64,000 nucleotides of DNA from Chitinophaga pollutisoli (GTDB taxonomy: Bacteria; Bacteroidota; Bacteroidia; Chitinophagales; Chitinophagaceae). Both the position numbers and the translations under genes were made by a program. Positions 1-64,000 of the stretch are shown one piece after another. The stretch covers positions 4,122,001 to 4,186,000 of the forward strand of contig NZ_CP149822.1 of NCBI RefSeq assembly GCF_038396755.1. The letters run 5' to 3'. Positions within the stretch are counted from its first letter, which is position 1; each line of letters starts with the position of its first letter. A model generated the notes under the pieces. The model searched no databases, was not told the origin of the DNA, and saw nothing but the letters and a program-made list of their open reading frames with translations.

Positions 1-105
1 GTTCCGTAACAAATCTGCATGGTGATTATCGCCGTATATTCGTGTTTCCATCTGGTATTGATACTTACCGCCGGGGTTCCCGCAGCCGGGATTTAAACCG
101 AGTAT
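1..105. other. left-edge leader, no gene recognised
   Basis: This stretch precedes the photolyase start. One frame has a stop at positions 7-9 that could end a gene lying off the left edge, but there are too few codons to judge. No terminator or clear TAnnTTTG promoter element is visible here. Confidence 0.3.
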
Positions 106-1403
106 ATGAAAGTAGTTATCTGCTGGTTCCGCCGGGACCTTCGCCTGCACGACAATGCGGCATTATACCACGCGCTCCGCAGCGGGTTCCCCGTTGTGCC
201 CGCATTCATTTTCGACACCGATATCCTCGACGACCTGGATAGCCGTGCTGACCGCAGGCTGCAGTTCATTCACGATGCGCTGTCGGTGATGCAGTCGCGG
301 TTGCTGAAGATGGGAAGCACGCTGCATGTGTATCATGGCACGCCCGCCGCGGCGTTCCGCCATTTTACGGAAGTGTACGAGGTAGCGGGCGTGTATGCCA
401 ATCACGACTACGAGCCCTACGCCCGGCAGCGCGACGAGGCCATGGCGGCGCAATTGGGCGGTCAGGGGATCGGTTTTAAGACGTACAAAGACCAGGTGAT
501 TTTTGAAAAAGGGGAAGTGTTGAAAGATAACGGTGCACCCTATACGGTGTTCACGCCGTACAGCCGCAAGTGGAAGGCGGCGCTGGAGCCTTTTTTCTCA
601 AATCCTATCCTGCGGAAAAGTATTTTGAATATTTCCACCTGCAGGAGGAGCGCCCTGTGCCCACGCTTCCTGATATCGGCTTCGAAACTACCCGTCACGA
701 TTTCCCGCCTCCCGATCCGGAAGACGCATTGATACAGCATTACGATAAAACCCGCGACTATCCTGCCATGCAGGGCACCAGCCGGTTGAGCGTGCACCTG
801 CGGTTCGGCACGGTGAGTATCCGGGAGCTGGCGCGCAAAGCCATGCGATTAAATGAGACGTTCCTCAATGAGCTGATCTGGCGGGAGTTTTACCAGATGA
901 TCCTCTGGCATTTTCCGGAAGTGGTGCATGCATCTTTCAAGAAAGAATACGACAAAATACAGTGGCGGAACAACGAAAGTGAATTCCATGCCTGGTGCGA
1001 GGGGCTAACAGGTTACCCCATCGTGGACGCCGGCATGCGCGAGCTGAATGCAACCGGATTCATGCACAACCGCGTGCGGATGGTGGTGGCGAGCTTTCTC
1101 ACAAAGCACCTGCTGATCGACTGGCGCTGGGGCGAGGCGTATTTCGCGAAGCAGCTCCTGGATTACGATCTGGCCGCCAACAACGGCGGCTGGCAATGGG
1201 CGGCTGGCTCGGGTTGCGATGCAGCGCCTTACTTCCGGGTGTTCAATCCTACGCTACAGGCGCAGAAATTCGACAAGGAAGGAAAATACATCCGGCGTTG
1301 GGTGCCCGAAATCGATGGGCTCCAATACGTGCAACCCATTGTAAATCATGAGATGGCCCGCAGGCGGGCGCTGGAGGTTTATGGGAAAGCACTGAAGCCC
1401 TGA
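106..1403 (+). pseudogene. cryptochrome/DNA photolyase, split by a one-base frameshift
   Basis: This is a class I photolyase/cryptochrome, a flavoprotein that reverses UV-induced pyrimidine dimers with light. The first part (106 to about 590) gives the N-terminal Rossmann domain, opening MKVVICWFRRDLRLHDNAAL. The rest (about 588-1403, frame shifted by -1) gives the FAD-binding helical domain with the hallmark [19 protein letters not shown]. The two parts meet exactly at the run of six T at 591-596. One extra T would restore a continuous protein of about 433 residues (…[13 protein letters not shown]…), the normal family length. The frame A context is also T TTT TTC, a classical -1 slippery heptamer, but no photolyase is known to need frameshifting. 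A sequence error is the simplest reading; a true pseudogene is possible. CPD photolyase versus cryptochrome cannot be settled here. Confidence 0.85.
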
Positions 1404-1418
1404 GCTTCCGGCAGCCAC

Positions 1419-1455
1419 AAAAAAGGCGCATACTGTTGAAGCATGCGCCTTTTTT
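1419..1455. terminator. bidirectional intrinsic terminator
   Basis: An inverted repeat (A-tract plus GGCGCAT at 1419-1431, ATGCGCC plus T-tract at 1443-1455) follows the photolyase stop. The A and T tracts on either side let it act in both directions, so it can also end transcription of the convergent mqnB-mqnD operon. Confidence 0.8.
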
Positions 1456-1537
1456 GTTGCCGGCAGGGCATCCGCATGGGTGCAGTAGAGACTTAGTAGG
1501 GATACCGTACTGTAACCGTACTAGTCATGTCCCGCTT

Positions 1538-2350
1538 TTACAGGGAAGCCATTTGCTTCAGCACTTCAATCGCTTTGTGGCCTTGTTCGCCTAAATCCAT
1601 GCTGAAGTCGTTGACATACAGTTCGATATGCTGCCGCATCACTTGTTCGTCCATTTCCTGGGCATGTTCCTTGACATATGGCGCCAGGGCGGGGTAGTTG
1701 CCGAACGCGAATTGCAGGCTGTTGGCGATCAGCGCGTCGATTTTTTGGGCCGTGGCTTCGGGGATGTCTTTGCGGATAAAGATGCCGCCGAGGGGGATGG
1801 GATGGCCGGTTTTTTCTTCCCAGAACGCGCCGAGGTCGGTGATTTTCACAAGGCCTTTCTGCTGGTAGGTGAACCGGTTTTCGTGGATGATGACGCCGGC
1901 GTCGGCCTTGCCGGAGATTACCGCCTGTTCGATATCTGAGAACACCATGATTTCCTTGTTTTTTGCATCGGGATAAGCGATGGAAAAGAGGAGGTTGGCG
2001 GTGGTATTTTCGCCGGGGATGGCGATTTTCAGCGAATTGATTTGTTCGGGCGAAAGGGGCTCCCGGGCGATGAGGAGTGGGCCGCAGCCCCGGCCGAGCG
2101 CGCTGCCGCTGTTGAGCAGGCGGTATTTGTCGGCCACGCGGAGGCCGGCGGCGAAACTCAGTTTGGTGATATCCAGTTTGCCCTGGAGGGCCCATTGGTT
2201 GAGGGTTTCCACGTCTTCCAGCCGGGTGTCGAACTGCCATCCCTCCGTGTCGATCTTTCCATTCACCAGCGCGTCGAAGATAAACGTATCGTTCGGGCAG
2301 GGCGAAAATCCTAAGCTCAGTTGCATATATCTTTCTTTTTTATCGTTCAT
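1538..2350 (-). CDS. mqnD: 1,4-dihydroxy-6-naphthoate synthase MqnD
   Basis: MqnD converts cyclic dehypoxanthinyl futalosine to 1,4-dihydroxy-6-naphthoate in the futalosine route to menaquinone. The protein has the periplasmic-binding-protein-like fold of the family, and the MqnD motif SPCPNDTFIF lies near the N-terminus. Further family-like stretches are SFAAGLRVADKYRLL and IPGENTTANLL. Length (262-270 aa) is as expected. Two starts are possible: the ATG at 2350, which overlaps the mqnB stop by 11 bases, or the ATG at 2326 (MQLSLGFSPCPND), which has a purine-rich AAAGAAAGAT stretch just upstream and fits family N-termini better. The overlap with mqnB indicates co-transcription of two steps of one pathway. 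Confidence 0.93.
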   Translation of the reverse strand: MNDKKERYMQLSLGFSPCPNDTFIFDALVNGKIDTEGWQFDTRLEDVETLNQWALQGKLDITKLSFAAGLRVADKYRLLNSGSALGRGCGPLLIAREPLSPEQINSLKIAIPGENTTANLLFSIAYPDAKNKEIMVFSDIEQAVISGKADAGVIIHENRFTYQQKGLVKITDLGAFWEEKTGHPIPLGGIFIRKDIPEATAQKIDALIANSLQFAFGNYPALAPYVKEHAQEMDEQVMRQHIELYVNDFSMDLGEQGHKAIEVLKQMASL

Positions 2351-2996
2351 TATTCCATTCCAGGATCGTTTGCCGCAGCAGGCCGTTGAGGTTGCGCACG
2401 GCTAAAGGTATGTCCCACTTGCTTTTGTCGCGCTGTTCCACATAATTGGAAACGGTGCGCAGCTGCAAGAAAGGGACGTTTTCCAGGAGACAGGCGTAAT
2501 GCAGGGCGGCGCCTTCCATGCTTTCGAGCCCCGGCTGGTATTGCCGTTCCAGTCTTTCGATGGTGGCGGCCTCACCGCTGACGGTGTTGACGGAAACGGC
2601 CGTGAGGCGGGGGAGGTGCGCGAGACTGTCAGGAACCCTTTCAAACGGATTCAATAAATAGTCATGCGTAAACGGGTGCTGATCATGTTTCCAGAGGCCA
2701 ATGTGGAAGAGGTCGCGGAACTGGCCGTTGTCTTCCGCGCCGAGGTCGGCGAAGTATTCTTTTTCCACCAGGGCGGCCTGGCCCAGGGGCAAGTCCCGGC
2801 TGAAGGCGCCCGCGATGCCGGCTTGTACCACCAGGGCGGGTTTGTTGGCCGAAAGCCGCTTTCCCAGGGCGTAAGCGGTGCTGAAGCCGCCGATGCCGGT
2901 AATAAGTATTTCCACGTCCTTTCTTCCCGATTCCTGCAGCCAGGCTGTTGTGGGCTGGATTTCCGCCTCCGTGGCGGCGGCTACGATCAGTTTCAT
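2340..2996 (-). CDS. mqnB: futalosine hydrolase MqnB
   Basis: MqnB is a nucleosidase that releases hypoxanthine from futalosine to give dehypoxanthinyl futalosine, a step before MqnC and MqnD. The 218-residue protein has the nucleoside phosphorylase/MTA-SAH nucleosidase fold. Visible signs are the N-terminal MKLIVAAATEAEI strand, the glycine-rich ITGIGGFSTAYAL and the substrate-binding ESMEGAALHYACL with the catalytic region LRTVSNYVEQRD. It is the first gene of a two-gene operon with mqnD, which it overlaps. The spacer to the divergent pterin synthase gene is only 59 bp. A TACCTTTA sequence (complement of 3001-3008), one base from the TAnnTTTG consensus, lies 4 bp upstream of the ATG. Confidence 0.93.
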   Translation of the reverse strand: MKLIVAAATEAEIQPTTAWLQESGRKDVEILITGIGGFSTAYALGKRLSANKPALVVQAGIAGAFSRDLPLGQAALVEKEYFADLGAEDNGQFRDLFHIGLWKHDQHPFTHDYLLNPFERVPDSLAHLPRLTAVSVNTVSGEAATIERLERQYQPGLESMEGAALHYACLLENVPFLQLRTVSNYVEQRDKSKWDIPLAVRNLNGLLRQTILEWNNER

Positions 2997-3027
2997 CCCA
3001 TAAAGGTACGTTTTCGTCGAATTGCTT

Positions 3028-3035
3028 TAACTTTG
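3028..3035 (+). promoter_or_regulatory. Bacteroidota -7 promoter element for the PTPS-folE pair
   Basis: TAACTTTG matches the TAnnTTTG -7 consensus of Bacteroidota sigma factors and lies 20 bp before the ATG at 3056. No convincing -33 TTTG is seen at the usual spacing. Confidence 0.5.
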
Positions 3036-3055
3036 CAGAAATTTACCAAGCACAA

Positions 3056-3469
3056 ATGATTTATCTGACGCGCGTCGAGCATTTTAATGCGGCGCACAAG
3101 TTGTACAATCCGCAGTGGAGCAAGGAGCAGAACCAGGAAGTTTTCGGCAAATGCGCCAACAACAACTGGCATGGGCACAATTATGAACTGCATGTAACCG
3201 TGAAGGGCGAACCTGATCCGGAAACCGGTTTTGTATTCAACGCCAAAACGTTAGGCGTCCTGATCAACGATGTGGTGGTGGAGAAGATGGACCACAAAAA
3301 CCTCAACATGGATGTGGATTTCATGAAAGATAAATTCACCTCCGCCGAGAACGTGGCCATCGCCATCTGGGAACAACTCGAAAAACATCTCCCCGGAACC
3401 GTTCAGCTGCACTGCATCAAGCTGCACGAAACTTCCAAGATCTACGTGGAATATTACGGCGGGAAATAA
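3056..3469 (+). CDS. 6-pyruvoyl-tetrahydropterin synthase / QueD family protein
   Basis: This is a member of the PTPS/QueD family, which acts on 7,8-dihydroneopterin triphosphate. Zinc ligands are visible as H14 in HFNAAH and H39/H41 in HGHNY. The presumed catalytic cysteine is C33. The spacing C-x5-HGH ([14 protein letters not shown]) follows animal-type PTPS rather than the C-x3-HGH of E. coli QueD. The stretch [13 protein letters not shown] and the LHETS glutamate motif also resemble eukaryotic PTPS. The start at 3056 ([10 protein letters not shown]) was chosen because it matches family N-termini and follows a promoter element; an upstream in-frame ATG at 2948 would run through that promoter. 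folE, which makes its substrate, begins 20 bp downstream. The product could feed tetrahydrobiopterin or queuosine; queE lies 32 kb away. Confidence 0.88.
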
Positions 3470-3489
3470 CCAATAAAATACTGCAAGCC

Positions 3490-4095
3490 ATGGCTTACAA
3501 GAAGGAAGAACTGTACGACGAAAAGGTGACGGAAGGATTGGTGGAGCATTACCGCGAAAGCATTTCCCTGCTGGGCGAAGATCCGGACCGGGAAGGACTG
3601 CTGAAAACGCCGGAGCGCGTGGCCAAAGCCATGCAGTTCCTCACGCAGGGCTACCAGCTCGATGCGAAAGAAGTCTTGAACGGCGCGAAATTCACCGAAG
3701 CATACAGCGAAATGGTGATCGTGAAAGATATCGAACTGTATTCCATGTGCGAGCACCATATGTTGCCTTTCTTCGGGAAAGCGCATGTAGCGTATATTCC
3801 CAACGGCTTCATCACCGGCCTGAGCAAAATCGCCCGGGTGGTGGACATCTTCAGCCGCCGCCTCCAGGTACAGGAGCGCCTCACCCACCAGATCCTGGAC
3901 GCCATCCAGGACACGCTGCAGCCGCAGGGCGTGGCCGTTGTCATTGAGGCGCAACACCTTTGCATGATGATGCGGGGCGTGCAGAAGCAAAATTCCGTGA
4001 CCACCACTTCCGCTTTCAGCGGCCAGTTCGAAGACGGTACCACCCGTGCCGAATTCATGAAACTCATCGGGTCCGACCTGATGGGGCGCCGCTAA
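3490..4095 (+). CDS. folE: GTP cyclohydrolase I
   Basis: FolE converts GTP to 7,8-dihydroneopterin triphosphate, the entry point for folate, biopterin and queuosine synthesis. The 201-residue protein carries the zinc-binding set: C87 and H90 in [10 protein letters not shown] and C158 in HLCMMMRGV. The C-terminal [10 protein letters not shown] motif is typical. It follows the PTPS-type gene by 20 bp and ends before a strong terminator, so the two form a small pterin operon in which FolE supplies the substrate of its neighbour. Confidence 0.96.
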
Positions 4096-4127
4096 AAGAC
4101 CGCTACCATATTGATTTCAATTTCCCT

Positions 4128-4173
4128 ATGGTTTAACCCGGCTATATGCAAGCTGGGTTAAACCATAATTTTT
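4128..4173 (+). terminator. intrinsic terminator after folE
   Basis: A perfect 12-bp inverted repeat (ATGGTTTAACCC at 4128-4139 and GGGTTAAACCAT at 4155-4166), with a further GCT/AGC pairing inside the loop, is followed by AATTTTTT. Confidence 0.8.
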
Positions 4174-4177
4174 TATA

Positions 4178-4185
4178 TATATTTG
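4178..4185 (+). promoter_or_regulatory. -7 promoter element for fabD
   Basis: TATATTTG fits TAnnTTTG and lies 23 bp before the fabD ATG, directly after the folE terminator. No good -33 box is visible because that region is occupied by the hairpin. Confidence 0.5.
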
Positions 4186-4208
4186 CCATCTGATAATTAA
4201 TCATATCA

Positions 4209-5114
4209 ATGAAGCACGCATTCGTTTTTCCCGGTCAGGGAGCACAATTTACCGGTATGGGCAAGGCTTTTTATGAACAAAGCCCCAAAGCCCGCGATCT
4301 CTTCGGGCAAGCCAATGAACTGCTTGGATTCCGGATCTCCGACGTGATGTTTGAAGGCTCCGAAGCCGACCTCAAACAAACCAAAGTAACCCAGCCCGCC
4401 GTGTTCCTGCACAGCGTCATCGGGTTCCTCTGCCTGGAAAACGCCCGTCCTGATATGACGGCCGGCCACTCCCTCGGCGAATTCTCCGCCCTGGTGGCCA
4501 ACGGGGCCCTCGGATTCACCGATGCGCTGAAGCTCGTTTCCATCCGCGCCAACGCTATGCAGAAAGCCTGTGAAATCACGCCGTCTACCATGGCCGTAGT
4601 GCTCGGGCTCGACGATGCCAAAGTGGAAGAAATCTGCGCCACCATTACCGACGATACCGTGGTGCCCGCCAACTATAACTGTCCCGGCCAGCTGGTGATT
4701 TCCGGTACCAAAACCGGCATCGCCCGTGCCATGGAGCTGCTCAAAGCCGCAGGCGCCAAACGCGTGATGGAACTCGCCGTAGGCGGCGCCTTCCACTCGC
4801 CCCTCATGGCTCCCGCCCAATCCGAACTGCAGGCGGCCATCGAATCCATCGCCTTCAACACGCCCAACTGCCCCGTTTACCAGAACGTGGTGGCCAAAGC
4901 CGTGACCGATCCCGCGGAAATCAAACAAAACCTCATCACCCAGCTCACCGGCGCCGTGAAATGGACCCAGTGCGTGCAAGCCATGGTGGCCGACGGCGCA
5001 ACCCGGTTCACGGAAGTTGGCCCCGGTAAAGTGCTCCAGGGCCTTATCGCTAAAATCGATAAAACGGCAGCCACCGACGGCGTGTCTGACACCCTGGAAC
5101 TGGCGGTTAAATAA
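4209..5114 (+). CDS. fabD: malonyl CoA-acyl carrier protein transacylase
   Basis: FabD moves malonyl from CoA to acyl carrier protein, loading the extender unit for type II fatty acid synthesis in the cytoplasm. The catalytic serine is S88 in GHSLGEF and the partner histidine is H196 in GGAFHSPLM. The N-terminal FPGQGAQFTGMG loop and C-terminal FTEVGPGKVLQGL are also characteristic. The length of 301 aa is close to the usual 290-310. It appears to be transcribed from its own promoter after the folE terminator. The next gene on the same strand is an unrelated small lipoprotein 57 bp away. fabH, another fatty acid initiation gene, lies 4 kb away on the other strand. Confidence 0.96.
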   Translation: MKHAFVFPGQGAQFTGMGKAFYEQSPKARDLFGQANELLGFRISDVMFEGSEADLKQTKVTQPAVFLHSVIGFLCLENARPDMTAGHSLGEFSALVANGALGFTDALKLVSIRANAMQKACEITPSTMAVVLGLDDAKVEEICATITDDTVVPANYNCPGQLVISGTKTGIARAMELLKAAGAKRVMELAVGGAFHSPLMAPAQSELQAAIESIAFNTPNCPVYQNVVAKAVTDPAEIKQNLITQLTGAVKWTQCVQAMVADGATRFTEVGPGKVLQGLIAKIDKTAATDGVSDTLELAVK

Positions 5115-5171
5115 GCGGAAACTGTAACTAAAAACATATTGCGGTCGTTTTACGGGTATAAAACACTCCCT

Positions 5172-5560
5172 ATGCGGAAATACGTCGTATTATGCAGCAT
5201 CGTAGCCCTTGCGGTTATCGCGGCGTGCAAAAAAGCAATTCGGACGAAGGGCCGCGCTGGTTGGAAAACACGGAGAAAAAAGAGACTATCATCTTCAAAG
5301 ATCATCCTCCCGGCGGCGCCGATCTCCCTGCCGATAACAGCTTCTATTTCCAATTCCGGCAAATGCCCTCAGATGCAGGCTACCCCGTATTATCTGGTTT
5401 GTATTTCTACCGGATAGAGGGCGACAGCATCCTTTTCCGCAACAACGACCAGAAATTCTATTTTAAAATGGCGGCAGACGGAAAATCCTTCACCATCGGA
5501 AGATTTTTCCCTGCCAACGGAACCCGGCTGCCAGAGAAATTAGTGTTCGAGAAACAGTGA
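5172..5560 (+). pseudogene. small lipoprotein of unknown function, split by a one-base frameshift
   Basis: The first frame encodes a lipoprotein signal, MRKYVVLCSIVALAVIAACKK, with lipobox IAAC. It then runs out of sensible sequence after the six-A run at 5229-5234. The next frame continues plausibly as SNSDEGPRWLENTEKKETI and on to the stop at 5558-5560. One extra A would join them as CKKSNSDEGP, giving a lipoprotein of about 130 residues. The mature part is hydrophilic with a run of beta-type segments (FYFQFRQM, GLYFYRIEGDSILFR, KFYFKMAADGKSF). I do not recognise the family. It lies downstream of fabD and ends before a bidirectional terminator. The break has the same form as four others in the window and is probably a sequence error. 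Confidence 0.65.
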
Positions 5561-5575
5561 ACATGCTCAGCTGAC

Positions 5576-5616
5576 AAAAAAAACGTCCCGGCACCATCGT
5601 ACCGGGACGTTTTTTT
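5576..5616. terminator. bidirectional intrinsic terminator
   Basis: A-tract then CGTCCCGG (5584-5591), loop, CCGGGACG (5602-5609), then seven T. It sits between the convergent lipoprotein and GNAT genes and can serve both. Confidence 0.85.
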
Positions 5617-5630
5617 ATGCCTTCACCCAC

Positions 5631-6080
5631 TCAGAGGTCGATGCTGACGTTCAGCCATTCCGGATCGAATTTGGCGTCGTATTTCTTGTAAAAGTTAATG
5701 GCGGGCTCGTTCCAGTCCAGCACTTGCCACATCATCCCCGAGAATTTCTTCTCGCGCGCTTCCACCAGCAGCTGGTCGAACAGCAACTTGCCGATGCCTT
5801 TACCGCGGTGGCTGTCGGTCACCACAATATCTTCCAGGTACATGCGCTGGCCTTTCCAGGTGGAGTAGCGGATGTAATAGAGCGCCATGCCGGCGATAAC
5901 GCCGTCTTCTTCTGCTACAAACGCCCACCATACCGGATTAGGCCCGAACCCCGATTCTTCAAAATGGCTGAGGTCAACGGTGACTTGTTCGGGTGCTTTT
6001 TCGTATAAAGCCAGTTCGCGCACCAGGTCCATCATGCGGGCGCAATCTTTTCTTTCTGCTTTTCGGATCGTAATCATCAT
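5631..6080 (-). CDS. GNAT family N-acetyltransferase (SSAT/thialysine acetyltransferase-like)
   Basis: A 149-residue GCN5-type acetyltransferase that would transfer acetyl from acetyl-CoA to an amine. The acetyl-CoA pyrophosphate loop is RGKGIGKLLF (motif A). The preceding strand is MYLEDIVV and the following segment MMWQVLDWNEPAINFYKKY is motif B. The N-terminal ELALYEKAPEQVTVD and the GFGPNPVWWAFVAEE stretch resemble diamine/thialysine acetyltransferases of the SSAT group, so a polyamine-like substrate is plausible but unproven. It lies 14 bp downstream of the PLP enzyme gene on the same strand and is likely its co-transcribed partner, ending at the terminator 5576-5616. Confidence 0.85.
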   Translation of the reverse strand: MMITIRKAERKDCARMMDLVRELALYEKAPEQVTVDLSHFEESGFGPNPVWWAFVAEEDGVIAGMALYYIRYSTWKGQRMYLEDIVVTDSHRGKGIGKLLFDQLLVEAREKKFSGMMWQVLDWNEPAINFYKKYDAKFDPEWLNVSIDL

Positions 6081-6094
6081 TGAATTTTAGCGGT

Positions 6095-7315
6095 TTATGC
6101 CAGGGCCTGGTCAAGATCGTTCAGGATGTCGGTCACCGATTCGAGGCCGGTGCTCATGCGGATGAGGCCGTCGGTGATGTCGTATTTTTCGCGCAGTTCT
6201 TTCGGAACGCTGTAATGGGTCATCGAAGCGGGGTGGCAGATGAGTGTGTCGGTGGTGCCGAGGCTCACGGCCCGGAGGCACATCTGCAGTTTGTCGATGA
6301 ACTTTTTGCCGGCTTCCAGCCCGCCTTTCAGTTCAAAGCTCAGCATGGCGCCAGGATGTTTCATCTGCCGGGAGGCGATCATGAAATCCGGGTGGTCTGC
6401 CAGGCCGAGGTAATTGACGCTAGCGATGGCCGGGTGCCCGTCGAGGAATCCGGCAACTTCCATGGCGTTATGGCAATGCCTTTCCATGCGCACTTCCAGG
6501 GTTTTGATGCCTTGCGTGAGCATGAATGCGTCGAAAGGGTTGGAGTTGGCGCCGAGGAGGCGGTGCACTTTTTCCACCGGTCCGCTCATCCGCTCCACGT
6601 CGCGCCCGATAAGCACGCCGCCGATCGCGGTGCCATGGCCGTTGAGGAATTTGGTGGTGGAATGGAAGACGTAATCCGCCCCGAAAGCAAACGGCTGCTG
6701 GAGGTAGGGCGTGGCAAAGGTATTGTCGACCGCGGAGATGAGGTTATGCTGCTGCGCCATGGCGATGAGGGCCTCGAGGTCCACGCACCGCAGGGTGGGA
6801 TTGGCGGGTGTTTCGAGGTACATCATGCGGATGGAGGGATCGTTGCGGAGGATGTCTTCCGTTTTGTTCAGGTCGCGCATGTCGGTGATGATGGCCTCGA
6901 TCCCCAGCGGCGGGAGGATCTTCATGAAAAGCTCTTCGGTGCCGCCGTAAAGGGAGTAATGCGACAGCACCTTGTCGCCCGCTTTGAGGTGGGCGAGGAA
7001 GAGCGTGGAAAGCGCGCCCATCCCGGAGGCATGCAGCTTCGCTTTTAGTTGAAGCGGCGAGCCGTCGGGGCCGGTAAGCCCGAAAGCTTCCAGGGCGGCA
7101 ATTTTGGCTTCCGCTTCCCGGAAGTTGGGCGAGTCCCAGCGGGAGTAAATAAACCCGTCTTCCTGCCCGCTGAACCGGCGCATGCCTTGTTCGGCGGAAT
7201 CATATACGTAGGTGGAAGAGGCGTAAATGGGGGTGAGGTGCGCGTATCTCGGGTCCTGCTCATGGCCTGCATGCACGCAAACCGAACTGAAACCTGTGAG
7301 CGGTGAAGGTTGCAT
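6095..7315 (-). CDS. PLP-dependent trans-sulfuration family enzyme (cystathionine gamma-synthase / methionine gamma-lyase type)
   Basis: This 406-residue protein belongs to the Cys/Met metabolism PLP enzyme family. The PLP-binding lysine is K222 in HSTTKFLNGHG. The aspartate that contacts the pyridine nitrogen is in AVDNTFATPYLQQP, the phosphate-binding pair is near YSRWDSPN, and SHYSLYGGTEELF holds the active-site tyrosine region. The C-terminal domain carries SLGTTDTLICHPASMTH. Members act as cystathionine gamma-synthase, cystathionine lyase, methionine gamma-lyase or O-acylhomoserine sulfhydrylase, and sequence alone does not decide here. It heads a two-gene unit with the GNAT gene and is divergent from the DinB gene 77 bp away. 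Confidence 0.9.
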   Translation of the reverse strand: MQPSPLTGFSSVCVHAGHEQDPRYAHLTPIYASSTYVYDSAEQGMRRFSGQEDGFIYSRWDSPNFREAEAKIAALEAFGLTGPDGSPLQLKAKLHASGMGALSTLFLAHLKAGDKVLSHYSLYGGTEELFMKILPPLGIEAIITDMRDLNKTEDILRNDPSIRMMYLETPANPTLRCVDLEALIAMAQQHNLISAVDNTFATPYLQQPFAFGADYVFHSTTKFLNGHGTAIGGVLIGRDVERMSGPVEKVHRLLGANSNPFDAFMLTQGIKTLEVRMERHCHNAMEVAGFLDGHPAIASVNYLGLADHPDFMIASRQMKHPGAMLSFELKGGLEAGKKFIDKLQMCLRAVSLGTTDTLICHPASMTHYSVPKELREKYDITDGLIRMSTGLESVTDILNDLDQALA

Positions 7316-7392
7316 ATGCGGTAGTTTGAATTATTTTTTGGTTATGATTATCTTGGTAAAGTAATTCAGTAAGCTGTAAAATTAAGATTTTA

Positions 7393-7887
7393 ATGAAGGA
7401 ACTTCTGTTGCAATTGGCGCGGCACAACGCCTGGGCGAACCAGCGTTTGATGAAAGCGCTGGCGGGCCTGCCCGGCGAGCGGCTGGACCGCGACATGGGA
7501 AGCAGCCACCCCTCCCTGCGGGCAACGGTATTGCATATCTGGAATGCGGAAAGTATCTGGTATCAGCGGTTGCACCTGGCAAGCCCGGTGGTACCGGCGG
7601 CAACGGTCTTCCGGGGCGAAACGGAAGAGCTGGCGCGGTTGTTCGTAAAGCAGAGCGATGACCTGGCGGCGTTCGTAGCTACGGCGTCCCCCGCGCGGCT
7701 GGCGCATACAGTGGAGTATAACAGCGTGGCGCTGGGCGTTTGCAAAACGCCGGTGGAACAGATACTCCTGCAGTCGTTCACCCATTCCGCCTACCACCGC
7801 GGGCAGCTGGTGACGATGCTGCGGCAGCAGGGCGCCACTAAAATACCTTCCACGGATTTCATCGAATATACCAGCAAGAAAAAATAA
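7393..7887 (+). CDS. DinB family protein
   Basis: A 164-residue four-helix DinB/YfiT-type protein. The family binds a divalent metal with three histidines, seen here in VLHIWNAE (first) and in FTHSAYHRGQL (second and third). Members include thiol-dependent transferases for bacillithiol and related thiols, but many are of unknown function. Length and motif order fit the family. The Nudix-like regulator gene follows 31 bp later on the same strand, so they may share a transcript. No specific substrate can be inferred. Confidence 0.88.
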   Translation: MKELLLQLARHNAWANQRLMKALAGLPGERLDRDMGSSHPSLRATVLHIWNAESIWYQRLHLASPVVPAATVFRGETEELARLFVKQSDDLAAFVATASPARLAHTVEYNSVALGVCKTPVEQILLQSFTHSAYHRGQLVTMLRQQGATKIPSTDFIEYTSKKK

Positions 7888-7918
7888 TTCCCCGTATTTT
7901 ACAACCACAATCGGAATT

Positions 7919-8614
7919 ATGAGCCATGGATCGTTTTACGCCAATGCACCGCGGCACCTGGTGGCAGTGGACTGCATTATTTTCGGGTTCGAAGACGGGA
8001 AGCTGAAACTATTGATCATCCAGCGGAAAGTAGACCCGCTGGAAGGTGCATGGTCGCTCGTGGGCGGATTTGTGCAGGAAGATGAGAGCACCGACCATGC
8101 CGCGATCCGCGTGTTGCGGCAAACTACCGGTATCCGGGATATTTACATGGAGCAGCTGCGCACGTATGGCGATGCCAACCGGGATACCGGCGCCCGCGTG
8201 ATATCCCTGGCTTATTACGCCCTCATCCGGATCAGCGAGCACGACCGCATGCTGGCGCAGGAACATGGCGCCCACTGGCTCAACCTCCACCAGATCCCCG
8301 GGCTGATATTCGACCACAACACCATGCTAAACGAAGCGCTGGAACGCCTGCGCGACAAAGCCAAATTCCACCCCATCGGCTTCGAGCTGCTCCCCGAAAA
8401 GTTCTCCCTGCCCCAATTGAGAAATTTATACGAAGAAATTTATCAACGGCCGTTAGATAAACGTAACTTTAGGAAGAAAATCCTCGCGATGGACATCCTG
8501 GAGAAACTGGATGAGAAAGACAAAAGCACCTCCAAGAAAGGCGCCCATCTCTACCGGTTCGACAGGAAAAAGTACGATGCGTTGACCCAGCATGGATTTG
8601 TTTTTGAGATTTAG
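7919..8614 (+). CDS. NrtR/AraR-like transcriptional regulator with degenerate Nudix domain
   Basis: The N-terminal part (about residues 10-150) is a Nudix fold: HLVAVDCIIFGFEDGKLKLL and the box GGFVQEDESTDHAAIRVLRQ. The catalytic glutamates of the box are replaced (RE becomes RV, EE becomes QT), so hydrolysis is unlikely. The C-terminal part (about 165-231) is a winged helix: FSLPQLRNLYEEIYQRPLDK and RNFRKKILAMDILEKL, ending in KGAHLYRFDRKKY. This layout is that of the NrtR family of ligand-sensing repressors, including the Bacteroides arabinose regulator AraR. The effector could be a sugar or an ADP-ribose-like compound. No sugar catabolic genes flank it, so its regulon must lie elsewhere. 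Confidence 0.85.
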   Translation: MSHGSFYANAPRHLVAVDCIIFGFEDGKLKLLIIQRKVDPLEGAWSLVGGFVQEDESTDHAAIRVLRQTTGIRDIYMEQLRTYGDANRDTGARVISLAYYALIRISEHDRMLAQEHGAHWLNLHQIPGLIFDHNTMLNEALERLRDKAKFHPIGFELLPEKFSLPQLRNLYEEIYQRPLDKRNFRKKILAMDILEKLDEKDKSTSKKGAHLYRFDRKKYDALTQHGFVFEI

Positions 8615-8797
8615 CAAGACGAAGCGATTACATCATCCTTATTCCAAAACCCAAGCAAATGTGTTTGTTTATCCGAAAATGCATGTGCGCCCAGGCGCCC
8701 TGTTATCGTGGACATGACGAGATGCTACATGCCCCGTAACCCCTGATTCTACGCTCCATCTGACCATTTTTACACCTGACTATGAAAACTGCGCCCT

Positions 8798-9061
8798 ATG
8801 TATCAGCATTATTGTTGTGCCAGATTCGGCATCAGACATGAGGTATCGCGCGAGGATGGAATGAACCTGCGCGTGGTAAAACGGCATCTGGAGGATCAAC
8901 CGGATGGCCGGCACAGCTATCAGTTTTATGTTACGCCCGGTTACCGGATCGGGCAGGACGTGAAACGGTTGAATATCCGGTATTGCCCTTTTTGCGGAAC
9001 GGATTTACATGCGTTTTATCGCTCCGATCAGTTTGTGAATGAAGAACCGGATATCTTTTAA
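8798..9061 (+). CDS. small hypothetical protein with CPFCG zinc-ribbon-like motif
   Basis: An 87-residue basic protein of unknown function. It has a cysteine pair near the N-terminus (HYCCARFG) and a second pair in NIRYCPFCGTDL near the C-terminus, a pattern that could bind one zinc ion. The first ATG after an in-frame stop at 8782 is used. The upstream 183 bp from the Nudix gene contain no recognisable element. A near-perfect terminator follows within 3 bp of the stop, which supports it being a real transcription unit. No neighbour suggests a role. Confidence 0.6.
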   Translation: MYQHYCCARFGIRHEVSREDGMNLRVVKRHLEDQPDGRHSYQFYVTPGYRIGQDVKRLNIRYCPFCGTDLHAFYRSDQFVNEEPDIF

Positions 9062-9063
9062 CG

Positions 9064-9096
9064 GGAAAAGGCATCCGGGTGGATGCCTTTTCCTTT
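9064..9096. terminator. strong bidirectional terminator
   Basis: A perfect 13-bp stem, GGAAAAGGCATCC (9064-9076) and GGATGCCTTTTCC (9081-9093), with loop GGGT. The A/T ends allow both directions, serving the 8798 gene and convergent fabH. Confidence 0.85.
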
Positions 9097-9111
9097 ATAA
9101 GCTATTGATAA

Positions 9112-10116
9112 TTATGCTTTTTTGCCGTCGTATGCCCATTTGATGTAGCTGGCGCCCCAGGTGAACCCGCCGCCGAAGGCTGCGAGAATGAGGTTATCGC
9201 CTTTGTTCAGTTGGGATTCCCACTCCCAAAGGCAGAGGGGGATGGTGCCGGCGGTGGTGTTGCCGTAGCGGTGGATGTTGATCATCGTTTTTTCCTTGGG
9301 AACGCCCATATGGTCGGCCGTGGCGGAGATGATGCGGAGGTTGGCCTGGTGGGGCACGAGCCAGGCCACGTCATCGGCCGTGAGCTGGTTGCGGTCCATG
9401 ATGGTGCGGGCTGCATCGGCCATATTGGCAACAGCGTATTTGAATACGGTTTTTCCTTCCTGGAATACGTAGTGCTGGCGGTTGGCAACGGTTTCGGCGG
9501 AAGCGGGGTAGTTGGAGCCGCCGGCCTTCATATTGAGGAATTCACGGCCATGGCCATCGGATTTCAGGACGGAGTCGATGAGGCCGAACCCTTCGGTGTT
9601 GGGTTCGAGGAGCACGCCACCGGCGCCGTCGCCGAAGATGATGCAGGTGGTGCGGTCGGTATAATCGATGATGGAGCTCATTTTATCGGCTCCGATCACC
9701 ATTACTTTCTTGTATTTGCCGCTTTCGATGAATTTGGAGCCGGTGTCCAGGGCGTAGAGGAAGCCCGAGCAGGCGGCGCCGATGTCGAAACCGAAGGCGT
9801 TTTTGGCGCCGATCTTATCCGTAACAACGTTCGCGGTGGCGGGGAACACCATGTCTGGCGTCACCGTAGCCACGATGAGCAGGTCGATCTCTAACGGGGA
9901 GATGCCTCTTTTTTTGCAGATCTCGAGCGCTACCGGTACACACAGCTCGGAAGTACCTTTTCCTTCTCCCTTCAGTATCCTCCGTTCCTTGATGCCGGTC
10001 CGGGTCATGATCCATTCGTCTGTCGTTTCAACGAGTTTTTCCAACTCCTGGTTAGTCAGTACATAGTCGGGAACATACCCACCCACCGCCGTTATGGCGG
10101 CTGTTATTTTACTCAT
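9112..10116 (-). CDS. fabH: 3-oxoacyl-ACP synthase III
   Basis: FabH condenses acetyl-CoA (or a branched acyl-CoA) with malonyl-ACP to start fatty acid synthesis. The 334-residue protein has the complete catalytic triad: C116 in GAACSGFL, H256 in VPHQANLRI and N286 in [12 protein letters not shown]. The N-terminal [15 protein letters not shown] holds the CoA-binding tryptophan and arginine region. The C-terminal [16 protein letters not shown] is typical. Bacteroidota often use branched primers, but specificity cannot be read from this sequence. It is divergent from ruvA, with 92 bp between the starts, and ends at a bidirectional terminator. Confidence 0.96.
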
Positions 10117-10208
10117 ATTGTTAGGATAAGTTATAAAATGGGCGTAAAAATACGACTTAAACGAATAATTCTATTTATGATTTAATTTCGCCGGAGATAA
10201 AATCCTAT

Positions 10209-10796
10209 ATGATAGCATACCTGAATGGCAAACTTGCCTTCAAATCCCCCGCCATGGTACATCTGGACGTAAACGGCGTAGGTTACGAAGTCCAGATCAG
10301 CCTCCATACCTGGACGCAGATCGGCGGTCTTGAAACCTGCAAGCTCCTGACTTACGTACATATCAAGGAGGATGCCCACACGATGTACGGCTTTTTTTCC
10401 GACGCGGAAAGGAGCATGTTCCTCCAACTGATCAGTGTTTCCGGGGTAGGGGCCGGTACGGCCCGGATGATGCTGAGCTCGCTCACGCCGGAAGACGTAC
10501 AGCGGGCCATCGTCATGGAAAACGAGAAGATGCTGGAAGGCGTGAAAGGGATCGGGAACAAAACGGCCAAGCGTATTATCCTGGAACTGAAGGATAAAGT
10601 GAAAAAACACCGCGAGGAAACCGTATATTTATCTCCCCAAACCCACAATAGTATTGAGGAAGATGCGTTAAATGCTCTGGTAACCTTGGGTATTGCCAGA
10701 AACATGGCCGAACAGGCGGTACGGAAGGTGCTGAAAGCGGAGCCACAATTGCATGAGTTGGAGGTACTTATCAAGAAATCCCTCAAAAATTTATAA
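10209..10796 (+). CDS. ruvA: Holliday junction branch migration protein RuvA
   Basis: RuvA binds four-way DNA junctions as a tetramer and recruits the RuvB helicase. The 195-residue protein has the three usual domains. They are an N-terminal OB fold (MIAYLNGKL…VHLDVNGVGYEV), a middle helix-hairpin-helix domain with ISVSGVGAGTARMMLS and EGVKGIGNKTAKRI, and a C-terminal three-helix domain (DALNALVTLGI…AVRKVLKAEP) that regulates RuvB. sprA follows 37 bp downstream, an arrangement consistent with co-transcription. ruvB and ruvC are not in this window. Confidence 0.96.
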   Translation: MIAYLNGKLAFKSPAMVHLDVNGVGYEVQISLHTWTQIGGLETCKLLTYVHIKEDAHTMYGFFSDAERSMFLQLISVSGVGAGTARMMLSSLTPEDVQRAIVMENEKMLEGVKGIGNKTAKRIILELKDKVKKHREETVYLSPQTHNSIEEDALNALVTLGIARNMAEQAVRKVLKAEPQLHELEVLIKKSLKNL

Positions 10797-10833
10797 CTTA
10801 GTAGTCCTTGACCTCTATAAAACCTAAGATCGC

Positions 10834-13800
10834 TTGGCAAGAAAGAATTACCTTGGAATACTTGCAGTAATCGGTGTTGTATCTTTAGTCATTGTTGAAT
10901 CAGCCGCCAGAAACACGAAAAGTTCGGGATATACTTACAAGAAAAATAAAACGTACGCGGGGATTTGGGAATCAGCTCTGACACGTCCTGACACGGTGGG
11001 AAAGCCCGATACGCTGAAATATCCCATCCGAGACAGGAGGGGAACAGCCGTCACAGACCCCGTCCGTAACGCAATAGATCTGAAAGACCCCGCCAACATT
11101 GAAAAGACTGTAGAATACGACCCCGCATCCAAGGAATACATCGTTACTGAAAAAATCGGGAGCCGGAATTACCGGCAGCCTACCGTCATGTCCTTCAACG
11201 AATTCTATCGTATGCAGGCGGCGCAGAGCGAACGCGAGTATTGGCAGAAGAGGGCCGGCACCATCGGCAACCTTAACCAGCGCGGCACCGCTCCACAGCT
11301 TTATTATGGCGATAAGCTCTTCGACCGCGTATTCGGCGGCACGAAGGTCGACATCAAGCCGCAGGGAAGCCTGGGGCTTACTTTCGGTTACCAGGGCCAG
11401 AACGTGAAAAACCCCGTGCTCGTGGAAAGAGCCCGCAAAAACGGGGGCTTCGACTTCGATATCGACATCAACATGAACGTGACCGGCAAGATCGGGGAGA
11501 AGCTGAAACTCATCACCAACTACAACACCCAAAGCAACTTCGACTTCGAAAACCAGGTCAAACTCGAATATACCGGCTACCAGGACGAGATCATCAAGAA
11601 AATTGAAGCCGGTAACGTCAGCTTCCCGCTCAGCAGCTCCCTCATCCCCGGGGTGCAAAGCCTCTTCGGGGTTAAAACGCAACTTCAGTTCGGGCGCCTC
11701 ACCGTTACCAGTGTGCTCTCCAACCAGAAGTCCATGAAGCAGAACATGGTGCTTCGCGGAGGTAACAGCGTGAACGACTTCATCAGCCGGGCAGATGAGT
11801 ATGAAGACAACCGGCACTTCCTCATGGCCCAGTTTTTCCGGGATACGTTTAATTACGCGATGAGCAACCTGCCGGTGATCCGCTCGCAGGTGTATATCAA
11901 CCGCGCGGAAGTGTGGGTAACCAACAAATCGGGCGCCACCACCGAAACACGGGACATCGTGGCCCTGATGGACCTGGCCGAGCAGCGCCCCCACAACCCC
12001 GCGATCCAGGCGCTGACGTCCAACCGCCTGCCCGACCGGAACACGAACGACCTGTACCGCAATCTTATCAGCGACCCGGCGGCCCGGTTCACCGGAACGG
12101 TGGTGAGCCGCCTGCTGGCCCTGAACCTGGAGCCCGTGCAGGATTTTGAGAAAACCTTCGCCCGGAAGCTCGACTCCACCGAATATACCCTCAACCGCCA
12201 GATCGGTTTCATCTCCCTGCAGCAACAGCTGCAGCCCGACGAAGTGCTGGCCGTGGCCTACCAATACACCTACAACGGCCGCGTATACCAGGTGGGTGAG
12301 TTCTCGCAGGACGTGCCCCCGGACCCGAAAAACTCGGCCAACCAGCAGATCCTCTTCCTCAAGATGCTGAAAGCCACCTCCGCCAGGCCCGCCCTCCCCA
12401 TCTGGGACCTCATGATGAAAAACATCTACTCCACCGGAGCTTACCAGGTAAACCGCGCCGACTTCAAACTCGACGTCCTCTATAAAGACCCCGGCACCGA
12501 AACCCGCGCCCCCAGCGAAAAACGCTACCTGCCGGACGCCGCGGGCCAATACCAGGGCGCTCCCATCATCACCATCCTCAACCTCGACCGCCTCAATAAC
12601 CAGAACGACCCCCAGCCCGACGGCGTATTCGACTACGTGGAAGGTTTCACCATATTCCCGCAGAACGGGAAAATCATGTTCCCCGTGCTGGAACCTTTCG
12701 GCGAAGGCGTCCGCAAAGCCTTCGGTGGAGACGCCGCCCTGGAAAAACAATACATGTACACCATGCTGTACGACTCCATCAAGGTCATCGCGCAGCAGTT
12801 CCCCAACCTCAACAGGTACATCATGCGGGGATCGTACAAGTCCGCCAACGCTTCCGAAATCTCCCTCAACGCCTATAACATCCCCCGTGGCTCCGTAACC
12901 GTAACCGCCGGCGGACAAATGCTCCGCGAAGACATCGATTACCTTATCGATTACAACATGGGGCGCATCAAAATCATCAACGGCGGGGTCCTCAGCGCCG
13001 GTGTGCCCATCAATGTGCAGTTCGAAAACAACGGGCTGTTCGGGCAGCAGGTCCGCAACTACATGGGGACCCGTCTCGATTACTTCGTGAACGACAAGCT
13101 GAACCTCGGTGGTACCGTGGTGCGGATGAGCGAGCGGCCTTATTACCAAAAAGTGAATTACGGCGACGATCCCATCAAGAATACCGTGGTGGGGCTCGAC
13201 GGTAACTATATTTCCGAGTGGCGCGGCCTTACCCGCCTGCTCGACCGCCTGCCCAACTTCCAGACATCGCGCCCGGCGGCGATCAACTTTACGGGTGAGG
13301 TGGCCAGGTTGTTCCCCGGGCACTCCAAACTGGTGAACGCACCGGGTTCCAAACAGGGGCAGGTAATGATCGACGATTTCGAGGGTACCCGCAGCGGCTA
13401 CGACCTGAAGTTCCCGTCTACCGCCTGGAGCCTCGCCTCCACGCCCCGCGACGCCACCAATGCCGCCGGTTCCATCCTCTTCCCCGAAGCGGAATTGAAC
13501 GATACGCTGGCCTATGGCAAGAACAGGGCGCTGCTGGCCTGGTACATCATCGAGCCAACCTTGCAGATCCCCCGGTCCAGCAACCTCCCGCCCGGTGTTA
13601 CGGAAGCGTCGCAGTCCGACCCGCGCACCCGCCTCATTTACCAGAAAGACGTGTTCCCCAACCGCTCTACCGACTTCGGCCAGAGCCAGCTGAGCACCCT
13701 CGACCTGGCATACTATCCCGAAGAGAAAGGTCCATATAATATGGAGAGCTCACCCCTCCAGCTCGAAGCCAGCGGCCGCCTCCGCAACCCGAAGCAACGC

Positions 13801-16800
13801 TGGGGCGGTATCATGCGCGCCATCGACAACTCCGACTTCGAGACGGCGAATATCGAATTCATTGAGTTCTGGGTGCCGGATCCCTTCTTCAATAATCCCA
13901 ACTCCAGCGGTGGTTCGCTGTACTTCAACCTCGGCAACGTATCGGAAGACGTGCTGAAGGATTCCCGCAAGTTTTTCGAAAACGGCCTGCCGGATCCCAA
14001 CGCCGACCGCAATAAACTCGACTCCACCAAATGGGGCCGCATTCCCAAGTTCCAGCAGCAGATCACACAGGCATTCGACAACGATCCCAATATCCGCCGC
14101 TACCAGGACGTAGGTTTCGACGGTTTGGAAAACGGCGACGAGCGAAACTTCCACGCGCCTTACCTCCTCGACCTGGCCACTAACTTCGGCACCGGTTCCG
14201 GCGCATATCAGAACGTGGCCAACGACCCTTCGAACGACGATTATAAATGGTACCGCGACGCCGCTTACGACGCGGCCCGCACCGATATCCTCGGCAGGTA
14301 TAAAAAGATTAACGGTCCGGATGGCAACTCCCCCGTGTCCAACGACAATTCGCAGTTCTCCAACGCGGCCACCAACTATCCCGAGTCGGAAGACCTCAAC
14401 CGCGACAATACCATGAACGAAACGGAGGAATATTTCCAGTACCGGGTAGACCTGACGCCCAACATGCAGGTGGGCTCCAACTACGTGGTAGACCGTTTCG
14501 AGACGCGCGTGCAGTTGCCCAACGGGCAGATGGCCGACCAGATCTGGTACCAGTTCAAGGTGCCGGTGAACCAGTACGACCGGAAGGTGGGCAACATCCC
14601 CGACTTCAAATCGATCCGTTTCATGCGGATGTTCCTGACCGGTTTCGAGGATTCCGTGGTATTGCGTTTCGCCAAGCTCGACCTGGTGCGCAACCAATGG
14701 CGCCGTTATTTATATGAACTGAAGCCCGGCGACCCGATCCCGGTGGACCAGCAAACGACCTTCAACGTGTCGGCCGTGAACATTGAGGAGAACGCCAAGC
14801 GCCGTCCCGTTCCGTATGTACTGCCTCCCGGCATCCTGCGCCAGAACACGCTGAGCACCAACAATACCAATATCCTCCTGAACGAGCAGGCCATCTCCGC
14901 GCAGATCTGCAACCTGCAGGATGGTGAAACGCGGGCGATGTATAAAAATATCCAGCTCGACCTGCGGCAGTATAACCGCCTGCAGATGTTCATCCACTCC
15001 GAAGCGGTGAGCGACCCCAGTTCTTTGAAGGACGGGCAGCTGCAGGCCATCGTGCGGGTGGGTAGCGACTTTACCGAGAACTATTATGAATACCGCATTC
15101 CCATGAAGGTGACGCCCTGGGGCGCGGCGCGCGATACGGAGATATGGCCGGAGGAAAACAACCTCGACCTCGATCTCGACCGGTTCGCCAAACTGAAGAT
15201 GGCACGTAATAATAGTGGCGCATCGCCATTGGTGCCGTATGAAGAACAGGATGGCAACGCCGTGGTAGCCGTAGTCGGTAACCCGAGTTTGGGTGATGTG
15301 CGGAACGTGATGATCGGGGTGACCAACCCGAAAGACGATGGATTGCCGAAATGTACCGAAGTATGGTTTAACGAGATGCGCCTGACCGGCCTCGACGAAA
15401 AAGGCGGGTACGCCGCGCTGGCCAGGATGGATATCGACCTGGCGGACCTGGGTTCCATCACCGTGAGCGGAAACATGCACACGGCGGGCTTCGGTGGTAT
15501 CGACCAGCGGGTGAACGACCGTTTCCGGGATAACTTCCTGCAATACGATATTGCCGGCAACTTCGATCCCGGAAAGCTGTTGCCGAAAAACCTCGGGCTG
15601 ACGATCCCCATCTACGCCGGTTATTCCCAAACTACCAGCAACCCGGAATATGACCCCTACGACCTGGATATCAAGTTGAAAGATAAATTGTCGATGGCCC
15701 GGAACAAGGAGCACCGCGACTCCATCCGCCGCAACGCGCAGGACTTCACCTCCATCAAGAGCCTGAACCTGACCAACGTGCGTAAGCTTGCCATTGGCCG
15801 CACCAAAAACAGGCTGTGGGATATCGAAAACTTCGACATCAGCTATTCCTACAGCCAGATCAGCCGTCATAACCCGGTGATCCAGGAAGATGTGCTGACC
15901 CGCCACCGCGGTGGTTTGGGGTATACCTTCAACGGAACGCAGAAATTCATCGAGCCGTTCAAGTTCATCAAGAACAAAACGCCCTGGCTGGCTTTGATCC
16001 GCGAGTTCAACATCAACTACGTGCCTACGCTCATGAGCTTCCGGGCCGACGTATCCCGCCAGTTCGGCGCCACCCGTATGCGCAATATCGGCGGCGGTCC
16101 GTTCCAGTTGCAGGAAACTTATGACAAGTTCTTCCGCTTCGACCGGTATTATTCATTGAAGTGGGACTTCTCCCGCAATCTTTCCCTCGACTTCAATGCC
16201 GTGAACAATGCGCGCATCGATGAGCCGGATGGGCGGATCAATACCGGCGCCAAGAAGGATTCCGTTCGCGGAAACTTCTTCAAGGGCGGCCGCAGCACCA
16301 ATTATTTCCACAACGCCAATATTACCTACACGCTGCCGACGGCCAAGTTCCCGGCGCTCAGCTGGACGAGCGTGGCCATCAGCTATGGAACCGAGTACCG
16401 TTGGATCGGCGCGTCGCGGCTGGCGATGTACCTGGGCAACGCCATCGAGAATTCGAACCAGAAAACGGTGGCGGCGGAGTTCAAGTTCAATGAACTGTAC
16501 AATAAGAGCAAATGGCTGCGGAAGATGAACATCAGCAGCTCCGGCGGCTCCGAATATGTTCCGCCGCTGATGGGCAATGCGCCGCAGGCGGGAGGAAAAG
16601 ACGATAAGAAGGCCGACGAAGGACAGCCTTCCGGTGCCGCCAAAGCGCTCATGCGGATCGCGATGATGCTGAAACGCATCAATGTAAACTATAGCGAGAA
16701 TTCGGGCACCCGTATGCCGGGTTATCTCGACAGCACCAAGCTGCTCGGGATGAACTGGCAGTCGATGGCCCCGGGTATCGGTTTTGTGCTGGGCAAGCAG

Positions 16801-18075
16801 CCCGACAAGGCCTGGATGGACAACTTCGCAAAGAAAGGCCTCCTCAGCCCGGATACCCTCTTCAACATCCAGTTCCAGCAGCAATTCACCCAGCGCCTCG
16901 ATATCCAGGCGCAACTGGAGCCGGTGCGCGACCTGCGCATCGATCTGAACCTGACCCGTTCCTTCTCCAAAACGCACACCGAACTCTTTAAAGATACCAT
17001 CGGCAACGGCGTGTTCAACCACCTGAACCCCTACGACGCCGGCGGCTTCGAAATCACCTTCATCGCCATTAAAACGATGTTCGGCAAGATCAATACGGAA
17101 GACGGCGTATCGTCCACTTTCCGGGATTTCGAAAATTACCGTTCGGCGATTTCGGAACGCCTCGGCCAGCTGAACCCGTATAATAATAACGGTTCCGTTC
17201 CGAAATACGACCCGAAAGATCCGCAATACCGCTACGGCTACGGCCGTTATGCGCAGGACGTACTGGTGCCGGCCTTCCTGGCCGCCTACACCGGTACCAC
17301 ACCGGAAAACGCGCCGCTGTTGAAGCATACCAATGCCAACGTGCGCTCCAATCCGTTCAAGAACATCCTGCCGCGGCCCAACTGGCGTATCACGTACAAC
17401 GGCCTGAGCCGCGTGAAACCGTTCGCCGATTTCCTCACGAACTTCACCCTCACCCACGCTTACACCGGCCTGCTGAGCATGAACTCCTACAACACGGCGC
17501 TCATGTATTACGATCCGCTGATCCTGGGTTACCCCGCGTTCCGCGATACGGTGTCGGGCAACTACGTGCCGTACTTCCTCGTGCCGAACCTCACCATCAC
17601 CGAGCAGTTCGTGCCGTTGCTCGAAGCTGATATGACCTTCACCAACTCCCTGAACCTCCGCGTAGGTTTCCGGAGAAGCCGTACCCTCAGCCTCAGCCTC
17701 ATCGATTACCAGCTGAGCGAAATGCGGTCGAGCGAGATCACCATCGGCGGGGGATACCGCGTCAGAGGCCTGCCATTGCCCATCCGTATCGGGAAAGACG
17801 GCGGCAAACGCCTGGAGAACGACCTTAACTTTAGGATGGACCTCAGCTGGCGCGACGATAAAACCGTCAACAACAGGCTGGACGCAGATATCGTGATCCC
17901 CACCAGCGGGCAGAAAGTGATCAGCATCGCACCGTCGATCGATTATGTGGTCAATAACCGGTTGAACATCAAGTTCTTCTATGACCGCAGGCAAACCATT
18001 CCCGTCATTTCAACCGCCTACCCGATTACAAATACACGCGGCGGCGTGACACTGCGGTTTATGCTCGCGCAGTAA
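10834..18075 (+). CDS. sprA: cell surface protein SprA, type IX secretion translocon
   Basis: SprA (Sov) is the giant outer-membrane beta-barrel through which type IX secretion substrates leave the cell; it is also needed for gliding. At 2413 residues it matches the roughly 2400 residues of the family. A hydrophobic signal segment spans about residues 6-24 (LGILAVIGVVSLVIVESAA). The two halves hold paired SprA-type repeat regions, with GQVMIDDFEGTRSGYDLKFP and a second EVWFNEMRLTGLDEKGGYAA. The long C-terminal part is rich in alternating beta strands. The start is a TTG at 10834: an in-frame stop at 10825-10827 lies two codons upstream and no ATG is available. It follows ruvA closely and ends at a strong terminator. 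Its substrates carry sorting domains such as that of the 23693-25627 protein. Confidence 0.96.
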   Translation: MARKNYLGILAVIGVVSLVIVESAARNTKSSGYTYKKNKTYAGIWESALTRPDTVGKPDTLKYPIRDRRGTAVTDPVRNAIDLKDPANIEKTVEYDPASKEYIVTEKIGSRNYRQPTVMSFNEFYRMQAAQSEREYWQKRAGTIGNLNQRGTAPQLYYGDKLFDRVFGGTKVDIKPQGSLGLTFGYQGQNVKNPVLVERARKNGGFDFDIDINMNVTGKIGEKLKLITNYNTQSNFDFENQVKLEYTGYQDEIIKKIEAGNVSFPLSSSLIPGVQSLFGVKTQLQFGRLTVTSVLSNQKSMKQNMVLRGGNSVNDFISRADEYEDNRHFLMAQFFRDTFNYAMSNLPVIRSQVYINRAEVWVTNKSGATTETRDIVALMDLAEQRPHNPAIQALTSNRLPDRNTNDLYRNLISDPAARFTGTVVSRLLALNLEPVQDFEKTFARKLDSTEYTLNRQIGFISLQQQLQPDEVLAVAYQYTYNGRVYQVGEFSQDVPPDPKNSANQQILFLKMLKATSARPALPIWDLMMKNIYSTGAYQVNRADFKLDVLYKDPGTETRAPSEKRYLPDAAGQYQGAPIITILNLDRLNNQNDPQPDGVFDYVEGFTIFPQNGKIMFPVLEPFGEGVRKAFGGDAALEKQYMYTMLYDSIKVIAQQFPNLNRYIMRGSYKSANASEISLNAYNIPRGSVTVTAGGQMLREDIDYLIDYNMGRIKIINGGVLSAGVPINVQFENNGLFGQQVRNYMGTRLDYFVNDKLNLGGTVVRMSERPYYQKVNYGDDPIKNTVVGLDGNYISEWRGLTRLLDRLPNFQTSRPAAINFTGEVARLFPGHSKLVNAPGSKQGQVMIDDFEGTRSGYDLKFPSTAWSLASTPRDATNAAGSILFPEAELNDTLAYGKNRALLAWYIIEPTLQIPRSSNLPPGVTEASQSDPRTRLIYQKDVFPNRSTDFGQSQLSTLDLAYYPEEKGPYNMESSPLQLEASGRLRNPKQRWGGIMRAIDNSDFETANIEFIEFWVPDPFFNNPNSSGGSLYFNLGNVSEDVLKDSRKFFENGLPDPNADRNKLDSTKWGRIPKFQQQITQAFDNDPNIRRYQDVGFDGLENGDERNFHAPYLLDLATNFGTGSGAYQNVANDPSNDDYKWYRDAAYDAARTDILGRYKKINGPDGNSPVSNDNSQFSNAATNYPESEDLNRDNTMNETEEYFQYRVDLTPNMQVGSNYVVDRFETRVQLPNGQMADQIWYQFKVPVNQYDRKVGNIPDFKSIRFMRMFLTGFEDSVVLRFAKLDLVRNQWRRYLYELKPGDPIPVDQQTTFNVSAVNIEENAKRRPVPYVLPPGILRQNTLSTNNTNILLNEQAISAQICNLQDGETRAMYKNIQLDLRQYNRLQMFIHSEAVSDPSSLKDGQLQAIVRVGSDFTENYYEYRIPMKVTPWGAARDTEIWPEENNLDLDLDRFAKLKMARNNSGASPLVPYEEQDGNAVVAVVGNPSLGDVRNVMIGVTNPKDDGLPKCTEVWFNEMRLTGLDEKGGYAALARMDIDLADLGSITVSGNMHTAGFGGIDQRVNDRFRDNFLQYDIAGNFDPGKLLPKNLGLTIPIYAGYSQTTSNPEYDPYDLDIKLKDKLSMARNKEHRDSIRRNAQDFTSIKSLNLTNVRKLAIGRTKNRLWDIENFDISYSYSQISRHNPVIQEDVLTRHRGGLGYTFNGTQKFIEPFKFIKNKTPWLALIREFNINYVPTLMSFRADVSRQFGATRMRNIGGGPFQLQETYDKFFRFDRYYSLKWDFSRNLSLDFNAVNNARIDEPDGRINTGAKKDSVRGNFFKGGRSTNYFHNANITYTLPTAKFPALSWTSVAISYGTEYRWIGASRLAMYLGNAIENSNQKTVAAEFKFNELYNKSKWLRKMNISSSGGSEYVPPLMGNAPQAGGKDDKKADEGQPSGAAKALMRIAMMLKRINVNYSENSGTRMPGYLDSTKLLGMNWQSMAPGIGFVLGKQPDKAWMDNFAKKGLLSPDTLFNIQFQQQFTQRLDIQAQLEPVRDLRIDLNLTRSFSKTHTELFKDTIGNGVFNHLNPYDAGGFEITFIAIKTMFGKINTEDGVSSTFRDFENYRSAISERLGQLNPYNNNGSVPKYDPKDPQYRYGYGRYAQDVLVPAFLAAYTGTTPENAPLLKHTNANVRSNPFKNILPRPNWRITYNGLSRVKPFADFLTNFTLTHAYTGLLSMNSYNTALMYYDPLILGYPAFRDTVSGNYVPYFLVPNLTITEQFVPLLEADMTFTNSLNLRVGFRRSRTLSLSLIDYQLSEMRSSEITIGGGYRVRGLPLPIRIGKDGGKRLENDLNFRMDLSWRDDKTVNNRLDADIVIPTSGQKVISIAPSIDYVVNNRLNIKFFYDRRQTIPVISTAYPITNTRGGVTLRFMLAQ

Positions 18076-18102
18076 CGGACAGACAACTAAAAAACAATAC
18101 CC

Positions 18103-18139
18103 AAACGGGGGAACCATGATGAAGGTTCCCCCGTTTTTG
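18103..18139 (+). terminator. intrinsic terminator after sprA
   Basis: AAACGGGGGAACC (18103-18115) pairs with GGTTCCCCCGTTT (18124-18136), a perfect 13-bp stem with an 8-base loop, followed by further T residues. Confidence 0.85.
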
Positions 18140-18184
18140 TTGGAACATTGATGTAAATCATATGTGCGTATGCGAATGGAAACG

Positions 18185-18192
18185 TATTTTTG
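18185..18192 (+). promoter_or_regulatory. -7 promoter element just before the 18201 gene
   Basis: TATTTTTG matches TAnnTTTG. It is only 2 bp before the ATG at 18195 and 8 bp before the ATG at 18201, so initiation from it would give a nearly leaderless mRNA. No clear -33 box is seen. Confidence 0.45.
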
Positions 18193-18200
18193 CCATGTTC

Positions 18201-18560
18201 ATGAAACAGATTTTCGTCATAGTCATTCTCGGTGGGCTCTTGCTGCAGACGTTCAGCAAAGGTCTCGTGCTGGCGGAATTTTCGCTGAACAAGGAGTATA
18301 TCTCACGGGTGCTTTGCATCAACAAGTCCAGGCCGAAAATGCATTGCGATGGTCACTGCGTGCTCATGAAGAAAATGGAGCAGCAGCAGAAAAAAGACCA
18401 TAGCGGCAATTCGGTGACCGAGAAGTTCGAAATCCTCATTGCACAAACCGCCTCGCAGCTCCTGCTGCGTCCCGAAAAGGCGGTGCGCATCCGCCCGGCA
18501 TATTTGTCGGATGTGCCCTCCAGACCCCTCCATGCCGTGTTCCACCCTCCACGTGCGTAA
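18201..18560 (+). CDS. small exported Cys/His-motif protein of unknown function
   Basis: A protein of about 119 residues with an N-terminal hydrophobic segment (MKQIFVIVILGGLLLQTFS) that would act as a signal peptide or anchor. It carries the compact motif CINKSRPKMHCDGHC, three cysteines and two histidines, then a lysine-rich stretch MKKMEQQQKKD. Such a motif could bind a soft metal, though this is inference. The ATGs at 18195 and 18201 are both possible; those further upstream would overlap the promoter element. A TonB receptor and a Cys-rich BNR lipoprotein follow on the same strand, suggesting a shared role in uptake of a metal or metal complex. Confidence 0.65.
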   Translation: MKQIFVIVILGGLLLQTFSKGLVLAEFSLNKEYISRVLCINKSRPKMHCDGHCVLMKKMEQQQKKDHSGNSVTEKFEILIAQTASQLLLRPEKAVRIRPAYLSDVPSRPLHAVFHPPRA

Positions 18561-18735
18561 CCCCTTTCTTCCTTACTGATTTTTCCTTTCAACATCTCCT
18601 GGTGCAGGGCTAAAAGCCCATGTAACCGGTTATTTCCATCCGTTTGCGACAGTCGTTCCGGCCTGCCCGCGCATTTGCGCGCATGCCTGCGGCAACACGT
18701 TTGCGCGACTGTACGTATACATCTAACACACGAGC

Positions 18736-21018
18736 ATGCAACGCATTCTATACATATCTCTTTGCCTCCTTTATTGCAGCCTGGCGGCCCATTCTCAGGA
18801 GCGGGTCAAAGGCAGGGTGATCGACGCCCTTACCCGGCAGGCCCTTCCCAACGTTACCATCCAGGCCGGCGGCACCGGTTCGCTGACCGACGCTTCCGGA
18901 AGGTTTGCGGTGCATTGTCCTCCCGGCACCGATTCCCTCAAAGCCAGCTGCATCGGCTATGCCGCCTGTTGCGTAAGGGTTTCGGGGGATGATGAATATA
19001 CCTTTATAATGGAGCCACTCGCCGGCAAGCTGGGCGAGATCATCGTATCCGCCGGGCGGCAGCGCCAGTACCGTACCGACGCGCCCATCGCCATCAGCAC
19101 CCTCAACGCGCAGACGCTGAAGGAAACCAAAGCCACTTCCCTCGAACAAGTACTGAATAAAGTAAGCGGCGTGTATATGGTGGATCTGGGTAATGAGCAG
19201 CACACCTTGGCCATCCGCCAGCCGATCGGGTATAAAAGCCTGTTCCTGTACCTGGAAGACGGGCTCCCCATCCGCACGGTCGGCGATTTCAACCATAACG
19301 CCCTCATCGAAATCAATATGGCGGCCCTGCAAAGGATCGAGGTGATCCGGGGACCGGCGTCATCTTTATATGGCAGCGAAGCCGTGGGCGGCGCCGTCAA
19401 TTTCCTCACCGCGCAGCCAACACCCGTTACCACCGGGAAAATACAGGCGGAAATGAGCGATGGCGGCTACAAACGCACCGACTTCAACCTGTCGGGCACC
19501 AAAGGCAAGCTTGGCGTGTGGTTTGGCGGTTATTACGCCGATCAGCGCAATGGTAAGATCGACCACAGCGATTTCCATAAACTGGCGCTCACGCTGAAAA
19601 CGCAATACAAATTCAATGAGCGCGCCACCTGGACCAACACCGCCACTTTCGTGGATTACAAAACAGATCAGACGGGCGGCGTTGACAGCAGCAATTTCTA
19701 CGCCCGCAACTACAAAAGCATGCACACCTTTTCGTACCGGTTAGTGAAAGCTTTCCGGTTCAGGAGCACGCTGGAGCAACAATGGAGCGACCGCGACCAG
19801 ACGAGTTTTTCCGTTTTTTACCGGCATAATGAAATCGGGCAGAACCCCTTTTACGCCATCAAAACCACCAGCAATCCCCTGAAAGCGAGAGGCGAAATCA
19901 ACAGCGATGCGTTTCAGAGCGGGGGGCTGCTCATGCAGCACCGGAAACGTTTCGGGTGGAAGGGCGCTTCCGTTACGGCGGGCCTCAGCGCGGATTACAG
20001 TCCCGCTACCTATCACGCGGATTACATTGATGTAGACCGTGATGCAAAGGGTAACTTCGTTGGATACACGCGTACGGACTCTGTGCTCACCGATTACAAA
20101 GTGGACCTGGTGAATTCAGCGCTGTATGTACAAGGCGAAATGAATCCTTTCAAAAACATGAAACTGATCGCCGCGCTGCGGTACGACCGGATGGATTATC
20201 GTTTCGACAACTACCTGCCGCCATCCGCCTTCACCGGCGCGCCCGACGAGCGAAACCACTACCAGGCATGGACGCCCAAGCTGGGGCTTACCTACGACTT
20301 CGGCCATGGCCGCGGGCTTTACGCTAATTACAGCGTGGGCTTTGCGCCGCCGAATATTTCCGAGCTGTACCGCGGCGTGAAGGTGCCGACCCTCAAGCCG
20401 GCAACTTACCGCAACTATGAAATCGGCGGCTGGATGACTTTTGCAGGCCGGAAAGGGCATGCGGAAGCAAGCCTGTACCGGATGGACGGAAAGAATGAAA
20501 TCATCAGTGTTCGCCTGGCCGATAATTCCACCGAAAACCGCAACGCCGGCGAAACGAAACACAGCGGTGTGGAGTGGAGCGTGCGGTACGACATTTTGCC
20601 GTCACTTCAAATCCGCACCGGTGGCACGTATGCGCGGCATGATTTCGTGGAGTTTGAGGACAAGGGTACTTCTTACAACGGTAACCGTATGAACACCGCG
20701 CCGGAATGGATCACGAATTCGGAGGTAAACTGGAAACCGGCGTTCGTCAACGGTCTACGCCTGGGGATGGAGTGGCAGCATGTGGGCAGCTATTTCATGG
20801 ACCCCGGCAATACCGCGCGTTACGGCGGGTACGACCTGTTCAACGCCCGCGCGGGTTACCGGTTGGGATCGTTCGAGTGCTGGGTCAACTGCCGCAACTT
20901 GTTTGATGTAACGTATGCCACCACCGCGGAGAAAAGCGCTTTCGGCGCGAGCTACCGCCCCGGACCGGTGCGCACATTCAATTTCGGCGTAGCCTACACT
21001 TTCACCGCCAAACAGTAA
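18736..21018 (+). CDS. TonB-dependent outer membrane receptor with carboxypeptidase-like N-domain
   Basis: An outer-membrane active transporter driven by TonB. A signal peptide (MQRILYISLCLLYCSLAAHS) is followed by a carboxypeptidase D regulatory-like beta sandwich (about residues 22-95, VKGRVIDALTRQALPNVTIQ). A plug domain follows (about 105-215, with TSLEQVLNKVSGVYM and RIEVIRGPASSLYGSEAVGG). The 22-strand barrel runs to the C-terminus. At 760 aa it is in the size range of siderophore, vitamin B12 and copper receptors rather than the roughly 1000-residue SusC group, and no SusD gene is adjacent. The BNR lipoprotein gene starts 2 bp after its stop, so the two are translationally close. The upstream Cys/His protein gene hints at a metal ligand. 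Confidence 0.9.
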   Translation: MQRILYISLCLLYCSLAAHSQERVKGRVIDALTRQALPNVTIQAGGTGSLTDASGRFAVHCPPGTDSLKASCIGYAACCVRVSGDDEYTFIMEPLAGKLGEIIVSAGRQRQYRTDAPIAISTLNAQTLKETKATSLEQVLNKVSGVYMVDLGNEQHTLAIRQPIGYKSLFLYLEDGLPIRTVGDFNHNALIEINMAALQRIEVIRGPASSLYGSEAVGGAVNFLTAQPTPVTTGKIQAEMSDGGYKRTDFNLSGTKGKLGVWFGGYYADQRNGKIDHSDFHKLALTLKTQYKFNERATWTNTATFVDYKTDQTGGVDSSNFYARNYKSMHTFSYRLVKAFRFRSTLEQQWSDRDQTSFSVFYRHNEIGQNPFYAIKTTSNPLKARGEINSDAFQSGGLLMQHRKRFGWKGASVTAGLSADYSPATYHADYIDVDRDAKGNFVGYTRTDSVLTDYKVDLVNSALYVQGEMNPFKNMKLIAALRYDRMDYRFDNYLPPSAFTGAPDERNHYQAWTPKLGLTYDFGHGRGLYANYSVGFAPPNISELYRGVKVPTLKPATYRNYEIGGWMTFAGRKGHAEASLYRMDGKNEIISVRLADNSTENRNAGETKHSGVEWSVRYDILPSLQIRTGGTYARHDFVEFEDKGTSYNGNRMNTAPEWITNSEVNWKPAFVNGLRLGMEWQHVGSYFMDPGNTARYGGYDLFNARAGYRLGSFECWVNCRNLFDVTYATTAEKSAFGASYRPGPVRTFNFGVAYTFTAKQ

Positions 21019-21020
21019 CC

Positions 21021-22241
21021 ATGCAAAAGACGCAACGTTTTGCCAGCATACTTATCCTTACCGTTATATTAGCGGCCTGCACCCGGAAGCAGGGCTTCCG
21101 GGCGGGAGAGGAACTGATGCTTTCCGATACCGGCAAGATCGCGTCGTGTACGCATATTGCGCACGATGCGGCCGGCCGGCTCATCGTGAGCTGGGTGGAG
21201 CAGGAACCCGGTTCCGATGAGGGCGCGCTCTGGTACGCGGTATCGGTAGATGGCGGCGCTACCTTCGGGAAAGCGGTGGCCGTTACCTCCGCTACAGGCA
21301 TCTCGCCCCAACCGGAAAACATGCCCAAAATTATCTTCAAAGCAAACGGGGAAGCGATCGCCATGTATGGTACCCGCAACCCCGATCCCCGTAACAAATA
21401 CGCCGGAAAGGTGTGGTACACCCGCTCTGCCGACGGCGGGCAAACCTGGCAGCAGGCGGTTCCGCTGGTGACCGACACGGCCGGTTACGACCAACGGTAT
21501 TTCGATTTGTCGCCCCTGCCTTCGGGCGATGTGGCGGCCGTGTGGCTGGATAACCGGAAAGATCATGCGCTGGAGGGCTCCACGCTGTATATCTCGACTT
21601 CCGGGGCCGGAGGTTTCGAACGGCAGCGCCCGCTCGTGCAAACGGTCTGCCAGTGCTGCCGGACTTCGCTCTATACCGATCCGCAGGGCGGCCTCCATGT
21701 GGCGTTCCGCGATATCATCCACGATACGATCCGCGACATGGTGCATATCTATTCCAAAGACGGCGGCGAAACCTTCACCCAGCCCATCCGGATCAGCGCG
21801 GATAACTGGGCCGTGAATGGTTGTCCGCACACCGGGCCAACGATGACCAGCAACCGGGGTGGACTGCACTTCGCGTGGTTTACGATGGGCGGCGGACAAG
21901 GCGTTTTCTATGGTAAATCCATCAACAACGGCATCAGCTTTTCCGGCCGGGAGAGCATCAGCGCTAAACCCACGGCCAAACATCCGCAGATCGCGGCGAC
22001 GGTGGGTGGGGATTTACTCCTCGCCTGGGACGAACCGGCAGATACCGTCACGCACAGGATCGGTTTTCTCCGTAAATCCCCCGAAGGCGTAACCCTCGCT
22101 TCCGGCTTCCTGACCGGCGAAGGCGAACAATCCGTGTTCCCGGTAATGCGGCCGGTGGCTGAAAAAACAGTGGCGGTAGCTTACCGGAAAAGGGCCGGCG
22201 GGAAAGAAGTGATTTGTGTGAGAAGGGTGGATTGGGATTGA
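21021..22241 (+). CDS. BNR/sialidase-fold lipoprotein with conserved-looking cysteine motifs
   Basis: A 406-residue lipoprotein. The signal and lipobox are at MQKTQRFASILILTVILAAC. The mature part is a beta-propeller with Asp-box repeats SVDGGATF, SADGGQTW, SKDGGETF and SINNGISF. No sialidase catalytic set (RIP motif arginine, nucleophile tyrosine context) is evident, so enzyme activity is doubtful. It carries TVCQCCRTS and NGCPHTGPTM, cysteine motifs that are odd for a sialidase and may bind metal or form disulfides. It is tightly coupled to the TonB receptor (2-bp gap), like many surface-exposed ligand-capture lipoproteins. A role in capturing the receptor's substrate is inferred from context. 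Confidence 0.8.
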   Translation: MQKTQRFASILILTVILAACTRKQGFRAGEELMLSDTGKIASCTHIAHDAAGRLIVSWVEQEPGSDEGALWYAVSVDGGATFGKAVAVTSATGISPQPENMPKIIFKANGEAIAMYGTRNPDPRNKYAGKVWYTRSADGGQTWQQAVPLVTDTAGYDQRYFDLSPLPSGDVAAVWLDNRKDHALEGSTLYISTSGAGGFERQRPLVQTVCQCCRTSLYTDPQGGLHVAFRDIIHDTIRDMVHIYSKDGGETFTQPIRISADNWAVNGCPHTGPTMTSNRGGLHFAWFTMGGGQGVFYGKSINNGISFSGRESISAKPTAKHPQIAATVGGDLLLAWDEPADTVTHRIGFLRKSPEGVTLASGFLTGEGEQSVFPVMRPVAEKTVAVAYRKRAGGKEVICVRRVDWD

Positions 22242-22543
22242 AACGGTTAAAATACTATAACCCGATTGAACGTAAAGCTATACTTATTCCAGGGTAAAGG
22301 CTGATTAAAGCAGGGGTTACAGTATATCAACAGTGTACTAAAGGTATATATAGTCAATACAGTAAGGAGGTAGAAAGGATTTATATACACTTCATATACT
22401 CTCCTTGATCTACTCAGTAAGTATAAAGCAGGCATCTATCTATAATTATGATGCTATTTAACCTTCGTCTATTTACGGGAATGAATAGATAAAAAAAGAG
22501 GGCGCTTTGCGGCGTCCTCTTTTTAATGCATTTGGAATGAGCG
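22242..22543. other. AT-rich intergenic segment, no convincing gene
   Basis: The base composition drops sharply compared with the flanking genes. Runs such as GGTATATATAGTC and many TA steps occur. A 62-codon minus-strand frame (22247-22435) has no family resemblance and an unnatural composition, so it is not called. The right part holds the terminator at 22491-22524. Confidence 0.4.
22491..22524 (-). terminator. intrinsic terminator for the small minus-strand ORF
   Basis: Read on the minus strand, AAAAAGAGGACGC, loop, GCGCCCTC and seven T form a terminator hairpin with one mismatch. It begins about 20 bp after the stop of the 47-codon ORF. The A-tract on the other side would also allow plus-strand use after the BNR gene. 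Confidence 0.7.
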
Positions 22544-22687
22544 TCAGTTGTAGCCCCATGACCATGTTTTCTCAGCTTTCCAGCTTTGACGCATGGCCCA
22601 GCGACCGTAATTGTTTCTGCGGGAACTGTCGAAATAAGCGCCCAGAAACTCCTTACATCTCGGATAGTACAGTCTGATGATGTACAT
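22544..22687 (-). CDS. putative 47-residue aromatic-rich small protein
   Basis: A short minus-strand frame begins MYIIRLYYPRCKEFLGAYFD and ends AEKTWSWGYN before TGA at 22544-22546. It is rich in Tyr, Trp and Arg, which is unlike random translation, and it is followed within 20 bp by a terminator in the same direction. No promoter with a clean TAnnTTTG is visible; AACATTTG lies about 5 bp upstream of the ATG and differs at one position. No family is recognised. It could be a small regulatory or membrane-associated peptide. The call rests on composition and the terminator only. Confidence 0.45.
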   Translation of the reverse strand: MYIIRLYYPRCKEFLGAYFDSSRRNNYGRWAMRQSWKAEKTWSWGYN

Positions 22688-22919
22688 AGTAACAAATGTT
22701 AGCATAGGGATATGGTTATAGGATTTACAATAGGCTCATCTGAGGCATCACGCCCTTTTGACGTAATGGTACTTTAAGATCGTGCTCGTCTGTAAGTGGT
22801 CTTTATAAGGCAACCCGTGATCCGGGGCCGCATTTCCCCTTACGGCACACCCAGTCTGATAGGGATTTCAAATATAATATTATATCATAAAGTGTCAAAT
22901 AACACTAATGTGTAATTTT

Positions 22920-23681
22920 TCATTTGAAGGTATAATAAGCATTCGCCTGCGCCGTTGCCGTCACCACCAGGTCGTTGATGCAGACATGCGGGGGCAGGGA
23001 AGCGCAATACCACACCACATCCGCCACATCTTCTGCCTTCAGGGGCTGGAAGCCGGTGTACACGTCTTTGGCCCTGTCCTCATCCCCTTTGAAGCGCACA
23101 AGCGAAAATTCCGTTTCCGCGGCCCCGGGGTGCACCGCCGTCACCTTGATCCCATATGGCAGCAAATCGATCCGCATGCCCTGGGAGATCGCGTCTACGG
23201 CGGATTTGGTGGCGCAATACACGTTCCCCTTCGCATACACCGTTTTGGCGGCGGTAGAGCCGATATTCACGATATGCCCGCTATTCCTCGCCTTCATCCA
23301 CGGAATCACCGTGCGGCTTACGTACAGGAGGCCTTTTACATTGGTGTCGATCATCGTATCCCAATCATCGGTATCCCCTTCGTCGATCGTAGACAGGTCC
23401 AGCGCGAGGCCGGCGTTGTTCACCAGCACGTCGATCTGTTTCCAGGCATCCGGCATCTGCTCCAGCGCGGCAACGACTTCCGCTTTCGAACGCACGTCGA
23501 ACGTCAGCGCCAGTGTTTCCGTTCCATACGCCGTTCTGAGCTTTTCCTGCAAAGCCGTCAGTCGCTCCGTTCTCCTGCCGGTGACGATCAGGCGATATCC
23601 TTCCCGCGCGAAACGTTCGGCGCAGGCTTCCCCGAATCCGGCAGTGGCGCCGGTGATGAGGGCGATTTTTCCAGTCTTCAT
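22920..23681 (-). CDS. short-chain dehydrogenase/reductase (YdfG-like)
   Basis: A 253-residue classical SDR that would oxidise or reduce a hydroxyl/carbonyl group with NADP(H). The cofactor loop is TGATAGFG (residues 10-17), and the following RRTER suggests preference for NADP. The structural NNAG motif is at 88-91. The catalytic residues are S142, Y155 and K159 in YCATK. It resembles the YdfG 3-hydroxy acid/serine dehydrogenase group, with the same HPGAAETEFSLVRFKGD loop. The start at 23681 is chosen because MKTGKIALITG is the expected N-terminus; the frame stays open upstream but runs through the next gene. It lies 11 bp after the T9SS-type protein gene on the same strand. Confidence 0.9.
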   Translation of the reverse strand: MKTGKIALITGATAGFGEACAERFAREGYRLIVTGRRTERLTALQEKLRTAYGTETLALTFDVRSKAEVVAALEQMPDAWKQIDVLVNNAGLALDLSTIDEGDTDDWDTMIDTNVKGLLYVSRTVIPWMKARNSGHIVNIGSTAAKTVYAKGNVYCATKSAVDAISQGMRIDLLPYGIKVTAVHPGAAETEFSLVRFKGDEDRAKDVYTGFQPLKAEDVADVVWYCASLPPHVCINDLVVTATAQANAYYTFK

Positions 23682-23692
23682 GTTATTACCGT

Positions 23693-25627
23693 TTAGCGAA
23701 GCAAAGTTACGGTCCCTTTTTTGGATATCTTGACGCCGTGCAGGTCGATCCCTTCCAAAATCCAGAGATACGTATCCACCGCGGCCGGGCGGCCTTTGTA
23801 ATACCCATCCCAGCCCTTCCGGAAATCGAGCGAGTTGTATACCAATTCCCCCCAGCGGTTGAATATCCGGAAGTACTGGTACTCCCTGATGCCTACGGGG
23901 ATGAACCGGAAGTAGTCGTTCACGCCGTCGCCATTCGGCGAGAAGGCATTGGGGATATAGAATTCGGGACCGGTGTAATATTTGACATTGATATCGTCGT
24001 ACCCCACGCATCCCTGCTGGTTACTGACCCGCAGGCGCAGCGTAATCTCCTCGTTCCAGGTCAGCAACGGATCGCGCGCATTGCCGTCGCTAAGCATATG
24101 CGCGGGCGACCACTGGTACATTTCCCCTCCCTGGCCATTGAGCCGCAACGTCTGCCCCCTTGCCAGAATGGTGTCGTTCCCCGCAAACGGCCTGACGTCG
24201 TACAGCCGGAAGTTCTGCGTCACAGTGGCGTCGCAGCCACGGTTGGTTTTGAGTGTTAGTTTGATTGTATAGATGTCACCGTTGGCATACCGGTATAGCG
24301 GGGATGTGATGTTCGATGTGTCCGCATCTGTCGCCGGGTCGCCAAAATCCCATTGCCTGTAAGTGATAACCCCGTTTCGGTAAGTGGACGTGTCGGTAAA
24401 ATAGACAGGGTTTTCCCGGCAGAGTCCCTGCACCGTGAATCCCGACCGCAGACCGGGATAATTGAATATCCGGCCGGTGGTGCTGTCGGTACAGGGCAGC
24501 CCGGGGTTCACTACCAGCTTCAGGTTGAAAACGCCGGTATCCGCGAAAGTTTTGTAAAAGACATTGCGCGAATCGGTAATGGTATCTGTTCCGTCGCTGA
24601 AAGTCCAGAGGAACTGCGATGTAAACCCGGCTACGCTGTTGTTGGTGATAGGGACGCGCATGCCGAGCGAGTCGTTGCAATGGTACAGCGTTGAGGGAGT
24701 GGAAGCGGTGATGCGGGTGGCGCAATTGTATACGGTGATGAGGATGTCTTTGTGGTGCGTGCCGAGCATCCGCCGGGTGGCTCTGTCCCATTCCGTCACG
24801 CAAACCGATACCACGAATTGCCCGGCCCTGTCGGGCGTACCGGTGATGAGGCCGTTGTTATCGATGCTGAGTGGCGGGCTGCCGCCCATGGGGTTGGCAC
24901 CGCTGTATGGCGGGATGTAGCTGACGGTGTTATTATATGGCGGGGGATTGGCGACGTTTTCGTTGTTGCGGCTGTTGCCGCCGGTAAGGGCACTGCAGAG
25001 GGCGTAGGTGAGGCTGTCGCCGTCGGGGTCTGTCGCCCGGTAATTGTAGCGTAGCGGGAGGCCGGCGCAGATCACAGGGGCTTCTTCGATGTCGAAAACG
25101 GCGCTGTTATTATGCGGGCGCAGCTCGGTGCCGGGGATCCAGGTCACGAAGTTGGAACCTTCGCGCTCGGAGTTGTAGATGTTGGTAAGGGCTTCGCCGC
25201 GGCAGCATCTTTGGTAGGAAACATAATACCCGCCGGGGATAGCCGCCAGTTCGATGACGTCGCTTTCATAAAACGCCACTTCGAGGTAAACGGTTTGCGG
25301 GGCAAGACAGGGGTTTTTGAGGGTATCGCGGATGGAAGCGGTGTGGGCGATGGTCATGAGCCTCGGTGCGCCTACACGGCTGCCGGAAGCGGTGAAAATG
25401 TGGAAAGGAACGGGGTTTTCGAAATAATCCAGGCATCCCTGGCGGGTGCCGCACACAAAATTGCCGTCCCGGTATAACTTCATGATGATCCGGTACCGGT
25501 GTAAACCGCTAGCGGGGTTGATGCCAAGATGGCGATAAAATATTTCCCCACCGATTATATGGTACGCGTTCACATCGCCGATCAGGAAACAGACCAGTAA
25601 GATCAGGAGCGTTACAAATTTGCCCAT
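23693..25627 (-). CDS. secreted PKD-domain protein with T9SS type B sorting domain
   Basis: A 644-residue exported protein. The signal peptide is MGKFVTLLILLVCFLIGDVNA. The first half is a cysteine-containing beta-rich region with YHIIGGEIFYRHLG, common in large Bacteroidota surface proteins. PKD-like folds follow at about 330-480 (FLWTFSDGTDTITDS, YRQWDFGDPATDADT). The last 90 residues are the gliding-motility-associated C-terminal domain (FIPNAFSPNGDGVNDYF is approximated by YIPNAFSPNGDGVNDYF, then IFNRWGELVY and GWDGYYKG). This type B signal directs export through the SprA translocon, and the protein is then kept at the surface or released. The function of the displayed region, probably adhesion, is inferred. 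Confidence 0.88.
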   Translation of the reverse strand: MGKFVTLLILLVCFLIGDVNAYHIIGGEIFYRHLGINPASGLHRYRIIMKLYRDGNFVCGTRQGCLDYFENPVPFHIFTASGSRVGAPRLMTIAHTASIRDTLKNPCLAPQTVYLEVAFYESDVIELAAIPGGYYVSYQRCCRGEALTNIYNSEREGSNFVTWIPGTELRPHNNSAVFDIEEAPVICAGLPLRYNYRATDPDGDSLTYALCSALTGGNSRNNENVANPPPYNNTVSYIPPYSGANPMGGSPPLSIDNNGLITGTPDRAGQFVVSVCVTEWDRATRRMLGTHHKDILITVYNCATRITASTPSTLYHCNDSLGMRVPITNNSVAGFTSQFLWTFSDGTDTITDSRNVFYKTFADTGVFNLKLVVNPGLPCTDSTTGRIFNYPGLRSGFTVQGLCRENPVYFTDTSTYRNGVITYRQWDFGDPATDADTSNITSPLYRYANGDIYTIKLTLKTNRGCDATVTQNFRLYDVRPFAGNDTILARGQTLRLNGQGGEMYQWSPAHMLSDGNARDPLLTWNEEITLRLRVSNQQGCVGYDDINVKYYTGPEFYIPNAFSPNGDGVNDYFRFIPVGIREYQYFRIFNRWGELVYNSLDFRKGWDGYYKGRPAAVDTYLWILEGIDLHGVKISKKGTVTLLR

Positions 25628-25813
25628 GGGGTTAGGCGTTTTGTGTAACCATAATTTACGGAAAAACGGGCGCTTGCTGAAATTTAAGTGCCGGGCGGGC
25701 TAAATAATTTTAGCGATAAAGTGTAAGGGGTTGTCGGATAGCCGTATGGAAAAGGGAGACTTTTCGTTTAACCGCGAAGTTTACCCGGCGGCGGGGAGAA
25801 ACAGGAAACAAGC

Positions 25814-25843
25814 CCCCCTGCGGCACGGTCGCGCGGCAGGGGG
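25814..25843 (-). terminator. possible terminator after the alpha/beta hydrolase
   Basis: CCCCCTGC (25814-25821) and GCAGGGGG (25836-25843) form an 8-bp GC-rich stem. On the minus strand it is followed by CTTGTTTCC, a weak T tract, so termination is uncertain. Confidence 0.4.
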
Positions 25844-25857
25844 AACTGAAATATCGA

Positions 25858-26660
25858 TTATTGCCGGTGCTGGCAGAAAGTGATGAACTGATGCAGGAGC
25901 AGGCTGCTTTCTTCAAAAACCTCGAGCATTCCCATATGCCCGACGCGGTCGAAGATATGGATGCTGGCGATGGATGGCAGCACCACCTGGCTCATGCTGT
26001 TTTCCAGCGGAACGGCCTGGTCTTCTTTCCCGACAAAGAAAAATACCGGTTTGGAAATGCCGGATAAGACGGTGGTCCTGTCGGGCCGGGCGATCATCGC
26101 TTCGTAATAAGCGATCATGCTGGCCATGGGTATTTTGATGGCCTGTTGCATGTAGTTATCGATCCGGGCTACCTGTTTGCCCCTGAATTCCGCCGCGAAC
26201 ATATTGGGGAGCAATTGGGTCACGAAAGATTCCACGCCGTATTGCTGCATGATGCGGATGGATTTGCGGCGGTTTTCCCGTTTCTCTTCGGTATCCGGCC
26301 GGGCGGTGGAGCTGAAGAGCCCGAGGCCTTCCACGGCATCGGGATAGGCTTCAGCAAAAGCGAGGGCTACGTATCCGCCCATCGAGTGGCCGATCACAAC
26401 GGCGCTGGCGATACCTTCGGCCTGTAGGGCCTTCCAGGCAAAAGCTGCCATGGATTCCATGCTGAGGGGGAAGTGAGGCCGGAACGGCCGGTGCCGGGGA
26501 GATCCGGGACAATTACCCGGTAATGTGCGCGGAGATAAGCGGTCTGGTGCTCCCAAACGGAATGGTCTTCCGCGAAACCATGCAGCAAAAGCACTGCGTC
26601 GCCCTGGCCTTCGGCCCAGTAAGCGCCCTCTTGTCCTGCGTTATCGAATGTTTTCCACAT
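25858..26660 (-). pseudogene. alpha/beta hydrolase, split by a one-base frameshift
   Basis: An alpha/beta-fold hydrolase of about 267 residues if the frame is repaired. The first frame (from 26660) reads MWKTFDNAGQEGAYW and gives the oxyanion region LLLHGFAEDHSVW and VIVPDLPGTGRSG. After the five-G run at 26466-26470 (C-run on the coding strand) the protein continues in another frame. That frame holds the nucleophile elbow GHSMGGY (S93), the acid in VGKEDQAVPLE and the histidine in DRVGHMGML. One extra C would give LTSPLSMES and a full protein. Substrate is unknown; esterase or haloperoxidase-like members look similar. The start overlaps the end of lnt by 20 bp, so the two are likely co-transcribed. 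Confidence 0.82.
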
Positions 26661-28245
26661 GTTTCCTGCGTATTACACGTAAAACAATGGTGTATGCCAG
26701 CAGCAAGATACAAAAGATCACCGGTGCGATGGCGATGTAGCTGCAATATTTGACGTAAAACGTCTGGTAGGAATCGCATTGCACTTCCCCCGACAGCACA
26801 CCCGGTTCCCAGTATGGCAACGATGCTTCGATGTGGCCCAGTGGCGAGATCAGCGCGGAAATGCCGGTGTTGGCGCTCCTTGCCACCCATCTGCGCGTTT
26901 CGATGGCGCGGAGGCGGGCGTATTGCAGGTGCTGGCGGTGCCCCTCGGTATTGCCCCACCATCCGTCGTTGGTGCAAACCACCAGCAATTGGGCGCCTTC
27001 CCGGACTTTTTCGGCCACGAAGCTGCCATACACCGATTCATAGCAGATGGCGGTGTAGATGTTGCAGGTATTGTTGGTGAAGAAAGATACCCCGGGCGTC
27101 AATCCATAACTGCCGGAAATGCCGCCCATATCCAGGGCGAGTTTTTTCATGAAAGGGAGATAACGCATGTAGGGTGTCAGTTCCACGCCAGGCACGAGCC
27201 GGGATTTATGATAAACCTGCACGTTGTCGGAGGTATCGATCTGGACGGAAGCATTGAACGCGTCGTACCAGTAATTGCCTTCTGAAGCGTGGCGCGCGGT
27301 GGCGGGGATATCGTCCATCACGGTGTATTGTTTATACGTGGCGGCGCCGGAAATGAGCCGTGCTTTGGGGTATTGGCGGAGGAATTCCCGGATGGCCAGC
27401 ACTTCGGGCTGTGCGTTCAGTTCGTGTTCCCAGGAGCCGGTGGGGAATAGCGCGGTTTCGGGCCAGATGATGAAGCGGGTAGATGTGTCGGTTTTTTGCG
27501 CGGAGAGGTCCAGCAGTTTGCGGAGTTGCAGCTCCGCGGCGCCCCGCGCGAATTTCTCGTCGTAGGGGTCGATGTTCGGTTGTACCACTACGATCTTCTC
27601 CCTGCCGGCATTTTGCGTATAGCCGGAAGCGAGGAAGGAACCGATGGTGGGCAGGAGAATGGCGAGCGCGGGCGCCAGTGCCGCCCTGAAATGGGGCGTT
27701 TCCCGGTATTGGAGAATGGCGCGGTAAATGAGGATGTTGACGATCAGCACCCACCACGATCCGCCTTCCGTACCGAAATATTCATACCACTGCACCCATT
27801 CGGGCCGCATGGCAAACGCGTTGCCAAGGGTGAGCCAGGGCCAGCTAAGCTCCCAGTGCTGGTGAATGTATTCGAAAGTCATCCAGTAAACGGCGAGGGC
27901 GAAATACCCGGTGGCCCTTCCCGCGCGCAGTCGCGTGGTGCGGTAAGCCATCCAGGGGATGGTCATGAGCAGGGCGTTGAAGGCGTTGGCGAAGATGCCG
28001 CTGGCGGGAACGGTGGTGTTGCCGACCCACCAGGTGGTGGCGGTATTCCATATCCAGAAGGCAAGAAAGAGGAGCCCGAAATAGGCGCCGGGTCGTTCGG
28101 TCATTTTATCGCTCATGGCGAGGAGGGGAACGAAGCCGAAAAAGATCAGGAAGGTAAGGGAAGAAGTTGGCCAGGCCGCCCATAGCAGGAGGCCGGACAG
28201 AAGACTGAGCAGCAGGGCGCTGCGCTTGCGCAGGATGGCTTTCAT
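26641..28245 (-). CDS. lnt: apolipoprotein N-acyltransferase
   Basis: Lnt adds the third acyl chain to the N-terminal cysteine of lipoproteins at the periplasmic face of the inner membrane. The N-terminal 210 residues hold several membrane segments (ALLLSLLSGLLLWAAW, LTFLIFFGFVPLLAM and others). The nitrilase domain that follows has the catalytic E263 (WPETALF), K347 (YHKSRLVPGVE) and C401 (AICYESVYGSFV). A last membrane segment sits near the C-terminus (IAIAPVIFCILLLAYTIVL). The 534 aa length fits. A TATATTTG element lies immediately before the ATG. Lipoproteins in this window, such as those at 5172, 21021 and 31240, would be its substrates. Confidence 0.95.
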   Translation of the reverse strand: MKAILRKRSALLLSLLSGLLLWAAWPTSSLTFLIFFGFVPLLAMSDKMTERPGAYFGLLFLAFWIWNTATTWWVGNTTVPASGIFANAFNALLMTIPWMAYRTTRLRAGRATGYFALAVYWMTFEYIHQHWELSWPWLTLGNAFAMRPEWVQWYEYFGTEGGSWWVLIVNILIYRAILQYRETPHFRAALAPALAILLPTIGSFLASGYTQNAGREKIVVVQPNIDPYDEKFARGAAELQLRKLLDLSAQKTDTSTRFIIWPETALFPTGSWEHELNAQPEVLAIREFLRQYPKARLISGAATYKQYTVMDDIPATARHASEGNYWYDAFNASVQIDTSDNVQVYHKSRLVPGVELTPYMRYLPFMKKLALDMGGISGSYGLTPGVSFFTNNTCNIYTAICYESVYGSFVAEKVREGAQLLVVCTNDGWWGNTEGHRQHLQYARLRAIETRRWVARSANTGISALISPLGHIEASLPYWEPGVLSGEVQCDSYQTFYVKYCSYIAIAPVIFCILLLAYTIVLRVIRRKHVENIR

Positions 28246-28249
28246 TTTT

Positions 28250-28257
28250 CAAATATA
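28250..28257 (-). promoter_or_regulatory. -7 promoter element for lnt
   Basis: On the minus strand TATATTTG is followed by AAAA and the lnt ATG. The 4-bp spacing means the transcript would be leaderless or nearly so. Confidence 0.5.
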
Positions 28258-28269
28258 ACAGGGAAACGC

Positions 28270-28298
28270 AAGAAAAAGGGCCCGCTGTGGCAGGCCCT
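28270..28298 (-). terminator. intrinsic terminator after guaB
   Basis: On the minus strand AGGGCC, a loop, GGGCCCT and TTTTC follow the guaB stop by about 30 bp. Confidence 0.75.
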
Positions 28299-28327
28299 CC
28301 GAAATATCACGGGAAAATGTTATCAGA

Positions 28328-29806
28328 TTAGCGGCTGTAGTTCGGCGCTTCTTTGGTGATCACTACGTCGTGCGGGTGGTTTTCCTTCACGGTAGCGGAA
28401 GTGATCTTCACGAACTGCGCGTCTTGCAGGGCCTTGATGTCTTTGGCGCCTACATAACCCATACCTGCGCGGAGGCCGCCAACGAACTGCTGCACTACTT
28501 CGGCGAGGGTGCCTTTGTAGGGAACACGGCCTACGATACCTTCCGGAACGAGTTTCTTGATGTCGGCTTCCACATCCTGGAAGTAACGGTCTTTCGAACC
28601 TTCCGCCATAGCCTCGATGGAGCCCATGCCGCGGTAGGATTTGAACTTACGGCCTTCATAGATGATGGTTTCTCCGGGCGATTCTTCCACGCCGGCGAAG
28701 ATGGAGCCGGCCATGATGGTGGAAGCGCCTGCTGCGAGGGCTTTCACCATGTCGCCGGTGTAACGGATACCGCCGTCCGCGATAACGGGGACGCCTGCTT
28801 TTTTCAGGGCCTGCGCGGCGTTCATCACGGCCGACAGCTGCGGGAAACCGGCGCCGGTCACCACGCGGGTGGTGCAGATGGAACCGGGTCCTACACCTAC
28901 TTTCACAGCGTCTGCACCGGCGGCTGCCAGGGCGAGGGCGCCTTCGGCAGTTGCCACGTTGCCACCGATCACCTGCAGTTTCGGGAAACTCTTTTTCAGT
29001 TTCTTCAGGGCTTCAAGCACATAGATGGAATGGCCGTGGGCGCTGTCGAGCGTAACCACGTCCACGCCTACGTTCAGCAATGCGGCGGCGCGATCCTGCA
29101 GATCAGCCGTGATACCAAGCGCTGCGCCTACGAGCAGGCGGCCGAATTGGTCTTTGGCGGCGATGGGGGAGCTTTGCAGCTGGAGAATGTCGCGGTATGT
29201 GATGAGCCCTACCAGTTTACCCTGTTTGTTGACTACGGGCAGTTTTTCGATGCGGTGCTGCTGAAGGATCTTTTCCGCCTTTTTCATGTCCGTGCCTTCG
29301 GGAGCGGTCACGAGGTTTTCCTTCGTCATCACTTCACTGATAAGGCGTTTGGTATTATGTTTTTCGAAGCGGAGGTCGCGGTTGGTGAGGATGCCGATGA
29401 GCTTTTTGTCGCCGTCGACGATGGGTATGCCGCTGATGCCGTTATCGCGCATGAGGCGCAATGCCTGGCCGATGGTGGAGTCTGCGCTGAGGGTAACCGG
29501 GTCGAGGATCAGGCCGCTCTCGCTGCGTTTCACCTTCCTTACCAGTTCCGCCTGCTTCTCGATGCTCATGTTCTTGTGCAGGATACCCAGGCCGCCTTCA
29601 CGCGCCAAAGCAATGGCGAGGGTGGCTTCCGTAACGGTATCCATGGCGGCAGACACCATGGGGATGTTGATACGCAGGTTCTTGGTAAGTTGTGTGGAGA
29701 TATTGACTTCTCTGGGCAGTACTTCGGAGTAGGCAGGCACCAGTAAAACATCATCAAAGGTGAGACCGTCAGCTACAAATTTCTCTTTGGATTTTCCCGC
29801 AGGCAT
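28328..29806 (-). CDS. guaB: inosine-5'-monophosphate dehydrogenase
   Basis: GuaB oxidises IMP to XMP with NAD, the committed step of guanine nucleotide synthesis. The 492-residue protein has the TIM barrel split by a pair of CBS domains (about residues 98-210, [10 protein letters not shown] and [10 protein letters not shown]). The catalytic cysteine is C311 in [15 protein letters not shown]. The flap and IMP-binding regions include [19 protein letters not shown] and [12 protein letters not shown]. It has its own promoter upstream and a terminator downstream, so it is monocistronic. It faces away from lnt, which lies beyond its terminator on the same strand. Confidence 0.97.
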
Positions 29807-29845
29807 ATTGCAATTATTTTGGTAAGGTTGCTAAATAATTGCACG

Positions 29846-29878
29846 CAAATGTACGACTATTTATGGATTCAACGCAAA
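29846..29878 (-). promoter_or_regulatory. guaB promoter with -33 and -7 elements
   Basis: On the minus strand TTTG (complement of 29875-29878), 21 bases and TACATTTG (complement of 29846-29853) give a near-consensus Bacteroidota promoter, about 40 bp before the guaB start. Confidence 0.6.
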
Positions 29879-29968
29879 CCGATTTTCATGTACGGTATTA
29901 ATATCATGTGTGTGCAGGCCGGCGCCAGCCGGAAATGGTAAAGCCCGCTCCGGGCAATCCATTCATTT

Positions 29969-31074
29969 TTAATTCCCCAGGCGCTGGAACGTATGACCCG
30001 GCATGGCCTTTACGATCCCCATCATTTCCAGCCCCAACATCACTTCCGCCACCTGGCTCCGCGGAATGCCGCTGCGGTATTGGATCTCATCCATGCTGAA
30101 GCGCCCGGTGCCCAGGGTGTCGAGGATCTGCCGCTGGTCGGGACTGAGCTCGTTGAACAACGCCGTTTGTACGGGGGATGGCGGCTGGGTGGACTGCCCA
30201 TCCCAGTTCATCGCCTCGGCGATGTCCGTGGCGGAGGTCACCAGGGCGGCCTTGTGCTGCCGGATGAGCGTGAGGCAACCGGCCGACCGGTCGTCGCCGA
30301 TCCGGCCGGGAACGGCCAGCACGTCCCGGTTATACCCGTGGGCCAGGTCGGCGGTGATGAGCGAGCCGCCGGTAATGCCGCTTTCGATTACCAGGATACC
30401 ATCGCAAATGCCGGACACGATGCGGTTGCGCCGGGGGAAGTGCATGCGGTTCAGGGGCGTACCGCTGGGGAAGTCGGTCAGCAACCCGCCCTGTTCCAGC
30501 ATCTGCCTGGCGACGCGGGCGTGGGCGGCGGGATAGAGTTTGTCGTGCCCGTGGGCGAGCACGCCGATGGTGGGCAGGCCGGCGTCCAGGGCGGCCTGGT
30601 GGGCGGCGATATCGATTCCATAGGCCATCCCGCTCACGATGGTGACGTTGAGCGGTGTGAGGCCGGCCACGAGGGCCCGGCAGCAATCCGTTCCGTATGC
30701 GCTGGGCCGCCGGGTGCCCACAACGGCCAGCATGCGGGGAGCGCGGAGGTCCATGTTGCCGCGGGCGTACAGGAGAACGGGCGCATCCCAGCAATGGCGG
30801 AGGCGGGAGGGGTAATCGGCGGCCGTCCAGAAGAGGGGGTGATATGATGGCGCTCCAGGAACCGGATTTCTTCGTCGGTACGATGGAAGTCGCGGAACTG
30901 CCGGATGGCGTCCGCGCGGAATGGCCCCACGGTAGGGATGCGCTCCAGCTCGCGGCGGGGGGCGGAGAAGATGGAAACGGCGTCGCCGAAATGTTCGGCG
31001 AGGTGGCGCGCTACTACGTCCCCGATTTGTGGGATGAGCGTAAGCGCAATACGGCATTGGGTTTCGGTTGGCAT
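29969..31074 (-). pseudogene. dprA: DNA processing protein DprA, split by a one-base frameshift
   Basis: DprA loads RecA on incoming single-stranded DNA during natural transformation. The first frame begins MPTETQCRIALTLIPQIGD at 31074 and gives the N-terminal SAM-like domain (HLAEHFGDAVSIF). After the five-G run at 30835-30839 the protein continues in another frame with the Rossmann-like core. That core contains FWTAADYPSRL, AVVGTRRPSAYG, SGMAYGIDIAAHQAAL and the C-terminal winged helix (FSMDEIQYRSGIPRSQV). One extra C on the coding strand gives ITPLFWTAADYP and restores a protein of about 367 residues, the usual size. The defect matches four others in the window, so I infer a sequence error. 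Confidence 0.88.
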
Positions 31075-31127
31075 GGATGAAAATTTGAGGGATTCGAAGC
31101 TAGGGGAATTTGCGCAAAAAGAAACCT

Positions 31128-31169
31128 GAGAATATCTCCGGAAAACGGAGATATTCTCACCGTTTTTTT
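31128..31169 (+). terminator. perfect hairpin with T-run between divergent dprA and phosphatase genes
   Basis: GAGAATATCTCCG (31128-31140) and CGGAGATATTCTC (31146-31158) form a perfect 13-bp stem with loop GAAAA, followed by ACCG and seven T. No plus-strand gene lies upstream, so it is either an attenuator in the leader of the 31240 gene, a shield against readthrough antisense to dprA, or a protein-binding palindrome. Confidence 0.6.
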
Positions 31170-31239
31170 CAGGCTCCGATTGGAATTTTCCCGATTTTTG
31201 TTTTGTTGTCTCCTGAACACACCTAAAAAAATACCGTAT

Positions 31240-32028
31240 ATGCGTTACGTTTGTTTCATTGTATTGGTAATGATGCTTGGCTGCAAGTCGGCCGGTCCCG
31301 TGGCTTCGGGTGTTTCGCCTGCCGCCGCTGATCCCTGGACTTATGGTCCTGCCTGGGCAGCGCTCTGGCAGCAACGTGCGGGCGAGTACAGGGCCTTGTG
31401 CCTGCAGGCGTATCGCGCAGCTGGCGAAAGGGTGGAAGAGATGCGCCATCAGCAGACGTTGCGCCCGAGGGCAATTGTGACGGACATTGACGAAACGATC
31501 CTGGATAACAGCCCGTATTCCGCGTCCGTGGCGCTGGCGGGCAAGGGCTGGTCGCAGGCGTCGTGGGAGGCTTGGACCAAGAAGGCTGTGGCGGACCCTG
31601 TGCCGGGGGCTTTGGAATTCTTCCGGTTCGCCGCACAGAGCGGGTTTACGATTTATTACATCACTAACCGGCTGGAAAGCGAGCGAGCGGCTACGTTACA
31701 GAATCTGCAGCGTGCGGGCTTCCCCGGAGCGGATAACGAGCACCTGCTCCTGTCTTCCGGTAATTCCGACAAAGCGCCCCGCCGGCAGGAGGTGGCGAAG
31801 AAATACGAAATCGCCATGCTGGTAGGGGATAACCTCAATGATTTCTCCGATATTTTTTACAAACAACCCGCCGATGTGCGGAATGCGAAAGTAGACGAAG
31901 TGCAGCAGGAACTCGGGCGGCGATATATCCTGATCCCCAATGCGATGTACGGCGACTGGCTGAGCGCGCTGGTCCCTAAAGGCGCCCGGCCCGACAGCGT
32001 ATTGCGCCGCGCCATACGGGTACAGTGA
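31240..32028 (+). CDS. 5'-nucleotidase, lipoprotein e(P4) family acid phosphatase
   Basis: A 262-residue lipoprotein with an N-terminal signal ending in the lipobox MLGC (C15). The HAD phosphatase core follows, with nucleophile D82 and acid/base D84 in VTDIDETILDNS. The middle motif is YYITNRLESERAATL and the metal-binding motif is LVGDNLNDFSD. Proteins of this class (Haemophilus e(P4), class C acid phosphatases) dephosphorylate nucleotides at the outer membrane, often to salvage NAD precursors. The start at 31240 is chosen because it gives a clean lipoprotein signal; the in-frame ATG at 31180 would add a meaningless extension through the T-rich hairpin tail region. Confidence 0.9.
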   Translation: MRYVCFIVLVMMLGCKSAGPVASGVSPAAADPWTYGPAWAALWQQRAGEYRALCLQAYRAAGERVEEMRHQQTLRPRAIVTDIDETILDNSPYSASVALAGKGWSQASWEAWTKKAVADPVPGALEFFRFAAQSGFTIYYITNRLESERAATLQNLQRAGFPGADNEHLLLSSGNSDKAPRRQEVAKKYEIAMLVGDNLNDFSDIFYKQPADVRNAKVDEVQQELGRRYILIPNAMYGDWLSALVPKGARPDSVLRRAIRVQ

Positions 32029-32140
32029 TGTTTGGTTCGGATGCTCCCTGTGAAATAATTGGTTTGTTGATCTTCGTTAGCCCAATAGCATATATGCTGT
32101 AAGAAAAACGGTAATCCAGGTTGGTTGCCGTTACTGAAAG

Positions 32141-32602
32141 TTATTCCTCCAATAATCCGAATTGGGTGAAATGATGCTGGAAGTGTTTCTGGTGAAACCG
32201 TTGCCAGTCTTCATATCCCAGTGATCCGAAGACGATATGGATCGCCGTGTGTGAGGGGAATTCGTTGTAATGTTGGAAGAATCTTTCCAGCGACGCCATG
32301 AGGTGTTGATTTGCCGTTTGGAGGTCTGGATGCAGCGGCGGCCCTACGGGGATCAGCGGGTTGTTGAATCCGCGGGGAAGCGGTTTGCTGGTCCGCAGCC
32401 ATTGTACGATTTGCGGCAGCTGTTCCTCTGGTGTGAGGATGGGGATTGGTTTGTCGCTGATGGAGTACTGCAGGATGGTATCGAGGTGTTCGATCATTTG
32501 CTGCGCGGTCATGGCGCCCCAGCGCGGTTGGGCGTCGGGGGCCAGGCGTTTCAGCATGGGAACAAGTATATCGGCCTGTGCCAGCGGGAAGAGTGTTTCC
32601 AT
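32141..32602 (-). CDS. DUF1569-like / DinB-superfamily small protein
   Basis: A 153-residue soluble protein with PRWGAMTAQQMIEHLD near the N-terminus and HTAIHIVFGSLGYEDWQRFHQKHFQHHF near the C-terminus (shown in part as HPVF-type spacing: HTAIHIVFG and KHFQHHFTQF). Histidines placed in both ends resemble the metal-binding helices of DUF1569/DinB-fold proteins. The function is unknown. It ends convergent with the e(P4) gene and begins just after the OmpA family gene, 6 bp beyond that gene's stop on the same strand, so the two may be co-transcribed. Confidence 0.6.
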   Translation of the reverse strand: METLFPLAQADILVPMLKRLAPDAQPRWGAMTAQQMIEHLDTILQYSISDKPIPILTPEEQLPQIVQWLRTSKPLPRGFNNPLIPVGPPLHPDLQTANQHLMASLERFFQHYNEFPSHTAIHIVFGSLGYEDWQRFHQKHFQHHFTQFGLLEE

Positions 32603-32608
32603 ATTTGG

Positions 32609-34483
32609 TTACTGTAAGCTGATGATTTTTAATTCCGTTCTCCTGTTTTGCGCGCGGCCGGATTCGGTGTCGTTGCTGTCCAGCGGCCTGGTTTCTCCAT
32701 ACCCTTTTGCTTTCACCCTGTTGGCGGCAATACCGTGTTGCGTGAGATAGCTCACGACGGATGCCGCGCGGTTCTGGGAAAGCTGCAGGTTTGCCGCATC
32801 ACTGCCCACATTGTCGGTGTGCCCACTGATTTCAACTTGCAGGGACGCGTTTTCCTTAAGGAAGTCGACGAGTTTATCCAGCTCCGTGGCGGAAGCAGGC
32901 TCCAGCACGAACTGGTTGGAAGGGAAGAAAATATTCCGGAGCACGAGCGTAGCATTGGCTTCGATCGGCGTCAGGGGGATGTTTTTCTCGAACGGCTGGC
33001 CGTCCTGGCTGGAAGTAAGCGAGAAATTGTCTGAATAAAACAGGTAACCTTTCCGGTTTACGTTGAACGCGTAATCTTTGCCGGTGGGCAGGGGCACGAG
33101 GTAGTCGCCGTTACTGTTGCTGCGAATGGTAGCCACGGTTTGCCGGTTGGAAAGATCGATCAGGTCAAGCGCCGCAGGCAATCGTTCCTGGGTTTTGGCA
33201 TCGAAAACGTAACCGCGGATATAGAGCGTCGGCAACGGGCGTGCTTCCGGGTACAGTTCGAAGCTGTAGATATCTAGCGCGCCGCGGGAGTCGGTCCGGT
33301 CGGAGGCAAAATAGGCGGTAATGCCGTTGGCGGCAACGGTAAGGCTGCCATCTTCTTCGATTGTATTGATGGGATACCCCAGGTTGATAGGTGCGCCCCA
33401 GGATCCGTCTGCCTGTTTGCGGCAATAGAAAAGGTCGAGCCCGCCGAATCCCGGATGCCCGTCGGAGGCGAAAAAGAGCGTTTGGCCGTCGGCGTGGAGG
33501 TAGGGTGTGGTTTCCCTGCCTTTGGTGTTGATATGGGTGCCGAGGCGTTCGGCCAGGGTCCATTGGCCCTGCGCGTTGCGGGTGCTGTAGAAGATATCGG
33601 AACCGGCATCGGGTGTGGCGCGGACGAAGTAGAGCGTTTGTTTATCGGGAGAAAGGCAGGGTTGGGATTCCCAGGCTTCGGTATTAATGGCGGGACCGAT
33701 GTTTTTTGGTTGCGTCCATCCGCCGCCGGCTGATCGGGTAGAGAAATAGATATCGCAGGAGCCGCGGCCGGTAGGGAAGTCGCAACCGGTGTACACGAGC
33801 ATTTCGCCGTCCTGCGAGATGTTTTGTGCGCCTTCGTTGAAGGCGGTGTTCACGGGTTCGCCCATGTCTTGTGCGGCGGTCCATTGGAGGCTGTCGCGGC
33901 CTGCGATGAAGAAATCTTCGTTCCTGCCGCCTACGCGCCGGGTGAAAACGAGGGTTTTGCCGTCGATCGTAGGAGAGGGGAAGTATTCCGGATCGGGGGT
34001 GTTGATGGATTCGCCGAGGTTTTTCGGTTGAAAAGGGACGGGTTTGGTGGTGACTGCGAATTCCATGTCCTTTTTCAGCTGGCTGGTGCGGGGGGAAATG
34101 TTTTTGGCGGTGCGTACATATTGGTTGAGGAGGCGCAGGGCTTCGGTGAATTTCCCGTTACCGGCCATGGCGCGTGCATAGGAAGGTGAAACAGATTTCA
34201 AGCCGGTGGAATCAAGTTCTCCCAGTTTCCGGAAGGCTTGTTCCGCGTCAGTGTATTGCTTCATGGCGAGGTAGGTGAGGCCCATTTGTCCGTAAGCATC
34301 GGGGAATCCGGGTTTCACGCGCACGGCTTCCTGCAGGTAGCGGATGGCTTCCGGGTATTGGTAAGACCGCATGGCCGTCATGGAAGATTCGAGTAATTCC
34401 ATGGCTTTGCGCGTGGCCTTATCCGATTGCTGGGCGATGGCTTGCGTGCTGATGAGGCAGCAGCATAACAGGATTTTCTTCAT
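32609..34483 (-). CDS. OmpA family protein with TPR and PD40 propeller repeats
   Basis: A 624-residue envelope protein. The signal peptide is MKKILLCCCLISTQAIAQ. TPR helices follow (about 25-130, YPEAIRYLQEAVRVKPGFPDAYGQMGL). A WD40-like PD40 propeller spans about 170-430 (GKTLVFTRRVGGRNEDFF, GQTLFFASDGHPGFGGLDLFY). A carboxypeptidase-like domain comes next (about 435-510), and a C-terminal OmpA peptidoglycan-binding domain (LEVEISGHTDNVGS-like: VEISGHTDNVGSDAANL, then GYGETRPLDSNDTESGRAQN). This layout is common in Bacteroidota and related to the PorE component of the type IX system, but an exact assignment would need comparison. The start at 34483 is chosen for the signal peptide; the longer frame runs upstream without one. 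Confidence 0.85.
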   Translation of the reverse strand: MKKILLCCCLISTQAIAQQSDKATRKAMELLESSMTAMRSYQYPEAIRYLQEAVRVKPGFPDAYGQMGLTYLAMKQYTDAEQAFRKLGELDSTGLKSVSPSYARAMAGNGKFTEALRLLNQYVRTAKNISPRTSQLKKDMEFAVTTKPVPFQPKNLGESINTPDPEYFPSPTIDGKTLVFTRRVGGRNEDFFIAGRDSLQWTAAQDMGEPVNTAFNEGAQNISQDGEMLVYTGCDFPTGRGSCDIYFSTRSAGGGWTQPKNIGPAINTEAWESQPCLSPDKQTLYFVRATPDAGSDIFYSTRNAQGQWTLAERLGTHINTKGRETTPYLHADGQTLFFASDGHPGFGGLDLFYCRKQADGSWGAPINLGYPINTIEEDGSLTVAANGITAYFASDRTDSRGALDIYSFELYPEARPLPTLYIRGYVFDAKTQERLPAALDLIDLSNRQTVATIRSNSNGDYLVPLPTGKDYAFNVNRKGYLFYSDNFSLTSSQDGQPFEKNIPLTPIEANATLVLRNIFFPSNQFVLEPASATELDKLVDFLKENASLQVEISGHTDNVGSDAANLQLSQNRAASVVSYLTQHGIAANRVKAKGYGETRPLDSNDTESGRAQNRRTELKIISLQ

Positions 34484-34609
34484 AGTCGCCACTAAATAAC
34501 GAAAAAATCGAATGTTTATGATGGATTGAAAATTTATATATGATATATCGGGCGCGTTGGGGAGGCGGGAGTCATCCGGAGAAATCCGGTTGCGGTGAAG
34601 GTATTGCAG

Positions 34610-34969
34610 TTTCATCCGGGAAAATCCAGGTAGAGGGAAGTCCTGCTGTTGCTATACAGGTACCTGATTTTAGTCAATGACACATACTTAACCCTGCGTT
34701 ATCCGGGGTACGAAATGCATCAGGTCTGGCTGTATCGTGCAGTGGTTGGATGGCGTTTGTGGAGATGCGTGATTTCATCCGGGAAAATCCGGTTACACGG
34801 AAGTCTGCTGTTGCAATTCAGGAACCTAACTTTAGCCAATGATGCATACTTAACCCTGCGTTATCCGGGGTGCGAAGTGCATCAGGTCTGGCTGTATCAT
34901 GCAGTGGATGGATGGCGTTAGTGGAGATGCGTGTTTTCATCCGGGAAAATCCGGGTAGAAGGGGGCAAT
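34610..34969. repeat. tandem direct repeat, two 162-163 bp units plus a partial third
   Basis: Unit 1 (34610-34772) and unit 2 (34773-34934) both run from TTTCATCCGGGAAAATCC to GGAGATGCGTG and are highly similar. A third unit starts at 34935 and stops after about 35 bp. A degenerate start of a further unit is visible near 34571. The unit contains TACTTAACCCTGCGTTATCC and GTGCATCAGGTCTGGCTG-like stretches. A 90-codon plus-strand frame (34649-34921) only reflects the repeat and is not called a gene. The rest of the gap 34484-35013 shows no other feature. Confidence 0.75.
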
Positions 34970-35013
34970 TTATAAAAACTGCTCGATTAACGCGGTAATG
35001 ATTTGTTGCCCCA

Positions 35014-35637
35014 TCAAGGCACATTCAGGTACTTGTGGATTTGCAGGGAGATCTGCCACTTCGGATTCGCTTTCACATACTCGATAATGAGCGGCGTCAT
35101 TTCATTGGCGCGGCTCCATTCCGGTTGGAGGTACAGCTTGCAGGAAGGCTCCACTTTCGCCGCATATTGCTCAGCCCAGGCGAAGTCGGATTTATTGTAA
35201 ATGACGATTTTCAGTTCATGGGCCGCCGCGCAGCTTTCGGGCAGGGGTGCTTTGAATTTCTTGGGAGATAACGTGATCCAGTCCCATTTGCCGCTCAGGG
35301 GCGAGGAACCGGAAGTCTCCATATGTGTACGGAACCCCTCGGCCCGCAGCGCTTCCGTCAACGCCCGGAGATCATGCATCAGGGGCTCGCCACCAGTGAT
35401 GACGGCTATCCTTCCCGGATGCATCGCGGCTTCCGCGACCAACGCACTCACCGGCCGCTGGGGATGCTTATCCGCATCCCAGCTCTCCTTCACGTCGCAC
35501 CACACGCATCCCACATCGCACCCGCCCAAACGGATGAAATACGCCGCCTTTCCCTGGTGAAATCCTTCTCCCTGAATCGTATAGAAAGATTCCATAACGG
35601 GTAATACGGTGGTGCTATGGAGCGTCGCTGTTGTCAT
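35014..35637 (-). CDS. queE: 7-carboxy-7-deazaguanine synthase
   Basis: QueE is a radical SAM enzyme that turns 6-carboxytetrahydropterin into 7-carboxy-7-deazaguanine for queuosine. The iron-sulfur cysteines are C40, C44 and C47 in GGCDVGCVWCD, an unusually short cluster motif of the CxxxCxxC kind. The substrate pocket start is ESFYTIQGEGFHQG, the SAM motif is ITGGEPL and the C-terminal YLQPEWS fits as well. The start at 35637 (MTTATLHSTT) is preferred over 35655, which would place the promoter element inside the gene. M15 at 35595 (MESFYTIQ) is also possible. The queD partner may be the PTPS-type gene at 3056, far away. Confidence 0.93.
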   Translation of the reverse strand: MTTATLHSTTVLPVMESFYTIQGEGFHQGKAAYFIRLGGCDVGCVWCDVKESWDADKHPQRPVSALVAEAAMHPGRIAVITGGEPLMHDLRALTEALRAEGFRTHMETSGSSPLSGKWDWITLSPKKFKAPLPESCAAAHELKIVIYNKSDFAWAEQYAAKVEPSCKLYLQPEWSRANEMTPLIIEYVKANPKWQISLQIHKYLNVP

Positions 35638-35641
35638 GTTG

Positions 35642-35649
35642 CAAAGGTA
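35642..35649 (-). promoter_or_regulatory. -7 promoter element for queE
   Basis: TACCTTTG on the minus strand lies 4 bp before the ATG at 35637. Initiation here would give a leaderless mRNA or use of the ATG at 35595. Confidence 0.45.
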
Positions 35650-35714
35650 CGTCAATCTGCATTGTCGCGGCAGTCGCGGTGGTAAAGCCCGGTTTAAAAG
35701 GCTTACCGTCTATT

Positions 35715-35758
35715 ATTTATAACTCCGGCCGCAAGCATATGCGGCCGGAGTTATAAAT
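35715..35758 (-). terminator. perfect 18-bp hairpin after folD
   Basis: ATTTATAACTCCGGCCGC (35715-35732) and its exact complement (35741-35758) flank the loop AAGCATAT. It lies between the folD stop and the queE start. The outer stem is AU-rich but there is no separate T run. Confidence 0.6.
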
Positions 35759-35810
35759 ATGATTATCAATTACAAGTACGGCTGTATGATCCGGATTGCC
35801 GGGGAACGGA

Positions 35811-36698
35811 TTAATTCTGGTTCCCCTTCTGCCCGATGGCGGCCTGATAGGTATTTTTCAGCAGGGCCGCGATGGTCATGGGCCCTACACCGCCGGGAAC
35901 CGGGGTTATGAAGCTCGCCTTGGGCGCCACTTCCGCATAATTCACGTCGCCCACCAGGCGGAAACCGCTTTTCTTGGTTTCGTCCGGGATGCGGTGGATA
36001 CCTACGTCCACCACTACGGCGCCTTCCTTCACCATGTCGCCTGTTACGAAATGCGGACGGCCAACAGCCGCCACCACGATATCGGCCAGCAGGCAGATCT
36101 CACGGAGGTTCCGGGTATGGGAATGGCACAACGTAACGGTGCAGTTGCCGGGATTGCTGTTGCGGCTGAGCAGGATGCTCACCGGCGTACCTACGATATG
36201 GCTGCGGCCTATCACCACGGCATGCTTGCCTTTGGTGTCGATCTTGTAATGCTCCAGCATGAGCATGATGCCGTATGGCGTAGCTGGAAGGAAAGCAGGA
36301 AGACCGCTCACCATTTTACCCACGTTCATGGGATGAAAGCCGTCCACATCCTTGCTGGGGTCGATGGTGTTGATCACCAATTCCTCGTTGATATGTTTGG
36401 GCAGGGGCAGCTGAACCAGGATACCGTCGATATCGGGGTTCTCGTTCAGCATAATGATATGATCGAGGAGATGTTTCTCGGAGATGGTGTCTTCGAAGCG
36501 CAGCAGAGTGGAGTTAAACCCGATCTCCGCGCAGGATTTCACCTTGGAAGCCACATACGTTTCGCTGGCGCCGTCGTTCCCGACGAGGATGGCAGCCAGG
36601 TGGGGCGCTTTTTTGCCCAGGGCTTTCAAAGCGGTCGTTTGCTCGGCCAGCTGGTCCTTGATGGCCTGTGAAGTAAGTTTGCCGTCTAAAATTTGCAT
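35811..36698 (-). CDS. folD: methylenetetrahydrofolate dehydrogenase / methenyltetrahydrofolate cyclohydrolase
   Basis: FolD interconverts 5,10-methylene-, methenyl- and 10-formyl-tetrahydrofolate, with NADP as cofactor. The 295-residue protein has the family signatures. The catalytic lysine is in [14 protein letters not shown], the folate site is [12 protein letters not shown], the NADP loop is [14 protein letters not shown] and the C-terminal motif is [19 protein letters not shown]. The start at 36698 ([15 protein letters not shown]) is the expected one, three bases after a TACCTTTG element; the longer frame upstream runs through the promoter and the pckA terminator. It lies between pckA and queE on the same strand, each with its own signals. 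Confidence 0.96.
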
Positions 36699-36701
36699 GC
36701 G

Positions 36702-36709
36702 CAAAGGTA
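36702..36709 (-). promoter_or_regulatory. -7 promoter element for folD
   Basis: TACCTTTG on the minus strand, then CGC and the ATG. A TTTC lies 19 bases upstream and may act as the -33 element. The mRNA would be leaderless. Confidence 0.5.
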
Positions 36710-36723
36710 CTGAAAATGGTGGA

Positions 36724-36756
36724 TAAACGAAAGGGGCCGCCTGGTAAGGCAGCCCC
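36724..36756 (-). terminator. intrinsic terminator after pckA
   Basis: On the minus strand GGGGCTGCC, loop TTACCA, GGCGGCCCC (with one U-G pair), then TTTCGTTT. It ends pckA transcription just before the folD promoter. Confidence 0.7.
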
Positions 36757-36813
36757 GTAACCAAATTGATAAATGAACGTAGGAATCTATAATTATAAAG
36801 GCAAAACGGTGGG

Positions 36814-38415
36814 TCAGAGGGAGGGCGCGGCGTCGAGGATCTCAGGATCCGCCTTTGCTGCGTATTTTTCAAAGTTTTTCACAAATTGAGCGGCGAGATC
36901 GGCGGATTTGGCGTCATACGCATCCTTGTCGGCCCAGGTGTTGCGCGGCTCCAGGATCTCGTCGGGCACGCCGGGAACGGATTCGGGAATGGCGAGCCTG
37001 AACTGCCCGTAGGATTTGTAGGCCGCCTTATCCAGCACCCCGTTCAGGGCGGCGGAGATCATGGCGCGGGTGTAGGACAGTTTGATCCGGTTGCCGGTGC
37101 CGAAAGGCCCGCCGGTCCAGCCGGTGTTGATCATCCATACATTCACGTCGTGCTTGCGCATTTTTTCACCCAGCATCTGCGCGTAACGGGCAGGGTGCAA
37201 GGGGAGGAAGGGCGCGCCGAAACATGCGCTGAAAGTGGATTTCGGTTCCGTAATGCCGGTTTCCGTGCCTGCCACTTTCGCCGTGTAACCGGAAATGAAC
37301 TGGTACATGGCCTGACCGGGCGTCAGCCTCGAAATGGGAGGCAATACGCCGTAAGCGTCGCAGGTAAGGAAGAAAATATTCCTGGGAATTCCGCCCATAG
37401 CGGGTTCCTTGGCGTTTGCAATGTAAGTCAGCGGATAGCTCACGCGGGTGTTTTCCGTGATATGTCCGTCTGCATAATTCACCTCGCTGGTGCCGGGGAA
37501 GAACGAAACGTTCTCCAGCAGGGCGCCTTCGCGGATGGCGTTGAAAATAGCGGGTTCCTTTTCCGCGCTCAGGTCGATGGTTTTGGCATAACAGCCGCCT
37601 TCGAAGTTGAAAACGCCGTCTTCCGTCCAGCCATGCTCGTCGTCGCCGATGAGCTTGCGCTCCGGATCAGCGCTGAGCGTGGTTTTACCCGTGCCGCTCA
37701 GTCCGAAGAAAACAGCCGTATCCCCCGACGTGCCCTGGTTGGCTGAGCAGTGCATGCTCAACACCTTGCGGGCATGGGGCAATAGATAGTTCAGGATGGT
37801 GAACACGCCTTTTTTGATCTCCCCGGTATAGGCGGAGCCGCCGATGAGGATCATTTTACGGCTGAAGCTAACCACCGAGAAGTTATGCTGCCGCGTTCCG
37901 TCGGTAGCCGGATCGGCGTGGAGGCCCGGCGCCTGGATCACCGTCCAGTCGGGTTCCAGCTGCTCCAGCTCTTCTTCCGAAGGGCGCAGGAACATGTTAT
38001 ATGCAAAAAGATTGCTCCACGGCGATTCCGTGATGACGCGGATATTCAGACGGTACGCCGGGTCGGCGCAGGCCATGCAATCGCGCACCCATACGGGCTT
38101 GCCAGCGAAATAGCGGGTGATCTTGCGGTACAGTTTCTCAAAGTTGTCAGCAGAAAATGGCTGGTTAAAGTCGTTCCAGTTGACGGTGTCGGCGGTCAGC
38201 TCGTCTTTCACGATGAACTTGTCCTTCGGGGAACGGCCTGTGAACTCGCCCGTGCTAACGACTAACGCCCCGGTGCTGTTCAGACAGCCTTCGTTGCGCT
38301 GCAACGTCTGTGTGATCAGCTCCTCCGGGGAAAGTTGGTAATGTACATCGGCGACGTTCTCTATGCCCAATTCCCGCAATTCCTTGAGTGTATCCCTTAC
38401 ACTGCTGATTTGCAT
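36814..38415 (-). CDS. pckA: phosphoenolpyruvate carboxykinase (ATP)
   Basis: PckA converts oxaloacetate and ATP to phosphoenolpyruvate, the first dedicated step of gluconeogenesis. In Bacteroidota it can also run toward oxaloacetate. The 533-residue protein has the kinase-1a P-loop [12 protein letters not shown] (238-248), the metal-binding LIGDDEHGW, the N-terminal substrate loop [13 protein letters not shown] and the lid-side [12 protein letters not shown]. Length fits the ATP-dependent class. A TAGTTTTG promoter element lies 26 bp upstream of the ATG and a terminator follows, so it is monocistronic. Confidence 0.97.
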
Positions 38416-38441
38416 AAAGAAAGATTGTTTTGGTGTAATGG

Positions 38442-38449
38442 CAAAACTA
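38442..38449 (-). promoter_or_regulatory. -7 promoter element for pckA
   Basis: TAGTTTTG on the minus strand, 26 bp before the pckA ATG. No clear -33 TTTG. The rest of the roughly 300-bp gap to pepP (38450-38649) is AT-rich and shows no gene or strong structure. Confidence 0.5.
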
Positions 38450-38649
38450 GGGATTTTTTGATAACGTTTAATTTGATGGGTGTTATGACGCTTAAAATTG
38501 TTTGGAAATCTACTTTTGAGGGGTTTTGATTAGAAAATATTCAATTCCACCGATTTCAATTTGTCCGAAAAGCAATGAACCCGCATAATATATTTATGGC
38601 GAATAATCTACCAGTCCGGGGGAATATCCAACCGGTCGGAAGGCGCGAT

Positions 38650-38681
38650 TTTGGCGGGTTTCCGTTTTTCCGGTAAGTTTG
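38650..38681 (+). promoter_or_regulatory. promoter for the aminopeptidase P gene
   Basis: TTTG (38650-38653), 20 bases, TAAGTTTG (38674-38681): both elements fit the Bacteroidota consensus in sequence and spacing. The ATG is 34 bp downstream. This is the best promoter match seen in the window. Confidence 0.65.
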
Positions 38682-38715
38682 ACATCCAAAGCAAGAAAGC
38701 AGTAAAAGACATCAA

Positions 38716-40008
38716 ATGAAATATTTGCCACTGGATCAACAGATCTTCATCAAGAACCGCAACCGATTTACGGCAAAAATGCAGCCCGGCTCCATTGCCA
38801 TTTTCAACTCGAATGACGAGCTTCCCACCAACGGGGACGCCCTTCATCCGTTCAAGCAGAACGCCGACCTGTACTGGCTCACCGGCATCGACCAGGAAGA
38901 CACCATGCTCGTGCTCTTTCCCGACAACCCGGATCCCAAATACCGCGAAGTACTGGTGCTCGTCCGCCCGAACGAACTGAAAGAAAAATGGGACGGCCAT
39001 CGCCTCCGCCGCGAAGAAGCCACCGCCATCTCCGGCATTAAAACCATCGTCTGGCTCGATTCCCTGGAAGGTCTCCTGCAGCCCTGGATCCACGATGCCA
39101 CCAATATCTACCTCAATACCAACGAAAACAACCGTAAGAGCAATTACGTGCCCGTGCGCGACTACCGCTACGCGCAAGAGCTCCGCGCCCGCTACCCCCT
39201 GCATCAGTTCCTGCGCTCCGCGCCGATCCTGAAAGAACTCCGTTCCGTAAAGACCGAAGAGGAAATCGCCGTGATGCAGGTAGCGATGGATATCACCGAA
39301 AAAACATTCCGCCGCCTGCTGGGCTTCATCCGGCCCGGCGTGTTCGAATACGAAATCCACGCGGAAATCTGGCACGAGTTCCTCCGCAACCGCGCCACCG
39401 GAGAAGGTTACGGCTCCATCATCGCCTCCGGCGACCGGGCCCGCACCCTCCACTACGTAGCCAACAACCAGGAATGTAAAGATGGTGAGCTGATCCTCAT
39501 GGACTTCGGCGCTGCCTACGGCGGATACAACGCCGACCTCACCCGCACCGTGCCCGTGAACGGCAAGTTCACCCCGCGCCAGCGGGAAGTGTACGACGCA
39601 TGCCTCCACCTGCATAATTTCGCGAAAGGCCTGCTGAAGCCGGGCATCACCATCGCCGACTACCATGCGCAGGTAGGCGTGGAAGCCGGCAAACAGTTCG
39701 TGAAACTGGGCCTGCTCACCGAGGCCGATATCAAAAACGAAGACCCGGAATCCCCCGCATACCGCAAATATCTCTACCACGGCATCTCACACCACCTGGG
39801 GGTAGACGTGCACGACCTCGGTCCTTCGTTCCACCAGCCGATCCCCGACGGGTCGGTGCTGACCGTGGAACCCGGCATCTACATCGAGGAAGAGAAAATG
39901 GGTATCCGCATCGAGAATAACATCTGGGTGAAGTCCTCCGGTAACGTGGACCTCATGAAAAATATCCCCATCACGGCCGACGAAATCGAGGCCCTGATGA
40001 AAAAATAG
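38716..40008 (+). CDS. pepP: aminopeptidase P family protein (Xaa-Pro aminopeptidase)
   Basis: A 430-residue dimetal peptidase that removes N-terminal residues before proline. The N-terminal third is the aminopeptidase P N-domain (PGSIAIFNSND, YWLTGIDQEDTMLVLFP). The pita-bread domain carries the five metal ligands: D263 and D274 (LMDFGAAYGG…NADLTRTVP), H359 (HGISHHLGVDVHDLG), E385 (TVEPGIYIE) and E400 (GIRIENNIW). No signal peptide is seen, so it is cytoplasmic. It has its own promoter and terminator. Confidence 0.94.
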   Translation: MKYLPLDQQIFIKNRNRFTAKMQPGSIAIFNSNDELPTNGDALHPFKQNADLYWLTGIDQEDTMLVLFPDNPDPKYREVLVLVRPNELKEKWDGHRLRREEATAISGIKTIVWLDSLEGLLQPWIHDATNIYLNTNENNRKSNYVPVRDYRYAQELRARYPLHQFLRSAPILKELRSVKTEEEIAVMQVAMDITEKTFRRLLGFIRPGVFEYEIHAEIWHEFLRNRATGEGYGSIIASGDRARTLHYVANNQECKDGELILMDFGAAYGGYNADLTRTVPVNGKFTPRQREVYDACLHLHNFAKGLLKPGITIADYHAQVGVEAGKQFVKLGLLTEADIKNEDPESPAYRKYLYHGISHHLGVDVHDLGPSFHQPIPDGSVLTVEPGIYIEEEKMGIRIENNIWVKSSGNVDLMKNIPITADEIEALMKK

Positions 40009-40026
40009 CGGCGCCCGACGCCTGGG

Positions 40027-40055
40027 AGCCCGGTCCGCCAGGACCGGGCTTTTTT
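40027..40055 (+). terminator. intrinsic terminator after pepP
   Basis: AGCCCGGTCC (40027-40036), loop GCCA, GGACCGGGCT (40041-40050), then T residues. Confidence 0.85.
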
Positions 40056-40082
40056 ATGTATTCCAGTCCGCATTCTCCGTCC

Positions 40083-40170
40083 ATCCTTCGTTCATCCTTC
40101 GTCGATCCTTCGTCCAAACACCTTCAAACCCGTACCACGAGCGAAGACCTTCGAAGGATGAGCGAAGGAT
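40083..40170. repeat. cluster of ATCCTTCG repeats, three direct and two inverted
   Basis: ATCCTTCG occurs at 40083, 40094 and 40105, exactly 11 bp apart. Its complement CGAAGGAT occurs at 40152 and 40163, also 11 bp apart. The two arms could pair into a long hairpin with about 40 bases between them. The cluster lies in the 379-bp gap between pepP and pssA, which otherwise shows no gene. Confidence 0.6.
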
Positions 40171-40387
40171 GAGCGTAAGTACACTGATAATCAATGGGAT
40201 GCATGTAAGTATTTTTGTTGACAATGTCATGCCATGGTCAGGTGGAGCAGTCGTATAAAGGGGACTGTGCAAAATGGAAACCACTCATTTCCGTTATATT
40301 CTTCGATTTTTAATATTTTTCCGCCGGGAAACCGGGCACTTGTCCGAAAACCTTCCCGATCACGGCGCCTGCGCCCACAACGGTATC

Positions 40388-41155
40388 ATGAAACACATTC
40401 CCAACATCCTGACGCTATCTAACCTGTTCTGCGGCGCGCTGGCGCTCATTTTTATCCTCCATGCGCCGGAATACATCGCCGAGTTCAACGGCGCGGAGTA
40501 CACCATCATCAACCCCGCACCGGTGTATTGGGCGAGCGGACTGGTAGTGCTGGCGGGCATCATCGATTTCTTCGACGGGTTTGCCGCGCGGTTGCTCAAG
40601 GTATCAGGCCCGCTGGGGAAGGAGCTGGATTCGCTGGCCGACGTCGTATCTTTTGGCGTGGTGCCGGGGATGATGCTGTTCCGCCTGCTGCAAAGCGCTT
40701 ACATGCAAATGCCCGATGTATACGACGTTGCCGTGTTCAACCTGGCGCCCGCCTTGCTGGTGCCCTGTTTCGCGGCGTACCGCCTGGCGGTGTTCAACCT
40801 CGACACGCGGCAGAGCGAACATTTTATCGGCGTGCCTACGCCGGCGGTTGGGTTCCTCGTGGCGTCGTTCCCGATGATCATGCTGTATAACCCGTTCGGG
40901 TTGGCGGCCTGGCTGGAAAATATCTGGGTATTGTACGGTATCATCGCGGCGCTGTGTTACCTGATGGTGAGCTCGCACCCGATGATCAGCCTGAAATTTA
41001 AAAACCTGACGGTGAAAGACAACTGGCCCCGTTTTCTGCTGGTGGTGCTGACGCTGGTGAGCATTCCCGTATTGGGTTACGCGGCGGTCCCGTTTGTGTT
41101 TGCGGTATACGTGGTATTATCGCTGCTCGTACCGCCGAAAAGCCAGCATGGCTGA
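40388..41155 (+). CDS. pssA: CDP-diacylglycerol-serine O-phosphatidyltransferase
   Basis: A 255-residue integral membrane enzyme of the CDP-alcohol phosphatidyltransferase family. The active-site signature is intact: FFDGFAARLLKVSGPLGKEL followed by DSLADVVSFG, giving DG-x2-AR-x8-G-x3-D-x3-D. Multiple membrane segments follow (LAPALLVPCFAAYRLAVF, VLYGIIAALCYLMV, LVVLTLVSIPVLGYAAVPF). The N-terminal MKHIPNILTLSNLFCG is typical of phosphatidylserine synthase (PssA), which makes the precursor of phosphatidylethanolamine. The start at 40388 is chosen for that motif; the frame is open back to 40274 with no plausible protein. Confidence 0.92.
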   Translation: MKHIPNILTLSNLFCGALALIFILHAPEYIAEFNGAEYTIINPAPVYWASGLVVLAGIIDFFDGFAARLLKVSGPLGKELDSLADVVSFGVVPGMMLFRLLQSAYMQMPDVYDVAVFNLAPALLVPCFAAYRLAVFNLDTRQSEHFIGVPTPAVGFLVASFPMIMLYNPFGLAAWLENIWVLYGIIAALCYLMVSSHPMISLKFKNLTVKDNWPRFLLVVLTLVSIPVLGYAAVPFVFAVYVVLSLLVPPKSQHG

Positions 41156-41193
41156 TTGTAGAATTCCTTCGGGGGAAATTCATAACTAATTGC

Positions 41194-41201
41194 TAGTTTT
41201 G
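41194..41201 (+). promoter_or_regulatory. -7 promoter element for purS
   Basis: TAGTTTTG lies 20 bp before the purS ATG, a good match to TAnnTTTG. No clear -33 element. Confidence 0.5.
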
Positions 41202-41221
41202 CGTCTAAATTTTTCGAACAA

Positions 41222-41467
41222 ATGACATTTACTGCGCATATCAACGTGATGCCGTTGAAAGAACTGCTGGACCCCCAAGGCAAGGCTGTGCTGGGCGGAT
41301 TGAAGAACCTGGGCCTGGGAAATGTACACGACGTACGGGTAGGTAAGCACATTACGCTCCAAATCGAAGCGGCTTCCAAAGAAGAGGCGCAACAGATTGC
41401 CGAAAACGCCTGCCAGAAACTGCTGGCCAACCAGGTAATGGAATTTTACGAAGTAAACATCCAATAA
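41222..41467 (+). CDS. purS: phosphoribosylformylglycinamidine synthase subunit PurS
   Basis: PurS is the small structural subunit that bridges PurL and PurQ in the FGAM synthase complex of purine synthesis. The 81-residue protein has the usual ferredoxin-like pattern: an N-terminal strand ending at the invariant NVMPLKELLDPQGKAV-like helix start, the GLKNLGLGNVHDVRVGKHI loop and a C-terminal LANQVMEFYEV strand. purQ and purL are not in this window, so the complex is encoded at separate sites. rsmI starts 3 bp after its stop. Confidence 0.92.
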   Translation: MTFTAHINVMPLKELLDPQGKAVLGGLKNLGLGNVHDVRVGKHITLQIEAASKEEAQQIAENACQKLLANQVMEFYEVNIQ

Positions 41468-41470
41468 GCA

Positions 41471-42145
41471 TTGTCCAGACTCTACCTCATTCCTTCACCG
41501 ATCGGCAACCTGGGCGACATTACGTACCGGGCCGTTAAGGTGCTGGAAACGGTAGAACTGGTGCTGGCGGAAGATACCCGGACTTCCGGGGTGCTTCTCA
41601 AACATTATGGTATCAGCAAGCCTGTAACACCTTATCATCAACACAATGAGCATAAGGTGTTACAGCACCTGGTACAACAGCTGCGCGAAGGCCGTTCCAT
41701 GGCGCTGCTAACCGATGCCGGCACGCCCGGCGTCAGTGATCCGGGGTTCTTGCTGGTGCGCGAATGCGTCCGCGAAGGAATTGAAGTGGAATGCCTCCCC
41801 GGCGCCACGGCGTTCGTTCCCGCCCTCGTCAACAGCGGCATTCCTATGAACCGCTTCGCTTTCGAAGGCTTCCTCCCTCCTAAAAAAGGCCGTCACACCC
41901 TGCTGACGCAGCTTTCCACCGAGCCGCGCACGATGGTTTTTTATGAATCTCCCCACCGCCTCGTCAAAACGCTGGAAGATTTTATGCAGTACTTTGGTGA
42001 AACCCGCCAATGTTGCGTTTCCCGCGAGCTTACGAAAATGTTCGAAGAGAACAAACGCGGCTCCCTCGTGGAGGTCCGCGACCACTTCCAGGCCAAAGGC
42101 GTGAAAGGTGAGATCGTGATTATCGTGGAGGGCGCGGCGGAATAA
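41471..42145 (+). CDS. rsmI: 16S rRNA (cytidine(1402)-2'-O)-methyltransferase
   Basis: RsmI methylates the 2'-O of C1402 of 16S rRNA with SAM, tuning decoding at the P site. The 224-residue protein has the tetrapyrrole methylase fold with LIPSPIGNLGDITYRAV, LAEDTRTSGVLLKHYGI, LLTDAGTPGVSDPG and the C-terminal VFYESPHRL and CCVSRELTKMFE motifs. The start is a TTG (41471), since there is no in-frame ATG that leaves the N-terminal strand intact. It is coupled to purS, with 3 bp between them. Confidence 0.94.
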   Translation: MSRLYLIPSPIGNLGDITYRAVKVLETVELVLAEDTRTSGVLLKHYGISKPVTPYHQHNEHKVLQHLVQQLREGRSMALLTDAGTPGVSDPGFLLVRECVREGIEVECLPGATAFVPALVNSGIPMNRFAFEGFLPPKKGRHTLLTQLSTEPRTMVFYESPHRLVKTLEDFMQYFGETRQCCVSRELTKMFEENKRGSLVEVRDHFQAKGVKGEIVIIVEGAAE

Positions 42146-42343
42146 CACATCCCGCCAGATATCATCCTATTCCCGCCGGTTATCTTATTTTTTTGCCGAA
42201 TGGAGGATTATTACCTAATATTACATCAGTAGAAAAACCTTGGAATAGTAGCTCAATCCCCAAATTCATTGCAGCACTTAGTGAAGAGAAGTTAAACCCC
42301 GGTTTCCAGTAATTGTATAGCGCAAACCCCAAATCCTTCATCG
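42146..42343. other. leader region upstream of the eCIS operon
   Basis: This spacer of about 200 bp separates rsmI from the contractile injection system. It is AT-rich compared with its surroundings. A T-rich stretch at 42186-42193 (TTATTTTTTTGCC) resembles a -7 element with two extra bases. No canonical TAnnTTTG lies near the first start codon and no terminator is obvious, so the operon promoter is not identified. Confidence 0.35.
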
Positions 42344-42934
42344 ATGATCGATCAGGTTTTGAGCGCGATCGTAAGTAAGTTGAACACATACATTGGCTCC
42401 CTGGATCCTGAAGTTATTCTTGGCAATATTTCATTCGCCGATACTAATCAGGAAACAGTCATGCAGAATCTTGGCGACAAAGTAGTGATCTCTGTCGTGA
42501 ATATTCAGCAGGAGGAAACGTTGCGCAACCTGCCGTACCGGCGTACCGTGTATACCAACGGTATCCCGGAAGTGGTGGAGCGCCAGCCGGAGATCCATCT
42601 CAATGTGTTCCTGCTTATCAGCGCGAATAAGAACACCTACAGCACTGCCCTGCAACGTATTTCGCAGGTGATCGCATTCTTTCAGCGGCAGTTCGTTTTT
42701 ACGCCGGCAGATACGCCGGTGCTCGGTACGCTCCAACTCAACCGTGTTATTTTCGATTTGTATTCGACGCGCTTCGAAGAACTGAACCAGTTGTGGAGCG
42801 TGATGGGAGGGAAGTACATCCCGTCCGTCATTTATAAAATGCGCATGGCCGTGATCCAGGATGCACCGCAATCAGGTTCCGGCATCATTACTGAAATCAA
42901 CCTGCAGACGCAGGTCCTGGGCACGCAGCAGTAA
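42344..42934 (+). CDS. eCIS DUF4255 (Pvc16_N) family protein, putative tube/sheath cap
   Basis: A 196-residue protein of the DUF4255 family, the counterpart of Pvc16/Afp16, which sits at the end of the sheath-tube and terminates it. Recognisable stretches are VVISVVNIQQEETLRN, NPYRRTVYTNG-like LPYRRTVYTNGIPEV, and the C-terminal LNQLWSVMGGKYIPSVIYKMRM, which is the family's most conserved part (placed near the sheath-docking surface). It is the first gene of the operon; all downstream genes are on the same strand with short gaps. Confidence 0.88.
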   Translation: MIDQVLSAIVSKLNTYIGSLDPEVILGNISFADTNQETVMQNLGDKVVISVVNIQQEETLRNLPYRRTVYTNGIPEVVERQPEIHLNVFLLISANKNTYSTALQRISQVIAFFQRQFVFTPADTPVLGTLQLNRVIFDLYSTRFEELNQLWSVMGGKYIPSVIYKMRMAVIQDAPQSGSGIITEINLQTQVLGTQQ

Positions 42935-42982
42935 TTACGCCCAACATAAACCCTGTTATTGAACAACCCCATCGATACCACC

Positions 42983-43735
42983 ATGGAAAAACTGGTTTGG
43001 CGTTATATCCCGGAATTCAGGATACGTATCCGTATCAACAATGCCGACCCCGGCGAGGGCGTCCGCCTTGTACTGTCTCCGCTCAGCTCCGCTACGGCGG
43101 CCAGTTTCGGGCTGCTCGTCCGTTCTTCTCCGGGAGGCCTCACCGCTTTTTGCAAGCAGCATTTCAACGGTATAGCCTGGGCGCCTGCCACTGCCCTAAC
43201 GCAGCCGGTGCAGTTTTCTTTCTGGTTGATGATCGATAAAGCCCGCGCCGCCTTGCCCGACTTTTTCGAACAAGGCACCCAACAGCTGGGGCGCCGCATC
43301 TTTTATGCTGCCAATCTCACGCCCGCCGGCATCATCGATGCTAACCTCGCAGGCAATGTGGTGGCACTTACCGCCGCTGCAAACGCCGGAAACACCGAAA
43401 ACGGCGCCCTCAGCGGATATCTCCTGTCGCATGCCGTAACTCCCGGCGCCTACAACCAGATCCGCGCGGGGAAAATAGCGGCGGGAGCGCCCGTCAGCTT
43501 CTCCCTCAGCGAAACCGTCACGCCCCTGCAAGACCGCACCGGCCTGGATCTCCGCCCGCACCCCAGGGGCGCGTACGTCGTGCGGCTCGAAGGCGGAACA
43601 CCCCTGCAGGAAAAAGTCGTATTCGACCAATCCGCCGCCACGGCCGACGTTTGCGGCGTGATCGACATATTCAAAGAAGCCTGGCACCTGGCCCCACAGC
43701 CACGGGAATACAGCATTAATTTTCAAAGAACCTGA
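42983..43735 (+). CDS. eCIS-associated protein of unknown function
   Basis: A protein of about 250 residues with no recognised domain. It begins with beta-type segments (VWRYIPEFRIRIRIN, GVRLVLSPLSS), has a Thr/Ala-rich middle and ends HLAPQPREYSINFQRT. It has no signal peptide. An upstream in-frame TTG (42959) is an alternative start; the ATG at 42983 is chosen. It sits between the cap protein and the first sheath, where related Bacteroidota loci often carry an uncharacterised gene, so it may act on cap or sheath assembly. That is inference from position. Confidence 0.6.
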   Translation: MEKLVWRYIPEFRIRIRINNADPGEGVRLVLSPLSSATAASFGLLVRSSPGGLTAFCKQHFNGIAWAPATALTQPVQFSFWLMIDKARAALPDFFEQGTQQLGRRIFYAANLTPAGIIDANLAGNVVALTAAANAGNTENGALSGYLLSHAVTPGAYNQIRAGKIAAGAPVSFSLSETVTPLQDRTGLDLRPHPRGAYVVRLEGGTPLQEKVVFDQSAATADVCGVIDIFKEAWHLAPQPREYSINFQRT

Positions 43736-43750
43736 TTAAACTGACCGATC

Positions 43751-45199
43751 ATGTTAAACTTAGCAAATCTTAAAACACCCGGCGTTTACATCGACGAGGT
43801 ACCCAAGTTCCCGCCGTCTGTGGCGCAGGTGGAAACGGCCATCCCGGCCTTCATCGGCTACACCCGGCTTACGACGCTCAACGGCAACTCGCTGCTGAAC
43901 AAACCGGTGCGCATCACTTCGCTCGTGGAATATGAAGCGATCTTCGGCGCCAGGCTCGAAACCTTTACCGCGGCCGTGGCTACCGTCAACGGCGTGCACA
44001 CGGTGAGCGCGGGCCCCACCGCGCCCGCCGCACTTTTCCGGATGTACTATGCCATGCAGATGTACTTCTCCAACGGCGGCGGCCCCTGCTACATCGTGTC
44101 CATCGGGCCCGACAGCGCCACGCCACCCGCGGCCACCATCGCCAATTACACCGCGGGCCTCGCCGCCATCGCCAAAGAAGATGAGCCCACCCTGCTCGTG
44201 TTCCCCGATGCCCAGATCCTGCCGCAGGGCGATTGCTACAACCTCTACGGCCTCGCCCTCGCCCAGGCCGCCGATCTGAAAGACCGCTTCGTGATCATGG
44301 ACGTGTTTAACGGTCATCTCGATTACACCAATCCCGCCAATACCAACGTGATCGACGATGGCGCCAACGGCTTCCGGTTTCTCATCGGCAACGCCAACCT
44401 CCAATACGGCGCCGCTTATTATCCGCACCTGGAAACGTCGCTCACACTGAATTACAACGAAGAGACGCTTTCCATCACCGGAACGCTCAACGGCAACCCG
44501 GTGCCCGCCGCGATGGTGCTCCGGCTGCAGAATCCCACACCGGCGCAGGAAGCCAATTCCCTCTATCACGTGGCAAATAAACTGTATCACCAGATCAAAG
44601 CTTCCATTGCCGCCATGCCCATCGTGATGCCGCCCAGCAGCACCATCGCCGGTGTGTATTGTACGGTAGACGCCACGCGCGGCGTATGGAAAGCCCCCGC
44701 CAATACAAGCCTCCGCTTCGTCCGCAGGCCGCTCGTAGCCGTAAGCGACGATTCACAGGAAAATCTCAACGTCCACACTTCCGGCAAGAGCGTCAACGCC
44801 ATCCGTTCCTTCAGCGGCAAAGGCATCCTCGTATGGGGCGCCAGAACGCTGGCCGGCAACGACAACGAATGGCGCTATGTGAGCGTGCGCAGGTTTTTCA
44901 ACATGGTGGAAGAATCGACCAAGAAAGCTTCCGAGCCTTTCGTGTTCGAACCAAACGACGCCAACACCTGGGTGAAGGTGCGCGCCATGATCGAAAACTT
45001 CCTCATCCTACAGTGGAGAGCCGGCGCGCTGGCAGGCGCCAAGCCCGAACATGCTTTTTATGTGAAAGTAGGACTGGGGCAAACGATGACCGCGCAAGAC
45101 ATCCTCGAAGGCCGCATGATCGTGGAAATCGGGATGGCAGTGGTAAGGCCCGCCGAATTCATCGTGCTCCGCTATAGCCACAAAATGCAGGAATCATAA
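43751..45199 (+). CDS. contractile sheath protein 1 (phage tail sheath family)
   Basis: A sheath subunit, 482 residues, comparable to Pvc2/3. It begins with KTPGVYIDEVPKFPPSVA, the N-terminal arm that links neighbouring subunits. The conserved C-terminal domain contains GVWKAPANTSLRF, KGILVWGARTLAGNDNEWRYV, VRRFFNMVEESTKKASEPFVF and PAEFIVLRYSHKMQES. The sheath contracts to drive the inner tube. A second, longer sheath gene follows 28 bp downstream and the C-terminal parts are highly similar. Confidence 0.93.
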   Translation: MLNLANLKTPGVYIDEVPKFPPSVAQVETAIPAFIGYTRLTTLNGNSLLNKPVRITSLVEYEAIFGARLETFTAAVATVNGVHTVSAGPTAPAALFRMYYAMQMYFSNGGGPCYIVSIGPDSATPPAATIANYTAGLAAIAKEDEPTLLVFPDAQILPQGDCYNLYGLALAQAADLKDRFVIMDVFNGHLDYTNPANTNVIDDGANGFRFLIGNANLQYGAAYYPHLETSLTLNYNEETLSITGTLNGNPVPAAMVLRLQNPTPAQEANSLYHVANKLYHQIKASIAAMPIVMPPSSTIAGVYCTVDATRGVWKAPANTSLRFVRRPLVAVSDDSQENLNVHTSGKSVNAIRSFSGKGILVWGARTLAGNDNEWRYVSVRRFFNMVEESTKKASEPFVFEPNDANTWVKVRAMIENFLILQWRAGALAGAKPEHAFYVKVGLGQTMTAQDILEGRMIVEIGMAVVRPAEFIVLRYSHKMQES

Positions 45200-45227
45200 A
45201 CTTTTCATCTGTTAATCTTGAACGGAT

Positions 45228-47249
45228 ATGGATTATAAAACCCCAGGCGTATTCGTCGAAGAGCTTTCACTGATACCGCCTTCCGTAGCGCCGGTAGCCA
45301 CCGCCATCCCGGCGTTTATCGGACATACCGCCCGCGTTGCGGACCCCGAAGGGAAAACACTCATCAACCGGCCTGTCCGCATCACGTCCATGCTGGAGTT
45401 CACGTCTCTGTACGGCGGCGCCTACACGCCGGCAACCGTTACCGTGAAGCTCGACGCGCAGAACAACATCACGGAAGTGACGCCGGTGAACGGCCGGAAG
45501 TTTTTCCTGTTCGATGCTTTGCAACATTTCTTCGATAACGGCGGCGGCCCCTGCTACATCGTTTCCGTGGGTAACTTCACCACCGATGTGACGCTCGGCA
45601 ACGCCACCACAGGGCTCCTGGGCGGACTGGCGGCTGTTTCCCGGGAAGATGAGCCCACTATCATCTGCGCTCCTGATACCGGGGCGCTGAAGGAAGGCGA
45701 CGGAACGCCCGATTTCGTCAACGCCGGCAATTTCAACCAGGCCGCCATCCAGCAATGCGCCAAACTGCAGGACCGCTTCGCGGTACTCGACGTCCCCGGT
45801 GGGCATCTCGCGTTGAACCACGCGGAGAATCCCATCCTGAATTTTCGCAACGGCGTGGGTAACCAGGAGCTGAAGTATGCCGCTGCGTATTATCCCTGGT
45901 TGCAATCGTCGTATCCGAAAACACTGCATTTTTCGCAGCTGGCTTTCATCGACAATGCCAACGCCGCCATTCCGCCGGCTACCATCAATAACATCATTCC
46001 CGATCTGAGCGCCATGGTCACCAGCCTGCGCGACCGGCTGGCGGAAGAAGCCCGGGTGTTCTCGAAGGTACCTGCGCCGGTGCTCAATCGCAGCAATTAC
46101 AACCCCATCAGCGCACACCTGGAAACGCTCCGGCTGGCAGTGAACACAGCTGCCAACGTGGCCAACGCCCGCACGGCTTTTGTTCCCCTGATCAATTTCG
46201 TGCGCAGCGTAGCCCTGGCCGCCCGCCGGGTGGAAATGGATGCCGGCAATACACCCGACATGATCCAGGCGCTGAATAAACTCAAGGCCAACATCGATCT
46301 GCGCCAGCAACTCATCAGCCTGGTAGCCTTCGAAAAGAATGCCGCAGTGCTCGGGGCTTTCCCGGCTCCTCCACGTACCGAAGCGATGGTGCATGCGGAT
46401 TATGCCGATATCAACACTACCGATTGGATCGCCGGTGCGAACGTCACCACCATCCAGCCGGAAATGAATCCTTACACGGGCCCTACACCGCTCGCTACCG
46501 TGCAAAACGTGGCCAATGCCGTAACGCTGCACAAAGCGTTCGGGAAAGTGGCCGATGCGTTTATGACCATTTTGCAGGATGCGATCAACCGCACCGACAA
46601 TGCGGAAACGCTGCTGTTCGCTAAACATCCTTTCTTTAAAGGCGTGGTGGACCGGGTGAAATTTGAAATGAGCCTCCTCCCGCCATCGGGCGCCGTGGCC
46701 GGCGTTTACGCCACCACCGACCGTACCCGCGGCGTGTGGAAAGCACCCGCTAATATGAGCCTCCGCAGCGTGGTGGCGCCCGCCGTTAAACTGAACGACC
46801 AGGAGCAAAGCGGCCTCAACGTCGACGAAAACGGAAAGAGCATCAATGCCATCAGGGCGTTTACCGGCAAAGGCATCCTCGTCTGGGGCGCGCGCACGTT
46901 GTCGGGCAACGACAACGAATGGCGTTATGTGAACGTTCGCCGTTTCTTCACTTTCGTGGAAGAGTCGACGAAAAAAGCCTCCGAACCGTTCGTGTTCGAA
47001 AATAACGACGCCAATACCTGGGTGCGCGTCCGCGCCATGCTCGAAAACTTCCTGACGCTGCAATGGCGGCAGGGCGCGCTGGCAGGAGCAACTACCAAAC
47101 AGGCGTTTTACGTGAAAGTGGGCCTTGGCGAAACGATGACCGCGCAAGACATACTGGAAGGCCGCCTGATCGTGGAGATCGGTATGGCCGCCGTTCGTCC
47201 TGCTGAATTCATCGTGCTGAGATTCAGCCACAAAATGCAGGAATCCTGA
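45228..47249 (+). CDS. contractile sheath protein 2, with a large internal insertion
   Basis: A 673-residue sheath protein with the same N-terminal arm (KTPGVFVEELSLIPPSVA) and the same C-terminal domain (GVWKAPANMSLRS, WGARTLSGNDNEWRYVNV, EFIVLRFSHKMQES) as its neighbour. It is 191 residues longer because of an alanine-rich, mainly helical insertion at about residues 260-465 (SAMVTSLRDRLAEEA, LETLRLAVNTAANVANAR, RQQLISLVAFEKN). Insertions of this sort in PVC/AFP sheaths face outward or define the end ring, so this copy may be a specialised basal or surface sheath subunit. It likely arose by duplication. Confidence 0.93.
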   Translation: MDYKTPGVFVEELSLIPPSVAPVATAIPAFIGHTARVADPEGKTLINRPVRITSMLEFTSLYGGAYTPATVTVKLDAQNNITEVTPVNGRKFFLFDALQHFFDNGGGPCYIVSVGNFTTDVTLGNATTGLLGGLAAVSREDEPTIICAPDTGALKEGDGTPDFVNAGNFNQAAIQQCAKLQDRFAVLDVPGGHLALNHAENPILNFRNGVGNQELKYAAAYYPWLQSSYPKTLHFSQLAFIDNANAAIPPATINNIIPDLSAMVTSLRDRLAEEARVFSKVPAPVLNRSNYNPISAHLETLRLAVNTAANVANARTAFVPLINFVRSVALAARRVEMDAGNTPDMIQALNKLKANIDLRQQLISLVAFEKNAAVLGAFPAPPRTEAMVHADYADINTTDWIAGANVTTIQPEMNPYTGPTPLATVQNVANAVTLHKAFGKVADAFMTILQDAINRTDNAETLLFAKHPFFKGVVDRVKFEMSLLPPSGAVAGVYATTDRTRGVWKAPANMSLRSVVAPAVKLNDQEQSGLNVDENGKSINAIRAFTGKGILVWGARTLSGNDNEWRYVNVRRFFTFVEESTKKASEPFVFENNDANTWVRVRAMLENFLTLQWRQGALAGATTKQAFYVKVGLGETMTAQDILEGRLIVEIGMAAVRPAEFIVLRFSHKMQES

Positions 47250-47280
47250 TTCAATCATCCATTCAATAAAAAAATGAGTT

Positions 47281-47712
47281 ATGGCGAATTATCCGCTTCC
47301 CAAATTCCACTTCCAGGTTGAATGGGGTGGTGCAAACATCGGGTTCACCGAAGTGTCCGGCCTTGATGTACAGATCGACCCGATCGAATACCGCGATGGT
47401 GCAAGCCCGGAATATGTGAAGACCAAAATGCCGGGCATGGTCAAATACAGCAACATCACCATGAAACGCGGCACATTCAAGGGCGACAACCAGTTCTACG
47501 ACTGGTGGAACACCGTAGCGCTCAATACGATCGAGCGCCGTAACGTGACCATCAGCCTGCTGAACGAAAACCATGAGCCCGTGGTGGTGTGGAAGGTCAA
47601 AAATGCCTGGCCCATCAAGGTGCAAAGCTCCGACCTCAAATCGGACGGCAACGAAGTCGCCATCGAGTCGATCGAACTGGCGCATGAAGGTCTGGTGATC
47701 CAAAACGAATAG
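47281..47712 (+). CDS. inner tube protein 1 (gp19-like phage tail protein)
   Basis: A 143-residue tube subunit of the gp19/Hcp-like fold, counterpart of Pvc1. It begins NYPLPKFHFQVEWGGANIGF, has the family hallmark FTEVSGLDVQIDPIEYRDG, and continues MKRGTFKGDNQFYDWW and SIELAHEGLVIQ. Rings of this protein stack to form the tube that carries cargo. It follows sheath 2 by 31 bp; a second tube gene starts 3 bp after its stop. Confidence 0.93.
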   Translation: MANYPLPKFHFQVEWGGANIGFTEVSGLDVQIDPIEYRDGASPEYVKTKMPGMVKYSNITMKRGTFKGDNQFYDWWNTVALNTIERRNVTISLLNENHEPVVVWKVKNAWPIKVQSSDLKSDGNEVAIESIELAHEGLVIQNE

Positions 47713-47715
47713 CAT

Positions 47716-48228
47716 ATGTCTGCCTTTGACACCCCGCAGGTCGGTTTTCATTTTCTCGTTCTCTTCGAGATTCTCCCGCAGTTCCCGCAAGACGTCCGTT
47801 TCCAGGAAGTGTCGGGGCTCACGGTGGACCTGGAAATGGAAACCGTAGCCGAAGGCGGCGAGCACCGCTTCGTACATAACCTGCCCGTTCGCTCGAAATA
47901 TGGCGACGTCACGCTGAAGCGCGGCAAGATGCTCGGTTCCGGCGTGCTCCACTGGGCGCGGCAGGCGCTCGACGAATTCCGGTTCAAGCCCAGCAACGTC
48001 CTCATTTCACTGATGAACGCTGATCATGTACCCTTGTACAACTGGTACCTCATCAACGCCATTCCCAAGAAACTCGAAGTGAGCAGCTTCAACGCCGGCA
48101 ACAACGAGATCGTGGTGGAAACGCTGGTGCTCTCTTACCAGTACTTCAAGTATTACGATCCCATCAGCGTAGGGCTGGATGCCGCAGCTGGTCTCACCGC
48201 TTCGCTGGACATCAACATCGGGATTTAA
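47716..48228 (+). CDS. inner tube protein 2 (gp19-like)
   Basis: A 170-residue relative of the first tube protein: VGFHFLVLFEILPQFPQ, RFQEVSGLTVDLEME, VTLKRGKMLGSGVLHWAR and EVSSFNAGNNEIVVETLVLSYQYF. It corresponds to Pvc5-type tube proteins that form the first ring next to the hub. It is separated by only 3 bp from tube 1, so they are translated as a pair. Confidence 0.9.
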   Translation: MSAFDTPQVGFHFLVLFEILPQFPQDVRFQEVSGLTVDLEMETVAEGGEHRFVHNLPVRSKYGDVTLKRGKMLGSGVLHWARQALDEFRFKPSNVLISLMNADHVPLYNWYLINAIPKKLEVSSFNAGNNEIVVETLVLSYQYFKYYDPISVGLDAAAGLTASLDINIGI

Positions 48229-48242
48229 TAAAACTTCCGCAT

Positions 48243-48428
48243 ATGCCCATAGAAATCAGGGAACTCGTGATCCGCGCCAGGGTGGAAGAACCCGCGGCAC
48301 AGCAGTCCGGCCCCGCCGGATCCGCCGCCGGTGCAGGGAACGCCCCGCCTCAGCAAGACATCCAGCAGATCGTAGCCATCTGCACCGAAGAGGTCATGAA
48401 ATTATTGAAGAAACAAAACGATCGTTAA
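48243..48428 (+). CDS. DUF5908 small eCIS protein
   Basis: A 61-residue protein starting MPIEIRELVIRARVEE, the conserved opening of the DUF5908 family, then a Pro/Ala/Gly-rich linker and a C-terminal helix (QQIVAICTEEVMKLLKKQ). It lies exactly where the small Pvc6 gene lies in Photorhabdus loci, between the second tube and the LysM protein, and may fill the same, still undefined, role. The next gene starts 1 bp after the stop. Confidence 0.82.
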   Translation: MPIEIRELVIRARVEEPAAQQSGPAGSAAGAGNAPPQQDIQQIVAICTEEVMKLLKKQNDR

Positions 48429-48429
48429 C

Positions 48430-49206
48430 ATGCTCGAATCCGTATTTGGCGGCGGAAAGCTCGAAAAGATGATCATCCGCGCCTTCAAACCCGTTTCCAA
48501 AAAGAAGGAAAAGCCCGTGCTCAGCGACGCGGAAGGGGATAAATACATGGTGCAGGTGAACCCGGATAATTACGCGATCAATTACCGCGTCAATTACAAT
48601 CGCCGGCCCGCACCGGGCAACTCCGGGTCTGTGGCGCGTTACACCCACTCTTCACCGCCGGGACTGGAATTCACGTTCCTCTTCGACGGCACGGGCGTGG
48701 TGCCGAAACCCGCCGGTCCGCTCGACAATGTACCCATCGCGGGCGCCATCGCCGACCTCATCAGCGGCGGCGACGAATACGACGTGATGACCGAACTGCA
48801 GAAATTCGCCAAAGTGGTGTACCTCTTCGAAGGAAAGGAACACCGGCCCCGGCGCGTACAGCTCAACTGGGGTAAACTGGTGTTCACGGGCGTGTTAAGT
48901 ACGCTGTCGATCACCTACAAACTCTTCAAGCCCGACGGTACGCCACTGCGCGCCGAAGCGCGGGCAGGGTTCGAAGGATCAATCGAAGATATGTTGCGGG
49001 AGAAGGTGGAAGATAAAAGTTCGCCGGACCTCACACACGTTCGCCAGGTGATCGCGGGAGACAATATCCAGCTGATGTGCAACGACATTTACGGCGCGCC
49101 GGATCATTACATTGAAGTGGCGCGGGCGAATAAAATGTACAATTTCCGCAGGTTGAAAGAAGGCTCCGAAGTTTTCTTCCCGCCTGTCAAACCCCAACCC
49201 AAATGA
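48430..49206 (+). CDS. eCIS LysM-domain baseplate hub protein (Pvc7-like)
   Basis: A 258-residue protein with an N-terminal tube-like beta domain (YMVQVNPDNYAINYRVNYN, GLEFTFLFDGTGVV, VQLNWGKLVFTGVLSTLSITY) and a C-terminal LysM-like domain (HVRQVIAGDNIQLMCNDIYG, ARANKMYNFRRLKEGSEVFFPP). In PVC particles the Pvc7 protein links the spike hub to the baseplate; the LysM-type domain there is structural, not a cell wall hydrolase. It overlaps the VgrG-like gene by 4 bp (ATGA). Confidence 0.9.
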   Translation: MLESVFGGGKLEKMIIRAFKPVSKKKEKPVLSDAEGDKYMVQVNPDNYAINYRVNYNRRPAPGNSGSVARYTHSSPPGLEFTFLFDGTGVVPKPAGPLDNVPIAGAIADLISGGDEYDVMTELQKFAKVVYLFEGKEHRPRRVQLNWGKLVFTGVLSTLSITYKLFKPDGTPLRAEARAGFEGSIEDMLREKVEDKSSPDLTHVRQVIAGDNIQLMCNDIYGAPDHYIEVARANKMYNFRRLKEGSEVFFPPVKPQPK

Positions 49207-50939
49207 GCGACGAGGAATTACTGCCGATAGAACAGGAAACGAGCCTGGTGACGTTCACGGTGAAAGTGAACGGTGAGCCCGTTACCGGCGAAACGCCCGT
49301 CCTTTCCGTCACGGTCTGGAACGAAGCGAACCGCATCGCGGGCGCGCACCTGATCGTGTCTGACGGGGATGCGGCAATGGCAGACTGGCCCGTGAGCGCC
49401 GGGGAGCTTTTCCTGCCCGGCAATGAGATCGAGATTTTGGTGGGGTATCATAGTATGGAAGAATCGATTTTTACTGGTATCGTTACTTCGCACGCACTGA
49501 AATTGCGCCAGCATACTTCGGAGCTGCAGGTGGAATGCCGGCATAAAAGTTCGCTCCTGGCCATCGGCCGGAAGAGCGCATTATTCAAGGATCAGAAAGA
49601 CAGCGAGATCGCCGCCACCATCCTCGATGCGGAAGAACTGACAGGGCAGGTCGAAGACACGCCGGTTACGCATGCCGAGATGGTGCAGTACAACGCCTCC
49701 GACTGGGATTTCCTCATCACCCGGCTCGATGCGATCGGTTTCGTGGCCGTGACGAACGCAGACAAGATCGATATCATCAAACCCGTCGTGGAATCCGAAG
49801 GAGCGGCCACGCTTCGTTTCGGAACCAATCTCCTGGAATTCGACGGCGAGATCGACGGTAGCCTGCAATACGGCAGTGTTAAAGCGCAAAGCTGGGACCC
49901 TGCTTCGCAGGCGCTCCTGGAAGCCGAATCCGCCGAACCGGAATGGACCACACCCGGCGACCTTACCGCATCCGAAATGGGATTGCCGTTGGTGACGTTA
50001 CGCCAGCCAGCAGGACTGAAAGAAGAAGAAGTGCAGCAATGGGCGGATGCGACGGTGCTGCGCAGCCGGATGTCTTTCCTCTGCGGAAGGGCGCAGGTAC
50101 AGGGGTTTCACCAGGCAGTGCCGGGCATCACCGTCGCCATCGAAGGGATGGGCGCGCGGATGAATGGAATGTCGTGGGTGAGCGGCGTGCGGCACGAGAT
50201 CAGCGCCGGCAACTGGACGGTGGATCTGCAACTGGGTTTGTCGGCAAAACAACACGCAGATAAGTTTCCCGTTTCGGCGAAGCCCGCGGGCGCCCTGGTG
50301 CCTGGGATCAACGGTCTGCACACCGGCATCGTCAAAGCCCTGGAAGGCGACCCCGACAGCGAGGGGCGCGTCCTGCTGCAAATACCTTCCATCGACACAG
50401 GCGACGACGGCGTTTGGGCACGTGTTTGCACACTCGATGCGGGCGACGGCCGCGGCAGCTTCTTCCTCCCCGAAGTGGAAGACGAAGTGCTGGTGGGTTT
50501 CCTGGACGACGACCCCCGTTACCCCGTGGTGCTCGGCGGGCTGCATAGCAGCGCAAAGGCCGCACCCCTCGAACTCAAAGACGACAACCACGAAAAAGGA
50601 TTCTTTACCCGCAGCGGTATGCGCGTCCTTTTCAACGACGATAAAAAGACCCTCGTCATCGATACGCCCGGCGGCAATAAAGTGTCGCTCGACGAAGATG
50701 CGGGCGAAATCACGATACAGGATCAGAACAATAACAAAATCGTTATGTCCTCCGACGGTATCACGATCGAAAGCGCGAAAGACCTGGTGATGAAGGCTTC
50801 CGGAAGTATCAAGATGGAAAGCTCCACGGGGCTGGAAGCCAAAGCCGGAACGCAGTTCAAGGCGGAAGGCTCGGCGGGGATGGAGATCAGTTCCAGCGCC
50901 AATACCGTAATCAAGGGAGCGATTGTACAGATAAACTGA
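49203..50939 (+). CDS. VgrG-like spike protein (Pvc8)
   Basis: A 578-residue trimeric spike. The N-terminal 350 residues follow the gp27-like hub of VgrG (SVTVWNEANRIAGAHLIV, ECRHKSSLLAIGRKSALF, MVQYNASDWDFLITRLDAIG). An OB-fold gp5-like domain spans about 375-460 (HTGIVKALEGDPDSEGRVLL, YPVVLGGLHSSAKAAP). A C-terminal beta-helix with repeated short strands follows (VIDTPGGNKVSLDED, IESAKDLVMKASGSIKMESS). The PAAR tip gene begins 5 bp downstream and would cap it. A 4-bp overlap with the LysM gene suggests coupled translation. Confidence 0.93.
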   Translation: MSDEELLPIEQETSLVTFTVKVNGEPVTGETPVLSVTVWNEANRIAGAHLIVSDGDAAMADWPVSAGELFLPGNEIEILVGYHSMEESIFTGIVTSHALKLRQHTSELQVECRHKSSLLAIGRKSALFKDQKDSEIAATILDAEELTGQVEDTPVTHAEMVQYNASDWDFLITRLDAIGFVAVTNADKIDIIKPVVESEGAATLRFGTNLLEFDGEIDGSLQYGSVKAQSWDPASQALLEAESAEPEWTTPGDLTASEMGLPLVTLRQPAGLKEEEVQQWADATVLRSRMSFLCGRAQVQGFHQAVPGITVAIEGMGARMNGMSWVSGVRHEISAGNWTVDLQLGLSAKQHADKFPVSAKPAGALVPGINGLHTGIVKALEGDPDSEGRVLLQIPSIDTGDDGVWARVCTLDAGDGRGSFFLPEVEDEVLVGFLDDDPRYPVVLGGLHSSAKAAPLELKDDNHEKGFFTRSGMRVLFNDDKKTLVIDTPGGNKVSLDEDAGEITIQDQNNNKIVMSSDGITIESAKDLVMKASGSIKMESSTGLEAKAGTQFKAEGSAGMEISSSANTVIKGAIVQIN

Positions 50940-50944
50940 TAATT

Positions 50945-51235
50945 ATGTCAATGGCCGCAAGAGTGGGCGACATGCATGTTTGCCCGATGGTAACCGGAAC
51001 GGTGCCGCATGTCGGCGGTCCGGCCCTGCCGCCCGGAGGGGCTACCGTCATGATCGGCGGGATGCCCGCGCTGCGGGTGGGCGATATGTGCACGTGTACT
51101 GGTCCGCCGGATGCCGTGGTGAAGGGCTCCGCGACGGTGATGATCGGCGGGATGCCCGCGGCAAGGATGGGAGACAGTACGGCGCACGGCGGTTCCATCA
51201 TTATCGGATGCCCCACCGTCATGATCGGCGGTTAA
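50945..51235 (+). CDS. PAAR-domain spike tip protein
   Basis: A 96-residue PAAR protein that sharpens the spike tip and may bind zinc. Repeats MIGGMPALRVGDM and MIGGMPAARMGDST show the PAAR pattern, with Cys/His positions at HVCPMV, CTCTGPP and GCPTVMIGG. It follows the VgrG-like gene by 5 bp, in the position of Pvc10, and carries no C-terminal toxin extension. Confidence 0.93.
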   Translation: MSMAARVGDMHVCPMVTGTVPHVGGPALPPGGATVMIGGMPALRVGDMCTCTGPPDAVVKGSATVMIGGMPAARMGDSTAHGGSIIIGCPTVMIGG

Positions 51236-51253
51236 CGTTTAAAAAGATTTGTT

Positions 51254-51654
51254 ATGCCCCAGGAAAACGCATTTCTCGGAAGAGGCTGGAGCTTCCGCCC
51301 AGCTTTTCGAAACTCGAAAAGGAGGTGAAGATGTTCGACGCGGAAGCCGACATCGAAAGTTGCATCGCCATTATTCTTTCCACGGAACTGGGAGAACGCG
51401 TGATGCAGCCATCTTTCGGCTGGAAACGGGACCGCTGGATCTTCGAATCCCTCGGCACTACCACCGCCACGGCCATCCAGTCGGAAATAGAAACCGCCCT
51501 GGTCGTTTACGAGCCCCGCATCAAACTGAACAGCGTAAAGCTGCGGCAAGACCCCGCGGAAGCGGGAAAGGTGACGATACTGGTGGATTATGTGATCCGC
51601 AGTACCAATGCGCGCCACAACCTTGTTTACCCCTTCTATCTAACCGAAAAGTAA
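51254..51654 (+). pseudogene. gp25-like baseplate wedge protein (Pvc9), split by a one-base frameshift
   Basis: The gp25 family forms the inner wedge of contractile baseplates. The ATG at 51254 reads MPQENAFLGRGWSF, the expected N-terminus, then loses the frame. From about 51297 the next frame continues PPSFSKLEKEVKMFD and reaches the family core: SCIAIILSTELGERVMQPSFG and IEIRTALVVYEPRIKLNSV-like SEIETALVVYEPRI. One extra C at 51295-51296 (TTCCG to TTCCCG) joins them as WSFPPSFSKLE, a protein of about 133 residues. This break is not in a long homopolymer, so a real mutation cannot be dismissed; it would disable the system. The neighbouring genes are intact. Confidence 0.8.
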
Positions 51655-51655
51655 C

Positions 51656-54600
51656 ATGAGCGCTTCTGCACATATTTTGCAATACCTGCTGTCGGCCGAC
51701 GGGCTGAACCAGGGCAGCCGTTCCCAGCCCGCGCTGGACCCGGCGGCGCTCCCGCTCGACGGGCGCACCCTGTCAGACCTCGCTTCCTTCATCCACAAGC
51801 TGGCGGCGCAGGTGCGGTATTACGACGAGCAGCGCAACCCGGCCGGCGACTGGCAGGCTTTCTTCGATCAGATCGCGGGGGCGGGCGAAGCGCAATTGCA
51901 GGCGATGCTTGCCGGGCCGGGGAATCTTTCTCCCCACCTCGCTTTGCTGATGGCATACTTCAAAGCCTTCACCATCGTGCGTAACGATGTGAACCAACTC
52001 ACCAAGAAACGGCTGGATTATTATTACGAAGAAGTGTTGCGCCTCCGCCGGACCACCGCGCAGCCCGATAAAGTGCATGTGCTGTTCGAACCGTCTAAAT
52101 TCGCGAAACCCCTGGTCCTGAAAGCCGGCACGGAACTGGACGCGGGCAAGGCAGCCAACGGGAAAGTTTTGCACTATGCGCTCGACAGCGAGCTGGTGGT
52201 GACGCAGGCGAAGATCGGCGGTCTCCGCAGCAGTTTCCGGGATGTCAACACCGGTGGAAAAAGTATACTGTTCCGTGCGATGGATGCGGCCCAGGTGCGC
52301 ATCGGCACCCGTACCGCCTGGCGCCCGCTGGGCACCAAGCAATTGCCCATCCCGGAAGACAGCGGACTTATGGAAACCGCTACGCTCGGCTGGGCCGTGG
52401 CTTCTCCTAACCTGTTCCTGTCGGAAGGTTTGCGTTCCGTTAGACTGTTTATCCGCATGAAGGCGCCCGTCATCACGACTGCGCTGACGATCACGCCGCA
52501 CCTCAAAGTGGCGCTGACCACGGAAAAGGGTTGGCAGGAAACGGAGTTTACCTTCAACGCGGCCCTTAATCCTAAATTGCCGCAACTGCCCGATGCAAGC
52601 AATGAAGTGACGCTGGAAGTGAATGTCGCCATTCCGGAAGTGCTGCCTGCCATCACCGCGTACAACGAAAAAGCGCATAAAGGCGCTTTCCTGACGCAGT
52701 GGCCGGTGATGAAAGTCAGCCTGGAGCCGCAAAGTTATCTCATCGAGCAGCTGAGCGCTTTTGAGGTGATAGATATTACGCTGGAAGTAGGAGCGCAGGG
52801 CATGAAGAAACTCGTGTTGCAGAACGACCAGGCGCTGCAGGCGGCAGACAAGCCCGTTTCGCCGTTTACCAGTCAGCCCCGGATCGGTTCGTCTTTTTAC
52901 ATCGGCCATCAGGAAGCGTTCAGCAAAACGCTGAAGTCGATGAAGTTCATGCTGGAATGGCAGGATCCGCCGGTGGATTTCAATGAATATTACGACGGCT
53001 ACGGTAATCCCAACATACAAAACGGCGTGTTCAGGGCGGATCTTTTTATGCTGAACAACCGCAACTGGAATACCAAACTGCTGCCGAATGCGCTGTTGTT
53101 CGTGGGTAATAACACCCAGGCGCCCGCGCCCGTCAATGTCATCGAAAGCAATTTCAATAATCAGACCGCCGCGCAGCCTTACCGCCGCAATCCCTCGCTG
53201 GTATTGGGCGACGGTTTCACGCACGACGTGAACCAGGGCTTTGTGAAGTTATCGCTCAGCACGCCTACAGCGGCGGAGCTGGGATTTATGCCCGTGGAAG
53301 AGCCTTTCGAAGCATTCGGGCACAAAACTTACCCCGTAGCCTACACGAAACGGGTGATCGCGATCTCCAAAACTACGGTGGGCACGCCGCCTACGTTACC
53401 CAAGCCGCCTTATACGCCGGTGCTCAAGAGCGTGACGATGGATTATACGGCCCGGGATACTTTCCGGCCGGACGCGCCCAACGGCATCGACCAGTTCTTT
53501 TTACAGGATGTGTTCGGTCCTGCCGAGCCCCCGGCCAACATGCCCTCGGCTTTGCTCGCGGAACATCCGGGCGGAGGGGCTTTGTACATTGGTCTCGAAG
53601 GCGCGGAAGCGCCGCAAACCGTGTCGATGCTCTTCCAGATCGAAGAAGGCAGCCTGGAAAGCGGAACGCTCCTGCGCAGCACCGATCTGCACTGGAGTTA
53701 TCTTTCCGGCAGCGAGTGGCGGCCCATCCTCGGAACGGATGTGCTCGAAGAAAGCACCAACGGGTTGCAGCGCCCGGGGATCGTGCGGCTGAACCTCGGG
53801 GCAGACGCGAGTATTGCTCACAGCCGGATGCCCGCGGGCATGCGCTGGCTGCGGCTGCATGTAACCGATAATCCCGGCGGAGCGGCGTCCGTGAAGGAAA
53901 TTTTTACCCAGGCCGCCACGGCTACGTTGCTGTTGCCGGATACGGGCAGCGAAGGATATGAAACGCATCTGGCCGCGCCATTGCCTGCCGGTACCATCAG
54001 CAAACTGGTGAAGAAAATACCTTCGCTGAAGAAAGTGACGCAGCCATTTGCTTCATTTGAAGGGCAACGGCCCGAATCGGATACTTCATTCTACCGCCGC
54101 GTCAGCGAAAGGTTGCGGCATAAAAACCGCGCGGTGTCTACCGAAGATTTCGAGCGGATGCTGCTGGAATATTTCCCCGGCATTTATAAAGTGAAATGCA
54201 TTCCGCACAATACGCGCGATAGCTGGATGCAGCCCGGCCAGGTGCGGATGGTAGTGGTGCCCGACTGGCGGAAACGCCCGACCGGAGACCCGCTCCAACC
54301 GAAAGCCAACCTGCACCAGTTGCGGGAAATGGGGGATTTCCTCACGGGAGCGTTCACCTCGCCGTTCGTTAAACTGCAAATCGATAACCCCACTTACGAA
54401 ACCCTGCTGATCGATTGCCAGGTCAGCTTCAACCCCGGGTTCGATCCCGGATATTACGGCCAGGTGCTGGAAGAAGACCTGAAAAGATTCCTCAGCCCCT
54501 GGGCCTACCAGGAAGGACAGGACATCGTGTTCGGCGGTAAACTGCATGCCTCGGAAATTCAATCTTTTATCGAGGGACGGGATTATGTGAATTACATCGT

Positions 54601-54925
54601 CGACTTCGCACTGTACCACCGCCACAATACCGAACTGGGCGGCGGGATCGGCGAAATGAAGATCGGGACGGACTTTATCGTGGGTACAAGCCCCGAGCCG
54701 GCCATCGCATCTTCCGACAGTTTATTCACAGGCAAAGCCATCGGCGTCGATTTCGTGATCGGGGAGCCGGTGGATGTAGCCTCGGCTACGCGCCCCGATG
54801 CCATACTGGTTTCCAACGGCAACCACCGCATCACGGCGTTGCCCGACGGGGCCATTACCTGCACCGGGTTGCAGGATGGTATCGGTCAAATGGTCATCGG
54901 ACTCGATTTCATCATTTTTTCTTAA
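51656..54925 (+). CDS. baseplate J-like protein (Pvc11-like)
   Basis: A 1089-residue baseplate wedge component. Its N-terminal part is large and helical (LASFIHKLAAQVRYYDEQR) and the gp6/BaseplateJ domain lies in the C-terminal 300 residues: SFYRRVSERLRHKNRAVSTE, DFERMLLEYFPGIYKVKC, VRMVVVPDWRKRP and VSFNPGFDPGYYGQVLEEDL. The last 90 residues form an unusual glycine-rich tail with repeated (I/V)G-x-DF motifs (KIGTDFIVG, IGVDFVIG, IGLDFIIF). It follows gp25 by 1 bp (TAACATG). The tail may bind the fibre or the Pvc12-like partner. Confidence 0.9.
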   Translation: MSASAHILQYLLSADGLNQGSRSQPALDPAALPLDGRTLSDLASFIHKLAAQVRYYDEQRNPAGDWQAFFDQIAGAGEAQLQAMLAGPGNLSPHLALLMAYFKAFTIVRNDVNQLTKKRLDYYYEEVLRLRRTTAQPDKVHVLFEPSKFAKPLVLKAGTELDAGKAANGKVLHYALDSELVVTQAKIGGLRSSFRDVNTGGKSILFRAMDAAQVRIGTRTAWRPLGTKQLPIPEDSGLMETATLGWAVASPNLFLSEGLRSVRLFIRMKAPVITTALTITPHLKVALTTEKGWQETEFTFNAALNPKLPQLPDASNEVTLEVNVAIPEVLPAITAYNEKAHKGAFLTQWPVMKVSLEPQSYLIEQLSAFEVIDITLEVGAQGMKKLVLQNDQALQAADKPVSPFTSQPRIGSSFYIGHQEAFSKTLKSMKFMLEWQDPPVDFNEYYDGYGNPNIQNGVFRADLFMLNNRNWNTKLLPNALLFVGNNTQAPAPVNVIESNFNNQTAAQPYRRNPSLVLGDGFTHDVNQGFVKLSLSTPTAAELGFMPVEEPFEAFGHKTYPVAYTKRVIAISKTTVGTPPTLPKPPYTPVLKSVTMDYTARDTFRPDAPNGIDQFFLQDVFGPAEPPANMPSALLAEHPGGGALYIGLEGAEAPQTVSMLFQIEEGSLESGTLLRSTDLHWSYLSGSEWRPILGTDVLEESTNGLQRPGIVRLNLGADASIAHSRMPAGMRWLRLHVTDNPGGAASVKEIFTQAATATLLLPDTGSEGYETHLAAPLPAGTISKLVKKIPSLKKVTQPFASFEGQRPESDTSFYRRVSERLRHKNRAVSTEDFERMLLEYFPGIYKVKCIPHNTRDSWMQPGQVRMVVVPDWRKRPTGDPLQPKANLHQLREMGDFLTGAFTSPFVKLQIDNPTYETLLIDCQVSFNPGFDPGYYGQVLEEDLKRFLSPWAYQEGQDIVFGGKLHASEIQSFIEGRDYVNYIVDFALYHRHNTELGGGIGEMKIGTDFIVGTSPEPAIASSDSLFTGKAIGVDFVIGEPVDVASATRPDAILVSNGNHRITALPDGAITCTGLQDGIGQMVIGLDFIIFS

Positions 54926-54943
54926 TCCTAAAAAACTTGCAAC

Positions 54944-56020
54944 ATGGCAGAACGCAGCAAAGCCCATTTGAGACAGGAATTCCGGGACGGCGAACGTCCT
55001 ACGGGCAAAGATTTCGAAGACCTGATCGATTCATTCGTCAGCAAAGTCGACGACCAGGTGACGGTGGACGCCGTTACCCATAACCTCAATGTTCCCGGCG
55101 GCATCAACCTGGCTGATACGGCGCAGGGCAAAGCCGGAACGCTCCGTTTCAACGGCGGCCAGGTGCAGGTGCACGACGGCGCTGCCTGGGGAGCGGTAAG
55201 CGGCGACAGTGGCGCTTTCCAGCCGATAGGCAACAGCACTAACGTCGGGTATAGCCTCGGCAACGTAGGGATCAATATCGGCAACAACACTCCGCTCGCC
55301 CGGCTGGATGTGCGCTTCAACACAGTGGCGCCCACCGCTATCGATATGGCGCGTTTCGGTAACGCCGCGGCGGCCAATGGTGGTGCGGGCTTTACCGATT
55401 CCGCAGTGTTCGGCCACGCCACCCATGTAGCCCAGTTAAACAATTACGCGCTCCGTCAAAACCCGGCCGGCGACGTATCCATCAATACCGCCGCAGGCCA
55501 GCCGATGTCCTTTACCCAGGGGCGCCTTGCCAATCGCATGACGATTCACGGGCCAACAGGCGTCGTGCTCATCAATACCAACGCCCCCATCGCAGGTAGC
55601 ACCACCGACGGCACGGTCAATTCGCATTGGCTGCAGGTGGCAGGCAATGCGTGCAAGACAGCTGGCGGCGCTTCCTGGCAATTGCTTTCCGACTACAGGG
55701 CGAAGCAGGATATCAGGGATTTTGAAGACGGACTGGAAAAACTGATGAAAGTACGCCCCGTCCGTTACCGCTACAACGGCAAATACAATACCTCCTCCGA
55801 TCAGGAAGAATTCGGCGTGATCGGCCAGGAAATCCGTGAAATCTTCCCCTTCATGACTTCCACCGGGAAAGTCATCGACGAAAAAACCGGGATGGAAGAA
55901 GAAGTGCTCATGTACAATTCCAGCCCCTTGCTGTATGTGATGGTAAATGCCGTGCAGGAATTGGCCAACCGCGTACAGGATCTTGAAAAAAGGCTCGCGG
56001 CGCTCGAAGGAAAAAAATAA
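54944..56020 (+). CDS. tail fibre-like protein with S74 intramolecular chaperone domain
   Basis: A 358-residue protein with an N-terminal helix (RSKAHLRQEFRDGERPTGKD, EDLIDSFVSKVDDQVTVDAV) that may attach to the baseplate, a beta-repeat shaft and a C-terminal peptidase S74 chaperone. The chaperone's self-cleavage site is in LLSDYRAKQDIRDF, and it ends with a coiled coil (VNAVQELANRVQDLEKRLAAL). The chaperone helps trimerise the fibre and is then released. At this length it is shorter than the Pvc13 fibre and more like a short spike. It sits between the two large baseplate genes, an order common in Bacteroidota eCIS. Confidence 0.85.
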   Translation: MAERSKAHLRQEFRDGERPTGKDFEDLIDSFVSKVDDQVTVDAVTHNLNVPGGINLADTAQGKAGTLRFNGGQVQVHDGAAWGAVSGDSGAFQPIGNSTNVGYSLGNVGINIGNNTPLARLDVRFNTVAPTAIDMARFGNAAAANGGAGFTDSAVFGHATHVAQLNNYALRQNPAGDVSINTAAGQPMSFTQGRLANRMTIHGPTGVVLINTNAPIAGSTTDGTVNSHWLQVAGNACKTAGGASWQLLSDYRAKQDIRDFEDGLEKLMKVRPVRYRYNGKYNTSSDQEEFGVIGQEIREIFPFMTSTGKVIDEKTGMEEEVLMYNSSPLLYVMVNAVQELANRVQDLEKRLAALEGKK

Positions 56021-56023
56021 CCC

Positions 56024-59000
56024 ATGGAACCGATCATCCAAATACCCGCCGGTCCGCCGCCCATGAAAGGGCAGGACTTCAACCTCCTGCGGGCGGAAGG
56101 GCTTACCGTGCTGCAGGCCGCCGCAGGCGCCAGCTGGACGAACCACAACCTCAGCGATCCAGGCATCACGCTGCTGGAAGCCTGTTGCTACGCGCTCACG
56201 GAAGTGGGCCTCAAGGCAGGAATTCCCATGCGCGACCTCCTGGCCAGCGATGCCGGCGGCATGCCGCAGGAAAGTCCGACACCAGGCGTGGTGCTGCCGA
56301 TGGCGCCGCTTACGGCCAGCGATTTCCGGAAATCCCTCATCGACCATCCCCTCGTGCGGAATGCGTGGGTTTTCCCCATGGATGCGACGTATGGCGGGCA
56401 GTTGAAAGTGCTGCTTGAATTCGAAGACAAACAGCTCAATAACAATACCTTCAACGTACAGCTGAACGTAGACGTCAGTACGCCGCCGGATCCACCGTTG
56501 CTGGTAAACATTTCCGCAGACATCGCGCTCCCGTTCTGGGACGAGTCCGCGGCACGGGCTTTCAGTACCGACGTGCAACTGCAAACCGTCACCTTCCAGG
56601 ACCTGGGAGGCGGCAACAACTGGGCGCTGATCGAAAATTCCACTTCTTACCTCGCGCGCATCTCCGTGCAATATCAGCCGCCTGCGGCCTCCATTACGGA
56701 GCTGGTAGTGGTGGCGCAGATAAATACGTCCCTGCAGGACCCCCTGCAGCAAACCCCCAAAGTACTGCAGGCGCTCCAGGCGCATATCGCTACCCTCGGC
56801 GATAACTCCCCGTTGGATACTTCGCTGCTCAAGGAATATAACCGATGGGTGATCTCAGCCGCAGCGGCGGTGCGCAGTGTGGAAATGTATATGCGCGGTT
56901 ATCGCAATCTTTGTGAACGGTTCGCCATTTTTCAACCCGTGCGGTTGCAGGAAGTCGCCATTTCGGCAGGCATAGAAATCAATGCCGGCGTGGCGCCGGA
57001 AGAACTGCTCGCGTCCATTCTATTTAATATCGACCAGCATATCACACCGGTGGCAGTAATCCGGGGAATGTCGGAAATGGGGGATGACGTAGCGGTGGAC
57101 AAATTGTTTGAAGGGCCGCCGCTGCACGGGGGATTCCTGCCAGATGAAACCCTCGTGGCCACCAATCTTCCTGAACGGATTTTTACTTCCGACATCCTGC
57201 GCATTATCCTCCGCCACCGCAACGCGGGCAACGAAGATGTGAACTTCCGCGAAGATGTGAACAGCCGCCGCATCGTATCAGTGAGAACCCTCGGGCTATC
57301 GCTGTACATCGACAACCGCATCGTTACCGACAGCGCCCGCGATACCCTTTGCCTTTCCAACAGTCAGCAACACATCCCGCATCTGAGCTATTCGAAATCA
57401 CGGATCACCTTATTCCGGAACGGTATTCCTGTTCCGTACGACTGGGCGCAGGTGTTGCTGCGCGTTGCGCAATTAAAAGACGAATGGCTGAACGGGAGCC
57501 TCGGCACCGGCGACGATCTCGCGCTGCCCGCGGCGGAAAGCATTCCCGTTTCGGATTACTATCCCATCCAGGAAGACCTGCCGCTTGTGTACGGCGTGGG
57601 CTCCGCGGGATTACCGGAATCGGCGACAATCGCCAGAAGGGCGCAGGCGTTGCAATTGCAGGGGTATATGTTATTCTTTGAACAGCTGACGGCCGGTTTG
57701 ACCAGCCAGCTCGGCAATCTCAATTCGTTTTTCTCCGCCAATCCCGATATAGACCGCACCATTTTCAACCAGGCCCTGCCGCAGTTGCCGCAGGCGAAGT
57801 TGCTGTTGGGTGAGGGGTATGAGAATGCACTCGGCACTTCGGCCGAAACGCCTTTGCAGTTCCAGCAGCGCAGGAACAGAGTGTTGAACCATTTGCTGTC
57901 CACGTTCGGCGAAAATATGAACGACACGGCGGGATATGCTTTCCACGAAGCGTTGCAGCCTGATGCGTCCACGCCTGTGTTGCTGCCCGATTTACTGACG
58001 TATCAGCAGGCGCAGATGGAAAAGGCTTCGTTGCAGCTTATCCGGGAGAAGTCAGCGTTTTATTACGCGTTGCCGGCGTTGAGCCGTCATCGTGCGCAAT
58101 CCTTCGGCAACCCGGCATGGATGGAAAGCTGGCTGGTGGAAATTACGCTGGCGAACGGCGAGTACAACTGGACGATCCTGAACCCCGGCGGGCAGCCGAT
58201 GTTGAGAGGGTATTTGAGCGAAGAGCTGCCGGATCATGCCCAGGCCCGTGAAACGGCCATGAAATCCATGTTACAGGCGGCCGCCGCCATGAGCCTCGGG
58301 CGTTATCCGGAAGGGTTTATTACCGGTTTCGACGGCGTGGAATTCTACCTGGAGCTCCGCGAGCATCCGGATGCACCGCCGTACGGGCGCTCTGTGGCAA
58401 CGTACGCCGACGCGGCGGCGGTGAACCTGGGGCTTACGCAGATAACAGCTTTCATCCGCAGCCACTGGCAACGTTTCGCCATTACGCCGCTGGAAAGAAG
58501 GCTGAACCATCTGCTGGAAATCCCGGTGCAGGAAAAGCGCGCACTGCAGTCGATGCTCACGGATTACTTTGAAATATTCGACGAGCCGCCGCCGATCCAG
58601 AAGAAATTCAGGTTGTATGAAGGCGGTTCTTTTACTGGGGATGTGTTGCTGGTGAGCGACGCTGGTTACACCGGCGCTACCGATCCCGAAGCGCTGGCGG
58701 CCGTGGACGCGGGTATAGCGTTGCTGTTGAAGAAGGGTATGAAGATGGAAAATTTCCGGATCGTGCCCGAAGGGAATGCGTTCAGGGTGCAACTGATGCA
58801 GTCGGCCGGTACAGGGATCGCTTCCTCGCCGGGTACTTTTCCCACGCGGGAAGCCGCGAAGGTGGAAATCCGGCGCATCTGGCTGATGCTGAACCGGTTT
58901 TTCAGTGGGGAGGGAATGTATATCACAGAACATTTATTGCTCACGCCTTATGCGGATGCGGACCCTGCGTTGGTGGTCCCGGGAATGGACGATCCTTACT

Positions 59001-59350
59001 CGTTCCAGATCAGCGTGGTGTTCCCTTCCGGGTACGCGAGCGATTTCAGTGGCGGACCGTTGCAGGAAGTAATGCCCGCCAAATACAGGGATCCCGAGTT
59101 CCGCCGTTTCGCCGAGAAGCAGGTGCGCACGGCCTGCCCGGCGCACATCCTGCCGAGGATTTTCTGGGTGGACCGGGAATTGCCGGCAGCGCCCGCGGGT
59201 TCCCCCGGGCTCACGCGCTTCGAAGGATTATGGCACAGCTGGCAGAGCGACTGGCTGACCGACGAAACCGACGCCGCGCAGTTGCAGGGCGCAAGGAATG
59301 CGCTTGTACTTACTTTAAACGATATCATTGCCGCAGCGGAAAATGAGTAA
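56024..59350 (+). CDS. second large baseplate protein (Pvc12-like)
   Basis: A 1108-residue protein with the typical opening of this family (NLSDPGITLLEACCYALTEV, residues about 40-60) that marks the second baseplate wedge component of Bacteroidota eCIS. Long mixed regions follow, with repeated VRSVEMYMRGYRN and EITLANGEYNWTILN elements and the C-terminal ITEHLLLTPYADADPALV, FRRFAEKQVRTACPAHI. The exact fold is unknown. It overlaps the CIS tape-measure gene by 8 bp (ATGAGTAA). Confidence 0.85.
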   Translation: MEPIIQIPAGPPPMKGQDFNLLRAEGLTVLQAAAGASWTNHNLSDPGITLLEACCYALTEVGLKAGIPMRDLLASDAGGMPQESPTPGVVLPMAPLTASDFRKSLIDHPLVRNAWVFPMDATYGGQLKVLLEFEDKQLNNNTFNVQLNVDVSTPPDPPLLVNISADIALPFWDESAARAFSTDVQLQTVTFQDLGGGNNWALIENSTSYLARISVQYQPPAASITELVVVAQINTSLQDPLQQTPKVLQALQAHIATLGDNSPLDTSLLKEYNRWVISAAAAVRSVEMYMRGYRNLCERFAIFQPVRLQEVAISAGIEINAGVAPEELLASILFNIDQHITPVAVIRGMSEMGDDVAVDKLFEGPPLHGGFLPDETLVATNLPERIFTSDILRIILRHRNAGNEDVNFREDVNSRRIVSVRTLGLSLYIDNRIVTDSARDTLCLSNSQQHIPHLSYSKSRITLFRNGIPVPYDWAQVLLRVAQLKDEWLNGSLGTGDDLALPAAESIPVSDYYPIQEDLPLVYGVGSAGLPESATIARRAQALQLQGYMLFFEQLTAGLTSQLGNLNSFFSANPDIDRTIFNQALPQLPQAKLLLGEGYENALGTSAETPLQFQQRRNRVLNHLLSTFGENMNDTAGYAFHEALQPDASTPVLLPDLLTYQQAQMEKASLQLIREKSAFYYALPALSRHRAQSFGNPAWMESWLVEITLANGEYNWTILNPGGQPMLRGYLSEELPDHAQARETAMKSMLQAAAAMSLGRYPEGFITGFDGVEFYLELREHPDAPPYGRSVATYADAAAVNLGLTQITAFIRSHWQRFAITPLERRLNHLLEIPVQEKRALQSMLTDYFEIFDEPPPIQKKFRLYEGGSFTGDVLLVSDAGYTGATDPEALAAVDAGIALLLKKGMKMENFRIVPEGNAFRVQLMQSAGTGIASSPGTFPTREAAKVEIRRIWLMLNRFFSGEGMYITEHLLLTPYADADPALVVPGMDDPYSFQISVVFPSGYASDFSGGPLQEVMPAKYRDPEFRRFAEKQVRTACPAHILPRIFWVDRELPAAPAGSPGLTRFEGLWHSWQSDWLTDETDAAQLQGARNALVLTLNDIIAAAENE

Positions 59351-60941
59351 GCTCCGTCATATGATCCACCGGCAGTTGTTCGAGCTGACGGCCCAAACCG
59401 GGCATCCGGCCTGGGAATGGGACCGTACAACCGCGGATTTCCATCACGACCTGCTGTTACCCGTGCTGGAAGCGTGTTTTCTCGAAGCCGGCAGGCAGGA
59501 CGAGCACCTCGTCATCGACCGGTTGGAAATCGACCTGGGCGTGTTCGCAGGCAGGGAAAGTTTTTCGAAAGAAGCCGGTGGACGACTGCGCGAGCGCCTT
59601 GTGCCGGAGTTGCGGGCAAAGCGGCAGGAAGCTGCTGCGCGGGGAAGCATTATTCCATCCTCCGATAACCAACCTGACCCGGCTAATGGGTATGCTGTAA
59701 GAAATACAACATCCCGCCAGGAAGATCCGGCGACCGGATCAGGCGCAAAAAAGAAACGCCGGGAAATCCCTGCGGCGCTGATGGATACAGCGGAGGCCTC
59801 CCTGGCCGCGTACCTGTTTTTCCTGGCGGAAGGGCGCCTGCCCTGGTGGTTCGAACATCATGGAGAAGATTGTTTCGGGAAAGATTTTCAAGCGGGCCTG
59901 ACGACTGCGGATCTGCAGCGAATCCTGAAAATAGTGGAGGAGAGGTTGGTGCAGGCAGGCAAAGATGAAATCATGGAATGGATGGGCCGTGCCGCCGGCA
60001 TCCGATGCGTTATGTCGCTGGACGACGAATTATTAATCCGGATGGCGGTAGCAAAAGGATGGAATGAGGTAGCACTGAGGCGCGAATGGGAGATGTTGCA
60101 ATCCCCCGCACAGCAGTTCCCTGCCTTCTTCCCCGCATTCCGGCAACGATACTGGATGCTGCGCCTGCACAGCCTTTTCGCAGGAGAACCGGCGTACTGG
60201 GAAGTCATCTTCCCGCCAAAGGCCACGCCCGTTCACCTGCTGGCTTTAGTGCATGGCGAAGCGCAAAAATCCGGCGATGCAATCTTGGCTGGCTATCTCG
60301 CATCGAAACTGGAAACATTGCCGCATCATGAAGAAACGACTTCTTCCCAAAAAGAAAATACCGTTCCGGCTGCTGTCAATATTTCGGGTAAAAGGAAAGA
60401 TCGCGTGCATTCCGGCGATAATAAACAGTTGACAGCGGAAGAAGATGGCTTGTACGTGGAATCGGCGGGACTGGTGCTGCTGCATCCATTCCTGTCGGAG
60501 TTGTTCATCTCGGCCGGATTGCGGAAGAACGGCGAATGGGCGCCCCTCGGTCAACAAACCGCCGTGCGATTGCTGGGATACCTGTCCGATGGTGACGAAA
60601 ACCTGCCCGAATACCGGCTGATATTTCAGAAAATATTGGCGGGCCTCTTGCCGGAAGAGCCCCTGGAAGCTATCGCGCCGCCTGCAGAAGAGCTGCTCGC
60701 ATCCTGCAACGAACTGTTGGACGCGGTGCTCGGCCACTGGTCCGCACTGAAAGGCACCAGCCGCGACGGCCTCCGCGAAGGGTTCCTGCAGCGCCCAGCC
60801 ATGTTGCGCATCGCTGATAACGGTATGCAGCTCGAAATGGAAAAACGCGCGCAGGACGTGCTCATCGGCCGGCTGCCCTGGAGCTGCTCGCTGGTACGCA
60901 TGTCGTGGATGGAGCAACTGATCGCCGTGAACTGGATATAG
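59343..60941 (+). CDS. contractile injection system tape measure protein
   Basis: A protein of 532 residues in the CIS_TMP family, thought to set the tube length and to act in assembly (Pvc14-like). The N-terminal MSKLRHMIHRQLFELTAQTG and the strongly conserved VIDRLEIDLGVF, then a long charged middle with several Glu/Lys-rich stretches, and a C-terminal AGLVLLHPFLSELFISAGL, GLLPEEPLEAIAPP and the family hallmark LPWSCSLVRMSWMEQLIAVNWI-type ending. The start at 59343 is chosen because it gives the family N-terminus; it overlaps the previous gene. The vWA protein gene starts 23 bp later. Confidence 0.88.
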   Translation: MSKLRHMIHRQLFELTAQTGHPAWEWDRTTADFHHDLLLPVLEACFLEAGRQDEHLVIDRLEIDLGVFAGRESFSKEAGGRLRERLVPELRAKRQEAAARGSIIPSSDNQPDPANGYAVRNTTSRQEDPATGSGAKKKRREIPAALMDTAEASLAAYLFFLAEGRLPWWFEHHGEDCFGKDFQAGLTTADLQRILKIVEERLVQAGKDEIMEWMGRAAGIRCVMSLDDELLIRMAVAKGWNEVALRREWEMLQSPAQQFPAFFPAFRQRYWMLRLHSLFAGEPAYWEVIFPPKATPVHLLALVHGEAQKSGDAILAGYLASKLETLPHHEETTSSQKENTVPAAVNISGKRKDRVHSGDNKQLTAEEDGLYVESAGLVLLHPFLSELFISAGLRKNGEWAPLGQQTAVRLLGYLSDGDENLPEYRLIFQKILAGLLPEEPLEAIAPPAEELLASCNELLDAVLGHWSALKGTSRDGLREGFLQRPAMLRIADNGMQLEMEKRAQDVLIGRLPWSCSLVRMSWMEQLIAVNWI

Positions 60942-60964
60942 AAATTTTTAAAAACACACATATC

Positions 60965-63289
60965 ATGAAGACTCCCACTAACATTGTTTGGAAGTTGGCG
61001 GGGAACCTCCTCGGTTTCCTGCTGATGCTGATTCTCCCCAACCTGGCATTCAGCCAGTTTACCGTAAATATCGGGACCTCGCAAACCGTGACGATACCTG
61101 TCCAGCGTGTAGGCGTGGCCATTCCGCCCAATTCCATCACTATCGGCGTGGGCGGTGCCGTGGGCACGGTAAAATGGACCATCCAGAGCGGACCGACTTT
61201 AGATCCTCCCGATCCGGGCGAATTTGGTTTTAAGAAAGACGGATGGAAGGCAAAGTTCCCCGCGGAAGAAGGGCAATCCACTCCCGCTGCCGGCCTCATG
61301 TCGATAGAAGGGACGCCCGCCGTGCCGGGGGCTTTTGAAGTGAATATCCGCGTGCAGGACGATGGCGTGGCCGATCCGGACGTCAACGTCAATTCCGCGC
61401 AAATCAGGATCATTTTCGAAGCCGCCAACCCGCTCGACCTCGTGCTGGTACTCGACCGCTCCGGCAGTATGACCGAAAAAACGGGCGTGGAACCGACGTC
61501 GCCCACGCGCTGGAAAGCCCTGCAAGACGCTGTCGCCAACTTCACCAACATGTATAAGGAGCACGCCATCCCGGGCAGCCGCCTCGGCATCACTTACTTC
61601 CATACGGATGCTTCGCCGGCTTCGGCCTGCTGCGCCGTGCTGAAACCGGTAGACGCCGCGTTGCCGGGGATCGTAGCTTCCGAGCTGGGATCCGTGGGCA
61701 CCGGAAATATGACGGCCATGGGTAAAGGGATGATCGACGCGGTCGCTAAATTGTCGACGCCCGGCAGCGCGCGTGGCATCCTTTTATTTACCGATGGGTT
61801 ACAGAATATTCCACCCGATGTGCTGCTGAATGGTTCCGGTGTGCAGGGACAACCCGCTTTCCCGGCGGGACCTGGCGGCATCAAGATCGCCACGATCGGT
61901 ATCGGCAGTCCGTCTTCAGATTACCATACTACCCTCATGAACCTCGCCAATAACAATCGCGGTAAATACAATACAACGCTGAATGGGTTTGACTATACGC
62001 CGCAACCCGGCGGCGACGATGATGGCGCGCTCAGCGTGGGCAGCGGTTTCACCCAGCAGTTTATCAACATGCTGTCGGAGTTCAGTCCGCAACTGGTGAC
62101 CACCTCCGTTAAAATGGTATCCAGCGCCGGTCGGACCGAGCTGGCGAAATTCCCGTTAAACAAGGACGTTTCGAAGCTCGTGCTGGAATTCACCGGCAAT
62201 ATGAACTTCTCTTCCACCCAGCTGCCTTATTTACGCCAATTGATTGAAGTGCGGAAGAACGGGGTGAATGTTGCAGGCAGAGGGCGCCTGAGCTATGTGG
62301 GCAACTCCACGCGCAACTTCCTCATTGTCTTCGATTTTGGTGTGAATGACACGATGAAATCGCACGGTGATTGGGAAGTGGCTTATTTCGAGCCGGTGAT
62401 CGGCGTCGCGGCCACGCATGCTGCCGCCAATGTGCCGAAATCCCTCCGCCTGGGGCTCAACGTATTGGCGGACGATCACTATGTGGATATCGCCAGCAGC
62501 TTCTCCCCCAAACAGCCCCGCGTGAAGCAGCAACTGAAGTTGTCGGTGGATCTCAAGCGTATGCAGCTCCCGCTGACCGGCGCCGTGGTGAAAGTAGCGG
62601 TAGTGCAACCCGGAGCAGATGCCGGCCATGTGCTGGCACTCAACGAACTGAAAGTGAAGCAAGACGCGGCGGATTCCACCAACCCCGGCGTGGAAAAATG
62701 GGAAGAACTGTTGAAAGATTCGACTTTCCGCAATCAATTCAAAGGCATCAGCAATATTATAACGCTGAACCATACGGCCAACGGCAAGTATGAAGGCACG
62801 GTAGATAGCCTGAACGTTGCCGGCGTGTACCAACTCGTTTATTACATTACCGCCGATACCGCTGTGATGGGCAAGCTGGAACGCACGTTCACGGAAGCCG
62901 TATATGTGGCTTTCGGTGAGGTGGACATGGCCGCGTCGAACGTGGTGACCTCCATCGTGAATGGTACGCTGGTAATGACGTTCAGGCCGATTACGACGTA
63001 CGGGAGCTATGTGGGCCCCGCGCAAGGCAGCGCCTTCTCCGTATCCAATCCCAATATCACGATTCAAAGCGTGGTCGACAACCAGGACGGATCCTACACG
63101 ATCACTTTCGGAGGTAAAATCGACGAAGCGACAAAGCTGGAAATATCTGGTATTGAAATCTACAGCGGCAAGCTGGAAGACGCAGGCAAGAAACCGGGAT
63201 CGATGCTCGGTTTGCCTTCCTGGCTGATATGGCTGCTGCTGTTGCTGGTGATCATCATTCTGTTCCTGTTGCTGCGCAGAAAGAAATAG
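60965..63289 (+). CDS. exported, membrane-anchored von Willebrand factor A protein in the eCIS operon
   Basis: A 774-residue protein. The signal peptide is MKTPTNIVWKLAGNLLG… ending near PNLAFSQ. An Ig-like domain (about 40-135) precedes a vWA domain (about 155-370) with the MIDAS set: D164, S166 and S168 in LVLDRSGSM, a threonine in NMTAMGKGMIDAV and an aspartate in FTDGLQN. Further beta domains follow (about 400-730). It ends with a hydrophobic segment LPSWLIWLLLLLVIIILFLL and a basic tail LRRKK, so the bulk is outside the cytoplasm and anchored. No Pvc counterpart is known. It may tether or regulate the particle at the envelope or act on target cells; the role is inferred only from operon position. 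Confidence 0.85.
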   Translation: MKTPTNIVWKLAGNLLGFLLMLILPNLAFSQFTVNIGTSQTVTIPVQRVGVAIPPNSITIGVGGAVGTVKWTIQSGPTLDPPDPGEFGFKKDGWKAKFPAEEGQSTPAAGLMSIEGTPAVPGAFEVNIRVQDDGVADPDVNVNSAQIRIIFEAANPLDLVLVLDRSGSMTEKTGVEPTSPTRWKALQDAVANFTNMYKEHAIPGSRLGITYFHTDASPASACCAVLKPVDAALPGIVASELGSVGTGNMTAMGKGMIDAVAKLSTPGSARGILLFTDGLQNIPPDVLLNGSGVQGQPAFPAGPGGIKIATIGIGSPSSDYHTTLMNLANNNRGKYNTTLNGFDYTPQPGGDDDGALSVGSGFTQQFINMLSEFSPQLVTTSVKMVSSAGRTELAKFPLNKDVSKLVLEFTGNMNFSSTQLPYLRQLIEVRKNGVNVAGRGRLSYVGNSTRNFLIVFDFGVNDTMKSHGDWEVAYFEPVIGVAATHAAANVPKSLRLGLNVLADDHYVDIASSFSPKQPRVKQQLKLSVDLKRMQLPLTGAVVKVAVVQPGADAGHVLALNELKVKQDAADSTNPGVEKWEELLKDSTFRNQFKGISNIITLNHTANGKYEGTVDSLNVAGVYQLVYYITADTAVMGKLERTFTEAVYVAFGEVDMAASNVVTSIVNGTLVMTFRPITTYGSYVGPAQGSAFSVSNPNITIQSVVDNQDGSYTITFGGKIDEATKLEISGIEIYSGKLEDAGKKPGSMLGLPSWLIWLLLLLVIIILFLLLRRKK

Positions 63290-63340
63290 GAGGGAAAGCC
63301 GGCGCCTCCGCCAGCTCCCTTTTGTCACAGGAGGACTCAT

Positions 63341-63372
63341 GAAGCCGCGCGTCGTTTTGTACGTGCGGCTTC
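63341..63372 (+). terminator. hairpin between the vWA gene and the eCIS_core gene
   Basis: GAAGCCGCGCGT (63341-63352) and ACGTGCGGCTTC (63361-63372) pair at 11 of 12 positions around an 8-base loop. No T run follows (TGATAACTTTT), so it may only reduce readthrough into the next gene. Confidence 0.4.
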
Positions 63373-63396
63373 TGATAACTTTTAAAATGCATCCGG

Positions 63397-64000
63397 ATGA
63401 AAAAGGAAAAAACTGGAACCCCGGCGGCTGCTCATACCGCCGCACCGCGCGGGATGCCATTCTTCCAGGCCAAGCTCGCCGTCAACGAGCCGGGAGACGC
63501 GCATGAGAAAGAAGCTGACGCCATGGCCGACCAGGTGATGCGCATGCCCGCACCGCAAGGCGCGTTTGGCGGCAGCGGCGGGATGATGGTGCAACGGAAA
63601 TGCGCCGCCTGCGAGCAGGATGACGAAAAAGTGCAGCGCTTGCCGATGGCAGACAGGATCACGCCCGTGGTGGCGCCGCCGGTGCAACGGAAATGCGCGG
63701 CCTGTGAGGCGGAAGAAGAAGCGCATCGTTCCGGCGAAGCGCCGGCGCCGGTGGTAGGCGCGGGAACGGAAAGCGCCATCAACGGGATGCGCGGGGGCGG
63801 GCAATCCCTCCCGGCAGATACGCGCGGTTTTATGGAATCGCGCTTTGGGCAGGATTTCGGGAATGTGCGCGTGCATACCGGCAGCGACGCTGGGCAGCTC
63901 AGCAGCCACCTGAGCGCGAGGGCTTTCACGACCGGCAACGATATTTTCTTCAACAACGGGCAGTTTGCGCCCCATAGCCATTCCGGCAAACAACTGCTGG
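63397..64000 (+). CDS. eCIS_core (DUF4157) domain protein, truncated by the window edge
   Basis: The frame from the ATG at 63397 (MKKEKTGTPAAAHTAAP) stays open to 64000, giving at least 201 residues. Two copies of a cysteine motif, VQRKCAACEQDDEKVQ and VQRKCAACEAEEEAH, are followed by the DUF4157 core: MESRFGQDFGNVRVHTGSDA and FTTGNDIFFNNGQFAPHS. The sequence stops just where the metalloprotease-like HExxH is expected, so the motif cannot be confirmed. The domain is the most widespread marker of eCIS cargo loci, and the protein is a candidate effector or cargo-loading factor. An alternative start at 63387 is in another frame and does not give these motifs. Confidence 0.88.
   Translation, partial: MKKEKTGTPAAAHTAAPRGMPFFQAKLAVNEPGDAHEKEADAMADQVMRMPAPQGAFGGSGGMMVQRKCAACEQDDEKVQRLPMADRITPVVAPPVQRKCAACEAEEEAHRSGEAPAPVVGAGTESAINGMRGGGQSLPADTRGFMESRFGQDFGNVRVHTGSDAGQLSSHLSARAFTTGNDIFFNNGQFAPHSHSGKQLL

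Follow-up and report, generated by a model that had tools for sequence, protein, structure and literature searches.

The window analysed here is a 64,000-nt stretch of the Chitinophaga pollutisoli genome (assembly GCF_038396755.1, contig NZ_CP149822.1, positions 4,122,001-4,186,000 of the forward strand). Its end, from position 42344 to 64000, carries 17 consecutive contractile injection system (CIS) genes, all on the plus strand, and Pfam places their domains where the original prediction had put them (Table 1). A Pfam family was found over the cut-off for 15 of the 17 genes, the exceptions being the genes for a 250-aa protein and for the Pvc12-like protein, and domain E-values across the locus reach 7e-86, far beyond chance. 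The run continues past the window on the same strand with genes for an AAA+ ATPase, a hydrolase of family GH46 and a second cargo protein with eCIS_core, located in an overlapping region (L002) that extends beyond the window end and whose positions correspond to window coordinates after addition of 58000. An AAA+ ATPase and effector genes, for which a search past position 64000 had been suggested, thus both lie just downstream, and the same holds in relatives, with an AAA gene downstream of the tape measure in 40/40 congener regions and an eCIS_core gene in 37/40. The gene order is identical in the congener G229, against which the compared genes of the locus align over 95-100% of their length, except for both cargos.

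Table 1. Genes of the CIS locus of C. pollutisoli (window coordinates unless given as L002).
Feature	Position	Strand	Length (aa)	Support
Cap protein, Pvc16_N/Alg16A-like	42344..42934	+	196	PF14065 5e-34
Candidate cap adaptor, by position only	42983..43735	+	250	Below Pfam cut-offs
Sheath 1	43751..45199	+	482	PF17482 (Phage_sheath_1C) 4.8e-13
Sheath 2	45228..47249	+	673	PF17482, PF04984; PDB All3325 4.8e-131, Alg2 2.1e-129
Inner tube 1	47281..47712	+	143	PF06841 (Phage_T4_gp19) 1.8e-50
Inner tube 2	47716..48228	+	170	PF06841 3.2e-35
DUF5908 protein	48243..48428	+	61	PF19265 6.7e-19
CIS_tube/hub protein	48430..49206	+	258	PF19266 1.5e-44
VgrG-like spike (Phage_base_V)	49203..50939	+	578	PF04717 2.1e-22
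PAAR tip	50945..51235	+	96	PF05488 5e-23
gp25 baseplate gene, frame-broken	51254..51654	+		PF04965 (GPW_gp25) 1.6e-21 on C part
Baseplate J/Alg11-like	51656..54925	+	1089	PF04865 6.4e-9; PDB AlgoCIS Baseplate_J protein 5.9e-114
Short fibre with Peptidase_S74 chaperone domain	54944..56020	+	358	PF13884 5.7e-13
Pvc12/Alg12-like baseplate wedge	56024..59350	+	1108	PDB All3315 2.9e-56, Alg12 1.9e-51, Pvc12 3.1e-11
Tape measure, CIS_TMP	59343..60941	+	532	PF19268 7.3e-86
vWA/MIDAS protein	60965..63289	+	774	PF13519 (VWA_2) 5.2e-8; alignment n=15; model pLDDT 81.9; fold matches
Cargo 1, eCIS_core and second HExxH (zincin-like) region	63397..64839 (window-equivalent; end L002:6839)	+	480	PF13699 8.3e-33
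AAA+ ATPase	L002:6832-8196	+	454	PF00004 6.6e-27
GH46-family hydrolase	L002:8215-8889	+	224	PF01374 4.9e-15
Cargo 2 with eCIS_core	L002:8894-12736	+	1280	PF13699 5.3e-30

Structural genes and affinity with known systems

The predicted duplication of both sheath and tube is confirmed by the pairwise identities between the copies, which for the sheaths amount to 77% over the C-terminal 191 residues and 40% over an N-terminal stretch of 248 columns, sheath 2 having a long middle stretch absent from sheath 1, and for the tubes to 30% over 145 columns. Inner tube 2 is probably the tube initiator, and the DUF5908 protein, judged by its size and position, is probably a plug of the Alg6/Afp6 type. The gene for the 250-aa protein was found in 14/79 genus genomes, all 14 of which also carry the vWA gene; family searches with this protein gave nothing over the cut-off, its model (pLDDT 49) has no convincing PDB match, and its profile reached a best E-value of 0.28 against the PDB, with no AlgoCIS protein (Alg16B was sought) among the matches. 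The window holds only part of cargo 1 (63397..64000), which has an HEFGH motif at residue 373.

Sheath, tube, cap, hub, VgrG, PAAR, Baseplate J, Pvc12-like protein, gp25 domain, AAA+ ATPase and eCIS_core, all traits of the eCIS superfamily, were found, and the genes between 42344 and about 70736 (window-equivalent) very probably make up, on their sequence, one contractile injection system of this superfamily, with the proteins of AlgoCIS and of the Anabaena CIS as its closest relatives. This kinship was judged by the best PDB matches of three large proteins: Baseplate J matches AlgoCIS (5.9e-114) and the Anabaena CIS (2.7e-113) equally strongly, and for the Pvc12-like protein, among whose PDB matches is also Afp12, and for sheath 2 the Anabaena match (7b5h; All33xx) is about as strong as, or stronger than, that of AlgoCIS. 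AlgoCIS of Algoriphagus machipongonensis (PDB 7aeb, 7aef) shares with the present locus the cap, tube, hub, plug-sized small protein, VgrG, PAAR and gp25, an Alg11/Alg12-like baseplate and two eCIS_core (DUF4157) cargos, one of them with a second HExxH region; one of the two DUF4157 cargo proteins of AlgoCIS is reported to end in a predicted metalloprotease (PMC8894135). On the other hand, AlgoCIS has one sheath protein and the Alg19 fibre, whereas the present locus has two sheaths and an S74 fibre and, in addition, a membrane protein with a vWA domain and an enzyme of family GH46, and no cap adaptor (Alg16B) was identified in it. The likeness to PVC put forward in the original prediction extends to the general gene logic and to the multiple sheath and tube genes of PVC/AFP (PDB 6j0n, 6rao), but the three large proteins match AlgoCIS and the Anabaena CIS far better, and the fibre is of the S74 type, with no Afp13-type fibre identified.

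The S74 fibre also matches phage tail-fibre PHROGs, and a phage-tail ancestry is common to all these machines, as would be expected if the locus were a tailocin, a prophage tail that has become defective or been remodelled, instead of an eCIS. We regard this as very improbable, because the cap, CIS_TMP, AAA, eCIS_core and DUF5908 genes are of eCIS type and because capsid, portal and terminase families were absent, as predicted, from the 36 distinct genes scanned with Pfam in and around the locus, which include a subset of the window genes. The conclusion that the locus is neither a prophage nor a T6SS stands as far as these head and packaging families are concerned, and TssC/VipB, the canonical T6SS sheath subunit, had no match anywhere in the genome; the absence of TssB/ClpV, on which that conclusion had also drawn, leaves T6SS-iv, which is not known to have either. 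Clade Ib is said to hold both eCISs and membrane-attached T6SS-iv (PMC8894135).

The tape-measure family was found in 74/79 genus genomes and 62/294 family genomes, and of the Chitinophaga sequenced, 89% have been reported to carry eCIS (PMC8213781), so that the earlier remark that the organism has no established system of this kind underrates what is in print. Chitinophaga eCIS loci are ordinary and the machine type is already known from the genus; what deserves notice here is that unusual accessories, a vWA protein and a GH46 enzyme, accompany an otherwise known kind of CIS.

Proposed working, the gp25 break and possible membrane anchoring

By homology to AlgoCIS, the spike would be formed by the DUF5908 plug, the hub, VgrG and PAAR, and the baseplate by gp25, Baseplate J and the Pvc12-like protein. 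CIS_TMP would fix the length of a tube in which one of the two tube proteins would act as initiator and the other as shaft, wrapped by the two sheath proteins and capped at its end by Pvc16. The two eCIS_core proteins may ride inside the tube after preparation with the help of the AAA+ ATPase, and the S74 fibre would trimerise, cleave itself and recognise the target, upon which contraction would inject the cargo.

The locus had been described as complete-looking, a description at odds with the gp25 gene, which is interrupted in this assembly: the N-terminal piece (51254-51328) and the gp25 domain (51331-51654) lie in different frames, with a frame displacement between them, whereas the N-terminal motif and the domain share one frame in 15/16 relatives examined. 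This copy may therefore be unable to assemble, except if the displacement reflects a sequencing error or if the 107 residues translated from the ATG at 51331 are enough for function. The gp25 counterpart of AlgoCIS is described as starting the assembly of the sheath (PMC8894135), and G361, the closest of the relatives examined (98% identity in the gp25 part), has an intact gp25 gene, both of which would fit a true mutation in a decaying, non-functional eCIS that is being lost in this strain. We consider such decay unlikely, since a single break was seen, the remaining structural genes can be aligned almost from end to end in the comparison with G229, and assembly error also yields indels in short runs. 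The break makes a working copy less likely without touching the kinship with the eCIS superfamily, and it is a warning that a working machine is not shown by a gene list alone.

The vWA protein is laid out as a signal-peptide-like helix, an Ig-like domain, the vWA domain, a beta-sandwich stalk and a C-terminal TM-like helix followed by RRKK, and the MIDAS residues and the GLPxWxxW-TM-KK tail are invariant in the alignment of 15. Near-full-length homologues have so far been found in Chitinophaga only, and their gene lies directly 3' of the tape measure in 17 of the 18 genomes that have one. vWA has been counted among the putative toxin domains of eCIS (PMC8213781), a reading that the predicted topology of this protein makes less probable; most likely it is a membrane-tethered, adhesin-like protein whose task is to hold the machine at the envelope, to sense it there or to release it.

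The Anabaena CIS is thylakoid-anchored, whereas AlgoCIS is released, and sequence affinity cannot tell released from membrane-anchored CISs, so that the term extracellular in the original prediction goes beyond what the nearest solved relatives allow. The present system might likewise stay in the cell like T6SS-iv, docked by the vWA protein, and fire outward or on lysis. Such anchoring would account for the helix, the invariant MIDAS residues and tail and the position of the vWA gene, and it agrees with sheath and Pvc12-like matches to the Anabaena CIS at least as good as those to AlgoCIS and with the occurrence of both modes in clade Ib. We nevertheless think it rather doubtful: a vWA match is present in 20/79 genus genomes, so that most Chitinophaga CIS genomes do without the gene; AlgoCIS, about equally near in sequence, was found in the supernatant and never seen attached to a membrane; and the vWA part should, from its predicted topology, face the periplasm, with the cytoplasmic baseplate on the other side. 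The MIDAS protein nonetheless raises the testable point of whether some Chitinophaga systems are docked and not free.

The GH46-family enzyme and a candidate cell-envelope module

The GH46 protein has no signal-peptide-like start, and its residues E18 and D34, invariant in 6/6 relatives, are aligned to Glu and Asp in 4ily, which we take to be the catalytic pair; in 6lwu, which gives the best match in the PDB, the position of E18 is taken by an Ala (possibly engineered). It was found in 23/79 genus genomes and, being absent from 56/79, is not a core part, but in 20 of the 23 a tape-measure match is no more than 15 kb away from it. Among 80 retrieved GH46 loci, 28 match at least two eCIS models, i.e. 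lie in or beside eCIS loci, and the pairing extends over at least three phyla, all cases outside Bacteroidota being MAGs. GH46 relatives adjoin LprI lysozyme inhibitors in five Methylococcaceae loci, PG_binding_1 proteins in 4/6 Chryseobacterium eCIS loci and a PG_binding/Peptidase_M15 protein in one locus. Because of these neighbours, seen in other taxa only, the enzyme probably cuts peptidoglycan. With the GH46 chitosanases it shares the family, E18 and D34, and all solved relatives found (PDB 6lwu, 4ily, 1chk) are chitosanases. This, and the description of Chitinophaga as a microbe of soil and an endosymbiont of fungi (PMC8213781), could suggest a chitosanase aimed at fungal walls. The lack of a signal-peptide-like start and the eCIS, peptidoglycan-binding or lysozyme-inhibitor neighbours set it apart from those enzymes and make a chitosanase the less probable alternative. 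As a peptidoglycan hydrolase, it would be a little more likely to serve as an extra antibacterial effector than to free particles from the producer.

Because eCIS loci are common in Chitinophaga, one more is unsurprising in itself, and its possible interest lies in these envelope-related genes. We tentatively suggest that some CIS loci may carry a dedicated cell-envelope module, made up of a signal-less GH46 peptidoglycan hydrolase (in at least three phyla, with a neighbouring lysozyme inhibitor that would confer immunity in one lineage) and a membrane-tethered MIDAS adhesin. With such a module, a producer could dock its machine, release it or direct it against bacterial walls. Particle exit from the producer has been attributed simply to cell lysis (PMC8213781; PMC8894135); if the module exists, exit from the cell, or passage of the target wall, becomes a question for gene deletion, and the linkage of GH46 to eCIS across several lineages, together with the lysozyme inhibitors beside some of its relatives, makes the enzyme a testable candidate for release or attack.

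The eCIS operon and its continuation past the window

Seventeen consecutive genes had been claimed to follow AFP/PVC gene logic, with both sheath and tube doubled, and our analyses bear this out: Pfam assigned 15 of the 17 to a family, and both doublings are paralogous pairs, the sheaths sharing 77% over their last 191 residues and the tubes 30%. The remaining two are a Pvc12-like gene, identified from PDB matches, and orf2, a 250-aa gene of unknown role; a cap-adaptor role for orf2 is a guess, its profile giving no convincing PDB match and its model a pLDDT of 49. The source genome, a Chitinophaga (G000), is a single contig (C1) of 6.08 Mb on which the window covers 4122001-4186000. The operon extends past 64000 into the retrieved region L002, where cargo 1, an eCIS_core protein that has a second HExxH region, is completed and is followed by genes for an AAA+ ATPase, a GH46-family protein of 224 aa, and an eCIS_core cargo of 1280 aa, on the same strand and with short gaps. 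The AAA+ ATPase and cargo that the original prediction had sought downstream are therefore both present on L002, and they also occur in congener regions, where AAA genes lie downstream of the tape-measure (CIS_TMP) gene in 40/40 and eCIS_core genes in 37/40 of the regions sampled (40 of the 74 genus genomes positive for the tape measure). The locus genes compared with the genome G229 align over 95-100% of their length, the two cargos excepted. Cargo 1 had no informative match by sequence in the PDB, and PADLOC matched the locus ATPase to IetA, a match that probably reflects the common AAA domain. An orphan eCIS_core gene of 467 aa was observed elsewhere on the chromosome, and a 2413-aa open reading frame lies far upstream of the CIS run.

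In this assembly the gp25 gene is interrupted: its N-terminal piece reads MPQENAFLGRGWSF... up to a stop, and the gp25 domain goes on in another frame. Matches to gp25 were found in 16/16 relatives searched, and 15 of these carry the N-terminal motif in frame with the domain; the sixteenth, G353, comes from an assembly of 65% completeness whose vWA, tape-measure, and orf2 genes are likewise matched in fragments. In G361, the closest relative, the gp25 part is 98% identical and its frame is intact. Programmed frameshifting appears unlikely, since inspection by eye showed no canonical slippery site and the relatives are unshifted. If real, the break would probably prevent assembly, because the gp25 protein of AlgoCIS, the system of Algoriphagus machipongonensis, is said to initiate sheath assembly (PMC8894135). 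An alternative product of 107 residues could start just after the stop.

Coordinates of the features discussed (window positions unless a retrieved region is named)
Feature	Position	Strand	Remark
orf2	42983-43735	+	
gp25, N-terminal piece	51254 to stop at 51328	+	
gp25, alternative start (ATG)	51331	+	
vWA gene	60965-63289	+	directly after tape measure
GH46 gene	L002:8215-8889	+	
M1-like peptidase gene	L002:12733-14691		right after eCIS operon
2413-aa open reading frame	10834-18075		
Orphan eCIS_core gene	L261:4712-6115	-	G000:C1 near 5397755, ~1.2 Mb from locus
ParA/MinD-like gene, example	L232:3723-4490		congener
CHAP+PG_binding and N-acetylmuramidase+PG_binding proteins	L045:2969-3727, L045:12912-13799, L069:17811-18563		by eCIS genes, other Chitinophagaceae

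Kinship and mode of the machine

Functional readings for the locus are based on homology and gene neighborhood. Its kinship was read from PDB sequence matches of three proteins, Baseplate J, the Pvc12-like protein, and sheath 2, for which AlgoCIS and the Anabaena CIS gave far better matches than PVC or AFP. The original prediction that the system is neither a prophage nor a T6SS holds for a prophage, Pfam having matched no capsid, portal or terminase family among 36 distinct genes in and around the locus, and for a canonical T6SS, a genome-wide search having found no TssC/VipB; the absence of TssB/ClpV, on the other hand, does not serve as proof of the mode of action. T6SS-iv is not known to carry TssB/ClpV genes. 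Clade Ib, as described in the AlgoCIS work, contains co-existing eCISs and T6SSs among close relatives (PMC8894135). AlgoCIS is described there as having a cap adaptor, a plug, and a spike cage, together with two DUF4157 cargos, one of them predicted to end in a metalloprotease (PMC8894135).

Association of GH46 with eCIS loci, and its likely substrate

The GH46 protein has an N terminus without a signal-peptide-like start, and the pair of acidic residues that line up with the Glu and Asp of chitosanase 4ily does not vary among six relatives; its best PDB match is 6lwu, which has Ala opposite E18. The gene occurs in 23/79 genus genomes and, in 20 of these 23, shares a contig with a tape-measure match no more than 15 kb away (judged by eye, among the matches listed). 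The three exceptions (G315, G334, and G350) have no such match among those listed, and a short tape-measure piece beyond the listing may lie near GH46 in them. In the rest of the family, GH46 was found in 3/294 genomes, none of the three near a tape measure; in G055 (locus L196), an eCIS_core-type ORF lies ~8 kb from GH46.

The scan of named genomes was seeded with the enzyme of the window's locus plus five relatives, and among the best 80 of 106 relatives kept, 28 loci had at least two eCIS models matched within 10 kb of GH46; L182 was counted on two sheath models hitting one ORF, and L135 and L196, with one model each, were left out. These linked loci come from Chitinophaga (12) and Chryseobacterium (6), which account for 18/28, from Mucilaginibacter, a Cytophagales, and three Bacteroidia MAGs, and, outside Bacteroidota, from five MAG contigs (L147, L167, L170, L174, and L187) labeled Methylobacter, Geobacter, Pelobacter, Desulfuromonadales, and Deltaproteobacteria. 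The next gene after GH46 is eCIS_core in 16/28 (13 by model, 1 by Pfam, and 2 by the HELTH motif only). In L177 GH46 sits between the Baseplate J and Pvc12 genes, and in L182 it lies 10 bp downstream of a sheath gene. In a tree built from 81 proteins, 9 changes account for the eCIS label, and supported branches force at least 7 of these; shuffled labels need 23.9 on average (0/500 shuffles as low as 9). The label is thus strongly clustered, and the association is both inherited and repeatedly gained or lost. For a genome with one eCIS, we roughly estimate at 1% the chance that a gene falls this close to it. The words "chitosanase," "muramidase," and "glycoside hydrolase" are absent from the main text of Geller et al. 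(PMC8213781).

Pfam, run on selected neighbors, places an LprI-family lysozyme-inhibitor gene immediately upstream of GH46 in five Methylococcaceae loci, of which L147 is eCIS-linked (a sixth, L165, has a neighbor of another kind), and PG_binding_1 proteins directly upstream in 4/6 Chryseobacterium eCIS loci, with CHAP matches below the Pfam cut-off; in L188 the next gene downstream encodes a PG_binding/Peptidase_M15 protein. These neighbors point to peptidoglycan rather than chitosan as the GH46 substrate, and an adjacent inhibitor makes a role as attacking effector likelier for the enzyme than one in release. At the window's locus no lysozyme-inhibitor gene was found, so GH46 may there have a release role. 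Outside eCIS loci, a membrane protein family of ~300-440 aa is encoded directly upstream of GH46 in L162, L168, L171, L181, L189, and L195; the L189 member matches no Pfam family over the cut-off.

The idea of a wall-hydrolase slot that always follows the tape measure is unsupported in Chitinophaga: GH46, the sole wall hydrolase sought there, was tagged by our own models in 4/40 congener regions. Selected neighbors in other genera include CHAP+PG_binding proteins in G225 and G160, PG_binding alone in G027, and N-acetylmuramidase+PG_binding in G225. Nor are vWA and GH46 an obligate pair: GH46 is at the locus in 13/17 genomes with the vWA gene there (in G315 it is elsewhere), a count that excludes G308 and G358 for partial matches to other ~990-aa proteins, and seven genomes have GH46 near the tape measure but no vWA match.

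Frequency and variation of eCIS among relatives

The tape-measure gene was found in 74/79 genus and 62/294 family genomes; Geller et al. report eCIS in 89% of sequenced Chitinophaga and suggest that S74 proteins may replace the Afp13 fiber (PMC8213781). In G055, G065, G209, G314, G325, and others, open frames of ~780-1440 aa are matched by the CIS_TMP model in several pieces, the usual shorter proteins also being present; these long proteins are candidate ruler-length variants. A gene with a ParA/MinD-like ATPase motif, absent from the window's region and often located between cargo genes, is found in 17/40 congener eCIS regions (within L227-L250), at most 15 kb downstream of the tape measure; the two checked by Pfam are AAA_31/CbiA, and the product is possibly a particle-positioning or loading factor. 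Downstream of eCIS, several congeners as well as G160 also encode homologues of the M1-like peptidase that follows the operon; this suggests an old common chromosomal site.
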